Positions 1-64,000 of a stretch of 64,000 nt of DNA are shown in pieces. Made by a program: the position numbers and the translations under genes. The stretch comes from Scilla litardierei. Taxonomy: Eukaryota; Streptophyta; Magnoliopsida; Asparagales; Asparagaceae. Where the stretch lies: positions 92,851,248 to 92,915,247 of the forward strand of contig CM061133.1 in the NCBI GenBank assembly GCA_030789695.1, given 5' to 3'. Each line of letters begins with the position of its first letter. Within the stretch, counting starts at the first letter, position 1. Below the pieces are notes generated by a model. That model made no database searches and was not told the origin of the DNA. It saw only the letters and a program-made list of their open reading frames with translations.

Positions 1-78
1 CTAGGGTTACAAGTGGCGACCCTTCAGAGGCCGCAAAATCTATTACCGCCACAGCCTGAAGTGAACCCAAGGGGGTAA
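1..78 (+). pseudogene. gag: Athila copy A gag, C-terminal tail
   Basis: The last codons of gag, read in phase with the copy B gag end at 27600-27681. They encode the same Gln/Pro-rich tail ending in PEVNPRG before a TAA at 76-78. A run of five G immediately precedes the stop, and the protease frame opens one base back (-1) inside that run. The rest of the gene lies outside the window. Confidence 0.75.
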
Positions 79-263
79 ATCGGACCTTGGAGCTCACGCA
101 TGAGCATGAGAACGTGTCCGCCATCGTCTTGAGGAGCGGAACGCAAATCCCAACAAGAGTACCCCCCCAAGAATCCGAAAGCACCGTTGGTCGTGGAACG
201 ACCAATTGAAAAATTAAATGACGACGGTGCTTCGTCGCCAAAGCCAACTACTCCGGAGGGAGT
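72..263 (+). pseudogene. Athila copy A protease ORF, 5' segment
   Basis: Start of the gag-distal ORF, in the -1 frame relative to gag, corresponding to 27675 onward in copy B and 48044 onward in copy C. It encodes the linker that precedes the protease fold, including the conserved VSAIVLRSGTQIPTR stretch. A C-run near 162-168 has seven C against six in copy C, which shifts the frame, so this copy could not be read through. Element Y is inserted directly after 263; coding sequence resumes at 2411. Confidence 0.7.
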
Positions 264-568
264 TGATCGGTACATATTTTACACCTTTTTTCTGCATATT
301 TGCATGCCATTTCGGTTGCTCATATTGCATTTTTCACGATTATTCGATGATATTGTGCTACTTTTCACTATTTCTTGTTTTTGTCGGATTTCAGGAAATA
401 TGAGCAATTGGGAGCAAAAAATGAGCTTAAAGGACTTGCACACGTAATGGAGCATCGCTCATGGACTTATTGAGGACCTATTAGCGATAGAAGACGAGTG
501 GAAGAAGAAAGAACGTCGTAGGAGCGACGAGGAAGCGAAATGATGAAGATTGGGCATTTTCAGCATGC

Positions 569-1152
569 CACTCAGCCGAGTGAAGGAGTCACTCGGCCGA
601 GCAAAGAAGCCCACTCGGCCGGCCAGATCGGACACGCAATTACTTGAAGATTAGTGTGCACTCGGCCGATTGACGACATACCACTCGGCCGAGTATGGAG
701 ACACCACTCGCCCGAGTGGCACACGAACGACGGCATCCAAAAAGACCAGACTTATTGTAATCCGTCAGTCGACTACGAGCTCTGACTCGGCCGAGTACCA
801 AAATCCCCTCTGCCGAGTGACATTTGCCGCTCGGCCGAGTGATGCCGAGGACACGCAGCGCCCAGATTTTCAGACAGCCTCCCACTCTTTTGAAATCTGC
901 TATCATTCCAGATGTTAAAGTATTTTTTCTCATATTCTTTATGGATAGTAGACTTCGTGACGGTTCCAACGCCGCCAAGAACGCGTCAGTCGGAGGTCGG
1001 ATGAAATCTGGGGAATTTCTGCAAGTCGATGCTGCAGTGCTGGAATTCGCATGTCAGTGTCCAGTTTTTGCCAGTTTTTGACAGAGTGCTGTTCTCTGGA
1101 AATTTTGCAGGAATTCCCACTTGGCCGAGTGAGCTTTCCACTCGGCCGAGTC
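569..1152 (+). repeat. Array of ACTCGGCCGAGT palindromes in Y LTR
   Basis: About ten copies of the 12-bp perfect palindrome ACTCGGCCGAGT and close variants, irregularly spaced at 20-150 bp. Clear copies lie near 585, 608, 660, 683, 704, 785, 830 and 1139. The array ends about 95 bp upstream of the TATA-like box. Spacing is too irregular for a simple tandem repeat. Confidence 0.85.
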
Positions 1153-1247
1153 GCGACTGGCACAGAACTTAAGTTAGGCGCAGAACTTATTTTGGGCGCG
1201 GGTTTCAGAGGGTTTTTAGGGGCTGTTTGCAAGGGTTTTTTGGGGGC

Positions 1248-1255
1248 TATTTAAG
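1248..1255 (+). promoter_or_regulatory. TATA-like box of Y LTR
   Basis: TATTTAAG lies between a T/G-rich stretch and the presumed leader, about 95 bp after the palindrome array. Its position in the LTR matches the TATA boxes of the other families here. It is the weakest TATA match of the set. Confidence 0.5.
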
Positions 1256-1633
1256 GGGTTTGTAGCCATCATTAGGGGAGGTTCCCATGATGTTTTCTTA
1301 GGATTATTTTAGAGGTTAGGCCATGCCCTATGCCCCCTCTTGGATCAAAAAGCTTGTATTTGGATTGGAATTCTTCATCAAAGCTAAGTATTTCTATTCT
1401 TATTATTTGAATCTTTGATTTGCTATCTTTTTATATGCAAGCAATGGTTTTTATCGATTCTCATATCGGTATTGCTATGCTTGAGTAGATTTGTTGTTCT
1501 AGGGCTTGGGGATGAACCCTATGGATCTAATTTCAGATTTGTGATGAATGAATTTCTAAATTGCTAGGATTGCTAGGAGGTTAGGTTGTGATCGATTTAT
1601 TACGGATAGCTAGGGATTTCCATCGATTGGGGT

Positions 1634-1912
1634 TTGCAAGAGATTGGATTCTAATCGATGGGAAGGCCTAGATATTCGATTTAGGTTTATAATCGAGATT
1701 CTCTAGACTTGGTTTCCAAGAGATTAGACCAAAGCTAGGATTTTTATTATAAATCTATACCCATATTCGTTTGCAAGAGATTGGATGAATATGAACTATC
1801 ATAACCTAGAACGTAACTCGAGTTTGCACGAGAGGGGGCTCGAGGGGCGATTGAACGATGATGTTGATCCTAATGCTAGTGGCTTAGGCTAGGGTTTGCA
1901 AGAGATTGGGCC
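1634..1912 (+). repeat. Spaced repeat TTTGCAAGAGATTGG in Y LTR
   Basis: The motif TTTGCAAGAGATTGG recurs with small changes about five times (near 1635, 1708, 1768, 1823 and 1894), roughly every 55-75 bp, each inside a different flanking sequence. It lies downstream of the TATA-like box and so in the presumed transcribed part. Function unknown. Confidence 0.7.
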
Positions 1913-2325
1913 CTATCCTAGGGTTGCTATAGACCGGCAATAGCGCGAGAGCGTGAGCTTGGTTCTATATTCAGTTACGACTAGTTCACCTCAACGCAAG
2001 TCTAGTAATATTGAGATTCACTATTCACAATGATGCATGACGATCCGTAGTGGGGATTCCCTCGCTCTAGACACTTATATTATATTATATTTGAATCGAT
2101 ACTTTATCCGACTTCTTTATCACCGACACCGACATCCACCACCATTTCCATTACATCACACCATACCCATCTCCACCAATAAAAACATTCGTAGTCAAAC
2201 CAATCTAGGATAGATTGGAGCCAACACCACCTCCTCGTGTTCGATACCCGCTCACCACTTGACCGTGCGCTTGCGGTAAAACTACAATCGTTCTACGGGT
2301 GTATATCCGGGGCCGATCAAGTTTT

Positions 2326-2342
2326 TGGCGCCGTTGCCGGGG
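2326..2342 (+). promoter_or_regulatory. Primer binding site of Y (tRNA-Asp)
   Basis: TGGCGCCGTTGCCGGGG is complementary over 17 bases to the 3' end of plant tRNA-Asp(GTC) including CCA. It begins six bases after the LTR end. The same site is used by the Athila copies at 26063 and 46424. Confidence 0.85.
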
Positions 2343-2410
2343 ATTTATCTCCGTGCATTTGCGCCATACTAGGTTGTGATTTTGGGTTACATTTTGGAGC
2401 GACCAGGAGT

Positions 2411-3532
2411 CCATAGAGAGGAGAAGAAAAAGGATGAGGAAGGGAACCTCAGAGTGTTCAAGCCCGTTGTGCCTTTTCCACAACGGCTTGCCCGAGCCAA
2501 AATAGATGAGAAGTATGGAAAATTCTTTGCCATGGTAAAAGATCTGAGCTTGCAAATCCCCTTTCTCGAAGCTATCGAGACGATTCCCTCCTATGCCAAA
2601 TTTTTAAAGGACTTGGTGACAAGATGATCCAGAAAGGAGAAGGTCGTATTAACGGCAGAGTGCAGCGCCCTCATTCAGCGCGCAAATCCGCCCAAATTTA
2701 AAGACCCAGGAAGTTTCTCCATCCCTTGTTCTATTGGGGAGGTGCGAATCCAGAGGGCGCTCGTCGATCTAGGAGAGAGCGTCAGCTTAATGCCCCTATC
2801 GCTATACATGAGAATAGGGATGGGAGCCTTAGAGCCCACCGGCATGACATTACTGCTTGCTGACCGTTCGGTGAAATACCCGGTGGGAGTAGTTGATGAC
2901 CTCCCTATTGATGTGAGTGGAGTACAAGTACCGGTTGATTTTATGGTGATGGATATGCCGGAAGATAAGCACACCCCTATTATCCTTGGACGGCCCTTTA
3001 TGGCAACCGCCGGTGTGCTAATAGACGTGAAGAATAGGAAGCTTTCCCTCAACGTCGGGCAAGAAAAAGTCGAATTTGACTTGGGGTTGTCGATGAAGCA
3101 CCCCGATCCTCCGGATGATCCTAGTATTAATGCGCTGGAGCTGGAAGAAGAAAGAGCCGAGGAGGCAAGCTCCTGGGAAATTCTCTCGAGAAATCCCCCC
3201 GATAGCTTGGGGGACTCAAAAGAATCAGTTGGCTCACCAAAGAAAGAAGTTACTGATGAGGCGGTCGCCCGACATGTGATCCCTCCCGGATTCTCAAAAG
3301 CTCCTCCTACGAGGAGAAAAGGCAAAGAGCCCATGGGGCTCACCGGAGATGAGGTCCGGATCCTTAAACAAGTGGCGGAGGACGCCAATATGAAGGAGAA
3401 GCCCCCGGACCCCGTCAAAAAAGGGAGGGTGGTCGAGCAAGTTTTCTTATCGCCACCAGCTACACCAAAAGCTACCAACCCTGGAGATGAAGCGATGCCA
3501 GACTTTGGGCATCACCCGTATCACCCACCTTG
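2411..3532 (+). pseudogene. Athila copy A aspartic protease ORF, main segment
   Basis: Retropepsin-like protease that would process the element's own Gag. The frame runs from the Y insertion to a stop after DFGHHPYHPP, with one in-frame TGA at 2625-2627. The protease core starts near 2750: ALVDLG(E)SVSLMPLSLY carries the Athila-type D-L-G active site in place of D-T/S-G, with A changed to E in this copy. It is followed by LADRS, PVDFMVMDMPED and the flap-end motif IILGRPFMAT. The C-terminal 150 residues are acidic/proline rich. The family's reverse transcriptase would normally follow in the same polyprotein, but here the ORF ends and noncoding sequence begins; copies B and C end at the same point. 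Confidence 0.85.
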
Positions 3533-3579
3533 AACATCATCAACGGGCGTCGAGCTAACAACGTTAAACAAAAGCGCTT

Positions 3580-3597
3580 CATGGGAGGCAACCCATG
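3580..3597 (+). other. Conserved post-protease hairpin, copy A
   Basis: CATGGG-AGGCAA-CCCATG can form a 6-bp stem with a 6-nt loop, about 50 bp after the protease stop and next to AAAGCGCTT. It is identical at 29033-29050 (B) and 49364-49381 (C). The GGGAGGCAACCC core is, from memory, a common feature of the gap after pol in plant Athila-like elements. Confidence 0.7.
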
Positions 3598-3737
3598 CTC
3601 TAACCCTTTGTTTCCATTTTTAGGACTATTTTTAACTTTATTTTATCTATTTTTAATAAATAAATCCAGCCGCAAGAACTTCCGTTGAGGGACTTAGGCC
3701 GTTTGTGCACTTTTGCAGAAAACAAGGCCCCAACCGA

Positions 3738-4083
3738 TCGGTCGATAACTCACCCGATCGGTTGGGATGTATCAGCTAACGACCGTATTAGTCACTCAAC
3801 GAACCGATCGGGTGAAGCCGGCCGAGACCGGGTGACAGACCGTGTAATCTGTGCAGAAGTCTCGGGAATTTTGGGGAATTGGTCAACCGATCGGGTGAAG
3901 AAATGCGAGACCAATTGGCAGACCGGGTGAACTGGGGCTGAAGTCTCGGGAAATTTTCAGAGTTTGTCAACCGATCGGGTGATGATAAGCATGACCGGGT
4001 AGAAGACCGGGTGAACAACACCAAACTCTCGAAAAAAAACTGTGAAGCGACGAACCGATCGGGTGACATTCACCCGATCGGGT
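3738..4083 (+). repeat. Internal array of CCGATCGG palindromes, copy A (first part)
   Basis: About nine copies of ACCGATCGGT/G-type palindromes, many in opposed pairs such as ACCGATCGGGTGA with TCACCCGATCGGTT. Copia E1 is inserted at 4102; the array resumes at 13174-13207 and is followed by a TATA box. The motif is the same one found in this family's LTRs. Confidence 0.85.
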
Positions 4084-4101
4084 CGCCTGTAGCCAACTTT
4101 C

Positions 4102-6699
4102 TGTTGGGGTTTTGGCGGACCCCCAGAGCTCGGATCCGTATCCGTCCTAAGTCGGACGGACCACAGAGGCACAAAAGCGCAGCGGAAAAACAAGAAATCA
4201 AAATTTCTACACTAGCTAAACTATTTAGCTAGGCTTTGGGGAGCCAGAACCTAGCCCGATCTATGCCGACTTGGAGTGGGTCTGACAACCCCAAGAAGGA
4301 TCTACACTAAAGCGACTAATTAAAAATTACAATGGAAAACGCTTAACCACATACCCAGAATCTTGGCCCTGGAGCAGGCAAGATGTACCGCACCGTCTTG
4401 TGAAGCTCCTCGTAGCCGAGCCGCGTTGACCCGATCTGCCTGAGCCGCCTCGCACCCTCGCACCGATCCGCCCGAGCTGCTTTTGCCTCCGAGCCGATCA
4501 CACGCGGTAGAAAGTTTCACTTGAGAAGAACCCGCGTCTTAGACGTCCGGATCAGATCCAAACCCCCTTCGTAGTCGTGCTTGGACTACTCCGGAGAATA
4601 GGAAAATAGAGAGAGAGATTTAGTCGCCGATCGAGCTTGCTCTAAAAATCTGGAGCTACTCGATCGTTGACTGGTGTGTGTTTCAACGAGGAGAGTGCAC
4701 CCCTATATATATAGGGAGTGAGCACTCAACTTCTCGTTGCGGGCAATGTGGGACAATTCCCATGAAGAGGAAAAATTCAATTAAGCCATTTGGCTTAATT
4801 TCAACTTTAAAGTTAGCCTTTCACAAATTCAAACTTTAACGAATTAATTCTCTTCGCATACTAAACTTCAGACACCAAACAAGCTATCAATCAGAAAAGC
4901 TTGGAATGGTGAACGCGTAGGAACTGACGGTGACGAATTTCGACTTCGTTTGACCCCTCAAACAATTGCTCAAAGTTTAGCAATTTCTCAAAATTCGTAG
5001 CCGTCATTAGGGGTTACAAAAACCCTAATTTGACTTAAGTTGCGGGCACGCCCGCTAGGCTTAGCGGGCGCACCCGCCCAAGGGAGCAAGGGCGGGCCGC
5101 CCGCCCGTTGCTGCAGCGGGCGGGCGCCCACTGTCGCAGCGGGCCGTGCCCGCTGCAAGCAGCGGGCCGCGCCCGCTTGCTGCGGGCGCTGGCCCGCTGC
5201 GTGCAGCGGGCCGTGCCCGCTGCATCAGCGGGCGCTGGCCCGCTGTGCAGCGGGCCGCACCCGCTGTTGCAGCGTGCGCCCGCCCGCTGCACACAGCGGG
5301 CCGCGCCCGCTGATGCAGCGTGCGCCCGCCCGCTGCACACAGCGGGCCGCGCCCGCTGTTACAGCGGGCGTGCGCCCGTTGAAGCCAGCGGGCGACGCCC
5401 GTTTTGCCTTTGCACATGTGCCTTTTGGCCCAGTGGGTCTAACCCACTTCTCCTTGAACTGTTTCTGCGTTTCTGGACTCGTTTGAGCTCCGATTTGGAC
5501 GCGGTTTGAACCTGTGTTTAGACCGGGACGATCCCGTCATCCAGGTAACCCTTTCCAACAAGTTTGTTCCCACTAAATTTTTCGTAACTAATTTATAACA
5601 CGTTTAGTCAAAGTTAGCATCTAATGCAACGTTGTGTCCCTATTGCTAATGCGACTAACTTTCACAACTTAACTTGTGAATATCATCAAATGATATTTCT
5701 CTCTATTCTATATTCCTATTACTAAGACACAAACACTACTCGGTGTGAGACCCTACAGCCTGACCTTACTACAGGTTGGGGCTCTAAACCCCTAGACGAC
5801 GGTCACTACGAGCAGTAGCTGTCGTCCCTGTTTCAGAGTCATCATAACGTGATCGACCCTTGACAAAAGTATCATAGGTTTTGCATTGGCTGTGTCAGTG
5901 ATGAATTCCGTTAGCTAAAATCCCTTCGTCAAGACTGTGTTTATTGTTGGCCTAGGGTATGGTTTTCTGTCAACCCTATTAGACAACATTGGTCAGTATA
6001 CGGTGGTCTTTATTGTATACATGTTGTACTACTTGCAACGTACCCCGGTCGAGGATTAACATAAAGACCGTACTGAGCCTATAACACTAACTTCCCTTTA
6101 ATGGAAGTGACGAATCCCATCTTAGTCACTTACTCACCTTGGGAGCTTCAGGTGCAGCCCAACCTAAGATCTTTCAGCAGGACTGGTCCTCGAAGCTAGA
6201 TCATGGGTCTAAGCTATATCGTCCGCTCACAGGTTTGTACAGATGACTTCAGGTCTTAAGGATCAACTAACATATCATCACCCTAGAGTTATTAAAGACA
6301 GATCATTAAAGTTAACCATTTAATAACTCTAAGTTGGTCGTTCAGTGAACTCATTCCCCAATGAGCACCTGTGTCTCGTCTCCGACTTCAGCAAGTCGAA
6401 TGACTATGAGATCACCATTACCATAAGGTAAGACGAAGACACAGTGATCTATTCGATGTGTCGATATCCAGTTCTCGACACATCTATGATCACGAACCGT
6501 TTAAGACTTACGTTTCTATTCGGTCGCTTACTTACTCATAATCGAGATCTCATCTAGATATGTAAGGACCTAACTATAAGTCTATGGATATTATCTAAGT
6601 ATATTAATGATTTTATACTTAGAATAATACGTACCATATGCGGTATGAACAAGACGTATAATCAAGATAAATTGCCTTATGGGCATATATCTTCCTACA
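4102..6699 (-). repeat. Copia E1 3' LTR (left)
   Basis: 2,598 bp running TGTTGGGG to CCTACA on the plus strand. It matches the right LTR almost throughout but is about 130 bp longer, because its GC-rich palindrome array (5040-5405) is longer. A TATA-like TATATATA lies at 4704-4713. Confidence 0.92.
5040..5405 (-). repeat. GC-rich CCCGCTG/CAGCGGG array in E1 3' LTR
   Basis: About 365 bp of alternating CCCGCTG and CAGCGGG half-sites, forming overlapping palindromes such as GCCCGCTGCAGCGGGC. Open frames in several phases here are by-products of the repeat. Corresponding arrays are 11622-11857, 21098-21230 and 38190-38342, all of different length. Confidence 0.9.
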
Positions 6700-6710
6700 T
6701 CTCCCACTTG
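6700..6710 (-). promoter_or_regulatory. Polypurine tract of E1
   Basis: On the minus strand CAAGTGGGAGA abuts the 3' LTR. It would prime plus-strand DNA synthesis. The same sequence lies beside the E2 3' LTR at 22547. Confidence 0.75.
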
Positions 6711-7932
6711 CACTTAGGCTATTTATCTCGGTATCTCATACCGTTATAGCATATCAGTCACTTTGACATTTGATATGGAAAACCTAAGAATGGTTCTACT
6801 AACAAGTATCTACAACGAATTTTAATGGATTGAAATTACATCTCTTGATCACACAGGGTTGATCCTTTGGAAAAATGATCTGGATCAATTTTCCTAACTT
6901 TGTATAGCTAACAGTTAGCTTATACGATTTAGATGTAGGGTCTAACATTTCCGTAAGTCAGTCCTAGCTCACTCCACTTTATTGTGTCAATATGTCAAGT
7001 GAATAATTGACACCCTAAGTCTCTATATATAAATGATTAAATCAAAACAATTTTGACTTAATGATTTATATAGAAGATTCATTAAAGTGAAATATCCTTT
7101 TTACTTAGTCCGAAAAACGGAACTAAGTATATGAGCTGGCTCCCACTGACTTTAAGAATTACCTGGTTAAATTATTGCAACATAATATCATATTTAGATT
7201 TATGTGCAAAAATAACCATTTCGTAAGTGCCTCAGATGGAATGCACAAGTGTCAGGTTCGGTTTGACGAATGAGTCAAGTCAAGATCGTTTTAAGGAATC
7301 TTGTCATTGACTCGTTCAATCAAAACGTCCTACACTGTACTTATTCCTTTAACCACATTTAGTATTAATTCTTTTAATAACTAAATGCAGATAATCAAGA
7401 ATTAATCCTGATATGCGTATTATTGTGATCGCACACAATTTATACGCCCCCTGGAACCTACACTTAACTACTGATTGACTTCTAGCATTTAGTCAGCTCC
7501 AAAATCAATATTATCGAAGCTATACACCATTATTTGAAAATATACGTAACCATCACAGAAAAGCCACATCCACAGAATTTAAGCCAATTCAATTTCAATT
7601 GCAACAAACGAGACATCCATTCCAAAACAACGGGTTCATGAAAAGAACCTTAATTTGTTTATCAAAAATAAACCTTGAGTGCAAAGCACTCATTCATTGT
7701 TTTCGATCCTTAAAGATGATACATTTTATTCAAATAAGATAAATATCATCTCCATCACGATCATCGTCTCCAGAAGTCTTTGAGCGGTCCCAGCAGCAAC
7801 TGTTGCTTTGATTGCCGACCGATCTCCGTACTCCTCCAATCTCCAGTTCTTATTAGCCACCTGTATACAGTACACAGATGTCTATAAGTGTCTCACACTT
7901 TATGAATGGAAATAATTGCATTTAATTGAATT
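6711..7932 (-). other. E1 interior downstream of gag, no pol
   Basis: About 1.2 kb of AT-rich sequence between the gag stop and the polypurine tract, where a full copia element would carry about 4 kb of pol. I see no protein-like frame and no protease, integrase or reverse transcriptase motif. The E2 counterpart (22547-23799) aligns and is also noncoding. Confidence 0.75.
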
Positions 7933-8757
7933 TTAATTTGTACCTGAGGTGGAGGCATCAGTATGCCCCTTCTTCTTCTCTGCAAGATAGATCTTGCAGT
8001 TCCTCTTCCAGTGGCCAATCTTGTGACAATGGAAGCACTCAGATTTCGACGGGGGCCCTTTGTTCTTCTTCTTCCCATTCTTAGCCTTCACTGGTTGTGG
8101 GACCTGCCTCTTCTTCCCTTTGCCTTTCGGCTGGTCGGAAGTAGCAGAGCCAACAACCAGTGCAGTCGGCTTCTTCTCAATCTCCTCAAACTGCCGGAGC
8201 ATATTGAGGAGACCAGGAAGATCCGTCTCAAGGCTATTCATTATAAAGCCAGTTATAAAGGGCTTGAACTCGGGAGTTAAAGACTTTAGGATAATGTCCG
8301 TGGACATCTCATTGTCCAGGAGAAATCCTAACTGGGCGGCGTCCTCCACGTACCCGATCATCTTGATAACATGATCTTGTACGGGCCTTGTCGTCATCTT
8401 TGTGCCCCAGAGGTTGCTAGTAGCTTCGAACTAAGCAGCTCTGGATCGCTTGCCATACAACTCTTGTGCATTAAGGAGTATGCTCTGAACATCCATATGT
8501 TCATGCTTCCTTTGCAGTTCGTTGGTCATTGAAGCTAGAGTAAGGCATCTTGCCTTCTCTGCATCCCTCTGGTACAACTTGAAGGCTTCTTTCTCTTCGT
8601 GGGTCGAATCCTCATCAGGCTTGTCCGGAGCGTCCTCAAACAATATGTATCCAATCCCAGCTAGGGAAAGGACCAACTTAATGTTCCTAAGCCAGTCTTT
8701 GTAGTTGGTTCCATCCAGCACGTTTTTTTCTACCATGTATTTTAGACCTGAGTCCAT
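7933..8757 (-). pseudogene. gag: Copia E1 Gag with one stop
   Basis: UBN2-type copia Gag of about 275 codons, starting MDSGLKYMVEKNVLDGTNYKDW and ending DASTSGTN. The N-terminal two thirds is the capsid-like part. A lysine-rich segment follows, then one CCHC zinc knuckle, C-F-H-C-H-K-I-G-H-W-K-R-N-C, that would bind RNA. A TAG at 8431-8433 replaces the lysine codon found in E2 (RSRAAKFEA), so the copy is inactive unless read through. Gag would package element RNA in cytoplasmic particles; enzymes must come from another element because no pol follows. Confidence 0.88.
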
Positions 8758-10667
8758 TCTGCATTTTATAGATATTTTAGTTAGTATATGTTCGTAGTAT
8801 AGTTTTAATGGTTTTAATAAAACTATATTCTCCCACTAAATTTATTTAAATCCATAATAATAAACAATTTATTATAAAATAACATTTGTGAGAGAGGGAT
8901 CCGACTACCCTGAGTCTGACAACCTTGAGTGTATCTCAACAAGTTGTCCAACTCTGCAGTCGGTAGACGAACTCGTCGTCAATCATATTTACTATGATTC
9001 CCTATCTATTTTACCCCGTCATTTGTGATCATGAGTGTACTCAGCCGGATCACAATGGCTAGCCTAGTCGGACCCTTGTTTTCGTGTCTAGCCTGACTTG
9101 CCCCTTTGCTCGGTGTATGCACGACGCGCCGGTTTGGGTCAGGTCTTAGACTACATTCTTGGTTAGACTTACGCCGAAGCTCGAGGGATGAGACAACGGT
9201 TTCAGTCAGGTAAAGATGTCAATCAAGAAATCGGTTTCTATAAGATTGACATGTCACGGCTTGAGTGTAGCTCAACAACCGGAACATGTTTCTTACAGTT
9301 GCCAACTCCTAAAACAAGGAGGGCTACGATTTATCTTGAACAAGATTATTATCGTATTGACTTAGGTATAGTCGATGGACTTACATAGTCATGAATCGAC
9401 TCCTTGCGGTCCAGCGGACGCGGCCAGGGAATTGACTAAGCCAGGACCACTTGTTACCCAGTCTAGCTAGGTTGGTCCAAAAACTTTAGCCAAGCACATT
9501 GACCGACATCATGATACATTGAAGGAGTTGTCATCAATCTTATGTTTTCCAAACAACTAAATGGCTTTTAATTAAGAGAACTAGTTAATCCTTATCAACT
9601 AGTTGATCCTAAAATTCAAATTTTTTTTCATATTGGTTGAACATCTTTTATTAAGTCCTTATCAACTATAAGGTTCTTCGTTCAACTTGCTACCCAAATC
9701 TAATTAGGATTTTAATAAAACAATTCAACATTGTCTTTTTATGAAAATCATTTAATTGAACGTTTTAATGAAATGATTTACAAAACAAAGGGACTACCCT
9801 AATCTGGTATTAGGTTCGATGTTGTTTTGTTTTATCAAACATAGCATGTCACTATCTTGTTTTAATGGCTAACCTAATAAGGTTTGTGAATACATTATTC
9901 AACATGAAATGAAACAGCTAATTTATCCGCATAAAATAAAGTTTCATTTTAGTGACATATGAAGTGTATTTGCAAGTTTAACATTATCTACATAATTAAA
10001 ACATGCAAATCTAAATTTTAACACTTAAAATTAAAGATTAAAAATTTAAAGCCTCCATAATAATTTTATCGCATAAAACTAGGTCGAACAAAAGTATCTA
10101 ATAATTTTTAAACTTTGGCTTTTAAAGTTCTTGATCTCATTTCTAAAATTAAATATCTCATAAAAATTTTAGAAAACATATATGTAAAATAAAAGAAAAA
10201 GTTTGGATTTCATCTCATGAAAATAAAATATTTCTTAAAGTTTACATATCCATTAAAACAATTTTAAACACTTTTAAAATCTTTTAGAAATCCTTTTAGA
10301 AGCTTTCAAATAGGGTTCAAAGATCTCTAACTTTTATGTAACTAAAGAAAACTTTTAGATTTCAAAAATAAAAATTTTCTATAAAGTTTACATAAACTTT
10401 AAATACTCTTTAAAATTTTTTTTTTTTCAATGTCACATAATAAAAATTTATAAAGTATTTAAAACATAGGAGACTTCTTTTAGATTTATCGCATAAAAAA
10501 TAATTTGTCCCAAAATTAAAATAAATTTCCGTGTTGCAAAATTAATTTTTTGAAACACAAAAATATTTTCAAAACTAATTTAACATAAAGCTAAAAAGTT
10601 TTGCACATGAAAGCTAAGCATTTTTAACGATTAAAAAGTCGCTATAGTAGATCTATAGCATAACCGT
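8758..10667 (-). other. E1 long 5' leader
   Basis: About 1.9 kb between the primer site and the Gag start, very AT-rich towards 9600-10660, with no protein-like frame. The E2 counterpart (35306-37233) is of similar length and sequence. It is unusually long for a copia leader and presumably holds packaging signals. Confidence 0.65.
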
Positions 10668-10680
10668 GGCTCTGATACCA
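10668..10680 (-). promoter_or_regulatory. Primer binding site of E1 (tRNA-iMet)
   Basis: The minus strand reads TGGTATCAGAGCC one base from the 5' LTR, complementary to the 3' end of plant initiator tRNA-Met. It fixes the element's orientation. Confidence 0.9.
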
Positions 10681-10681
10681 C

Positions 10682-13145
10682 TGTTGGGGTTTTGGCGGAC
10701 CCCCAGAGCTCGGATCCGTATCCGTCCTAAGTCGGACGGACCACGGAGGCACAAAAGCGCAGCGGAAAAACCAGAAATCAAAATTTCTACACTAGCTAAA
10801 CTATTTAGCTAGGCTCTGGGGAGCCAGAACCTAGCCCGATCTATGCCGACTTTGAGTGGGTCTGACCACCCCAAGAAGGATCTACACTAAAGCGACTAAT
10901 TAAAAATTACACTGGAAAACGCTTAACCACATACCCGAAATCTTGGCCCTGGAGCAGGCAAGATGTACCGCACCGTCTTGTGAAGCTCCTCGTAGCCGAG
11001 CCGCGTTGACCCGATCTACCTGAGCCGCCTCGCACCCTCGCACCGATCCGCCCGAGCTGCTTTCACCTCCGAGCCGATCACACGCGGTAGAAAGTTTCAC
11101 TTGAGAAGAACCCGCGTCTTAGACGTCCGGATCAGATCCAAACCCCCTTCGTAGTCGTGCTAGGACTACTCCGGAGAATAGGAAAATAGAGAGAGAGATT
11201 TAGTCGCCGATCGAGCTTTCTCTAAAAATCTGGAGCTACTCGATCGTTGACTGGTGTGTGTTTCAATGAGGAGAGTGCACCCCTATATATATAGGGAGTG
11301 AGCACTCAACTTCTCGTTGCGGGCAATGTGGGACAATTCCCATGAAGAGGAAAAATTCAATTAAGCCATTTGGCTTAATTTCAACTTTAAAGTTAGGCTT
11401 TCACAAAGTCAAACTTTAACGAATTAATTCTCTTCGCATACTAAACTTCAGACACCAAACAAGCTATCAATCAGAAAAGCTTGGAATGGTGAACGCGTAG
11501 GAACTGACGGTGAAGAATTTTGACTTCGTTTGACCCCTCAAACAATTGCTCAAAGTTTAGCAATTTCTCAAAATTCGTAGCCGTCATTAGGGGTTTCAAA
11601 AACCCTAATTTGACTTAAGTTGTGGGCGCGCCCGTCCAAGGGAGCAAGGGCGGGCCGCCCGCCCGCTGCAAGCAGCGGGCGCTGGCCGGCTGCGTGCAGC
11701 GGGCCGTGCCCGCTGCATCAGCGGGCGCTGGCCCGCTGTGCAGCGGGCGCCCGCCCGCTGCACCCAGCGGGCCGCGCCCGCTGATGCAGCGGGCCGCGCC
11801 CGCTGTGCAGCGGGCGTGCGCCCGTTGCAGCCAGCGGGCGGCGCCCGTTTTGCCTTTGCACATGGGCCTTTTGGCCCAGTGGGTCTAACCCACTTCTCCT
11901 TGAACTGTTTCTGCGTTTCTGGACTCGTTTGAGCTCCGATTTGGACGCGGTTTGAACCTGTGTTTAGACCGGGACGATCCCGTTATCCAGGTAACCCTTT
12001 CCAACAAGTTTGTTCCTACTAAATTTGTCGTAACTAATTTACAACACGTTTAGTCAAAGTTAGCATCTAATGCAACGTTGTGTCCCTATTGCTAATGCGA
12101 CTAACTTTCACAACTTAACTTGTGAATATCATCAAATGATATTTCTCTCTATTCTATATTCCTATTACTAAGACACGAACACTACTTGGTGTGAGACCCT
12201 ACAGCCTGACCTTACTACAGGTTGGGGCTCTAAACCCCTAGAAGACGGTCACTACGAGCAGTAGCTGTCGTCACTGTTTCAGAGTCATCATAACGTGATC
12301 GACCCTTGACAAAAGTATCATAGGGTTTGCATTGGCTGTGTCAGTGATGAATTCCGTTAGCTAAAATCTCTTCGTCAAGACTATGTTTATTGTTGGCCTA
12401 GGGTATGGTTTTCTGTCAACCCTATTAGACAACATTGGTCAGTACACGACGGTCTTTATTGTATACACGTTGTACTACTTGCAACGTACCCCGGCCGAGG
12501 ATTAACATAAAGACCGTACTGAGCCTATAACACTAACTTCCCTTTAATGGAAGTGACGAATCCCATCTTAGTCACTTACTCACCTTGGGAGCTTCAGGTG
12601 CAGCCCAACCTAAGATCTTTCAGCAGGACTGGTCCTCGAAGCTATATCATGGGTCTAAGCTATATCGTCCGCTCACAGGTTTGTACAGATGACTTCAGGT
12701 CTTAAGGATCAACTAACCTATCATCACCCTAGAGTTATTAAAGACAGATCATTAAAGTTAACCATTTAATAACTCTAAGTAGGTCGTTCAGTGAACTCAT
12801 TCCCCAATGAGCACATGTGTCTCGTCTCCGACTTCAGCAAGTCGAATGACTATGAGATCACCATTACCCTTAGGAAAGACGAAGACACAGTGATCTATCC
12901 GATGTGTCGATATCCAGTTCTTGACACATCTATGATCACAAACCGTTTAAGACTTACGTTTCTATTCGGTCGCTTACTTACACATAATCGAGATCTCATC
13001 TAGATATGTAAGGACCTAACTATAAGTCTATGGATATTATCTAAGTATATTAATGATTTTATACTTAGAATAATACGTACCATATGCGGTATGAACAAGA
13101 CGTATAATCAAGATAAATTTCCTTATGGGCATATATCTTCCTACA
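10682..13145 (-). repeat. Copia E1 5' LTR (right)
   Basis: 2,464 bp, TGTTGGGG to CCTACA. The core promoter TATATATA is at 11284-11293 and the palindrome array (11622-11857) lies upstream of it in the direction of transcription. Close similarity to the left LTR outside the array suggests a fairly recent insertion. Confidence 0.92.
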
Positions 13146-13173
13146 CTTTCGGCAATAATTTCGACCTTTAAGT

Positions 13174-13222
13174 CAACCGATCGGGTGACTTTTCACCCGA
13201 TCGGTTCGACTTAAATATATAG
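13174..13222 (+). promoter_or_regulatory. Athila copy A internal promoter: array end and TATA box
   Basis: The last inverted pair of CCGATCGG palindromes (13174-13207) is followed within 10 bp by TATATAG (13216-13222). Then come a C/T-rich leader and ORF3. The arrangement repeats that of the LTR promoter (16088-16484) and is shared with copies B (29182-29616) and C (49516-49898). Confidence 0.6.
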
Positions 13223-13645
13223 CGCCCTCTGCCCATTCGTTCCGCCCTCGCCCAATTTCAAATTTCCGCTTGCCGTTTCGCCTTCTCCGCCTTCACCCGA
13301 CCTCGTTCTTCCTCTCAGCCGACCTAATCGATCTCTCCACTCTCCTTTTCCAACTCTCCATCGATTTCCCCCCCTTCTTCTTCGATCTCACCCGCTTCAA
13401 GCCCTAATTTTCGCCCACTTTCCCCCGTTTTCGAAATGCTGGAAGGATTCGCCGCCGCTTCACACGTGTTCCTGTTGCGTTGCGTTGGGGGGTCTACGAG
13501 CAATGATCTTCATCTCAATTGGGTGACCTCGCTCCTTAGCTCAATTTTTATTTTGCCCTAGAATTCCATTTTGCTCATTTGTCGTGTTAGTGTGTATTCA
13601 TCGTATTTTGCATACACTCACACACACACATGTGACTCCTGCATA
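13223..13645 (+). other. Leader of Athila A ORF3
   Basis: Pyrimidine-rich 420-bp leader resembling a plant 5' untranslated region. A possible U-rich intron runs from GTGACC at 13523 to an AG at 13590, aligned with better donors in B and C, but its donor is weak here. I see no other feature. Confidence 0.4.
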
Positions 13646-14050
13646 ATGCCTCCTCGCCGTGCTAAATCCACCGACGCCAGCTCTTCCAACCCTAGGCCCA
13701 CCCGTCGCGCTCGTCGCACACAATCCACCGCCCAACCCGCCACCACCACCAATTCATCCACCACCCCCACGCCCCATGACCCCGTTTACATCGGCGATGC
13801 CGAATACGAGGTGCCATTCCATGACGACGACCAAGCCGACCGGTTCATGGCCATGCTCCTCCTAGCTGGAGATGGTGGTCGGGCAACTCAGGAGTCCGTT
13901 GAGCGTGACCTGCCTGTCCTTCAAAGCCTCATTCGCCACATTCGCACTGACCCACCCGATGTCTCCGAGCTTCACATCCCATCCCCCACCACTACTGGTC
14001 CTCGGCACAGGCCCCCATCACCACCCCCTGAGGGTGGTGCCTCTGCTTGA
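13646..14050 (+). CDS. Athila copy A ORF3, short form
   Basis: Intact 134-codon ORF in the env-like position of Athila elements. The N-terminus is basic (MPPRRAKSTDASSSNPRP then RRARR), followed by a low-complexity Thr/Pro stretch. A conserved core near residues 75-115 (DRFMAMLLLAGDGG, then VLQSLIRHIRTDPPDVSELHIP) precedes a Pro-rich tail. Copy C has the same protein at 50338-50682. Many differences between them are synonymous, which suggests selection at the protein level. Copy B has instead a 408-codon ORF with a large Athila ORF-1-like domain. Function unknown; I see no clear signal peptide or membrane segment. Confidence 0.6.
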   Translation: MPPRRAKSTDASSSNPRPTRRARRTQSTAQPATTTNSSTTPTPHDPVYIGDAEYEVPFHDDDQADRFMAMLLLAGDGGRATQESVERDLPVLQSLIRHIRTDPPDVSELHIPSPTTTGPRHRPPSPPPEGGASA

Positions 14051-15848
14051 TACTTTCCCATCCAGCTTTTGCCTCCCCCTATTTTTTGTGCACATCTGTC
14101 TTTGCGGGGCCCTGCTTTACCACTGCTAGGGGAGGACCCATTCACGTGTCGAGTCCCTTCTTTTTTATTTTTTATTTTTTATTTCCATTCTTTTCTTTTT
14201 TTTGACATCCCCCTTGCATATCTCTGCATATTCACGATCACATCATTTTGCTAGCACTGTCACGTCTAGCTTAGGGGAAGTCAAATTTTTGGATGTGCTG
14301 TCGTGTTTTGTTTTTCTCTGTGTGTTTGTTTATTTGTCGTGTCGTGTAATTTTCCTTTTTATTTTTCCTACTTTATTTTATTTTATTTTCTGTTAATATG
14401 TCATGTGGTGTACTTTTTATTTTTATTCGCATTTTCAGTCTCGTTTGTGTGATTTTCTTGTTTTTCGTGTCTTTATGTGTCTGTCTGTATTCCCCCCTTA
14501 TTCATTGCCCTCCTGTATTTAATTCTATTGCATTGAGGGCAATGCAAGTTTCAGCTTGGGGGAGTCGCACTTCGTACGTCATTTGTCTCTTTTTCTTTGT
14601 TATTTGAGTCGTTTTTCTCCGCCTTTTTCTTTTTCTCTTTCTTTTCTTCTTTTTATCTCTTTCTCCTAGAGACGAACCCTATGATGAATTGCCACAAAAT
14701 CACACACACCTAGCATGGCATCGATAATCACATTCACTAACTCTAGGATATCGAGTCCTCTTGCATTTCAGGCATCGTGGGTCCACTTAGCTTTTTGTGA
14801 GTCGTGCGTCGTGCCTAGCTGTGTGGTGTGCTTCTACTTTGTGATTCTACTTTATATACCTGTCCAGGAATGACCCCTAGATTATCATGCTTCGATTTGA
14901 ATATACGGTATTTTTTTCTACTGTCTGCTTCTTTTGCATGCTATATATATATATCTTATACTTCATTTCGCATGTGTCGGGATTCCACAATTAAGGACTA
15001 GGATAACCCATTTGGTCCATGCTCTAATTAGCGAGAATAGTTTCCTTTGCCCAAGTGTTTAAATTCCGATTTCTTTTTGTTTTACTTGGTGCAAATCCCC
15101 TCGTCGTGTACCGTTCTCCCACTTGTGAGAGTACACATGTGTATAGCCAAAAACCCAAAAACCAAAAAAAGGAGAAAAGAAAAGAAAAACCCAAAAAGAA
15201 AAGAAAAAAAAATTGTATAGCCAAAAAGCCAAAAAAAAATACAAATACCCAAAACCCAAAAAAATTCCCGTGTGAATATCTTCCTACTTGCCGAGAATAA
15301 AGGGAAGGCGAGAGTTTGCACCGAGTGTTCTACTCCACATCATCTCAACCCCCATCGTTTTCGAAAACACTTGGCTTAGGAAACTTTTTAGCTATTATCT
15401 AGGCTATGGTGTGGTGATTTCCTTAACCCTAGTTGTGGAGTCCCTGACGCATGATATGTTTCGATTCTCTCTCTATTCTCATGCATGCTTGAACTATATA
15501 TTCACCGCTTTATTCAATTCGAATCAATATTTGGGTCATTTCCTGGATTTGTGTATATCGAGCTTTATTGCACATTGTAGATAGTGACACCGACCACTAG
15601 CACACGACCACACTCACTCGCGCTTCATCGCGTGTGCCCACGGCACTTGTCTGGACTCGTATTCCTTGGTTTAGTGATGTGATTTGGCGTTTGCTTGCTT
15701 GGTGTGTCGTTTTTGATTTTGTTGGCCCTGACGGGCGATCTAGGATATAGAGTTTTCTTTTTCTCTCTTTCTCTCTATTTTCTCCCTCCGAGCTCCTACT
15801 CTCACTTGTCTTCCTCAAGGACGAGGAAGAGTTCAGCTTGGGAGATTT
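14051..15848 (+). other. Athila copy A 3' noncoding region
   Basis: About 1.8 kb of T-rich then A-rich sequence between ORF3 and the right LTR, collinear with 31270-32680 (B) and 50683-52378 (C). It holds three polypurine-like AGCTTGGGG tracts (near 14268, 14553 and 15835). Two follow hairpins, 14528-14547 and 15810-15829. A-rich tracts at 15130-15270 recur in B and C. No gene seen. Confidence 0.65.
14503..14547 (+). other. Potential bistable hairpin before a polypurine tract, copy A
   Basis: TTGCATTG-AGGG-CAATGCAA (14528-14547) is a perfect 8-bp stem. Upstream CATTGCCCTC (14503-14512) is the perfect complement of the GAGGGCAATG inside it, so two exclusive folds are possible. A polypurine tract TTCAGCTTGGGGGA-like sequence follows within a few bases. 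The segment is conserved at 31569-31613 and 51099-51143. Confidence 0.6.
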
Positions 15849-16087
15849 TGACGTGTGTTTATATTTCATATATTTGCGCACGTTTTCTTCCATGTTTTTC
15901 CGTTATTTACCGCCGTCTTATATTCGTTTTCTCGTGTTTTCTTGTTTTCTTTCACTTTTCCGTGTTTTTCGTATTTTGCAGGAGTTTACTGGCATAGGGG
16001 ACATAAAACGACGATATCATGAGTCCCCGAAGCAACGGAAGGAGTCACGCATGATCCAGGGGGTCAAACGACGAAAATCGCATCTTT

Positions 16088-16484
16088 CAGCCCCTCACCC
16101 GACCGGTTGGTCATTTCCAACCGATCGGGTGATGCACGCGTGCACCACCCGAACACAAGTTGGAGCGACCAAGAAGTCACCCGGTCGGTTCAGTGACCGG
16201 TTCAAACACCCCAACTCTCTGGAATTCTGATGCTGAATGCCAACCGATCGGGTGACCTTCACCCGATCAGTTCACCTGTAGCCGATTCTCCGAAGCCAAG
16301 ACACGGAGAGATCAACCGACCGGTTCACCCGACGGCACGAAGATCCAACCAATCAGCTTCAACCCTCAACCGACCATGACGTGGTGACCGGGTGGAGTCC
16401 TATTCTGAGCCACCGAAGAAACGAAGCAGGTCACCCGATCGGGTGACTTTTCATCCGATCAGGTGATATCGTATTCTATATATA
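16088..16484 (+). promoter_or_regulatory. LTR promoter of Athila copy A
   Basis: About ten CCGATCGG/CCGACCGG-type palindromes, in opposed orientations, end 9 bp before TATATATA (16477-16484). This is the expected U3 enhancer plus core promoter. Confidence 0.7.
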
Positions 16485-16988
16485 GGACCCCCTAGGTTTT
16501 CCAGAAACGAGAGTTGTTATTTTTTGCTGTTTTTTCTCTCTCTTGACGGCTGTAATTTTTCAGATATTTGTAAGTCTTCCGATCTTTGTCAAACTTTAAT
16601 ATAGTGTTATTAGCATTGCTCTTACTGCTTTTCAATCGCCTGATCATGATTTTTATGGTCGATTTCTATTTAGATCGCTTTTTACTAAATATGTGTGAGT
16701 AGTTCCCTAATCTGGGATTTTCGTGGAAACCCCTTCGTGGGCTCTCCCTGATGCGTCCATAGGACTAGGAAATCGATAGGGATTAGGAATCTAACGGTTA
16801 CACGGGGTGTTTTATTGTCATCAGCGGGAAAAAGACCGCCTTTGACCGTCGGGCCAAGGGGGAATAAACTTGGCGGTTGACTCCCTAGCCATAGCTCACG
16901 CCCTTAGCGTAGACGTCGAATCCTAGCGCGCGGGAGCGGCAGGATGAGGCGTTGGGAGTTATCGTTGCGAGCTTAGTGCTCCTGGAGT

Positions 16989-17026
16989 CGGTCAGTGTTA
17001 ATGGACACGGGAGTGCCCACTGACCG
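16989..17026 (+). other. Athila LTR hairpin with compensatory change
   Basis: CGGTCAGTG (16989-16997) pairs with CACTGACCG (17018-17026), enclosing a smaller GGACAC/GTGCCC hairpin. In copy C the arms are CGATCAGTG and CACTGATCG (45995-46003 and 46024-46032), so a G-C pair has become A-T with both arms changed. It lies downstream of the TATA box and would be in the RNA. Confidence 0.6.
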
Positions 17027-17444
17027 AACCCGGGAAGTCCGGCGTATCATCCTGGGCACCGACCAGAATATCGGGCCCATGGGACGCTGGTACCACTTTC
17101 AGAGGCAACGTCTCACCATTAGACCCTAATTCCGATCGTCATCCTACCCGTAGGCCGTGTCGGCGAGAATCGCACGATAGGGTGGAAACAAAAGTCCCGG
17201 GTTTTCCCTTTATATTGTTTATCCATTGCATTCCATTTACTGTGACAACCCATCATCCGATTCGGGCTAGCTCACCCATGGGGTGAATTTGATCCTACTT
17301 GACACAAGCACATCCACGCCTCCATGAGTTCGACCCCCAAGCCACACTACAATACCGTGCGCTTGCGGTTACAAATATTTAAATCTCACGCCCACAATCA
17401 TATTATTGCACACATCAAACACGCACAAAAAGCGGGGGGTGTCA

Positions 17445-19241
17445 GTTTCTTGCCAAAAAGAGGAGACAGTGAAGTGGTGACTTTCTTGGTAGGTTTTCTA
17501 CCTATAGTGTCTTTGACACCACTTGTGGATGCACAGGAGGAAGGCCTCACAAAGTTTATAGTGACACCATTATAGGAGTTGCGAGCATTGGATGCATTTG
17601 CGTTCTCAAAACCAAGACCAACACGATGTGTGTCGGGAAATTGGTTTGCTAGCAAATCGTCCAATTATCCTTTTCCCTTATTGAATCTCACAATAAAGGA
17701 GGACATGAGCTCATATTTCTCCTTAAGAGAAGAAATGTTGGTATCCAAGGTGGACACCCGTGCTTTGAGCTCGTGCACTTGGGTTTTAAGAGAATCATTC
17801 TCTAAACCCAATTGTGTGTGTCGTGAAACAAGATCACTATTATCCTTAGGATGAGTTTGATCTAGTTGAGATTTGAGGGTATTCACCTCATTTCTCAAAG
17901 TGACATTTTGAGAAGCTAAATTCGCTTTCTCAAGGGTTAAAGTATCAACAATGATATCATTGTTGATAATGCATGGAATGGATGGATTGCTAATATTCAA
18001 TTTCTTTAAACTAGTATATCTAAGCATTAAAGATTGATACTTAGCAAATAATTCTTCATTAGCAATACGCAATTTATCCATAGTTACCTCGGTATCATCC
18101 ATGTCGGAATCACTTTCATCGGAGAGTGAATCTTCTTGGGCCATGAAACACATGTGGGCACTTTCATCCTTCTCATCATCGGATTCGCTTGATGATTCTC
18201 CACTTGAATCATCGAATGTACCTACTAGTCCTTTCTTGTTTTCTTTCTTATTCTTGTCGGACTTGTGGTACTTTGGAGCCTTTCACTTCTCTTTGTTTCG
18301 TTGCATTGGGCAATCCTTCTTGATGTGCCCTAGCTTATTACACTTAAAGCAAAGAGATGAAGTGTTATTAGTGGAATCAAATTTATTCTTAGATGAAAAT
18401 TTACCTTTGCGAAAGAAGCGTTGGAACTTCTTCGCCATTTGGGCCATTTCACCCAAGTCCATCTCATTTTCTGATTCTTCACTATCGGAGGATGAGGAAT
18501 TGGCGTTACATGCCAAAGCTTTCTTCTTGGCCTCCGAATGGTTCATCATAGCTCAAATCTTTAATCGCTTCTACCGTCTTACTTCGTAAGACATGAGAGT
18601 CCCGATAAGGTTCACAACTGTGTAAGTCTTCAAGTCGTTAACCTCCTCGATGGCGATAGCCTTCTTTCCTATTTTGAGGTCATTCCCATTATGATCTTCC
18701 TTACCTTATCTTTTTGGGAATAGACTTGTCCGAGAGCTTCCAATTCATTTGTGATATCAGTAAAACGTCCGTACATCGATGCTATGCTTTCATTTTCCTG
18801 CATATGAAACATATCGAAGTTTTGCACGACAACCTAGAGTTTGGAAAGTTTTACCTTGCTTGTTTCCTCATGGGTAATGACGAGATGGTTCCAAATTTTA
18901 TATGCACTCGTACATGTGCATATCTTGTTGAACTCATCTGGGTCCAACGTACAATGAAGAGCATTCATTGCCTTTGCATTGTTGACTTCGACGGATATCT
19001 CGGTAGCCGTCCATTTTTCGAAATCCTCTTTGGTGGGCTCGACGTATTCCTTGTGGAGGGTTCTCCAAAGGGAAGCACTCCTTAGGAACGTCTCCATCCG
19101 GCATTTCCAATAGCCAAAGTTCGTGCCATTGAAACACGGAGGAGGCACCATTGATTGTCCTTCGAAAACTGTAGACGCTCCATCACGATCGTGATTGTTA
19201 TACGAAGACGGTGGAGGAACGTTGTTGTTGTTGGATACCAT
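17445..19241 (-). pseudogene. gag: Copia F Gag remnant with coiled-coil region
   Basis: Read right to left. The start at 19241 (MVSNNNNVPPPSSYNN) is followed by a UBN2-type domain with FNGTNFGYWKCRMETFL and EFNKICTCTSAYKIWNHL. A CCHC knuckle lies near 18300-18345 (C-F-K-C-N-K-L-G-H-I-K-K-D-C), then an acidic Ser/Asp/Glu stretch and a long Leu/heptad-rich segment (17665-18153) that is probably coiled coil. The end, near 17445-17664, is where Athila A is inserted. Several stops and frame breaks separate these blocks. The long coiled-coil region after the knuckle is seen in SIRE-like copia polyproteins. Confidence 0.75.
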
Positions 19242-19255
19242 AGCTATAAACCAGT

Positions 19256-19267
19256 GCTCTGATACCA
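19256..19267 (-). promoter_or_regulatory. Primer binding site of copia F (tRNA-iMet)
   Basis: The minus strand reads TGGTATCAGAGC next to the F 5' LTR, the standard initiator tRNA-Met complement. Confidence 0.85.
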
Positions 19268-20124
19268 ATTATAAGGTCCCTGGCTATGAGGAAAACACTA
19301 AAAGGGGGGTTGAATAGTGTTTATGCAATTTAAAAATATAGTTACACCAATTTAAATTCCTAACCAACAAATAGTGCGGAATAGAAATAAACCCAAAATG
19401 AAACAAATGCAAACACAAGAATGTTTCAAGGGTTCGGATTACCCAAGTCACTTCCCGACTTGTTCCCGGTAATGCTACGTCCCTTCCACCCGTTAACAAC
19501 CGGATACTCAAGTTAGAACCCTAACTTGAGGTTTCCTTAAAACCCAATTGTAGCAACCCTACAAGTGAAATCAAAATACAATCGATTGACCTTGACTCCC
19601 ACAACTTGGGAGCAAGCAAACCACTCTGACGAACCGAGAGTAAATTCAATAACGAAAGTTATGAAAATATGAAATAGAGCAACACTTACAATCACCTATG
19701 CCTTGAAGTAGAACTTGAAGGAGAAGTGTGTTGTGTGTTGAAAGACTCTTTTGGAAGAGAGGAAAGCTCTTTCTCTTGACTACACCAAATGCCTAGAAGA
19801 TATTTCTTTGGTTCTAGGTTGGAGAGCAAGAGATTGAAGATTGGAATTCTAGGGCTTTAGGATTTGAGAGCTTTGATCTTGAGAGAATGAAAGCTTTAAT
19901 GTGTGAGAGAATGACTAAGTTGGAAACCTCTCAATGGAACAGTAGATGCTCCTTATATAAGTTTCTCAAAACCTTCAAACGAAATCAGCAAAAACCCCTT
20001 TGAAATTCGTGAGGAAAAACTCAACGGATAGAATCGGCGCCCGCGACAGTCGACTGTCGAGGAATTCACAGTCGACTGCTGCACAGTGACAGAGGGTAGG
20101 TGAGAATTCATAACGGTAACTTAC
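19268..20124 (-). repeat. Copia F 5' LTR, inner part
   Basis: The transcribed side of the F LTR, ending at the E2 target duplication CTTAC (20120-20124). TTATATAA at 19953-19960 is the likely TATA box on the minus strand. The palindrome array CAGTCGACTG starts at 20042, about 80 bp upstream. The inner boundary is approximate because the expected terminal dinucleotide is mutated. Confidence 0.75.
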
Positions 20125-20621
20125 TGTTGGGGTTTTGACGGACCCTCAGAGCTCGGGTCTGTGTTCGTCCTAAGTCGGACGGACCACAGAGGCTTAAAAC
20201 GCAGCGGAAAAACAAAAACAAAACTTTTAAGCTAGCTAAACTATTTAGCTATGCTCTAAGGAAGCCAGAACCTAGCCCGATCTTGCTAACTTTGGGTGGA
20301 TCTGACCACCCCATGAAAGATCTATACTAAAGCGATAAAATTAAATCTACACTAAAATTACTTAACCACATATCTGGAATCTTGGCCCTGGAGCAGGCAA
20401 GATGTACCGCACCATCTTCTGATGCTCCTCGTAGTCGAGCCGCCTTGACTCGATCCGCCTGAGCCGCCTCGCACCCTTAAACCGATCCGCCCGAACCGAC
20501 TTTCGCCTCCGAGCCGATCACACGCGGTAGAAAGTTTCACTTGAGAAGAACCCGCGTCTTAGACGTCTGGATCCGAATCCAAACCCCCTTTGTAGTCTTG
20601 CTAGGGCTACTCCGGAGAATA

Positions 20622-20670
<49 letters not shown>

Positions 20671-22546
20671 GTTTAGTCGCCGATCGAGCTTGATCTAAAA
20701 GTCTGGAGCTACTCGATCGAGGACTTGGTACAATTTTCAACGAAGAGAGTGCACCCCTATTTATATAGGGAGTCAGCACTCACTCTTTCGTTGTGAGCAA
20801 TGTGGGACTTTTGCAAATGAGAGGAAAAATCAATTAAGCCAATTTAGCTTAATTTGTAGTTTAAGTGAGCTTCTCACAAAAGCAAAATTTAACTAATTAA
20901 TTCTCTTCGCTCATTAAAATTTAGACACCAAACAAGCTATCAACCTGAAGGGCTTCGAATGGTGGACGCGTATGAACCAACGGCGACGAATTTCGACTTT
21001 GTTTGACCCGTCAAACAATTACCCAAAGTTGGGCTTAAAATCAATCTTCGTAGCCGTCATTTGGGGTTTCAAAAAACCCTAGAAAACACTTAAGTTGCGG
21101 GCGCGCCCGCTAAGCTTAGCGGGCGCGCCCGCCTAAGGCATAGAGGGGGGCCGCCCGCCCGCTGCTGCAGCGGGCCGAACCCGCTGCGAGTAGTGGGTGT
21201 GAGCCTGCTGCTGCAGCGGGCTGTACCCGTTTTGCCTCTGGGTATGGGCTTGTTAGCCCAGTGGGTCTAACCCACCTTGCCTTGAACTGTTTTCAAGTTT
21301 CTGGGCTCGTTTGAGCTCCGATTTGGACGCGGTTTGAACCTGTGTTTAGACAGGGACGATCCTGTCATCCATGTAACTCTTTCCAATATATTTGTTCCTA
21401 CTAAATTTTGTCGTAACCAATTTACGACACATTTAATCATTGTTTACATCAGATGCAACATTTGTCCCTATTGTTATTACAACTAACTTTCACAACAAGC
21501 TTTGTGAATATTAACTAATCAATATCATCAAATGATATTTCTCTCTATTTATCTTCCTATTACTAAGACACGAACGCTACTCGGTGTGAGACCCTACAGC
21601 CTGACCTTACTACAGGTTGGGGCTCGTAACCCTTAGACGACGATCACCACGAGCAGTAGCTGTCGTCTCTGTTTCAGAATCATCATAACGTGATCGACCC
21701 TTTGACAAAAGCATCATTGGGTTTACATTGGCTGTGTCAGTGATGAACTCTGTTAGCTATAGTCCCTTCGTCAAGACTGTGTTTCTGTTGACCTAGGGTA
21801 TGGTTTATTGTCAACCCTATTAGACAACATTGGTCAGTATACGGCGGTCTTTGTTGTATTCACGTTGTACTTCTTTCAATGTATCCCGGCCGAGGATTAA
21901 CACAAAGATCGTACTGTGCCTGTAACACTAACTTCCCTTTAACGGAAGTGAAGAATCCCATCTTAGTCATCTACTCACCTCGAGAGCTTCAGGTGCAACT
22001 CAACCTAAGATCTTTTAGCAGGCCTAGCCTCGAAGCTAGATCATGGGTCTAAGCTACACTGTTCACTCATAGGTTTGTACAAATGACTTCAGGTCTTAAG
22101 GACCAGCTTACCAATCATCACCCTAGAGTTATTAAAGACAGTTTAGTTAAATTTAACCATTTAATAACTCTAATTTGGGCGTTCAGTGAACTCATTCTCT
22201 AATGAGCACCTGTGTCTCGTCTCCGACTTCACCAAGTCGAATGACTATGAGATCATCATTACCCTGAGGGAAGACTGAGACACAGTAGTCTATCCGATGT
22301 GTCGATATCCAGTTCTCGACACATCTATGACCACGAACCGTTTAAGACTTACGTTTCTATTCGATTACTTACTTACTCATAATCGAGATCTTATCTAGAT
22401 ACGTAAGGACCTAACTATAAGTCTATGGATATTATCTAAGTATATTAATACGAACGATTTTATACTTAGGATAATAGTTACCATATACAGTATGAACAAG
22501 ATGTATACTTAGGATAAATTGCCTTATGGGCATATATCCTCCTAGA
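20125..22546 (-). repeat. Copia E2 3' LTR (left)
   Basis: 2,422 bp from TGTTGGGG to CCTAGA, where the usual terminal CA is mutated to GA. It has a short GC-rich palindrome array (21098-21230), TTTATATAG near 20760, and a GA microsatellite at 20624-20667 absent from the right LTR, where only (GA)6-like sequence remains. Confidence 0.9.
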
Positions 22547-23799
22547 TCTCCCACTTGCACTTAGGCTATTTATCTCGGTATCTCATACCGTTATAGCATA
22601 TCAGTCACTTTGACATTTATATGACAAATCTAAGAGTGGATTTACTAACGAGTATCTACAACAAATTTTAATGGATTAATTAATACATCTTTTGATCACA
22701 CAGGGTTGATCCTTTGGAAAAATGATCTGGATCAATTTTTCCTGTCTTTGTATAGCTAACATTTATGTTATACAATCTAGATGTAAGGTCTAACATTTCT
22801 ATAAGTCAGTCTCAGCTCATTCCACTTTTCTTGTGTCAATATGTCGAGTACATACATGACACCCTAAGTCTCTATATATACGATTAAATCAAAACGATTT
22901 TGATTCAATGTATTATATAGATGATTCATTTAAGGTGGAAATTCTTTTTACTTAGTCCGAGAAACCGGAACTAAGTATACGAGTTGGCTCCCACTGATTT
23001 TAAGAATTACCTGGCTTAGTGCTTCAATATCATATCTAAATCATATTTAGATTTATATATAAAGACATAACCATATGGTAAGTGCTTTAGATGGAATGTA
23101 CTAGTGTCAGGTTCGGTTTGACGAATGAGTCAAGTCAAGATCGGTTTAAGGAATCTTGGCATTTGACTCGCTCAATCAAATGTCCTACACTGTACTTTTC
23201 TATTAACCACATTTAATATTAACTCTTTAATAACTAAATGCAGTTTATTAAGAATTAATCTTAATATGCGTATAATTCTGTTCACGCACAATTTATACGC
23301 CCCTGGAACCTATACTTAAATACCAATTGACCATAACATTAAGTCAGCTCCAAAAACAACATTTTCCGAAGCTTCGCATCATAACTTGAGAATTTCCGCA
23401 ATCAACTCAGAAAGCCACAATCACAGAAAATTAAGCCAATCTCTATCAAATTTTAATTCCAACAGAAAACGCAATTTCTGAGACATTCATTAAAACAACG
23501 GATTCATAAAGATGAACCGTAATCTTTTTATCAAATAAACTTTGATTGTAGAACACTCAATCATTGTTTTCAACCTTTAAGGAATGATACATTTTATTCA
23601 ACTAAAATTTAGTATCATCTCCTTCTTGATCATGTCTCTTGAAGTCTTTGAACGGCCCTAGCAGCAACGATTGCTCAGATTGCCGACCGTCCTCCGTACT
23701 TCTCCCAATCTTCGCTTCATTTCAGCCACCTGTATACATTACACATATGTCTTTAGTATCTCATACTATATGATTGGAAATAATTACGTTTTATTGAAT
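22547..23799 (-). other. E2 interior downstream of gag, no pol
   Basis: Aligns with 6700-7932 of E1. It starts with the polypurine tract complement TCTCCCACTTG; the rest is AT-rich and noncoding. No pol motif is seen. Confidence 0.75.
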
Positions 23800-24439
23800 T
23801 TAATTTGTACCTGAGGTAGAGGCATCAGTATGCCCCTTCTTCTTCTCTGCAAGGTAGATCTTACAGTTCCTCTTCTAGTGGCCAATCTTATGGCAATGGA
23901 AGCACTCAGATTTTGACGGGGCCCCCATAGTATTTTTCTTCCATTTCTTCGCCTTTGCAGGTTGCGGGACCTGCCTCTTCTTACCCTTGCCTTTCGGCTG
24001 GTCGGAAGAAGCAGAGCCAACAACCAATGCAGTCGACTTCTTCTCAATCTCCTCAAACTGCCTAAGCATATTGAGGAGACCAGGAAGATCCGTTTCAAGA
24101 CTGTTCATTATAAAACCAGTGATGAAAGGCTTAAATTCAGGAGTTAAAGACTTCAGGATAATGTCCACGGACATCTCATTGTCCAGGACAAATCCTAACT
24201 GGGCGGCGTCCTCTACGTACCCGATCATCTTGATAACATGATCTTGTATGGGCAATGCCTCCATCTTTGTGCCCCAGAGGTTGCTGGTGGCTTCGAACTT
24301 GGCAGCTCGAGATCGCTTGCCATATAACTCTTGTGCATTCAGAAGCATACTTTGAACATCCATATGTTCATGCTTCCTTTGCAGTTCATTACTCATCGAA
24401 GCCAGAGTAAGGCACCTGGCCATCTCTGCATCCCTCTGC
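23800..24439 (-). pseudogene. gag: Copia E2 Gag, C-terminal part
   Basis: Continues from MARCLTLASMSNELQRKHEHM to the TAA at 23800-23802. It holds the middle of the UBN2-type Gag, the lysine-rich region and the zinc knuckle, where a TAG replaces the Trp codon in GHWKRNC (near 23875). Athila B separates it from its N-terminal part at 35126-35305. E1 shows the unbroken order. Confidence 0.88.
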
Positions 24440-24444
24440 TATGG

Positions 24445-26056
24445 TGACGTGCGTTTATATTTCATATATTTACGCGCGTTTTCTTCCGTGTTTTTCTGTA
24501 TTTACCGCCGTCTTTTATTTTTTTCTCGTGTTTTCTTGTATTTTCTTGTTTTCTTTCACTTTTCCGTATTTTCCATGTTTTGCAGGAGTTTGCTGGCATT
24601 TGGGACGTAAAACGATGATATCATGTGTCCCCAGAGCAACGAGAGGAGTCACGCGTGATTCAGGGGGTCAAACGACGAAGATTGCATCTTTCAGCCCCTC
24701 ACCCGATCAGTTGGTCATCTCCAACCGATCGGGTGATGCACGCGTGTATCACCCGGACGCAGCTTGGAGCTCACGAGAAGTCGCCCGGTCGGTTCAGTGA
24801 CCGGGTCAAAAGCTCAAAGTCTTTGGAAATTCGAAGCTGATTTCCAATCGATCGGGTGACCTTCACCCGATCGGTTCACCTGTAGCTGAATTTCCACAGC
24901 CAAGACTCGGAGCTCCAACCGATCTCCTCACCCGGTCCGCTCCAAGATCCAACCGGTCGGCACCAAGATCCAACCGACTGCACCAAGTTCCAACCGACCG
25001 GTTCATACTGACCGGGTGAAACCCCCGCATTGCGCTGTGATTTTGTGAAGCGGCTCACCCGACCGGTTGACTTATCAACCGATCGGGTGATGTCGTTTTC
25101 TATAAATAGAACCCTAGGTTTCCCAGATTCGGGAGTTGGTTATTTTTTACTCTTTTCTTCATTTTGTGACGGCTGTAATTTCCCAGTTTTTGTAAGATTT
25201 CGGATCTTTGTAAAACTTTAGTATTATCTTAATTGCTTTACTACCTTCACATTCCTATTGTCTGATTATGATTTTAACGGTTCATTTTCGTTTAGATCGC
25301 TTTTTAATGAATATTTGTGAGTAGTTCCCAAATCTGGGATTTTGACGGAAACCTCTTTGGGGGCTCTTCCCGATGCATCCATAGGGTTAGGAAATCGATA
25401 AGGATTAGGAATCTAACGGTTACGCAGGGTGTTTTATTGTCATCGGCGGGAAAAAGACCGCCTTTCACCGTTGGGCCAAGGGGAAATAAACTTGGTGGTT
25501 GACTCCCTAGCCATAGCTCACGCCCTTAGCGTAGACGCCGAATCCTAGCGCGCGGGAGCGACAGGATGAGACGTTTGAAGTTATCGTTGCGAGCTTAGTG
25601 CTCCCGGAGTCGATCAGTGTTAATGGACACGGGAGTGCCCACTGATCAAACCCGGGAAGTCCAGTGTATCATCCTGGGCACCGACCGGAATATCGGGCAC
25701 ATGGGATACTGGTACCACTGTTAGAGGCAACGTCTCACCATTAGACCCTAATTCTGATCGCCATCCTACCCGTAGGCCGTATCGGCGAGAGTCGCTCGTT
25801 GGGGTGGAAACCAAAGTCCCGGGTTTTATTTTCTTATTGTCTATACCCTGCATTCCTTTACCGTGACAACCCATCATTCGATCTGGGCTAGCTCGCCCAC
25901 GGGGTGATTTCGATCCTCCTTGACACAAGCACATCCTAGCCTCCCTGTGTTCGACCCCCAAGCCACACTACAACACCGTGCGCTTGCGGTTACAAATATC
26001 TAAACCCTCACGCGGGTCTCCCGGCCATTTGCGGCTCGCAACCCGGGGGCACGTCA
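24445..26056 (+). repeat. Athila copy B left LTR
   Basis: 1,612 bp with 8-bp inverted ends TGACGTGC/GCACGTCA. Palindrome array at 24701-25089, TATAAATAG at 25101-25109, then a structured leader. The hairpin arms corresponding to 16989-17026 lie at 25611-25619 and 25640-25648, with one pair lost. Confidence 0.92.
24701..25109 (+). promoter_or_regulatory. LTR promoter of Athila copy B
   Basis: About ten CCGATCGG/CCGACCGG-type palindromes end about 10 bp before TATAAATAG (25101-25109). This is the expected start region of the element's full-length RNA. Confidence 0.7.
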
Positions 26057-26062
26057 AGTTTA

Positions 26063-26079
26063 TGGCGCCGTTGCCGGTG
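26063..26079 (+). promoter_or_regulatory. Primer binding site of Athila B (tRNA-Asp)
   Basis: TGGCGCCGTTGCCGGTG begins six bases after the LTR and matches the tRNA-Asp complement at 16 of 17 positions. Confidence 0.88.
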
Positions 26080-26253
26080 AGGCAACGTGCTTGTTATTTT
26101 AGGATCTCATGAACCCTAGTGTCTAGCTCTTATCCATACCTCGCGATAATTTTCGCATTCTTCCTTTTTCTTTTTATTTTCTCATTTTTATTTTTTATTT
26201 CTGATCTTATCTGTTTCTTTCCCACTTGTCGCTTCACGGGTGTTTTTTTTTTC

Positions 26254-27681
26254 ATGCACAGGAGTTCAAGAAGTCTCGACGACGTGATCCCCGTTGACCC
26301 AGAGATAAATGCCACCCTTAGGCGTTAGGCCGCCAAGAAGCGAAGAAGAGAGAATCCTGAAGCCATGTGGGAGAACACCCCGCCTCACAAGTCCCTGCTG
26401 GAGTACTCGATGCCTTCCATCGAGTCCACCTCCACCATCCGTCCTCCTGCTATTACGGCCCAAAGCTTCGAGCTTAAGCCATCTTTGGTGACGTGGATCC
26501 AGCAGGATCAGTTTTCGGGTGCACCCATGGAGAGTCCGATCGAGCATCTAGACTCCTTCTTGGAGAAATGTGACACCTTCCGGATTAACGGTGTCACAAC
26601 TGAGGTGATCCGACTGAAGCTGTTCCCCTTCTCCTTGCGAGATAAGGCCAAGCTGTGGCTTAGGGGGAAGGATCCCAACATATTCAACACCTGGGAGAAG
26701 CTCTCCAATGCTTTTCTGACGAAGTTCTTTCCTCCGGGGAAGACCATGAAGCTGAGGAGTGAGATCTCCTCCTTCTCCCAAGCCAGCCATGAGTCCTTGC
26801 ATGAGGCTTGGACAAGATACAAGGAGATGCAGAGAAGAAGTCCCCACCATGAGCTCCCCAAGTGGCAGATTATAAATCTGTTTTATAATGGGCTGAGGGA
26901 CGATTTAAAGTCTTCCATGGACGCCGCGGCTGGAGGGTCCTTCATGTTAAGAAGCGAAGAAGATGCCGGGCAAATTTTGGAAAATATGGCATCCAACAAT
27001 GAACGATGGTGTGACGAGAGAGCCACACCAAGGTCTGGGGGCATCCATAGAGTGGAAGACATCGACAAATTGTCAAGCAAGTTTGAGTTGCTGTCAACCC
27101 AGATCTCCGCATTGATGGTAGGCGCCGGTGGCGCCGGTTCACAACAAATTGCTGCGGTAGAATTCGAAGTTTTTGGAGAGTTCGACGGTGGTAACATCTC
27201 ACCACCGTTGGATCAAGCGAGCGCATTATTTTACAATCCTACGGGGAATGCGCCATTTCCACCACGAACCAACTCAAACCCAGCCTACTCTCCCAACAAC
27301 CGAAATCATCCGAACCTCAGCTACCGGGCACCTTACTAACAGCCGGCTCAGCAACAACATCAGACTTATCAGCCGGCTAGGCCCCAGCAGCAGTTTCAGC
27401 AGCAGCAATTTCAGCAGCAACAACCACCACCACAGTATCAACAATATGCCCCTAGGAATCAGCAGCCCGCCCAGCAGCAATACGGCCAACAGAGGGCCAT
27501 TTCTCCGGTTGAGTCCCTCTTGACTCAATACATAGCCAACCAGGAGAAAATTAATCTGAAGCTGGAGATGGGACAAAGAGTGCTCACTGATCAGGTGACC
27601 CAGCTGGGGTTGCAAGTGGCGAACCTTCAGAGACCGCAGAATTTATTACCGCCACAGCCTGAGGTGAATCCTAGGGGGTAA
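26254..27681 (+). pseudogene. gag: Athila copy B Gag with two stops
   Basis: Retrotransposon gag of about 475 codons. It starts at ATG 26254 (MHRSSRSLDDVIP) and carries the capsid-like domain with QDQFSGAPMESPIEHLDSFLEKC, WLRGKDPN and WTRYKEMQRR. It ends in a Gln/Pro-rich tail before the TAA at 27679-27681. No CCHC knuckle is seen, as in copy C. Stops at 26326-26328 (TAG) and 27337-27339 (TAA) inactivate it. The end AGGGGG-TAA is the same as in copy A, and the protease frame opens at 27675 in the -1 frame. Confidence 0.87.
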
Positions 27682-28985
27682 ATCGGACCTTGGCGCTCAC
27701 ACATGAGCATGAGAACGTGTCCGCTATCGTCTTGAGGAGCGGGACACAAATTCCTACTAGAGCGCCGACCAAAGAACCGGAAGCACCATTGGCCGTTGAG
27801 CGGCCAATTGAAAAGGTTAATGACGACGGTGCCCCGTCGCCAAAATTTGTGGCTCTGGAGGGAACCCCCGAAGAAGAGAAGAAGAAAGAAGAAGGGAATT
27901 TGAAGGTATTCAAGCCCGTTGTGCCTTTCCCACAACGGCTTGCCAAGGCAAAAATCGATGAGAAGTATGGCAAATTCTTTGCCATGGTGAAAGATATGAG
28001 TTTACAAATCCCCTTCCTCGAGGCCATAGAGACGATCCCCTCCTATGCTAAATTCTTGAAAGACTTGGTGACACGGGGATCTAAAAAAGAAATGGTCGTG
28101 TTAACGGCAGAGTGCAGCGCTCTCATTCAGCGTGCAAATCCGCACAAGCTCAAGGACCCCAGAAGTTTCTCTATCCCTTGCTCTATTGGGGAAGTGCAAA
28201 TCCAGATGGCGCTCGTCGATCTTGGTGCGAGCGTCAGCTTAATGCCCCTATCATTGTACAAGAGAATAGGGATGTGAGATTTAGAGCCCACCGGCATGAC
28301 ATTGCAACTTGCTGACCGTTCGGTCAAGTATCCGGTGGGAGTAGTGGACGACCTCCCCGTCGATGTGAAAGGGGTGCATGTACCAGTTGATTTTGTGGTG
28401 ATGGACATGTCGGAAGACAAGCATACACCAATTATTCTTGGACGACCCTTTATGGCAACCGCCGGAGTGTTGATAGACGTAAAGAATGGGAAGCTTTCCC
28501 TGAATGTGGGCCAAGAAAGAGTCGAATTTGACTTAGGCTTGTCAATGAAGCATCCAAACCCCCCGGACGATCCTAGTATCAATGTGCTGGAGAATGAAGA
28601 AGATAGAGCTGTTGAAACGAGTGCCTGGGAAGTGCTCTTGAGGAATCCCCCAGATAGCTTGGGGGACCTTGGAGAGCAAGTTGGCTCCCCTAAGAATGAA
28701 GTGGCTAATGAGGCTGTCGCGCGACATGTGATCCCTCCCGGGTTTCCTAAGTCTCATCCCACAAGGAGAAAAGCAAAAGAACCCATGGACCTCACCGGTG
28801 ATGAGGTCCGGATCCTGAAAAACATGGCGGTTGACGCCAATTTGAGGGAGAAGCCCCCGGATCCTGTCAACAAAGGGAGGGTAGTCGAGCAAATCTTTTT
28901 ACAGCCGCCGACTACACCGACAGCCACAACCTCTGGAGCTGAAGAGATGCCGGATTTTGGGCATCACACGTACCGCCCACCATGA
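27675..28985 (+). pseudogene. Athila copy B aspartic protease ORF with one stop
   Basis: ORF in the -1 frame relative to gag, with no ATG near its start, so it is probably translated as an extension of Gag. A lysine/glutamate-rich linker leads to the protease core: ALVDLGASVSLMPLSLY has the Athila-type DLG active site, then LADRSVKYPVGVVDDLP, PVDFVVMDM and IILGRPFMAT. One TGA at 28275-28277, at a codon where copies A and C have Gly, lies 15 residues after the active site. It ends DFGHHTYRPP, like A and C, and noncoding sequence follows directly. Confidence 0.87.
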
Positions 28986-29032
28986 AAATCACCAACGGGC
29001 GTCGAGATGGACGATGTTAAACAAAAGCGCTT

Positions 29033-29050
29033 CATGGGAGGCAACCCATG
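29033..29050 (+). other. Conserved post-protease hairpin, copy B
   Basis: CATGGG-AGGCAA-CCCATG, identical to copies A and C, about 50 bp after the protease stop. All three copies join protease to this element with no pol between. Confidence 0.7.
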
Positions 29051-29181
29051 TTCTAAACTGTTGCTTCGTTTTTTAGGATTTTTTCTACTTTATTTTTCTC
29101 TATTTTTATAAATAAATCCAGCCGAAACAATTTCTGTGAAGGAACTTAGGCGATTTTTGGGTTTTGCATAAAACAAGGCCT

Positions 29182-29616
29182 CGACCGATCGGGTGAGTTC
29201 TCACCCGATCGGTTGGTATGTATCAGCATACGGCCGTGTCTATCACCAAATGAACCGATCGGGTGGAGAGTGATGAGACCGGGTGACCTGGGGGAACTCT
29301 CAAAAAAATTTCAGAGTTCATCAACCGACCGGGTGACAATAGCCGTGGCCAGGTCGTTAACCGTGTGGGTAGTGCTGAACTTTCGGGAAATTTGGAGATC
29401 GCATCAACCGATCGGGTGAGTTATATCGCGATCGGGTGAGTGGCCAGGTGAAATATCACATGTTCTCGGGAAAGATTTGGGAAGCGGTCAACCGATCGGG
29501 TGACTATTCACCCGGTCGGTTCACCTGTAGCTGTTGGCCGACAGGAAACTTTCGAAATTTGCCTACCCGATCAGGTGAGAACTCACCCGATCGGTTCAGT
29601 TTTGCCCCTATAAATA
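29182..29616 (+). promoter_or_regulatory. Athila copy B internal promoter: array and TATA box
   Basis: About ten CCGATCGG palindromes, many in opposed pairs, end 9 bp before TATAAATA (29609-29616). Then come a C/T-rich leader and ORF3. Motif, orientation and distance match the LTR promoter at 24701-25109. Confidence 0.65.
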
Positions 29617-30042
29617 CCCCTACCGCACGATGGCCGCCACCCGACCCCCGAAAATCCCCTTACACACCCTCCAACTGTCGAATCGACCTCCTCCACTCAA
29701 CATACTGCCCCTAAACCCCCATCCCCACTCACTCCCATACTTCCCCACCCTCGCCACCTTGCCATCGTCGACATTCCATCATCAAAATACCCAAACCCTA
29801 ACCCTAGCCCCCAAAATTTTCGAAAACCTGTTTCTTGTCGGATCAGCGAGCGGCGGCTTCCCGAATTGCTTCCTCCTACTACGCGAGTCCCCCGGGAGCT
29901 ACATTGATGGGTAACACTTTTCCACTCTACACATCTCTTACCTTATCTGTAATGTCCTGAGTTGGTGTTATACCTGCTTCACCTACTTTATAATCATTAT
30001 AGGCACGCTCCCACTCTCCTTTTCGCCACCCACATAGTCGTC
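29617..30042 (+). other. Leader of Athila B ORF3 with candidate intron
   Basis: Pyrimidine-rich leader. A candidate 92-bp intron runs from GTAACA (29911) to ATTATAG (30002), followed 40 bp later by the ORF3 ATG. An upstream open frame from ATGGCC at 29630 ends at a TAA inside the donor; splicing would join it in frame to ORF3. Copy C does not preserve that frame, so I treat this stretch as untranslated. Confidence 0.45.
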
Positions 30043-31269
30043 ATGTCTAAGAAAGGGAAAGAGATTGCCTCATCTTCGCGCCGTCATCCGCTCTACGGCC
30101 CCTTTTCGCCCTCTTTCCTTGGCATTAACCCTTCTACGGAGGAGCAGTCTGACCGTTTGTGAGCACTACTTCATCGCCCGATGCGACCTACACTCTTTAC
30201 CGATCGCCCCACACTCGAAGCTCTAGGGCTTTCGAACGGCATCGGCAGAATTTTCAACTGTATCGGGTGCCATACCCTCTCTTACATCCATGCTCACACG
30301 CACCGAAATCTCACGCTTGAATTCCTCAGTTCCCTCGAGGTGTTTGACATGGGTTTCTCCTTCCGCGCTTTCAACTCTGATTTTTCTCTGGGTTTCATCG
30401 AGTTGAACAATATCCTCATTCTCCGTCACCCCGATCTTAATACCGAACATTCCACCCACGATCGAACTGACATCTACTCTCAATTTCAGGCTGATGGTGT
30501 TTGGCAACGATTTACCAGGTACACCGCCTTTCCACCTGAGGCTCTTGCCTCCTACATTATTCACCCGTGTTACCGCCTCGCCCATTGCATCCTCGCCAAC
30601 ACTGTTTTCGCCCGCGTGGATGTGTCCACTGTATCTAGGGATGAGCTTTTCTTCCTTTATGCCATGTCCGAAGACAGGATCCTTGGGCACATCCCTATGC
30701 CCATAAACACCGCTCATTGGATCATCCACGAAATTTTTGCTGTTAGCCGCGCCAATTCTGGATCCATCTGTTGTGGTGAGATGATCACTCTTATTGTCAG
30801 TTGTGTTTTGAGAGTGCCGCCCGACCTCCCTATTTTGCCTGGACGTAGCCGTATCGATCGTGATTAATTGATCGATATCAATATGCTCACCCCCTTCGGT
30901 GAAGACCGTGCAGTCTATCTCTATAGCCCCGCCTGCGCACCTTTTGCGATCCTGCCACCTTTAACACCTTTGCGGCTACCCTACCCCCCGTCTCGTCTGC
31001 CGTGGGAGTTTTACCCCGATCCTTGGTATTCTCCACTAGTGCATCTGCCACCCTTGGATCCTCCCGATTGGCACCCAACTGTCGGCCCACCCGGTACAAT
31101 CTTTATCCACCACAGCCCACCGGTACATATCGATCCACCCGTGCTCCAGCCTGTCGCCCCTCCTTCCCCTGTAGGCACACCCTCCTCATCCTTCGAGGAT
31201 TCTTTCATTCGCTATTCCCCACCCTCCTCTCCCTCCCCCTACCATTCTAGTACCAGTGAATCCGATTGA
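30043..31269 (+). pseudogene. Athila copy B ORF3, long form (Athila ORF-1-like protein)
   Basis: A single frame of 408 codons from MSKKGKEIASSSRR to STSESD, broken only by TGA at 30160-30162 and TAA at 30865-30867. Residues about 45-270 resemble the plant Athila ORF-1 family, with LTLEFLSSLEVFDMGFSF (near 30316) as the most recognisable stretch. The C-terminal third is Pro-rich and ends in a Ser-rich tail. It sits in the env-like position; function in the family is not established. Copies A and C carry a different 115-134-codon ORF here. It is preceded by its own array, TATA box and leader. Confidence 0.75.
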
Positions 31270-31568
31270 CTCCCCCCTTGCATATTTATGCATTTCACGA
31301 TCACATTTTATTTGCTAGCACGGTCATGTCTAGCTTGGGGACGTCTATTTTGGTGTGTTGTCCTGTTTTGTTTTTTCTTCTTTTTGTGTGTGTGCTTGTT
31401 TTTCCCCTTTTGAGTGTCGTGTCGTGTGCTTTTTGTCGTGTCGTGTGGTTTTATTTCGTTTTTCGCGTCGTGTGGTTTGATTTTGATTTTTCTTTATTTT
31501 TCAGTTTCGTATCTGTGTTTTCCTCGTTTTTCATTTCTTTTTGTGTCGGTGCATATTCCCCCCATTTT

Positions 31569-31613
31569 CATTGCCCTCCCGTACTCACTCTTATTGCATT
31601 GAGGGCAATGCAA
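31569..31613 (+). other. Potential bistable hairpin, copy B
   Basis: CATTGCCCTC (31569-31578) can pair with GAGGGCAATG (31601-31610), which is also part of the perfect stem TTGCATTG-AGGG-CAATGCAA (31594-31613). The polypurine tract TTCAGCTTGGGGGA follows at 31616. Confidence 0.6.
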
Positions 31614-31994
31614 GATTCAGCTTGGGGGAGTCGCACTTTGTGCGTCATTTGAGTCTTTTCTTTTTCGTCTTTGTGTCGTTTTCATCGTGTTTTTCTTTTT
31701 CTTTTCTTCCTTTTATCTCTTTCTCCTAGAGATGAACCCTATGATGAATCGCCAAAAAAATCACACACACCTAGCACCTAGCATCACATTCACTAACCCT
31801 AGGATTTCGAGTCCTCTTGCATTTCACGCATCGTAGGTCCACTTAGCTTTTTTATGAGTCGTGTGTCGTGCCTAACCGTGTGGTGTGCTTCTACTTTGTG
31901 ATTTTACTTTATATACCTGTCCAGGAATGACCCCTAGATTATCATGCTTCGATTTGAATATGCGGTATTTATTTCCCATGTCTGCTTCTGCATG

Positions 31995-31995
<1 letters not shown>

Positions 31996-32074
<79 letters not shown>
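31996..32074. repeat. TA microsatellite
   Basis: About 39 TA units. Copies A and C have only a short TATATA tract at the same place, so this is an expansion within copy B. Confidence 0.95.
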
Positions 32075-32076
<2 letters not shown>

Positions 32077-32680
32077 TGTACTTCATTTCGCATGTGTCGG
32101 GATTCCACAATTAAGGACTAGGATAACCTATTTAGCCTATGCTCTGATTAGCAAGAAATATCTCCTTTGCCCAAGTGTTTAGAATCCGATTTCATTTTTA
32201 TCTTACTTGGTGCAAATCCCCTCGTCGTGTACCGTTCTCCCACTTGGGAGAGTACACATGTATATATCCCAATACCCAAAAATCAAAAAAAGGAGAAAAG
32301 AAAAGGAAGAAAAAGGAAGAAAAATTTTGTATAGCACAAAATCCAAAAAAAAATAAATACAAATACCCAAAACCCAAAAATTTCAAGTGTGAATATTTTT
32401 CATATCTATCGAGAATAAAGGGAAGGCGAGAATTTGCACCGAGTGTTCTTCTCCACATCATCTCAACCCCCATCGTTTTCGAAAACACTTGGCTTAGGAA
32501 CTTGTTAGCTATTATCTAGGCTTTAGTGTGGTGATTTCCTTAACCATAGTTGTGGAGTCCCCGACGCATGATATGTTTCGATTCTCTCTCTATTCTCATG
32601 CATGCTTGAACTACATATATTCACCGCCTTATTCAATTCGAATTGATATTTGGGTCATTTCCTGGGTTTGCGTATATTCA

Positions 32681-34679
32681 GTCACCCGCCGCTCCTTTGC
32701 AATGCTCGCACCCCGCTCCGACCGAGAGGACCAATCGATCTGACCGGCCCGCTCCACCGCTCCGCATCGCAACCCCCGCTCCGCTGCAGCCCAAGCGTCT
32801 GACCGAGGCGCCCGACCGGTCTGACCGATAGGAACCCTCGCACCAAGCCTCGCCCCGCAGCCGCTGCACACCAAATCGTCGCAGCCCCGCATTCTCAGCG
32901 CACGACCGAGGGATTGTCCCGCATTGGAGGGGTACGACCGAGAGTCACTTGTCGCAACCCCGCACCCGTCGCACCGCTTGCCACCGTGGGCCCCCCAAGT
33001 TCTCCAGAGTTATTGTGGGTCCCCCAAAGGTCCCTAGGGCTACTGTGGGCCCCACCTAGGTGCTTGCTCTTTGAGGATTCGTCGCGTACGACGTCGTCGC
33101 ACGTCGTAGCCCGTCGTCGCACGTGCGAGCTTTGGAATCTGGAATCGTCGCCCCGGTTGATGCTCTGAATTTTCCAGCGAGGAAACTATATTGGCATCTG
33201 GACTTGGAGCGCGATCTTTTATTCCAACCCCCGGCGTCGCTACCCGACGCCGGTGTAGCTTTCGCGTCGTGTTGAGGTAACGTTTTGCACCCCTAGGACC
33301 CCCAACCCAATTGCATGCTAATCAAGACTAAAAATCAGTATTTTAAATTATTTTAAATGTTTTAGCAACCACTAATCAAGATTAATAAAACGGATGTAGG
33401 CCGGTGGACTTGTGCACGTAGGAATCGTGACTTTGGACTCGTTGGACGGTGTTTTCTTGACGTGATAGTTGCAGGCAAGTGAAACTTGCCAACTCTTGTG
33501 TAGGGCCATGTTTTTAGGCCACTTTCTTGTTCCTAGCGTAAAAGAGACTAGTCAGTGAAATGATAGCTGGCTAGATGCCTACTTGATCTAGTTTGACAAC
33601 GAAACTAGATCCGTCACCTAATTGATCTAGCTTGACAACGAAGCTAGATCCAACCCTTTAAACTTGTTGTTCATGCATACTAAACTGTCACGTTTACTTT
33701 TCTTATCTGTACGCACTTTTAACTGCCATGCATTGCATTCTACATGTCATCCAAGTTGATTGTTGCATTCGTAGCACACGCTACAATACTTGTACTCGTA
33801 CTACTTGTTTCTGGCTAGGTGCACCCCTAGGCCATACTTGTTTAAAACACTTCCTGGCTCGTGGTCCAGAAGCGGGCCTCATGTGTTGGCTAGAAACCAA
33901 TGCCCGATACACGTGGAGGGGTAGGGATAAACGGTTACTTGAGCTTAGGAGTGGCCTGATCCGCCCTCTAGCCAAAAGACGGAATCTCTGTGCACGAGGT
34001 GCTTACTTTTCTTGTCTTGTACTTGTCTTGTGAATGATTCATGTAATACTTGTCATCCATGCCATGCCATGCTCGTACTTTACTTTACTTTACTTTACCT
34101 GCTGCACCCATACTTTAACTGCCATGTCATCGCATCATGCTAGAACTGCTAGGTTGCTTTACTTGTACTTTCAGTTTCACTTGCACAAGTCTTCCAGACT
34201 TGCTGACATGTGCCCCTTTCTCTTTGGGTGTCACATGTTAGACCCTGAGCCAGAGATAGTTGTAGCGGACGAGGTAGTTGCTGACACTGAGCCTACGTTC
34301 GTCGAGGAGTTCATGGACACCGGAGACCAGTTTTAGAGACTGTTGGCATTGCTTTTGCTTTAGGTTGTTGTTAGATGTCGGTGCTTGCACCATTACTTTG
34401 TTGTTGTACTTTGTACTTTTGTTGGCCATGCTCGGCCTCTTTTAGACTCTTTTCTTTTAGCCTGGTGGCTTTTTCTGTGATGTTGAGATTTATTGCTATG
34501 GATATTCTGAGATGTTTCTTTTGTCTCTTTCGTTATTATTATCTTTGTTTCGTTTCGCGTTGCAAGGACCTGCAGTTTTAAATATGATTGACGCTTATCG
34601 GACTTGCAGCTTTGTAGCTTCAAGTCTGAGCGGACCTTCTCACGCTTCGCCTCCATATTTTTGGGAAGCGGGGCGTGAC
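32681..34679 (+). repeat. Tekay-type LTR fragment inside Athila B right LTR
   Basis: The part from about 33470 aligns with the X LTR (42120-43311): CAGGCAAGTGAAACTTGCC, the tract AGCGTAAAAGAGACTAG, the CACACGCTACAATACT segment and the end GGGAAGCGGGGCGTGACA. The first 800 bp is C-rich, with CGACCG-like and GTGGGCCCC repeats not seen in X, so it is a related but different family. The TGTAACG start is missing. The left junction falls in Athila interior and the right one inside the Athila LTR, so a deletion followed or accompanied the insertion. Confidence 0.75.
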
Positions 34680-35120
34680 AGTGTTAATGGACACGGGAGT
34701 GCCCACTGATCGAACCCGGGAAGTCCGGCGTATCATCCTGGGCACCGACCGGAATATCGGGCCCATGGGATGCCGGTACCACTTTTAGAGGCAACGTCTC
34801 ACCATTAGACCCTAATTCCGATCGCCATCCTACCCGTAGGCCGTATCGGCGAGAGTCGCTCGTTGGGGTGGAAACCAAAGTCCCAGGTTTTATTTTCTTA
34901 TTGTCTATGCCCTGCATTCCTTTACCGTGACAACCCATCATTCGATCTGGGCTAGCTCGCCCACGGGGTGATTTCGGTCCTACTTGACACAAGCACATCC
35001 TAGCCTCCCTGTGTTCGACCCCCAAGCCACACTACAACACCGTGTGCTTGCGGTTACAAATATCTAAACCCTCACGCGGGTACCCCGGCCATTTGAGGCT
35101 CGCAAACCGAGGGCACGTCA
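34680..35120 (+). repeat. Athila copy B right LTR remnant
   Basis: The last 441 bp of the LTR, matching 25618-26056 of the left LTR at nearly every base and ending GCACGTCA before the target duplication TATAG. The first 1.17 kb is gone. Confidence 0.9.
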
Positions 35121-35125
35121 TATAG

Positions 35126-35305
35126 CTTATAGGCTTTCTTTTCCTCGAAGGTCGAATCGTCATCGGGCTTATCCGGAGCGTCCTCGAACAGTACGTATCT
35201 AATCCCGGCTAGGGAAAGGACCAACTTAATGTTCCTAAGCCAGTCTTTGTAGTTCGTTCCATCGAGCACGTTCTTCTCAAACATATATCTAAGACCCGAA
35301 TCCAT
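35126..35305 (-). pseudogene. gag: Copia E2 Gag, N-terminal part
   Basis: Begins MDSGLRYMFEKNVLDGTNYKDW at 35305 and matches the first 60 residues of E1 Gag, ending at the Athila B insertion. The remainder is at 23800-24439. Confidence 0.88.
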
Positions 35306-37233
35306 TCTGCATTTTTATAGATACTTTAGTCAGTATATGTTCGTAGTATAGTTTTAATGGTTTTAATAAAACTATATTCTCCCATTAAATTTATTAAAGC
35401 CATAATAATAAACAATTTATTATAAAATAACATTTGTGAGAGAGGGATCCGACTACCCTGAGTCTGACAACCTTAAGTGTGTCTCAACAAGTTGTCCGAC
35501 TCTGCGGTCGGTAGACGAACTCATCGTCAATCATATCTAATATAATTCCCTATTGATTTTACCCCTAGTCATTTGTGATCACGAGTGTGCTCAACCGGAT
35601 CAAAATGGCTAGCCTAGTCGGACCCTTGTTTTCGTGTCTAGCCTGACTTGTCCCGCTGCTCGGTGTATGCACGACACGTCGGTTTGGGTCAGGACTTAGA
35701 CTACATTCTTCGTTAGACTTACACCGATGCTCGGAGTATGAGACAACGGTTTCAGTCAAGTCAAGATGTTTATCAAGAAATCGGTTTCTATAAGATTGAC
35801 ATGTCACGGCTTGAGTGTAGCTCAACAACCGTAACACGTTTCTTACAGTTGCCAACTCCTAAAACAAGGAGGGCTACGATTTATCTTGAACAAGATTATT
35901 ATCGTATTTGACTTAGGTATAGTCGATGGACTTACACAGTCATGAATCGACTCCTTGCGGTCCAGCGGACGCGGCCAGTGAATTGACTAAGCCAGGACCA
36001 CTTAGTACCCAGACTAGCTAGGTTGGTCTAGCAAACTTAGCCAAGCACATTGACCGACATCATGATCCATTGAAGGAGTTTTCATCAATTCTATGTTCGT
36101 CCAAACAACTAAATGGCTTTTAATTAAGAAAACTAGTTAATCCTTATCAACTAGTGGATCCTAAAATTCGAAATTTTATGGATTGGTTGAACAATTTTTA
36201 TTAAGTCCTTATCAACTATAAGGTTCATTCGTTCAACGTGCTACCCCAATCTAATTAGGATTTTATAAAACAATTACAACATGTCTTTTATGAAAATCAT
36301 CATTTAAACGATTTAATGAAATGATTGACAATCAAAGGGACTACCCTAATCTGGTATTAGGTTTTGATGTTGTTTTTGTTTATAAAACATAGCATGTCAC
36401 TAGCTTATTAAAATTTCATCTCATAAAAGTTTAAACTTTTAATGGCTAACCTAAAGGTTCATGAATACATTATTCATCATGTCTATTAAAAGAAAATGAA
36501 ACAACTAATTTATCCGCATAAATAAAAATTTCATCTAGTGACATATAATGAGAATTTGCAAGTTAAAATTATCTACATAATTATTAACACGCAAATCTAA
36601 ACTTTAAAGATCAAAAATTTAAGGCTTAAAACATTTTATCACATAAAACTAGGTTTCATAAAATTATCAAATAATTTTAAACCCTAGGCTTTAAAATTTT
36701 AATCAATCATTTCTAGGATTAAAATATCGCATAAATAATCTAGAAACGTATATGTAATTTAAAAGAAACTAATTTATCTTTTCATCTTATGAAAATAAAA
36801 TATTTCTATAATTTACATATCCACTAAAGCAATTTTAAAACACTTTTAAAATCATTAGAAATTGATTTAAAAGCTTTCAAATAAAGTTTTTAAAATTTCT
36901 AATCTTTATGTAACTTAAGAAAAATTTAAATTTCAAAAATAAAATATATCCTTAAGGTTAAATAAACTTTAAAACTTTCAAATGCTCGGAAAAATTATTA
37001 TATCTCATTAAAAAAATTTTATAAAGCATTTAAACATTGGAGACCAATTTAAAATTTATCGCATAAAATTAAATCGTCCCAAAAAAAGATTTCGTGTTGC
37101 AAAAACAATTTTTTAAAACACAAAACAATTTTAAACTAATTTTAACATAAAGCTAAAATAGTTCGTATGTTTAAAATTAAGCAATTTTAAAGATTTAAAA
37201 AACATCGCTTAAATAGATCAAAAGCATAACCGT
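35306..37233 (-). other. E2 long 5' leader
   Basis: AT-rich 1.9 kb aligned with 8758-10667 of E1 between primer site and Gag start. No gene seen. Confidence 0.65.
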
Positions 37234-37246
37234 GGCTCTGATACCA
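37234..37246 (-). promoter_or_regulatory. Primer binding site of E2 (tRNA-iMet)
   Basis: The minus strand reads TGGTATCAGAGCC one base from the 5' LTR. Confidence 0.9.
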
Positions 37247-37247
37247 C

Positions 37248-39660
37248 TGTTGGGGTTTTGGCGGACCCTCAGAGCTTGGGTCTGTGTCCGTCCTAAGTCG
37301 GACGGACCACAGAGGCTTAAAACGCAGCGGAAAAACAAAAACAAAACTTTTAAGCTAGCTAAACTATTTAGCTATGCTTTAAGGGAGCCAGAACATAGCC
37401 CGATCTTGCTAACTTGGGGTGGATCTGACCACCCCAAGAAAAATCTATACTAAAGCGACAAAATTAAATCTACACTAAAATTACTTAACCACATTCCCGG
37501 AATCTTGGCCCTGGAGCAGGCAAGATGTACCACACCGTCTTCTGATGCTCCTCGTAGTCGAGCCGCCTTGACTCGATCCGCCTGAGCTGCCTCGCACCCT
37601 CGAACCGATCCGCCCGAACCGACTTTCGCCTCCGAGCCGATCACACACGGTAGAAAGTTTCACTTGAGAAGAACCCGCGTCTTAGACGTCTGGATCCGAA
37701 TCCAAACCCCCTTTGTAGTCTTGCTAGGACTACTCCGGAGAATAGGAAGAGAGAGAGAGAATAGTTTAGTCACCGATCGAGCTTGCTCTAAAAGTCTGGA
37801 GCTACTCGATCGAGGACTTGGTACATTTTTCAACGAAGAGAGTGCACCCCTATTTATATAGGGATTCGGCACTCACTCTTTCGTTATGAGCAATGTGGGA
37901 CTTTTACAAATGAGAGGAAAAATCAATTAAGCCAATTTAGCTTAATTTGTAGTTTAAGTGAGCTTCTCACAAAAGCAAACATTAACCAATTAATTCTCTT
38001 TACTCTTTAAACTTTAGACACCAAACAAGCTATCAACCCGAAGGGCTTCGAATGGTGAATGCGTAGGAACTGACGACGACGAATTTCGACTTCGTTTGAC
38101 CCCTCAAACAATTGCCCAAAGTTGGGCAAAAAATCAATCTTCGTAGCCGTCATTTGGGGTTTCAAAAAACCATAGAAAACACTTAAGTTGCGGGCACGCC
38201 CGCTAAGCTTAGCGGGCGCGCCCGCCCAAGGCATGGAGGCGGACCGCCCGCCCGCTGGACAGTGGGCCAGCGCCGCTGCAGACAGCGGGCCAAGCCCGCT
38301 GCTGCAGCAGGCGTGAGCCCGCTGCTGCAGCGGGTTGTGCCCATTTTGCCTCTGGGTATGGGCTTGTTAGCCCAGTGGGTCTAACCCACCTTGCCTTGAA
38401 CTGTTTTCGTGTTTCTGGGCTCGTTTGAGCTCCGATTTGGACGCGGTTTGAACCTGTGTTTAGACCGGGACGATCCCGTCATCCAGATAACCCTTTACAA
38501 TATATTTGGTCCTTCTAAATTTTGTCGTAACCAATTTACGACACGTTTAATCATTGTTTGCATCAGATGCAACATTTGTCCCTATTGCTATTACGACTAA
38601 CTTTCACAACAAGCTTTGTGAATATTAACTATTCAATATCATCAAATGATATTTCTCTCTATTTATCTTCCTATTACTAAGACACGAACGCTACTTGGTG
38701 TGAGACCCTACAGCCTGACCTTACTACAGGTTGGGGCTCGGAACCCCTAGACGACGATCACCACGAGCAGTAGATGTCGTCCCTGTTTTAGAATAATCAT
38801 AACGTGATCGACCCTTTGACAAAAGCATCATTGGGTTTACATTGGTTGTGTCAGTTATGAACTCCGTTAGCTATAGTCCCTTCGTCAAGACTGTGTGTCT
38901 GTTGACCTAGGGTATGGTTTACTGTCAACCCTATTAGACAACATTGGTTAGTATACGGCGGTCTTTGTTGTATTCACGTTGTACTTCTTACAACGTATCT
39001 CGGCTGAGGATTAACACAAAGATAGTACTGAGCCTGTAACACTAACTTCCCTTTAACGGACGTGACGAATCCCATCTTAGTCATCTACTCACCTCGAGAG
39101 CTTCAGGTGCAACTCAGCCTAAGATCTTTCAGCAGGACTAGCATCGAAGCAAGATCATGGGTCTAAGCTACACCGTTCACTCATAGGTTTGTACAAATGA
39201 CTTCAGGTCTTAAGGACCAGCTTACCAATCATCACCCTAGAGTTATTAAAGACATTTTAGTTAAAGTTAACCATTTAATAACTCTAATTTGGTCGTTCAG
39301 TGAACTCATTCTCCAATGAGCACATGTGTCTCGTCTCCGACTTCACCAAGTCGAATGACTATGAGATCATCATTACCCTGAGGTAAGACTGAGACACAGT
39401 GGTCTATCCGATGTGTCGATATCCAGTTCTCGACACATCTATGACCACGAACCGTTTATGACTTATGTTTCTATTCGGTCGCTTACTTACTAATAATTGA
39501 GATCTTATCTAGATACGTAAGGACCTAACTATAAGTCTATGGATATTATCTAAGTATATTAATACGAACGATTTTATACTTAGGATAATATGTACCATAT
39601 ACAGTATGAACAAGACGTATACTTAGGATAAATTGCCTTATGGGTATATATCCTCCTACA
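37248..39660 (-). repeat. Copia E2 5' LTR (right)
   Basis: 2,413 bp, TGTTGGGG to CCTACA, followed by CTTAC. TATTTATATA at 37851-37860 is the minus-strand TATA region, with a short palindrome array (38190-38342) upstream of it in the direction of transcription. Confidence 0.92.
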
Positions 39661-39665
39661 CTTAC

Positions 39666-40628
39666 CACGTGGACAGTCGACTGATGAGGCAAAGACAGTC
39701 GACTGTTGAACCAACAGGCGACTGTAAATCCTACAACAGGCGACTAGCCGAAACATGATAAGTTGATGAAATCTGAGAAACATCTGGGAGAACAGGATAG
39801 ACGACTGATAAAGAGAAGATAGTCGACTGTAAATCTAAACAGGCGATTGTAATTCCTTATACAGACGACTGTTAAAACCCTGACAATTTCCAGAGAGTTG
39901 AGTCATCAAATAGGCTCAAAGGCAGACGACTGTAGAAGCATTGACAGTCGACTGCTCCATTGGACAGTCGATTGTAAATCAAACAGTAGTCGACTGGCCA
40001 AGATAAACAGAGAGACTAGTGTTTGGGCTAAAGACAGTCAGGCGACTGATTTACAAAACACAGTCGACTGTCACTTGGACAGGTGCCTGTGAATCGTTCA
40101 TAAGTCGCCTGTGAGAATTAAAGAAGAGAAGCCCAAAACTAGACTGAAAAAGGTTGTGCATAACAGGCGACTGTAGAACAAAACACAGTCGACTGTTTTT
40201 GAGACAGGCGACTGTAAATCGTTCAACAGTCGACTGTTATGAGCATGACATGCACAATCTAGATAGAAATGAATTGGAGTCTAAGGAGAGTTGATCTAAT
40301 GATATCCTAAGACTGATATGAAGATGTGTGTGTGCTCCAACAATGTTCTACTTCTAAGCTACATACTAGAATATAAACAAGAAAGTTAGATTTGACGAAC
40401 TCTCTTTTCTATCCAACGCATGAGCTTGAAGTCTTCTAGGAGCTTCAATCACCATCTACGATCATCCAATCCATTTCATTTTCTTTCAATGACTTTGAGT
40501 ATCATCCATTGCTAGTTGATCTTCATAATAAGCTTAGGCAATGGATTAACTACAAATAGGGGATTAGTCACAAGTATTTATGTTTGCTCATCATTAACAC
40601 CAAGTAGGGAGAAGTCTAATACTCAACA
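39666..40628 (-). repeat. Copia F 5' LTR, outer part with CAGTCGACTG array
   Basis: Continuation of the F LTR after E2. From 39670 to 40238 it carries over twenty copies of CAGTCGACTG and variants such as CAGGCGACTG, irregularly spaced. The LTR ends at 40628; in sense orientation it begins TGTTGAGTATTAGACTTC. Together with 20042-20085 this array lies upstream of the minus-strand TATA box at 19953-19960. Confidence 0.78.
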
Positions 40629-40717
40629 TGTCTTTGTGTGACTGTGTGTGTGTGTGTATGTGTCTTTGTGATTGTGTGTGACTACGTGTGTGATTTTGCG
40701 ACCTGTATCTATGTCTA

Positions 40718-40765
<48 letters not shown>

Positions 40766-40899
40766 TTTGTTTGTTTGTTTGTTTGTTTTTTTGTTTGTTT
40801 GTTTGTTTGTTTGTTTGTTTGTTTGTTTGTGTCTAAGTCTATGTCTGTATGTTTTTGTGTGTATCTGCGACTGTGACTGTGTGTGTATCTGTGTATGTC
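40629..40899. repeat. TG and TTTG microsatellite flanking F
   Basis: Host-side sequence beyond the F LTR: interrupted TG runs with a pure tract at about 40719-40760, then about 17 TTTG units (40761-40829). Tekay X is inserted at its right edge after ATGTC (40895-40899). Open frames here are low-complexity artefacts. Confidence 0.9.
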
Positions 40900-43311
40900 T
40901 GTAACGATTGGTTTTCATGTATCTGGATTTATTATATTATAATATATGTTTTAGTGGATTTTCTCCTCATGTGTGGTTTTCGTCTCCGTAACTTTCATTT
41001 TCGATCGTTTCGTCGTGTTTTCTCGTTTCTTCCTTAGGATCGTCGATTTCGGAGTAAGTCATTTGTGACGGGCTTCATAACGGTCGTATCTTACTGTTAG
41101 ATCAAGCCTAGGAGTCTTAGGAATCGATCCCGGAGCTCCGCGCTCCGTATCGGAACTTTTGGTGCTTATTAGCCGGTATAAGAAGGGGAACCGACCGACT
41201 AGATGACGATCTAGTCGGTCAGCAATCCTTCTTGAACCGACTAGTTGGCTTTCTAAATTATTCAGGAGTTACTGTTTATCGTTAGTCGGTCTAAGAACGT
41301 TGGTTGACCGACTAGGTTGCAAACTAGTCAGTCAGCAATGCTTCTTTAACCGACTAACTCTTCAACTAATTTTTGGTATCAATACTGTTCACTCTTAGTC
41401 GGTCTAAGAACGTTCATCGACCGACTAGATGTCAAACTAGCCGGTCAGTAGTTGTTCATCGACCGACTAAATCCAAATCCTATTTTCGTTCAGAAGTTAC
41501 TGTTTACACCTAGTCGGTCTACGTTAGTCGACCGACCGACTAGTTCCCAAACTAGTCGGTCAGTGGTTGTTCTTTGACCGACTAACCAGTGCTGTAAACC
41601 CTAGTTTTGCCCTAGCCGACACCAAACTCTATAAATACCCCTCCAAACGTTTTCCTCTTCTCCCTCATGACCTAAAACCCTAATTTCTCCCCCATTGAGC
41701 CCCCATCTTCCTCAAGCCATTAATCCTTCATCCCAAGCTCATCCTCCATCATCCAAACCCTCCCTTGTCACAACCCATCTCTCATCTTCCCCAAACCTTC
41801 ATCAAACCCCCAAAATCCACCTCCAAACCCATTTCTCCATATTTTTCCCTCATTTCCAGATCTAAGCCGGATCGTTCTTCCGTTGCCGTGGTTGCTCGGC
41901 ATCGCTCCTCCGCCTCTTCACTGTAATACTCGATTCCTTTAGTTTTAGCATAACCCCCATTGACATGTGTGAAACCCTAATAAAATGGATTATTAGAAAG
42001 TTAGGATTCTAATAAGAAATCGATTTAGAATCGTTGTTCTAATGATTGTTTTGCCATAACAGTGATCTATTCCGTAGTTAGCTTGTGACGATCTTCATTG
42101 CTCGTCAACCCCGGTATCAGGCAAGTGAAACTTGCCACTCTTGAATTGGGCCATGTCTTAGGCCATTTCCCTTGCTTTAGCGTAAAAGAGACTAGACGTT
42201 GAAAGGATAGCCGTCTAGACGCCTATGACCTAGCTTGACAACGAAGCTTGGTCCGTCACCCTCATCATGCTTGTGTGACACATTTACTTTAAATTAACGG
42301 TACACGAATATGTTCATGTCATTGCATTTTGCCTGTCACGTTTAAATTCAATTAACGATACGCAAATATCTGTTCCTGGCATTGCATATTGATTTTTCAT
42401 CGTGATTGCGTAGCACACGCTACAATACTATTATTTTCCTGGCTCGTGTTCCAAAAACGAGCCCTGTAGTTGGAAACCCCAACGCTCGACACATATGGGT
42501 GGGGTAAGAGATAAACGGCCACCTGAGCCCCGAGTTGGCCTGATCCGCCACTCCGGCCAGCAGGCGAAATCTCTAGTGTACAAGTGATTAATAGTGATAG
42601 AGATAAGCGGCCTGAGCCACGAGCTGGCCAGCAGGTGGACTCTCTATGCACTAAGTGATAAACAGTGATAAGTGAATAGTGATTAGTGAATTGGTAGCTT
42701 TGGCTACATAGTGTGTGCTTGCCTCTCTTTTAAACTGTTGCATCATACTTAACTGCCATGTCATTGCTTAATATTATAAGTGCTAGGTTGTTAGTTACTT
42801 TCAGTTTCCTTGCTCAAGTCTTTTAGACTTGCTAACATGTGCCCCTTTCTCTTTTGGGTGACGCATGTTAGACCTTGAGCCCGAGTTGCTTGCTGAGGGT
42901 GAGGTGTTTGCGGACGCCGAGCTTGCGCCTGTGTTGGACGAGGACTTCGTAGACACTAGAGATCAGTCTTAGTGTCTACGTCTAGTTTTGTTAGATCTTT
43001 TGGGTTGTCGGTGCGTGGCACCTAGTTTGATACTCTGTTATATTTGTCTTTTGTTTGGCCTTGTTCTGGCCTTTAGACTCTTTCCTTTAGCCTGGTGGCT
43101 TTTCTGTGATGTTGAATATTTTGTGGACAAACTGTGGGATTGGTATTTCATATCCGTCTCACCTTATTATTATTATTGTTGTTGTTTCGTTTGCAATTAC
43201 AGGGACCTGCTTATACTAAATTTACGCTTATCAGGCGTGCAGCTTCACAGCTCCACGTTTGAGCGGACCTTCTCACGTCTCGCCTCCATTTTAGGGAAGC
43301 GGGTCGTGACA
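40900..43311 (+). repeat. Tekay X left LTR
   Basis: 2,412 bp, TGTAACGA to TCGTGACA. Palindrome array at 41190-41582, TATAAATA at 41630-41637, C-rich leader from 41640. The second half is the region shared with the fragment at 32681-34679. Confidence 0.93.
41190..41637 (+). promoter_or_regulatory. Promoter of Tekay X LTR: GACCGACTAG array and TATA box
   Basis: Four or five inverted pairs of GACCGACTAGT and ACTAGTCGGTC with 6-14 bp between arms, plus single half-sites, end about 50 bp before TATAAATA (41630-41637). The same block is at 57508-57954. Confidence 0.72.
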
Positions 43312-43452
43312 GGTTTTAGTGGTGGCCCATGCAGGTCCTTCTGTAACTGCAATTATCGAGATAACGATAATAGTACAAAATTGTCCAACAAATAAGTTCG
43401 ACATCTGAGCCCTAAGCTATGAGTCTAATTGTTTCGTTTTCTGTGTCATTAG
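43312..43452 (+). other. Tekay X leader with displaced primer site
   Basis: No initiator tRNA-Met complement directly follows the LTR. A degraded version, ATCTGAGCCCTAAGC, appears about 90 bp in (near 43402), where the sequence resumes looking like a Tekay leader. The intervening 90 bp may be a small insertion. Confidence 0.4.
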
Positions 43453-44616
43453 ATGGCAGGAAGGCGAATCACCCGTGGTGGTGGTAGTGGTGCGCTCCCT
43501 CATGACAAGGAGCCTGAGCGGGAGCCCATTAATGGAGAGATGATGCGGATGATGTTGCAGATGATGCAAGTTCAGCAGGGTGTGCTTCTGCAGGTACAGA
43601 ATGCTCTGGTGGCTCGAGCTGCTCGGGTGGTGGAAGCCCCTCGCCCTGAGCTCGGGGCGAAGCAGTTCAGAGAGCTGGGTCCTACATATTTTGATGGAAC
43701 CGAAGGTCCACTAGCTGCTGATGAATGGATGAGGAATATCGAGGACAATCTGAAGATGTCCAAGGTCAACGAAGTTCGTTGGGTTGACTTGGCGAAGCGC
43801 CAGCTGAGGGATAACGCCAGGAATTGGTGGGATGCTAAAGAGAAGATGTTGGAGGAGCCGATCGTCTGGGCTACCTTCAAGGCCAGATTTGATGGTGAGT
43901 TCTTCCCGAAAGCTGCCAGGGAAGAGATGCTGCAGCGTTTTATCGATCTGAAGCAAGGAAGCTCGTCGGTGGACCGATATCACCAAGAGTTCATGAGGCT
44001 GAGTCGGTTTGCACCAAAGATGATGCAGGACGCTGAGGAGAGAGCTCAGAGGTTCCTGCAGGGACTTGCTTCGGAGCTCCAGAGTTTTGTGACCTCTTCT
44101 GACCGGGAATCTTATCAGAAGGTTTTAGTAGCAGCCAAGAGGCAAGAGCTGCTCGTGAACCAGAGGAAGGGGTCTATTGTTGGTGCTGGGAAGAGGCCTG
44201 TGGAACAGGCGAGAGCTGTGGTTAGACCTGGATTCAGGCCGAACCAGCCTGTTCAGTTTAAGAGGCCAGGAGGGCCTGTTCAGAGGACTTGCCATTTCTG
44301 TGGCAAGGAGGGACATATTAAGGAATCGTGTAGGAAGTACTTGGGGCAATGTATTGCCTGTGGAGATCCCGCCCATGCTCTCAGGGAGTGCCCGAGGTTG
44401 AAGCAGCCTTGGAGGGCACCTATTGCTGCCCTGCCGTTGCAGCAGAGAGCCCCGGTGCCCGCTGGTCGTGGGGTACCCCTTGTTCCACAAGGGCATGCCT
44501 TTCGGCAGGCAGTTCCGCCGAGGAGGCAGGCTTTTCTGATGACCGAGGAGGAGGTTTTGGCCATGGATGAGGTCATAGCAGGTAACTTCCAATCTAGTTG
44601 TTCCTTCCTAAAATAG
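43453..44616 (+). CDS. gag: Tekay X Gag
   Basis: Intact 387-codon Gag starting MAGRRITRGGGSG. The capsid-like retrotransposon gag domain spans about residues 70-200 (FDGTEGPLAADEWMRNIE, then ARNWWDAKE and YHQEFMRLSRFAP). Two CCHC knuckles follow near residues 279-315: C-H-F-C-G-K-E-G-H-I-K-E-S-C and C-I-A-C-G-D-P-A-H-A-L-R-E-C. The last 12 codons are inside a candidate intron (44582-44694); skipping it would fuse Gag in frame to the protease. It would form the particle and bind element RNA. Confidence 0.88.
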   Translation: MAGRRITRGGGSGALPHDKEPEREPINGEMMRMMLQMMQVQQGVLLQVQNALVARAARVVEAPRPELGAKQFRELGPTYFDGTEGPLAADEWMRNIEDNLKMSKVNEVRWVDLAKRQLRDNARNWWDAKEKMLEEPIVWATFKARFDGEFFPKAAREEMLQRFIDLKQGSSSVDRYHQEFMRLSRFAPKMMQDAEERAQRFLQGLASELQSFVTSSDRESYQKVLVAAKRQELLVNQRKGSIVGAGKRPVEQARAVVRPGFRPNQPVQFKRPGGPVQRTCHFCGKEGHIKESCRKYLGQCIACGDPAHALRECPRLKQPWRAPIAALPLQQRAPVPAGRGVPLVPQGHAFRQAVPPRRQAFLMTEEEVLAMDEVIAGNFQSSCSFLK

Positions 44617-44694
44617 TTGATTGTTAAAATTTTGTTGGATGCTTGTGTATGAATGTTGCTAGAGTAAGATTTGATTGATTAGACTGTTTGTTAG
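44582..44694 (+). other. Candidate intron 1 of Tekay X, gag/protease boundary
   Basis: 113 bp, T-rich, from GTAACTT to TTTGTTAG. Removing it joins the Gag codon DEVIAG to VVLVCTFPARVLFDSGAS in one frame, the expected start of the protease. Left in, Gag stops at 44616. There is a TTGAT/TTAGA-like region near the acceptor but I cannot fix a branch point. Confidence 0.6.
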
Positions 44695-44858
44695 GTGTGG
44701 TTTTGGTTTGCACATTCCCTGCCCGAGTCCTCTTTGACTCAGGTGCGTCGATGTGCATTTTGGCCCAGAGCTTCGTGGAGAAGCATTCCTTGTCGACGTC
44801 CCCTCTCTCCAAGAGTTGGAACATCGTTACAGGGAATGGAGTAGTCACGGTGCATCGT
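44695..44858 (+). pseudogene. pol: Tekay X protease, N-terminal part
   Basis: Encodes VCTFPARVLFDSGASMCIL, with the canonical D-S-G active site of Ty3/gypsy aspartic proteases. It ends at TSD ATCGT (44854-44858), where Athila C is inserted. The frame continues at 53944. Without the insertion and with intron 1 removed the reading frame is continuous. Confidence 0.8.
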
Positions 44859-46417
44859 TGACGTGCGTTTATATTTCATATATTCACGCACGTTTTCTTT
44901 TGTGTTTCCCCGTGTTTTTCCACCGTCTCTTATTCGTTTTCGTATATTTTCCCGTTTTCTTTCACTTTTCTTTGTTTATCTATGATTGCAGGAGTTCGAC
45001 CACGTAGGGGACGTTTAACGATGATATCCCAAGTCCCCGGAGCAACGGGAGAAGTCACGCGTGATCCAGGGGGTCAAACGTCGAAGAATTCATCTTTCAG
45101 CCCCTCACCCGGTCGGTTGGTCATCTTCAACCGATCGGGTGATGCACGCGTGCACCACCCGGTCTCTACCGCAGCTCACAAAGAAGTCACCCGACCGGTT
45201 CACAAACCGGTTCTGCGGGCAGTTGTTCTCTGTTTTTTCGAGCAGAATTCCAACCGATCGGGTGACTCTCACCCGATCGGTTCATCTGTAGCTGAATAAG
45301 AAGAGCTGAAGACACGGGCGTCGAACCGATCGGTTCACCCGACTGCTCCAAGATCCAACCGGTCGCTCAAGAACTCACCCGACCGGTTCATGAGATCGGG
45401 TGAAAACTCGCTGTTTTCTGTTATTTATCTGTAACGGATCAACCGATCGGTTGACTTGTCAACCGATCGGTTGATGCGAAGTTCTATATATAGAACTCCT
45501 AGGGTTCCAGAAACGGGAGTTGCTGTTTTTTCTATTGTTTTATTTCCTTGTGACGGCTGTAATTGTTACTCTTTTGTAAGTTTTCGGATCTTTCTAAAAT
45601 TTTAGTATTGTCTTTATTACTCTATTACTTCCGCATTGCAATTGTCCGATTATGATTTCAACGGTTAAATTTCATTTAGATCGCTTTTTCATGAATTTTT
45701 GTGAGTAGTTCCCAAATCTGGGATTTTGGTGGAAACCCCTTCGGGGGCTCTTTCCGATGCGTCCATATGGTTAGGAAATCGATAGGGAGTAGGAATCTAA
45801 CGGTTACGCGGGGTGTTTCATTGTCATTGGCGGGAAAAAGACCGCCTTTGACCGTTGGGCCAAGGGGGAATAAACTTGGCGGTTGACTCCCTAGCCATAG
45901 CTCACGCCCTTAGCGTAGACGCCGAATCCTAGCACGCGGGAGCGGCAGGATGAGACGTTGGGAGATATCGTTGCGGGCTTAGTGCTCCCGGGATCGATCA
46001 GTGTTAATGGACACGGGAGTGCCCACTGATCGAATCCGGGAAGTCCGGTGTATCATCCTGGGCACCGACCGAAATATCGGGCCCATGGGACGCCGGTACC
46101 ACTTTCAGAGGCAACGTCTCACCATTAGACCCTAATCCCGATCGCTATCCATACCCGTAGGCCGTATCGGCGAGAGTCTCTCGTCGGGTTGGAAACCAAA
46201 GTCCCGGGTTTACTTTCCTTTCGTTCATACCCTTTTATTTTCTTTCGTGACAACCATCTACCGATTCGGGCTAGCTCGCCCCTCGGGGTGATTTAGGTCC
46301 TACCTGACCCAAGCACAACCTCGCCTCCCTGAGTTCGATATTCCCGCACCCTACACTAACCGTGAAACTTGCGGTAAACGACACCGCGCCGTCGCGACGC
46401 AAGCGGGGCGCCGGTCA
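44859..46417 (+). repeat. Athila copy C left LTR
   Basis: 1,559 bp from TGACGTGCG to GCCGGTCA. Array at 45108-45480, TATATATAG at 45485-45493, hairpin arms at 45995-46003 and 46024-46032. Confidence 0.93.
45108..45493 (+). promoter_or_regulatory. LTR promoter of Athila copy C
   Basis: About twelve palindromes of the CCGATCGG/CCGACCGG/CCGGTCGG types end a few bases before TATATATAG (45485-45493). The same block lies at 52628-53012 in the right LTR. Confidence 0.72.
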
Positions 46418-46423
46418 AGTTTA

Positions 46424-46440
46424 TGGCGCCGTTGCCGGGG
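46424..46440 (+). promoter_or_regulatory. Primer binding site of Athila C (tRNA-Asp)
   Basis: TGGCGCCGTTGCCGGGG is a perfect 17-base complement to the 3' end of plant tRNA-Asp(GTC), six bases after the LTR. Confidence 0.92.
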
Positions 46441-46616
46441 AGGCAACGTGCTTGTTATTTTAGGATCTCTTGAACCCTCGTGTCTAGCTCACATCCCTAC
46501 CTCGCGATAATTTTCGCATTCTCCTTTTTCTTTTTCTTTTTGTTCTTCCTTATTTTTATTTCTTATTTTATCTGTTTCTTTCCCACTTGTCGCTTCACGG
46601 GTGTTTGTTGTTTTTC

Positions 46617-48011
46617 ATGCGCAGGAGTTCAAGGAGTCTTGACAACTTGATTCCCCTCGATCCAGAGATTAACGCCACACTTAGGCGTTTGGCCGCCGAG
46701 AAGCGAAGAAGAGAAGATCCCGAATCCATGGAGGAGAACACCCCGCCTCAAAAGTCTCTGCTGGAGTACTCGATGCCAACTATCGAGTCCACTTCCGCCA
46801 TCCGTCCTCCAGCTATCACGGCCCAAAGCTTTGAGCTGAAGCCGTCTCTAGTGACGTGGATCCAGCAGGATCAGTTTGCGGGTGCACCCATGGAGAGCCC
46901 GATCGAGCACCTAGACTCCTTCTTGGAGAAGTGTGACACCTTTCGGATTAATGGTGTCACGACAGAGGCTATCCGTCTGAAGCTGTTCCCCTTCTCTTTG
47001 CGAGACAAAGCCAAGCAATGGCTAAGGGGGAAGGACCCCAACACTTTCAACACCTGGGAGAAGCTCTCCAACGCTTTTCTGACAAAGTTATTTCCTCCGG
47101 GGAAGACCATGAAGTTGAGGAGTGAGATCTCCTCCTTCTCCCAGGCCAGCCACGAGTCCTTGCATGAAGCTTGGACGAGATATAAAGAGATGCAAAGAAG
47201 ATGCCCTCACCATGAGCTTCCGAAGTGGCAGATTATTAATCTGTTCTACAATGGGTTGAGGGATGACCTGAAATCTTCTATGGACGCCGCGGCTGGGGGT
47301 TCCTTCATGTCTAGAAGCGAGGAAGATGCCGGGCATATTCTGGAAAGTATGGCATCCAACAATGAGCGGTGGTGTGACGAGAGAGCCACACCAAGATCCG
47401 GGGGTATACACAGAGTCGAGGACGTCGACAAACTTTCAAGCAAGTTCGACTTGCTTTCGACCCAGATCTCCGCACTAATGGTAGGAGCCGGTGGGGCCGG
47501 TACACAGCAAATTTCTGCGGTAGAGTCCGAATTCTTTGGGGAATTCGACGGTGGTGACATCTCACCACCGTTGGATCAGGCGAGCGCACTATTTTACAAC
47601 CCTACGGGAAATGCGCCGTATCCGCCAAGGACAAATTCCAACCCGGCCTACTCTCCAAACAATCGAAACCACCCGAACTTCAGTTACCGGCCACCATTTC
47701 AGCCCTCACCGCCTCAACAGCCGCAGCAACAAACTTATCAGCCGGCTAGGCCACAGCAGCAACCATTTCAGCAACAATCTTATGCCCCCAGGAATCAGCA
47801 GCCATTCCAGCAGCAGCAGCAGTATGGCCAACAGAGGGCTGTCTCTCCGGTTGAGTCTCTCTTGACTCAATATATTACCAACCAGGAGAGGATCAACCAA
47901 AAGCTGGAAATGGGTCAGCGGGCCCTCACGGACCAAGTAACCCAGCTGGGGTTACAAGTGGCGAACCTTGCGAGGTCACAAAACCAATTACCGCCACAAC
48001 CGGAGGTGTGA
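46617..48011 (+). CDS. gag: Athila copy C Gag, intact
   Basis: Open for 464 codons from MRRSSRSLDNLIPLDPEINA; I chose this ATG because copy B has its only candidate start at the same place, although the frame is open further upstream. The capsid-like domain spans about residues 80-250 (QDQFAGAPMESPIEHLDSFL, FPFSLRDKAKQWLRG, TRYKEMQRRCPHHELPKWQ). The C-terminal 100 residues are rich in Gln and Pro. No zinc knuckle is seen. Two extra bases near the end put the stop (after PPQPEV) a few codons earlier than in A and B and remove the G-run. It would assemble particles and package element RNA. Confidence 0.87.
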   Translation: MRRSSRSLDNLIPLDPEINATLRRLAAEKRRREDPESMEENTPPQKSLLEYSMPTIESTSAIRPPAITAQSFELKPSLVTWIQQDQFAGAPMESPIEHLDSFLEKCDTFRINGVTTEAIRLKLFPFSLRDKAKQWLRGKDPNTFNTWEKLSNAFLTKLFPPGKTMKLRSEISSFSQASHESLHEAWTRYKEMQRRCPHHELPKWQIINLFYNGLRDDLKSSMDAAAGGSFMSRSEEDAGHILESMASNNERWCDERATPRSGGIHRVEDVDKLSSKFDLLSTQISALMVGAGGAGTQQISAVESEFFGEFDGGDISPPLDQASALFYNPTGNAPYPPRTNSNPAYSPNNRNHPNFSYRPPFQPSPPQQPQQQTYQPARPQQQPFQQQSYAPRNQQPFQQQQQYGQQRAVSPVESLLTQYITNQERINQKLEMGQRALTDQVTQLGLQVANLARSQNQLPPQPEV

Positions 48012-48043
48012 ACCCGAGGGGAGCAACCTAAACATCGGCACTC

Positions 48044-49317
48044 GTGCACGAGCACGCAAATGTGTCCGCTATCGTTCTGAGAAGCGGGACACAAATTCCT
48101 ACTAGAGTGCCCCCCAGCAACCCGGAAGCACCATTGGTCGTTGAGAAACCGATCGAAAAATCAAACGACGCCGGCGCTTCGTCATCAAATCCTATGACTC
48201 CGGAGGGAGTCTCTGAAGAAGAGAATAAGAAGAAGGAGGAAGAGAGCCCGAAAGTGTATAAACCCGTTGTGCCATTTCCACAACGGTTGGCTCAGGCAAA
48301 AATTGATGAGAAATATGGCAAGTTCTTCGCCATGGTCAAGGACCTGAGTTTGCAGATCCCCTTCCTAGAAGCAATCGAAACAAATTTTTGAAAGATTTGG
48401 TGACGAGAGGGTCTAGAAAAGAGAAAGTAGTGTTGACGGCGGAGTGTAGCGCTCTTATCCAGAGGGCAAATTCGCCGAAACTTAAAGACCCGGGGAGCTT
48501 TTCCATTCCTTGCACGATCGGGGCAGTGAAGATTCATCGTGCACTCATCGATCTCGGAGCGAGTGTTAGTTTGATGCCCTTGTCGATGTACAGAAGGATA
48601 GGGATGGGTGATTTGGAGCCCACCGGTATGACCCTACAACTCGCTGACCGGTCGGTCAAATATCCGGTAGGAGTTGTGGATGACCTCCCCGTGAATGTGA
48701 GTGGGGTGCATGTGCCTGTGGACTTTGTAGTCATGGACATGCCCGAAGACGCACACACCCCCATTATCCTGGGACGGCCTTTCATGGCCACTGCTGGCGT
48801 TCTAATAGATGTGAAGAACGGAAAACTTTCTCTAAACGTCGGCGGAGAAAAAGTCGAATTTGATCTGGGATTATCCATGAAGCACCCTTATCCCCCTGAT
48901 GACCCTGGGTGCAATTTGCTTGAGATAGAAGAAGAAAAAGCTGCAGAGGAGAGCTCCTGGGAGATTCTCCTGAGAAACCCCCCCGATGACTTGGGGGATT
49001 CAGAAGATGGAGACGGCCCCAAAGACAAAGAAGCTGCTGGAAAACCGAGTGCAGCGAGAACGACCCCTCCCGGGTTCCCCAAGGCTCCTCCTGTGAGGAG
49101 AACGGGGAAAGAGCCCACGGACCTCACTAAAGACGAGGTCCGGATCCTGAAGAAGATGGCGGGAAGCGCCAACACCAAGGAAAAGCCCCCGGATCCCAAG
49201 AACAAGGGAAGGGTAGTCGAGCAAGTATTTTTCTAGCCGCTTACTACTCCAAGTGCCTTCAGCTCCAATGAAGAAGAGATGCCGAACTTCGGGCATCACC
49301 CGTATCAACCACCATGA
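48044..49317 (+). pseudogene. Athila copy C aspartic protease ORF, frameshifted
   Basis: The same ORF as in A and B, in the -1 frame relative to gag. A 16-base deletion near 48383 (after FLEAIET) shifts the frame. From 48388 the protease core is intact with ALIDLGASVSLMPLSMY, LADRSVKYPVG, PVDFVVMDMPED and IILGRPFMAT. A TAG at 49234-49236 cuts the tail 27 codons early; the family stop is at 49315-49317. Noncoding sequence follows, with no RT. Confidence 0.85.
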
Positions 49318-49363
49318 GCATCTCTTGCGGGCGTCGAGCCAACGACATTAAACAAGTGCGCTT

Positions 49364-49381
49364 CATGGGAGGCAACCCATG
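49364..49381 (+). other. Conserved post-protease hairpin, copy C
   Basis: CATGGG-AGGCAA-CCCATG, as in copies A and B, about 50 bp after the protease stop. Confidence 0.7.
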
Positions 49382-49515
49382 TTCTAAACTTTTTCTCCAA
49401 TTTTTAGCGTTATTTTTTACTTTATTTTATCTATTTTTATAAATAAAATCAGCCGCGAGAACATCCGTTCGGGGACTTAAACAAATCTATTGGTTTTTGC
49501 AGAAAACAAGCCCCA

Positions 49516-49898
49516 ACCGATCGGTTGACAACTCACCCGATCGGTTGGGATGTATCAGATACATGCCGAGATCTGTCCCCATGTGACCCGATCGGTTGAG
49601 TAATGAAGAGACCGGGTGGCAGATCGGGTGAGCTGGGGAGAACTCTCGGGAAATTTTGGGGAATATCAACCGATCGGTTGAGTTCGAGCGCGATCGGTTG
49701 ACGTGACCGGGTGAGCAGCCCTAAGCTCTCGGGAAAATGAGTGGAGCGGCCAACCGGTCGGTTGATAAGTCAACCGGTCGGTTGATAAGTCAACCGATCG
49801 GTTCGCCTGTAGCATTTCTTCAGCAAGATTTTCGACCTAACCGTCAACCGATCGGGTGACAAGTCACCCGATCGGTTCGACTTAAAACCCTATATAAA
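49516..49898 (+). promoter_or_regulatory. Athila copy C internal promoter: array and TATA box
   Basis: About twelve CCGATCGG/CCGGTCGG palindromes end some 10 bp before TATATAAA (49891-49898), followed by a run of C and then the ORF3 leader. It parallels the LTR promoter of the same copy. Confidence 0.65.
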
Positions 49899-50337
49899 CC
49901 CCCCCCCCCCCCCGACACCCGTTCGTTTTCACCCTCGCCCGATCGCCCGAATCGCCGCCGTTTCGACTCCCCTCGTGCGCCTTCCTACTTTCTTCCCCAA
50001 GATCAACCTCGATCTTCTTCCCCCGCCATCTCCCTACCCGTCCACCATCATGTCTCTCCATTCCCCCGCCATCTCCCTCCACACAAACCCTAAATTTCAC
50101 CCATTCTCCCCAACATCGGAACTTGTTGAAGAGATCGCTGCGGCTTCACAGCGTGCTCCAATCGAGTAGCATCGGGGCGTCTACGATCGACTATCTTCAT
50201 CTCATTTGGGTAAACTCGTTCCTTTGCTTAATTTTAATCTTACCCCAAATATTCCAATTGCTTGTTGGTCGTATTTCGTGTTTGTGTTGAATTCGTTGTA
50301 CTTTTACGTACTCGCGCACACACAAGACACCCGCACA
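49899..50337 (+). other. Leader of Athila C ORF3 with candidate intron
   Basis: Pyrimidine-rich leader. A good donor GGGTAAAC at 50210 aligns with the donors in A (13523) and B (29911). An AG at 50326, 12 bases before the ATG, is a possible acceptor, giving a 117-bp T-rich intron. Confidence 0.45.
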
Positions 50338-50682
50338 ATGCCTCCCCGCCGTGTTAAACCCACCGACGCCAGCTCTTCGAACCCTAGGCCCAACCGTCGC
50401 GCTCGTCGCGCACAGCCCCCCGCTCAGCCCACCACCCCCAACCCATCTGCCCCCGATCAAGACCAAGTCGATCGATTCATCGCCATGCTCCTCCTAGCTG
50501 GGCAGGGTGGTCGGATAACCGAGGAGTCCGTCGACCGAGACCTCCCCTTTCTTCAAAGATTCGTTCGCCACATCCGCGAAGACCCACCCGACGTCTCCGA
50601 GCTCCACATTCCACCCCCCACGACCCCTGGTCCACAGCGCAGGCCCCCGTCACCACCCCCAGAGGGTGGTGCCCCTGCTTAA
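50338..50682 (+). CDS. Athila copy C ORF3, short form
   Basis: Intact 114-codon ORF, clearly homologous to 13646-14050. It has the same basic start MPPRRVKPTDASSSNPRP and RRARR, a shorter middle, and the core DQVDRFIAMLLLAGQGG, FVRHIREDPPDVSELHIP. The tail is Pro-rich and ends EGGAPA. Indels against copy A keep the frame. The core could be a short helical domain; there is no clear transmembrane segment. Function unknown. It is preceded by its own array, TATA box and possible leader intron. Confidence 0.62.
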   Translation: MPPRRVKPTDASSSNPRPNRRARRAQPPAQPTTPNPSAPDQDQVDRFIAMLLLAGQGGRITEESVDRDLPFLQRFVRHIREDPPDVSELHIPPPTTPGPQRRPPSPPPEGGAPA

Positions 50683-51098
50683 TTTTACTCTCCCACTTTT
50701 GCCCCCCCATATTTGTGCCCATCTGTCTTTTCGGGGCCCTGCTTTGTCTCTGTCGGAGGGAGGGGACTATGTGCGTGTTGCTTCCTAGATTCACCTCTTT
50801 TGTTTTTGACTCCCCCTTGCACATCTCTGCATTTTATTGATCACATCATTTCGCTAGCACTTTCTGGTCTAGCTTGGGGGACGTCCACTTTGGTGTGCTG
50901 TCGTGTCTTGTTTGTTTTTCTCGTTTTTTGTGTGTGTGCTTGTTTTTCATTTTTTGAGTGTCGTGTCGTGTGGTTTTATTTTTATTTTTCGTATTGTTTG
51001 ATTTTGATTTTGATCTTTCTTTCTTTTTCAGTTTTATCTATGTGTTTTCCTCGTTTTCATTTCTTTTTGTGTCAGTGCATTCCCCCCCCCCCCATTTT

Positions 51099-51143
51099 CA
51101 TTGCCCTCCCGTACTCACTCATATTGCATTGAGGGCAATGCAA
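51099..51143 (+). other. Potential bistable hairpin, copy C
   Basis: CATTGCCCTC (51099-51108) competes for the GAGGGCAATG (51131-51140) that lies within TTGCATTG-AGGG-CAATGCAA (51124-51143). The polypurine tract TTTCAGCTTGGGGGA follows immediately. Confidence 0.6.
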
Positions 51144-52339
51144 ATTTCAGCTTGGGGGAGTCGCACTGTGTGCGTCGTTTGAGTCCTTTTTTCGTTTTTT
51201 GTGTCGTTTTCATCGTGCTTTTATTTTGTTTTTTATTTTCTTCTCTTTTAGCTCTTTCTCCTAGAGATGAATCCTATGATGAATCGCCACAAAGTCACAC
51301 ACACCTAGCATTGCATCGATATTCACACTCACTAACCCTAGGATTTCGAGTCCTCTTGCATTTCACGCATCGCGGGTCCACTTAGCTTTTTGTGAGTCGT
51401 GTGTCGTGACTAGCATTGGTGTGCTTCTGCCTTGTGATTTTACTTTATATATCTGTCCAGGAATGACCCCTAGATTATCATGCTCCGATTTGAATATGCG
51501 GTATTTGTTTCCACTGTTTGCATGCTATATTTATATCGTATACTTCAATTCGCATGCGTCGGGATTCCACAACTAAGGACTAGGATAACCCATTTAGCCT
51601 ACGCTCTATTTAGCGAGAATAGTTTCCTTTGCCCAAGTGTTTAGATTTCGACTTCTTTTTTGTTTTACTTGGTGCAAATCCCCTCGTCGTGTACCGTTCT
51701 CCCACTTGGGAGAGTACACATGTGTATAGCCAATATCCCAAAAATCAAAAAAAGGAGAAAAGAAAAGAAAAACCCTAAAAGAAAAGAAAAGAAAAAATTG
51801 TGTATAGCCCAAAAATCCAAAAAAAATACAAATGCCCAAAACCCAAAAAAATTTCCGTGTGAATATTTTTTCATACTTGCCAAGAATAAAGGGAAGGCGA
51901 GAATTTGCACCGAATGTTCTTCTCCACATCATCTCAACCCCCGTCGTTATCGAAAACACTTGGCTTAGGAACTTTTTAGCTAGTATCTAGGCTATAGTGG
52001 CGTGATTTCCTTAACCCTAGGAACTTATATTCGCCGCTTAATTCAATTCGGATCGATATTTTGGGTCATATCTTGGATTTGTGTATATCGAGCCTCATAG
52101 CACATCGTAGAAAGCATCACCATTTGCTAGCACACGACCACGCTCACTCGCGCTTCACCGCGTGGACCCACGACACTTATTTGGACTCGCTTTCCTAGGT
52201 TTAGTGGTGTGATTTGGCGTTTGCTTGCTTGGTGTGTCGTTTCTGTTTTTGGTGGCTCTGATGGACGATCTAGGGTTTAGAGTTTTCTTTTCCTTTCTTC
52301 CTCTCTATTTTTCCCTTCCGAGCTCCTACTCTCACTCGT

Positions 52340-52376
52340 CTTCCTCGAGGACGAGGAAGAGTTCAGCTTGGGGGAT
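52340..52376 (+). promoter_or_regulatory. Terminal hairpin and polypurine tract of Athila C
   Basis: An 8-bp stem with AGGA loop (52340-52359) is followed by TTCAGCTTGGGGGA and the LTR start at 52379. It would prime plus-strand DNA. Copy A has the same arrangement at 15810-15846 with one stem mismatch. Confidence 0.7.
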
Positions 52377-52378
52377 TT

Positions 52379-53938
52379 TGACGTGCGTTTATATTTCATA
52401 TATTCACGCATGTTTTCTTTTGTGTTTCCCCGTGTTTTTCCGCCGTCTCTTATTCGTTTTCGTATATTTTCCCGTTTTCTTTCACTTTTCTTTGTTTATC
52501 CATGATTGCAGGAGTTCGACCACGTAGGGGACGTTTAACGATGATATCCCAAGTCCCCGGAGCAACGGGAGAAGTCACGCATGATCTAGGGGGTCAAACG
52601 TCAAAGAATTCATCTTTCAGCCCCTCACCCGGTCGGTTGGTCATCTTCAACCGATCGGGTGATGCACGCGTGCACCACCCGGTCTCTACCGCAGCTCACA
52701 AAGAAGTCACCCGACCGGTTCACAGACCGGTTCTGCGGGCGGCTGTTCTCTATTTTTTCGAGCAGAATTCCAACCGATCGGTGACTCTCACCCGATCGGT
52801 TCATCTGTAGCTGAAGAAGAAGAGCTGAAGACACGGGCGTCGAACCGATCGGTTCACCCGACTGCTCCAAGATCCAACCGGTCGCTCAAGAACTCACCCG
52901 ACCGGTTCATGAGATTGGGTGAAAACTCGCTGTTTTCTGTTATTTATCTGTAACGGATCAATTGATCGGTTGACTTGTCAACCGATCGGTTGATGCGAAG
53001 TTCTATATATAGAACCCCTAGGGTTCTAGAAACGGGAGTTGCTGTTTTTTCTACTGTTTTTATTTCCTTGTGACGGCTGTAATTGTTACTCTTTTGTAAG
53101 TTTTCGGATCTTTCTAAAATTTTAGTAGTGTCTTTATTACTCTATTACTTACGCATTGCAATTGTCCGATTATGATTTCAACGGTTAAATTTCATTTAGA
53201 TCGCTTTTTCATGAATTTTTGTGAGTAGTTCCCAAATCTGGGATTTTGGTGGAAACCCCTTCGGGGGCTCTTCCCGATGCGTCCATAGGGTTAGGAAATC
53301 GATAGGGAGTAGGAATCTAACGGTTACGCGGGGTGTTTCATTGTCATTGGCGGGAAAAAGACCGCCTTTGACCGTTGGGCCAAGGGGGAATAAACTTGAC
53401 GGTTGACTCTCTAGCCATAGCTCACGCCCTTAGCGTAGACGCCGAATCCTAGCACGCGGGAGCGGCAGGATGAGACGTTGGGAGATATCGTTGCGGGCTT
53501 AGTGCTCACGGGATCGATCAGTGTTAATGTACACGGGAGTGCCCACTGATCGAATCCGGGAAGTCCGGTGTATCATCCTGGGCACCGACCGGAATATCGG
53601 GCCCATGGGACGCCGGTACCACTTTCAGAGGCAACGTCTCACCATTAGACCCTAATCCCGATCGCTATCCATACCCGTAGGCCGTATCGGCGAGAGTCTC
53701 TCGTCGGGTTGGAAACCAAAGTCCCGGGTTTACTTTCCTTTCGTTCATACCCTTTTTATTTTCTTTCGTGACAACCATCTACCGATTCAGGCTAGCTCGC
53801 CCCTCGGGGTGATTTAGGTCCTACCTGACCCAAGCACAACCTCGCCTCCCTGAGTTCGATATTCCCGCACCCTACACTAACCGTGAAACTTGCGGTAAAC
53901 GACACCGCGCCGCCGCGCCACAAGCGGGGCGCCGGTCA
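52379..53938 (+). repeat. Athila copy C right LTR
   Basis: 1,560 bp, nearly identical to 44859-46417. TATATATAG at 53004-53012. It ends GCCGGTCA before ATCGT. Confidence 0.93.
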
Positions 53939-53943
53939 ATCGT

Positions 53944-56900
53944 GGGTGCAGTCCTTGCTCTGTGGTGGTTTGTGGGCATGAGCTTTATGCTGATTTTATT
54001 GTCCACAACATCACCAACTATGATGCGGTCTTTGGGATGGATTGGCTTGCGAGCTTCTATGCTACGATCGACTGTCGAAGTAAGAAGGTGGTGTTCGAGA
54101 TTCCCGGACATCCAGTATTTGAGTTCAGCCGTGGTAGTAGTTTGCTTGGTCCTGTCAGATTTCAGGCCAGACCAGTGGAGGTTGTGGCTTTGCAGATGGA
54201 GTTGGAGTGGCCAGCAGTGGTGCGAGATTTTGGCGACGTCTTCCCCGAGGAGATGTCTGGTTTGCCACCTGATCGAGCTCTAGAATTTTCTATTGATCTT
54301 GTTCCAGGTGCGCAGCCGATTTCGAAGGCGCCGTATCGTATGGCACCTACAGAATTGGAAGAGTTGTGGAAGCAGTTGGATGAGCTTTTGCAGAAGGGTT
54401 ATATCAATCCTAGTGTGTCTCCGTGGGGAGCACCGGTGTTGTTGGTGAAGAAGAAGGACGGTTTGCGTCGCATGTGCGTGGACTATCGGGAGTTGAATGC
54501 GGTGACCATCAAGAATAAATACCCGTTGCCTCGCATCGATGATATTTTTGATCAGCTTGGAGGTTCGAGGGTGTTTTCTAAATTGGATTTGAGGAGTGGT
54601 TACCATCAGTTGAAGGTGAAGAAGGGAGATGTTCCGAAGACAGCGTTCAGGACGAAGTATGGACACTATGAGTTTGTGGTTATGCCTTTCGGCGTAACTA
54701 ACGCGCCCGCAGTTTTCATGAATCTGATGAACCTGATTTTCTACGACTTTTTGGATAAGTTTGTCGTTATCTTTATTGACGACATTCTGATCTATTCGAA
54801 GTCGGAGGAAGAGCATGCCTCGCACTTGAGGACGGTGTTGGAGATTCTGAGGAAGCATCGGTTGTATGCTAAGTTTTCAAAGTGCGAGTTCTGGCTGGAT
54901 AGAGTTGCTTTTCTCGGGCATGTGGTGACTGGAGATGGTATTTCTGTGGATCCCGAGAAGATTAGGGTCATCAGGGAGTGACCTGTTCCGTCGTCAGCTT
55001 CCGAGATCCAGAGTTTCCTTAGTTTGGCGGGATATTATCATCGTTTCATTAAGGACTTTTCCCGTATTGCCGAGCCGATGACCAGATTGACGCGGAAGGA
55101 TATACCTTTTGTTTGGTCGGGTGATTGTGGGAGTGCTTTTGGTGTTCTGAGGGAGAGACTGACGACTGCCCCTGTTCTTGCTGTGCCTGATCGCTGCGCT
55201 GGATTTGAGATCTTTTGTGATTTTTCTGACAAGGGTCTCGGTTGTGTGTTGCATCAGCACGGGCATGTTGTGGCTTATGCGTCTCGTCAGCTTAAGGTTC
55301 ATGAGAAGAATTACCCGATGCATGATTTGGAGTTGGCTGCCGTGGTGTTTGCTCTTAAGATTTGGAGGCACTTCCTGCTGAGTGAGAAAGTGAAAATTTT
55401 CACCGATCACAAAAGCTTGAAGTATATTTTTACTCAGAAGGAGCTCAACATGCGACAGCGTCGATGGTTGGAGCTTATGGCAGATTATGAGATTGATTTG
55501 CAGTATCACCCTGGCAAGGTGAATGTGGTTCCAGATGCTTTGAGTAGGCTTCCCGCGGTGATGATGTTGACCTCGCAGTGGAGATTGCAGCAGGATTTTT
55601 GCGAGTCTGGTGTGGAGATTTTCCTTCCTGGGAAGGATTCGTCGTTGATGTACATGCAGGTACAGTCGACGATCGTGGATCGGATTAAGGCTGGCCAGGC
55701 CGGAGATCCGAAATTGGTAAGGATTCGGGAGCAGGTGGAAGCAGGTCTGCGGACTGACTTTTTGATTCATGAGGATGGCTCGCTGAGGTTTGGAGCCAGG
55801 TTGTGTGTGCCAGCTGGGGATATTAGAGAGGAGTTGATGGTGGAGGCGCACAGTTCTCCGTATTCTGTGCATCCTGGTGGCACCAAGATGTACTAGGATC
55901 TTCGTCTGAATTTTTGGTGGCATGGCATGAAGAGGAGTGTGGCTCGGAGTGTGGCCAAGTGTTTGGTTTGCCAGCAAGTGAAAGCGGAGCATCAGCGTAC
56001 GGCCGGGTTGCTACAACCGCTTCCGATTCTGGAGTGGAAGTGGCAACACATCACTATGGATTTCGTGACTGGACTGCCTCGGAGTCCGAAGCAGAATGAC
56101 GCGATTTGGGTGATCGTAGATCGATTGACCAAATCCGCGCACTTTATTCCGTTCCGAGTGGGACAGTCCACTGAGGAGCTAGCAAGGAGATATATGGAGG
56201 TAAATTCTTTTACTCTCCATTCTATTTCCTTTTCCTAGTTTGGATAGTGATGAACGTGAATCGTGCAGGAGGTCGTGCGACTTCACGGAGTCCCCGTGAG
56301 TATCGTGTCTGACAGAGACACGAGGTTCACATCTCAGTTCTAGCAGAGTTTGCATAAGAGTTTAGGTACGCGTCTGAGTTTCAGCACGGCGTACCATCCG
56401 TAGACGGATGGCCAGTCCGAGAGGACGATTCAGATTTTGGAGGACATGATGAGGGCGTGCATGTTGGATTTCAAGGGTTTGTGGGAGGACCATCTACATT
56501 TGGTGTAGTTTTCTTACAACAACAGCTACCAGGCGTCTATTGGCATGGCGCATTTCGCCGCTTTGTATGGAAGGAAATGTCGATCGCCATTGAGTTGGGA
56601 TGACGTTGGTGACTGGGAGCTGTTGGGACCTGAGATGATTGTGGATGCCGTGGATATCGTCAGGAATATTCGGGAGAGGCTGAGGATTGCTCAGGACCAT
56701 TTTAAGCATTGGGCGGATGCTAAACGTCGTCCTTTGGAGTTTCAGCCGGGCGACCATGCGTTCTGAGGATTTCCCCGAATCATGGAGTGATTCGTTTTGG
56801 GAAGCGAGGGAAGTTGAGCCCGCGATACATTGGACCATTTGATGTTTTGGAGAGGGTCGGCGAAGTAGCTTATCGCTTAGCCTTGCCGCCATCTTTGGAA

Positions 56901-57170
56901 GGAGTCCATGATGAATTCCATGTGTCGCAGCTTCGTCGATACATCAGCGATCCGTCTCATGCCGTGGATTTCTCGGAGATCGTCGTTCGCCCAGATTTGA
57001 CGTATGACCAGCATCCAGTGCAGATTCTGGATAGGCGTTAGAAGTCACTTCGAAACAAGGTCGTCGATCTTGTTAGAGTGATGTGGTGGCACGGTTCGCC
57101 GGGAGAGTCTACTTGGGAGAGAGAAGATGAGATGCGAGAGCGTTTCCCACTTTTGTTTCCGGACACGTGA
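53944..57170 (+). pseudogene. pol: Tekay X Pol: protease end, RT, RNase H, integrase, chromodomain-like tail
   Basis: Rest of the polyprotein. Protease end: [58 protein letters not shown] and the catalytic FIDD at 54772-54783. RNase H: FCDFSDKGLGCVL, then DLELAAVVFAL, then DALSRL. Integrase: HxH...CLVC zinc finger near 55850-55970 and a DDE-type core (WQHITMDFVTGLP, SDRDTRF, DGQSERT). The C-terminus has a Tekay-type tail with RNKVVDLVRVMW and TWEREDEMRERFP. Stops at 54979, 55894, about 56341, 56407, 56508 and 57040, and a one-base loss near 56764 kill the frame. A 69-bp candidate intron interrupts the integrase. Confidence 0.92.
56200..56268 (+). other. Candidate intron 2 of Tekay X, within integrase
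   Basis: 69 bp, T-rich, from GTAAATTC to CGTGCAG. Its removal joins ARRYME to EVVRLHGVPVSIVSD, the expected integrase sequence, in frame. Its length is a multiple of three but it contains a stop (near 56236), so it is not a coding insertion. Confidence 0.65.
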
Positions 57171-57205
57171 GTGTTTGGAAATTCCGAGGACGGAATTTTT
57201 CTTAA

Positions 57206-57216
57206 GTTGGGGAGGA
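57206..57216 (+). promoter_or_regulatory. Polypurine tract of Tekay X
   Basis: GTTGGGGAGGA directly precedes the right LTR start TGTAACGA; the AAGTTGGGGAGGATGTAACG junction is characteristic of Tekay/Del elements. Confidence 0.85.
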
Positions 57217-59629
57217 TGTAACGACTGGTTTTCATGTATCTGGATTTATTATATTATAATATATGTTTTGGTGGATTTTCTCCTCATGTGTAGTTTTCGT
57301 CTCCGTAACTTTCATTTTCGATCGTTTCGTCGTGTTTTCTCATTTCTTCCTTAGGATCGTCGATTTCGGAGTAAGTCATTCGTGACGGGCTTCATAACGG
57401 TCGTATCTTACTGTTAGATCAAGCCTAGGAGTCTTAGGAATCGATCCCGGAGCTCTGCACTCCGTATCGGAACTTTTGGTGCTTATTAGCCGGTATAAGA
57501 AGGGGAACTGACCGACTAGATGACGATCCAGTCGGTCAGCAATCCTTCTTGAACCGACTAGTTGGCTTTCTAAATTATTCAGGAGTTACTGTTTATCGTT
57601 AGTCGGTCTAAGAACGTTGGTTGACCGACTAGGTTGCAAACTAGTCGGTCAGCAATGCTTCTTTAACCGACTAACTCTTCAACTAATTTTTGGTATCAAT
57701 ACTGTTCACTCTTAGTCGGTCTAAGAACGTTCATCGACCGACTAGATGTCAAACTAGTCGGTCAGTAGTTGTTCATCGACCGACTAAATCCAAATCCTAT
57801 TTTCGTTCAGAAGTTACTGTTTACACCTAGTCGGTCTACGTTGGTCGACCAACCGACTAGTTCTCAAACTAGTCGGTCAGTGGTTGTTCTTTGACCGACT
57901 AACCAGTGCTGTAAACCCTAGTTTTGCCCTAGCCGCCACCAAACTCTATAAATACCCCTCCAAACGTTTTCCTCTTCTCCCTCATGACCTAAAACCCTAA
58001 TTTCTCCCCCATTGAGCCCCCATCTTCCTCAAGCCATTAATCCTTCATCCCAAGCTCATCCTCCATCATCCAAACCCTCCCTTGTCACAACCCATCTCTC
58101 ATCTTCCCCAAACCTTCATCAAACCCCCAAAATCCACCTCCAAACCCATTTCTCCATATTTTTCCCTCATTTCCAGATCTGAGCCGGATCGTTCTTCCGT
58201 TGTCGTGGTTGCTCGGCATCACTCCTCCGCCTCTTCACGGTAATACTCGATTCCTTTAGTTTTAGCATAACCCCCATTGACATGTGTGAAACCCTAATAA
58301 AATGGATTATTAGAAAGTTAGGATTCTAATAAGAAATTGATTTAGAATCGTTGTTCTAATGATTGTTTTGCCATAACAGCGATCTATTCCGTAGTTAGCT
58401 TGTGACGATCTTCATTGCTCGTCAACCCCGGTATCAGGCAAGTGAAACTTGCCACTCTTGAATTGGGCCATGTCTTAGGCCATTTCCCTTGCTTTAGCGT
58501 AAAAGAGACTAGACGGTGAAAGGATAGCCGTCTAGACGCCTATGACCTAGCTTGACAACAAAGCTTGGTCCGTCACCCTCATCATGCTTGTGTGACACAT
58601 TTACTTTAAATTAACGGTACGCGAATATGTTCATGTCATTGCATTTTGCCTGTCACGTTTAAATTCAATTAACGATACGCAAATATCTGTTCCTGGCATT
58701 GCATATTGATTTGTCATCGTGATTGCGTAGCACACGCTACAATACTATTATTTTCCTGGCTCGTGTTCCAGAAGCGAGCCCTGTAGTTGGAAACCCCAAC
58801 GCTCGACACATATGGGTGGGGTAAGAGATAAGCGGCCACCTGAGCCCCGAGTTGGCCTGATCCGCCACTCCGGCCAGCAGGCGAAATCTCTAGTGTACAA
58901 GTGATTAATAGTGATAGAGATAAGCGGCCTGAGCCACGAGCTGGCCAGCAGGTGGACTCTCTACGCACTAAGTGATAAACAATGATAAGTGAATAGTGAT
59001 TAGTGAATTGGTAGCTTTGGCTACATAGTGCGTGTTTGCCTCTCTTTTAAACTGTTGCATCATACTTAACTGCCATGTCATTGCTTAATATTATAAGTGC
59101 TAGGTTGTTAGTTAATTTCAGTTTCCTTGCTCAAGTCTTTTAGACTTGCTGACATGTGCCCCTTTCTCTTTTGGGTGACGCATGTTAGACCTTGAGCCCG
59201 AGTTGCTTGCTGAGGGTGAGGTGTTTGCGGACGCCGAGCTTGCGCCTGTGTTGGACGAGGACTTCGTAGACACTGGAGATCAGTCTTAGTGTCTACGTCT
59301 AGTTTTGTTAGATCTTTTGGGTTGTCGGTGCGTGGCACCTAGTTTGATACTCTATTATATTTGTCTTTTGTTTGGCCTTGTTCTGGGCCTTTAGACTCTT
59401 TCCTTTAGCCTGGTGGCTTTTCTGTGATGTTGAATATTTTGTGGACAAACTGTGGGATTGGTATTTCATATCCATCTCACCTTATTATTATTATTGTTGT
59501 TGTTTCTTTTGCAATTACAGGGACCTTCTTGTACTAAATTTACGCTTATCAGGCGTGCAGCTTCACAGCTCCACGTTTGAGCGGACCTTCTCACGTCTCG
59601 CCTCCATTTTAGGGAAGCGGGTCGTGACA
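57217..59629 (+). repeat. Tekay X right LTR
   Basis: 2,413 bp matching 40900-43311. The array is at 57508-57900 and TATAAATA at 57947-57954. It ends TCGTGACA before ATGTC. Confidence 0.93.
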
Positions 59630-59658
59630 ATGTCTTTGAAAGCATCTGTTTGTGTGTG

Positions 59659-60472
59659 TCTAAGGATGAGAATTCAGTGTTTCTCTTCTCATCCTCTTCC
59701 AATTTGGAGGCGATGATGATGATGATCTGTAAAAAAGTTCAAAACTTATTTTTTGAGAAATATGCTGAGGTGACATATGATGACCTGCAATCGTGCAGAT
59801 AACCATCTTGCAGACATTCTTTATCAACTGATTATAATGGGCTGATATGAGTCTTCTCCTTTTATAAATTGCAGCCTGAATAATTTTTGGATACATGACC
59901 ACCAAAATCTGTTTTTTATTGGTGGCTTTTTTTTGTATTCTACAGTTTCTTAAAAAGATTATAATTGGTTATAATCAGGCACACACACGCAGAACATATC
60001 AGAAACATAGACACACATATATAGACTAACACATAGACATGAAATCAATCAACTTGTTTCTATTTCTTTCTAGAGGAAGGATCACAAAATCAATCAACTT
60101 ATTGAGATATTAATGTTCTTATGGAAATACAAATTGAAACATGTGTGTGGGTATGTGTGTGTGTTTGTGTGATGAGAATTCAATGCTTTTCTCATCCTCT
60201 TCCAATAAATTTTGGCAATATTATTTTAGAGGTGATGCCAATGATGATCTAACAATAAGATTACAACTTATTTTCACACACAAAAATGGTGCATCGAGGT
60301 AGGATGGCCTGCAATCGAACAAACAACCATCTTGCTGTGATTCTTTATCAAGTGATTTCAATGGGCATATCTGAGCATCCTTCTTTATAAATTTGTTAAT
60401 AAATTGCAGCCTGAATCTTATTTTTTTGTTGGTGGCTTTTTCTTTTGTATTTCAACGTCGCTAAAAAAATTA
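59659..60472. repeat. Direct duplication of a 300-bp unit
   Basis: 59659-59960 and 60168-60472 are diverged copies (for example GATGAGAATTCA, CTCATCCTCTTCCAAT, GACCTGCAATCGTGCA against GGCCTGCAATCGAACA, AATTGCAGCCTGAAT, TTGGTGGCTTTTT). Both follow TG-rich sequence. No coding sequence or clear terminal repeats are seen. It may be an ancient microsatellite-flanked duplication or a repeat family I do not recognise. Confidence 0.7.
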
Positions 60473-61129
60473 TTTTATTTTAAAATATTCTGTTTCACTG
60501 ACAGCAAATCGTCAGTAATTCAGTTTAATAAAAAATTAATTTTTAATATTCAGTATTATTGACGGATGCCCGCCAGTAGCAAATTTATTTTTTTAAAAAG
60601 TAGGTGTATCGCTGATGGTGTTCCATCAATGATAATATAATATGTCTGACTGACACTGTCAGCAATACGAACAATATTGCTGACGAGTCTGCCAAGGTGC
60701 ATTGTTATATCGGTGACGGGAACCGTCAGCAATACAGACACTATTGCTGATGGGAACATTAGTGACAATTTTTTTAAAAATATAGCCCTTTGGTTGATGG
60801 CTTACCGTCAGTGATAATATAATATCTCTGACGGATACCATTAATGATACAGATACTATTTCTGATGGGGTCCGTTAAGGTGCTTTGTTATATCACTGAC
60901 GGCAACCGTCAATAATAATTCTGATATCCGTGATGACTGATGTTGCACGTCAGGGAGTTTTCACCGACAGTAACCATCAGTGATGATGTTACTCACCGAT
61001 GCCTCCTAGCGGGCCTGCTAACGAGATTATGCCGTTAGAGAAAATTTTCACTGATGGCAATTATCACTGATGACAATTTGACTCTTAAAACCGCTTTTAC
61101 TGTCAGTAATAGTCGTTTTTCCTGTAGTG
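60473..61129. mobile_element. CACTA-type DNA transposon, one end
   Basis: The right edge reads CGTTTTTCCTGTAGTG (ending 61129), the inverse of the CACTACAGGAAAA terminus of plant CACTA (En/Spm) transposons. Before it lie many short subterminal repeats in both orientations built on CTGACGG and CCGTCAG, also typical. No matching left end is visible, and there is no transposase, so this is a truncated or non-autonomous copy. TCA after 61129 could be the 3-bp target duplicate. Confidence 0.65.
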
Positions 61130-61682
61130 TCAAACTTCATGAGTTTGTGACACACGATGATGAAATAATAGAGCTGCCTACTACGGGTTACCGATTTCAT
61201 GGTAGGTGTTACGATGGGCAACAAAAACGAAGGCTGGCAGTGAAAATTAGAATAGACTGAAATCCAACTAACAAATTTGCAATATTTCAATTTCTCTCAT
61301 TTACTTTACATTAGTTTTTTCTTCATCATACGGCAATTAGTTAGCAAGGGATCAATTCTTCGATCTTCATAAACAATTACTGGTGTCCAGAGAAGTTAAA
61401 GAAACTTCAAGAAAGCTGTTACATCATGTGTCTTCATGCTCTTGTCTTTTGGAAAAAGGTAAATTTGCTTGAGTTAACAAGTTTACACCGGGCGTCTTCA
61501 TACTCTAGCGTTTTGGAAAAGGTAATTTTGCTTGAGTTGACAAGTTTAATTTGTTTTCAATCAAATTTTGCAACGTCACTCACACACATATATAAGCTTG
61601 TTTACATGATTTGCGATCACATTTAGAAGTCAGATTACCCAGGATACATATTGCAATCTTTAACCCTAAATAAAGCGCTGAG
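61130..61682. other. Unassigned AT-rich sequence
   Basis: A short open stretch up to the stop at 61258-61260 (ending GQQKRRLAVKIRID) shows no family I know and begins inside the CACTA end. A near-duplicate of about 35 bp (GGTAAATTTGCTTGAGTTAACAAG-like at 61458 and 61521) recurs. Nothing else is supported. Confidence 0.35.
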
Positions 61683-62215
61683 TGTTGGGATTTATACGCA
61701 CTTAAGACATTTATTGTAATTAACACATCTTATTCAAAGTTATTGTATGTTATTTGGCACTCTTTATCTCTTTGATTTATTGATATAAATATGTATATAT
61801 GTATATTAATATATAATTTCATAGATAAAGTCCTCGGATTATGTGATGTGATTAGGCTCATAATGAGATTATGATAATACGGCACAATTTCAAAGATTTT
61901 GCCTTGATGGAGATTTCATAGCCGTTTGCTATGGAGACATCATGAGAAAGAGTGCATCTGCTTGATGGAGATTAAGTTCATAGAACGATGCATCGAAAAG
62001 CTTTTATATGGTGTCATACTCTCACTGTCAATAGAAGCTCTCGAGTAAAATCTCGTGCATGTTAGTCTTTAGACTTGAGACACACTAAAGAACCTTGAAC
62101 ATCGGGGACTATACATTGGCTTCTACAGACCAATGATAATAAAGTTATTAGTAGGTATTCACTGGTGTAGACAGAAGAATTCAAAGGGAGTGTGGGATCA
62201 CTGTATTGGACAAAG
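61683..62215 (+). repeat. Possible degenerate copia LTR fragment
   Basis: Starts TGTTGGGATTTATACG and carries noncoding sequence (GACTTGAGACACAC, TCACTGGTGTAGACAG) that resembles, in general style, LTR/leader sequence of copia elements such as E1. No partner LTR or primer site is visible. Confidence 0.3.
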
Positions 62216-63085
62216 TGACATTAAAGTATGTTGAATAGTGTCTTTCAAAAATCAACCAACAATGATATTAAAAGTGTAACTAATTAATATCAATTTAAAT
62301 ATGTAAGCAATATAATAAACAAGAATGTATAGATAGTGCAAACCAGATAATAGCAATCGTAAATGCAAAAGATTTATCTTGGAGTAATCTCACTAATCAT
62401 CTCTAATCCTCAAACTTTTCGCTTAAGATTTTTCACTATAATCTTCTTACAAACCAAAAGATATACAACCTTGATCACCAAAATAGTGCCAAGAACCTTA
62501 CAGCTCTCTCAATCACCTCGTGAAAGCCTTTAACAAAGATTGAAAGTACAAACTCTCATATAGCCGTGAAGATACGTTTATGTGGTTTTAATGATGGCTA
62601 AGGAGTGAGATTCTATCCTAAATTATTGGAATTTGACAGAACAGAATTTTAGTGAATATTGGCTTTTCTTTTGAAGAAATAGGAAGGTGGAATCAATGAT
62701 CTAAAACTCAATTGTTGTAATCTCTTGTACATAACCAATGAGGTTACAATCCCAATTTGTAGAGTGAAAAAACAATAAATATTAGAAAACTAGTTATTAC
62801 AACAGATAGAAAACGACTATTTTTTAGCAGTCGACCCAACCAACTGATGTTGTTAGTCGACTAATAACTTCATCAGTCGACTAATGGTTCAAACGAAAGT
62901 AGGGCTGTCATTCTGTATTTAGTCAACTAATGGTCCGCTTAGTTGACAACCATTAATCGACTAATAGATATATTAGTCGACCGTATTAGTTGACTAGACA
63001 TGGATGAAAAATACACATTATTGTTTATGTATTAGTCGACTAACTATCTCATTAGTGGACAAATAGATTTGTTTTTGCTCATGAT
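62216..63085 (-). repeat. Copia LTR-like fragment with TAGTCGACTA array
   Basis: The layout resembles the F LTR: near its left end GTTGAATAGTGT, as at 19308. From 62828 to 63060 there are about eight copies of TAGTCGACTA-type palindromes. No primer site or clear TATA box is seen. Confidence 0.5.
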
Positions 63086-63925
63086 ATTTGTAGGACATGA
63101 ATTTATAAGAAAAAAACTAGAGGGTGGTGAATAATGTTTTATGATAATTTAAAAGGAAATTGTGCCTAATTAAAACCCCAATCAACCAATAGTATGAAAT
63201 TGAAACAAAGGAGACAATAACACAGAAATACAATCGCAAACAAGGTATGTACCCTGGTTCGGATTCACTCGAGTCAATTCTAGACTCCCTGGAATACTTC
63301 TCCAGCAACCCACTAGTAAATCCCACTAGTGATTAGTTTCCACTAATAACCCTCTTACCAAATCCCAGTAAGAATAAATCTAAATACAACAATCACAGCA
63401 ATTCCCACAACCCGGAATGGTTCACTCTCACAAACCCGAGAGTAAATCTCAACAAAGAAAGAGAGAAATTAAAACTATTCAATATGAAGCAATTTACCCA
63501 ATCATATGCATTGAATTTGATCTTACTTAGTGAAGTCTACATAGAGTGTGAGATGTCCTCTAATAAAAGAGATGAAGCACTTACTATACCTGTTCAACTG
63601 AAGAAGGCAATCAATACCAAGAATGAGCTTAAGAGCATAAGTTGAACAAATTAAAGAATGAGAGCTTGAGGAAGTTGGAAACTTGAATGCACTTAATAAA
63701 TGAGAATTAATGGGTTCCAAGAATTCTAAATGAATGCAACCAATCCTTATTTATCTCTCTCTAATAATTCCACTAAAACCCAAGGAAACATCACAACAAT
63801 TAATGATGGAACGACATGTAACGGGCAGAAATCCGAGTCACCAGACGGCAGGAGAAGGCTTGACAGTCATCTAGTGCACTATGCTGACAAAGTCATAAAT
63901 GTAGTCTAATGACTAGTCGATCAGT
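63086..63925 (-). repeat. SIRE-like copia LTR fragment related to F
   Basis: It shares with the F LTR a GGTGGTGAATAATG start, a GGTTCGGATT segment (63251), CAACCCGGAATGGTTCACTC followed by GAGAGTAAAT, and an AT-rich TTATTTATC near 63750 that may be its minus-strand TATA box. The family's palindrome region would lie beyond 63800, where only scattered sites such as GACTAGTCGATC (63911) remain. Confidence 0.55.
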
Positions 63926-64000
63926 TGTAACGGCCGGTACCCACTTTTCGTTATACGGCTGTGCGTATAGCAAATTTCGGGTACCTGATTAGTTTTGTTG
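63926..64000 (+). repeat. Possible start of another Tekay-type LTR
   Basis: TGTAACGGCCGG at 63926 resembles the TGTAACGA start of the X LTR and follows an abrupt change in composition. Only 75 bp are in the window. Confidence 0.35.

Follow-up and report, generated by a model that had tools for sequence, protein, structure and literature searches.

The window, a 64,000-bp stretch of Scilla litardierei DNA, includes LTR retrotransposons of five families, Athila, Y, copia E, copia F and X, in each of which CG-containing words are repeated in arrays. All the arrays claimed in a preliminary description of this DNA were found where it had placed them or nearby, and they are located within LTRs, as defined by LTR pairs and target-site duplications (TSD) for E1, E2, X and Athila A3. 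Athila and X include Ty3/gypsy-type domains, and E and F carry a copia gag.

Three Athila elements, A1 to A3, lie on the plus strand. The A1 3′ LTR has an array of the word CAMCCGRYCGGKTG at positions 16096 to 16465 (TATA 16476), the A2 5′ LTR array spans 24700 to 25089 (TATA 25100), and A3 (44859-53938, TSD ATCGT, LTRs at 44859-46417 and 52379-53938) has a 5′ LTR array at 45106-45473 (TATA 45484) and a 3′ LTR twin at 52626-52992 (TATA 53003). In all three elements the LTR word recurs in a second array ahead of an internal TATA box or putative promoter. The internal arrays of A2 and A3 extend from 29182 to 29597 (TATA 29608) and from 49514 to 49878 (TATA 49890), and that of A1 is found in two parts, one at 3731-4084, behind which copia E1 is inserted, and the last two words at 13174-13207, followed by ATATATAG at 13215. 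The internal arrays and the A3 twin are absent from the preliminary description. The LTR and internal regions can be aligned only in short stretches of 32 to 99 bp, yet the word is identical in both. Extra motif copies are found upstream of an env-like ORF in A1-A3 and in a Y-like element at locus L033. This ORF was identified by its domain in A2 and L033 only; in A2 it is a piece on the plus strand (30163-30867) with the ATHILA domain PF03078 (E 7.6e-09), and no match to this domain was found in the pieces behind the A1 and A3 internal arrays.

The Y LTR (TGATCGG...CCGATCA, 264-2320, plus strand) is followed by the PBS TGGCGCCGTTGCCGGGGA and then by a short, truncated piece of internal region, which rules out a bare solo LTR. 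Its array of the word CACTCGGCCGAGTG, usually repeated every 21 to 23 bp, spans 569 to 1153, with a TATTTAA box at about 1248. The start of this LTR is common to L009, L033 and two C1 copies. As in Athila, the Y-like element of L033, assigned to Y by its word and by a stretch of only 192 bp, close to gag, that matches the beginning of the Y LTR, repeats its own word ahead of an internal TATA box. A sister relationship between Y and Athila is probable, and the description of five unrelated families must be rejected on this account; a parallel origin still holds for copia versus gypsy. The view that the motifs are private to each family was overstated, as a single degenerate pattern, YAVYCGR, accommodates the half-sites of five arrays, although this pattern was drawn up after the words had been seen and fits neither E nor the L022 word.

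Copia E1 (4102-13145, minus strand, TSD CTTTC) has LTRs at about 4102-6699 and at 10683-13145. The 5′ LTR array (11650-11847) consists of 16 alternating half-sites 10 to 12 bp apart, with a TATA box 356 bp downstream, and the 3′ LTR array (5050-5400) includes 28 half-sites, GCCCGCTG/CAGCGGGC; all six E pairs listed were symmetric with near-perfect arms. E1 was considered as a Sirevirus and rejected: its internal region has no copies of the Sirevirus PPT octamer AGGGGGAG and no AT/TG attachment site, and its single PPT, AAGTGGGAG, ends in GGGAGA directly before TG. A second element, E2 (20125-39660, TSD CTTAC), has short, decayed minus-strand arrays in its 3′ LTR (21105-21228) and 5′ LTR (38198-38335). 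These two arrays and that of the E1 3′ LTR had not been described before. E2 splits the minus-strand array of copia F, word ACAGTCGACTGT, into a promoter-proximal part (20042-20085, with TTATATAAG at 19953-19960) and a distal part (39674-40238).

The X element, which is chromovirus-like, lies on the plus strand (TSD ATGTC), and its 3′ LTR (57217-59629) is 98.3% identical to its 5′ LTR (40900-43311). The half-sites GACCGACTAG/CTAGTCGGTC form dyads, with neighbouring dyads 21 bp apart, at 41193-41585 (TATA 41629) and in a twin array, likewise not described before, at 57510-57902 (TATA 57946). In the putatively copia-like fragment at 62828-63063 the word, TTAGTCGACTAA, and the 20-bp steps were borne out, other steps being 13, 14 and 46 bp. 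At another locus, L014, palindromes considered as a promoter array proved to be a tandem repeat of about 74 bp and were discarded.

The window has 60 CG-containing exact 10-bp palindromes, against a mean of 18.6 and a maximum of 28 in 100 block shuffles. An unbiased scan for such exact palindromes recovered clusters that correspond to the Y, F and Athila sites; it is blind to X and E because both consist of spaced inverted half-sites. The term palindrome used for the words is only partly appropriate, since symmetric sites amount to 6 of 52 for Athila and 4 of 20 for F in the window and the remainder are imperfect. A CGG-CCG core is found in Y, the CCG-CGG order in Athila and E and both orders in X, while F has neither. 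The words may resemble DRE or auxin-response sites.

The claim that the arrays lie just upstream of the TATA box stood for Athila (11-12 bp in six of seven arrays; in the seventh, ATATATAG follows after about 8 bp) and for X (44 bp), but not for the other families: the distance is about 87 bp to TTATATAAG in F, about 94 bp to TATTTAA in Y and 336-356 bp in E. Placement was evaluated with 15 arrays of the five families, several of them related copies, leaving out the 62.8-kb array because its sense strand is unclear. CTATAWA was found within 60 bp downstream in 8 of the 15 (random mean 0.23, maximum 3 in 2000 trials) and within 400 bp in 12 (random mean 1.5, maximum 7). In all four Athila LTR arrays, as well as in the internal array of A2, the last two words lie 31 and 11 bp before the TATA box; in the internal array of A3 the distances are 32 and 12 bp.

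Measured between their centres, adjacent words are usually 19 to 23 bp apart, or about two turns of the helix, in Athila, Y, F and the X dyads, and 21.5 to 24 bp apart in E. Pairs with the 19-23 bp step made up 98 (Athila) and 99 (Y) of the first 100 places listed for each. Genome-wide counts of pairs were 77,591 for Athila and 90,140 for Y, against 762 and 24 for the reversed controls, and one 12-bp word has 233,458 exact copies as compared to 109 for the reversed word. When 25 arbitrary 10-kb stretches of the 3.68-Gb genome were searched with eight words, 10 held an array, or 8 without the two words first seen in those same stretches; reversed words gave no cluster.

Divergence among seven Athila LTR copies was 0.085 in the cores, 0.151 at degenerate positions and 0.327 in the spacers, and CpGs were kept at 116 of 133 places within Athila words and 217 of 364 outside. 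CG-containing palindromic 10-mers are in 2.37-fold excess (123, including 12 from one satellite-like locus, versus 51.8), while for other palindromic 10-mers, excluding those of AT only, the ratio is 1.14. Arrays also differ between related elements. In one copia lineage the word has been replaced while the LTR backbone is conserved (E versus L022 and L011x), and the words of Athila and Y differ. The X word is unchanged in all three X-like LTRs compared, so the case for replacement rests on that copia lineage and on Athila versus Y.

We interpret the arrays as homotypic promoter-proximal regulatory arrays for sequence-specific factors, probably dimeric, with a probability of about 0.66. This reading, close to the homotypic enhancers proposed initially, best fits the fixed Athila offset, the two-turn pitch, the conserved cores and the occurrence of one word at two promoters. 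Each word would represent two facing half-sites for a putative protein that binds specific DNA sequences, most likely a dimeric transcription factor of the host, and the two-turn repeat would place the bound proteins on one face of the helix, where they may act jointly on the TATA box; we infer activation rather than repression. Each family would keep its own word, in Athila at the LTR promoter and at the internal promoter ahead of the last ORF, and words may drift or be swapped between subfamilies while the LTR backbone stays. A swap could plausibly reflect use of a different factor or escape from small-RNA silencing. The presence of different words in related families suggests that the promoter of each family is read by DNA-binding proteins matched to its word. 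Several observations count against this interpretation: the array-to-TATA distance ranges from 11 to 356 bp across families, the Athila-type LTRs of L019 and L024 lack a TATA box behind the array, off-register steps occur (13, 14, 46, 50-55 and 69-73 bp), the L021 and L022 arrays have no clean two-turn step, divergence of the Athila LTR upstream of the array is only 0.165 and so below that of the spacers, and half-site geometry varies among families, so that no single rigid dimer could read every word. Furthermore, in-register duplication, as seen in A2 (about 22 bp) and L021x (42 bp), could alone preserve the step, but the spacers are mostly dissimilar, which argues against recent duplication as its whole cause. 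Such duplications would also be expected if slippage or template switching during reverse transcription multiplied palindromes as a neutral by-product, an explanation that is very improbable given the pre-TATA location, the conservation of cores relative to spacers, the dissimilar spacers and the word at two promoters.

If the arrays acted through structure, either as regulatory cruciforms or RNA hairpins or as a source of small RNAs, they would find a precedent in the palindromes of maize Sireviruses, which are small-RNA hotspots and have been proposed to feed small RNAs (PMC5311732, PMC10760457); the spaced inverted repeats of E and X, whose arms match almost perfectly, also speak for this. 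However, 46 of the 52 Athila sites lack symmetry, as do 16 of the 20 F sites, and no compensating covariation was found between the Athila halves (odds ratio 0.10, p 6e-4, all sites; 0.36, p 0.39, not significant, for the 25 unique sites). Imperfect palindromes without compensating changes favour protein half-sites over hairpins, and structure would not need a fixed place before the TATA box. For Athila and F we consequently reject hairpins as the principal explanation, whereas the spaced repeats of E and X may still form structures; structure in general we regard as quite unlikely. The words might instead be bound by an element-encoded, VANC-like protein for anti-silencing or self-regulation, the Athila-type candidate being the ATHILA ORF. 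The word common to LTR and internal arrays but different in Athila and the Y-like element, the ATHILA domain that A2 and L033 carry downstream of the internal promoter, and the differing motif arrays of related VANDALs (PMC5735166) are all consistent with such a binder. On the other hand, E, F and X have arrays and no extra ORF was found in them, the A1 and A3 pieces lack the domain, and DNA binding by the A2 piece is putative: none of 198 candidate homologs reached the threshold of E 0.001, and the fold predicted from its sequence alone (mean pLDDT 33.6) is meaningless as a model. We therefore consider an encoded binder unlikely. The CG sites could also make the words methylation-sensitive switches tying promoter output to silencing state; all five families' words carry CG, CG-containing palindromes are in excess and CpGs are better kept inside Athila words. 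This role could coexist with factor binding and need not compete with it, and as a separate explanation it appears highly improbable.

The layout proposed here for factor-binding arrays has already been described in Ty1/copia Sireviruses as repeated motifs (RM) (Bousios et al. 2010, PMC2829016). In both cases dyad-symmetric, CG-bearing words are repeated many times in the LTR shortly before the TATA box, extra copies lie upstream of an env gene or env-like ORF and the word varies by element. According to the part of that report considered here, palindromic promoter arrays are a Sirevirus-specific trait, while the present arrays belong to Athila-type and chromovirus-like Ty3/gypsy elements and to copia without the Sirevirus PPT; the two-turn step and word replacement do not appear in that part. 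A measurable spacing rule and replaceable words are what is added here. No palindrome arrays of Athila or chromoviruses were found in the literature searched. In Arabidopsis Athila6A, too, the last ORF is preceded by an internal promoter, that of ENV, with no array in the portion of the account at hand (PMC4977677), while here the LTR's own word and offset are present. Del (Tekay) LTRs have plastic CpG islands, a variable CpG-rich region comparable to the present one and proposed to be a moving silencing target, but these are described, in the text available, without palindromes ('palindrom' count 0) or spacing, and eudicot Del is reported to lack them (PMC4029996). The VANC target arrays of VANDAL are likewise short non-coding motif arrays that differ between relatives and arise in tandem repeats, although VANDALs are DNA transposons with a known encoded binder (PMC5735166, PMC10398659), here putative.

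It is conceivable, if doubtful, that the regulatory networks of plant retrotransposons are insulated from one another, as those of VANDAL elements are. Extended to Athila-type and chromovirus-like elements, the promoter plan known from Sireviruses would become a general one for LTR promoters in plants, and the ways in which retrotransposons choose their regulators and escape homology-dependent silencing could be tested directly.

LTR retrotransposons, nested in one another, make up the window; the host is a plant with a genome of 3.68 Gb. The chromosomes are very unequal in size: C4, C12 and C13 measure 358, 333 and 825 Mb and the others seen, at most eleven, 146-228 Mb, a disparity behind which we guess at sex chromosomes. 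Elements and target-site duplications were delimited by self-comparison of the window and by the junctions, and duplications were present for four elements: copia E1 (CTTTC), copia E2 (CTTAC), the chromovirus-like Ty3/gypsy element X (ATGTC), and Athila A3 (ATCGT), which sits within X. Protein domain search detected gag, protease and the ATHILA ORF in the Athila copies; gag, protease, RT, RNase H, an integrase zinc finger and a Tf2-1-type SH3 domain in X; and copia gag in E and in a second copia family, F, the match in E1 being weak. Both copia E copies (n = 2) are inserted into foreign palindrome arrays, E1 (4101/13146) within the internal array of Athila A1 and E2 (20124/39661) within the F array; a passage of PMC6911290 reports that palindromes are weakly preferred as insertion sites.

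The arrays of CG-bearing palindromes that the preliminary description had placed ahead of the TATA boxes of several LTR families were found in the window, and they represent a promoter design, real and widespread, that follows a spacing rule. The window has 60 CG-containing palindromes of 10 bp, versus 18.6 (at most 28) over 100 block shuffles. Across 25 stretches of 10 kb taken arbitrarily from the same genome 123 were observed versus 51.8 expected, 12 of the 123 coming from one satellite-like locus, while palindromic 10-mers that are neither CG-containing nor AT-only number 206 versus 181.4. Over the window and these stretches, palindromic CG six-mers gave 13 clusters for 23 words, versus 7 for 33 among other palindromes, 231 for 1162 among non-palindromic CG six-mers and 544 for 2814 among the remainder; shuffled sequence gave 0.70 palindromic clusters per set. 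When eight words (the near-palindromic motifs of the arrays) were sought, at least one array was present in 10 of the 25 stretches, or in 8 without the two words first spotted there; one word had no cluster in these stretches, and reversed words had none. Genome-wide, ACTCGGCCGAGT occurs at least 233,458 times versus at least 109 for its reverse. The palindromes at L014:6380-6800 were rejected as a promoter array: they form a tandem repeat, about 74 bp long, in which palindromes of the CGTGCGCACG type abound.

The pitch, defined as the distance between centres of neighbouring words, is mostly 19-22 bp in Athila, 21-23 bp in the LTR family Y, 19-22 bp (also 61-62) in F, 20 bp (also 13, 14 and 46) in the array at 62828-63063, 21 bp (also 71-92) for the X dyads and 21.5-24 bp in E. 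Averaged over seven arrays, the mean cosine is 0.58 at a period of 21.5-22 bp, and among periods shorter than 13 bp the highest value falls at 10.5 bp (0.52). Pairs of CCGATCGG separated by 1-30 bp number 77,591 genome-wide versus 762 for the reverse, and pairs of CTCGGCCGAG 90,140 versus 24; among the matches listed, which come first on a single chromosome and have related copies among them, centres lie 19-22 bp apart in 98 of the first 100 CCGATCGG pairs and 21-23 bp apart in 99 of 100 CTCGGCCGAG pairs. The arrays of stretches L021 and L022 do not follow a clean two-turn spacing.

CTATAWA lies within 400 bp 3′ of 12 of the 15 arrays tested (random mean 1.5) and within 60 bp of 8 (random mean 0.23), these arrays not being independent because several are related copies. 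The other three carry TTATATAAG (F), TATTTAA (Y, in three copies) or ATATATAG (A1 internal) in its place. The final two words stand 31 and 11 bp 5′ of the TATA box in all four Athila LTR arrays and in the A2 internal array, and 32 and 12 bp in that of A3. The Athila-type LTR of stretch L019 has no TATA box behind its first array; farther down the LTR are a second, more uniform array of CACCCGATCGGGTG (L019:6133-6246) and then TTATTTATAAG at about 6308. At L021:7961-8350 a GC-rich array with half-sites GGCCAGGG/CCCTGGCC lies immediately past an X-like LTR end.

Within arrays, word identity is 0.78-0.88 and spacer identity 0.22-0.33 in nine of the 14 arrays measured; the other five are the A1 LTR (0.51), Y in L009 (0.46) and the internal Athila arrays (0.40, 0.56 and 0.81). 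Comparison of seven Athila LTR copies gave the lowest divergence for word cores (0.085), with 0.151 for degenerate positions, 0.165 for the sequence upstream and 0.327 for spacers, the cores being somewhat favoured since word columns were picked by match to the word. Symmetry is rare among the sites of the window, holding for just 6 of 52 in Athila and 4 of 20 in F, and changes in one half are not compensated in the other. Such asymmetric, non-compensating sites are what the degenerate half-sites of a protein dimer would predict, and a hairpin would not.

Each of Athila A1, A2 and A3 bears its word again in a further array past the protease region, immediately 5′ of a TATA box, alignable with the LTR array only over short stretches (32-99 bp). 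In A2 an ORF piece downstream carries the ATHILA domain, which had no match in the A1 and A3 pieces tested. The internal arrays of A3 and A2 start about 200-280 bp past the protease ORF (49236-49514 and 28985-29182), and therefore no reverse transcriptase or integrase lies in between; judged by their sequence, both copies look non-autonomous. The minus strand of L033 carries 192 bp that match the start of the Y LTR, together with gag, a protease ORF, CACTCGRYCGAGTG arrayed in steps of 21, 21, 62, 21, 59, 22, 22, 62, 22, 22, 63 and 22 bp, a TATA box 17 bp beyond this array, and an ORF bearing the ATHILA domain; this element was placed in Y by the LTR match and the word only. In Arabidopsis, Athila6A is known to have an internal promoter for ENV (PMC4977677, in part).

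Words differ between lineages. E1, E2 and stretch L030 share GCCCGCTG/CAGCGGGC; outside the array, L022 aligns block by block with the E LTR at about 0.56-0.80 and has its TATA box in the homologous place, and its array site is CCCAGGCG/CGCCTGGG, unlike the E word. A second LTR of the L022 kind, L011x, is 78% identical to it. The X word is kept in all three X-like LTRs (about 73-86% identity). Y, probably a sister of Athila, has a common PBS with it, weakly similar LTR ends (E 0.001) and, in the Y-like element of L033, a gag 43-44% identical to that of Athila over 133 residues; the words of the two differ. A pattern devised after seeing the words, YAVYCGR, covers the half-sites of Athila (CAMCCGR), of Y (CACTCGG), of F (CAGTCGA), of the array at 62828-63063 (TAGTCGA) and of X (TAGTCGG), and thus the words may be variants, differing in geometry, read by one factor family. 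The E and L022 half-sites do not fit it.

The palindrome-array layout is already known from one copia lineage: in the sections of Bousios et al. 2010 (PMC2829016) available to us, palindromic motifs lie ahead of the TATA box and ahead of env in Sireviruses and are termed Sirevirus-specific. The CpG islands of Del LTRs are variable (PMC4029996, in part), and the closest system having a known binder, on the portions available of PMC5735166 and PMC10398659, is the VANC target arrays. No description of such arrays in Athila or chromoviruses was recognised in the open-access literature, as far as the texts retrieved extend. What is new is the presence of these arrays in Athila-type and chromovirus-like elements, together with the common pitch, the paired promoters and the replaceable words.
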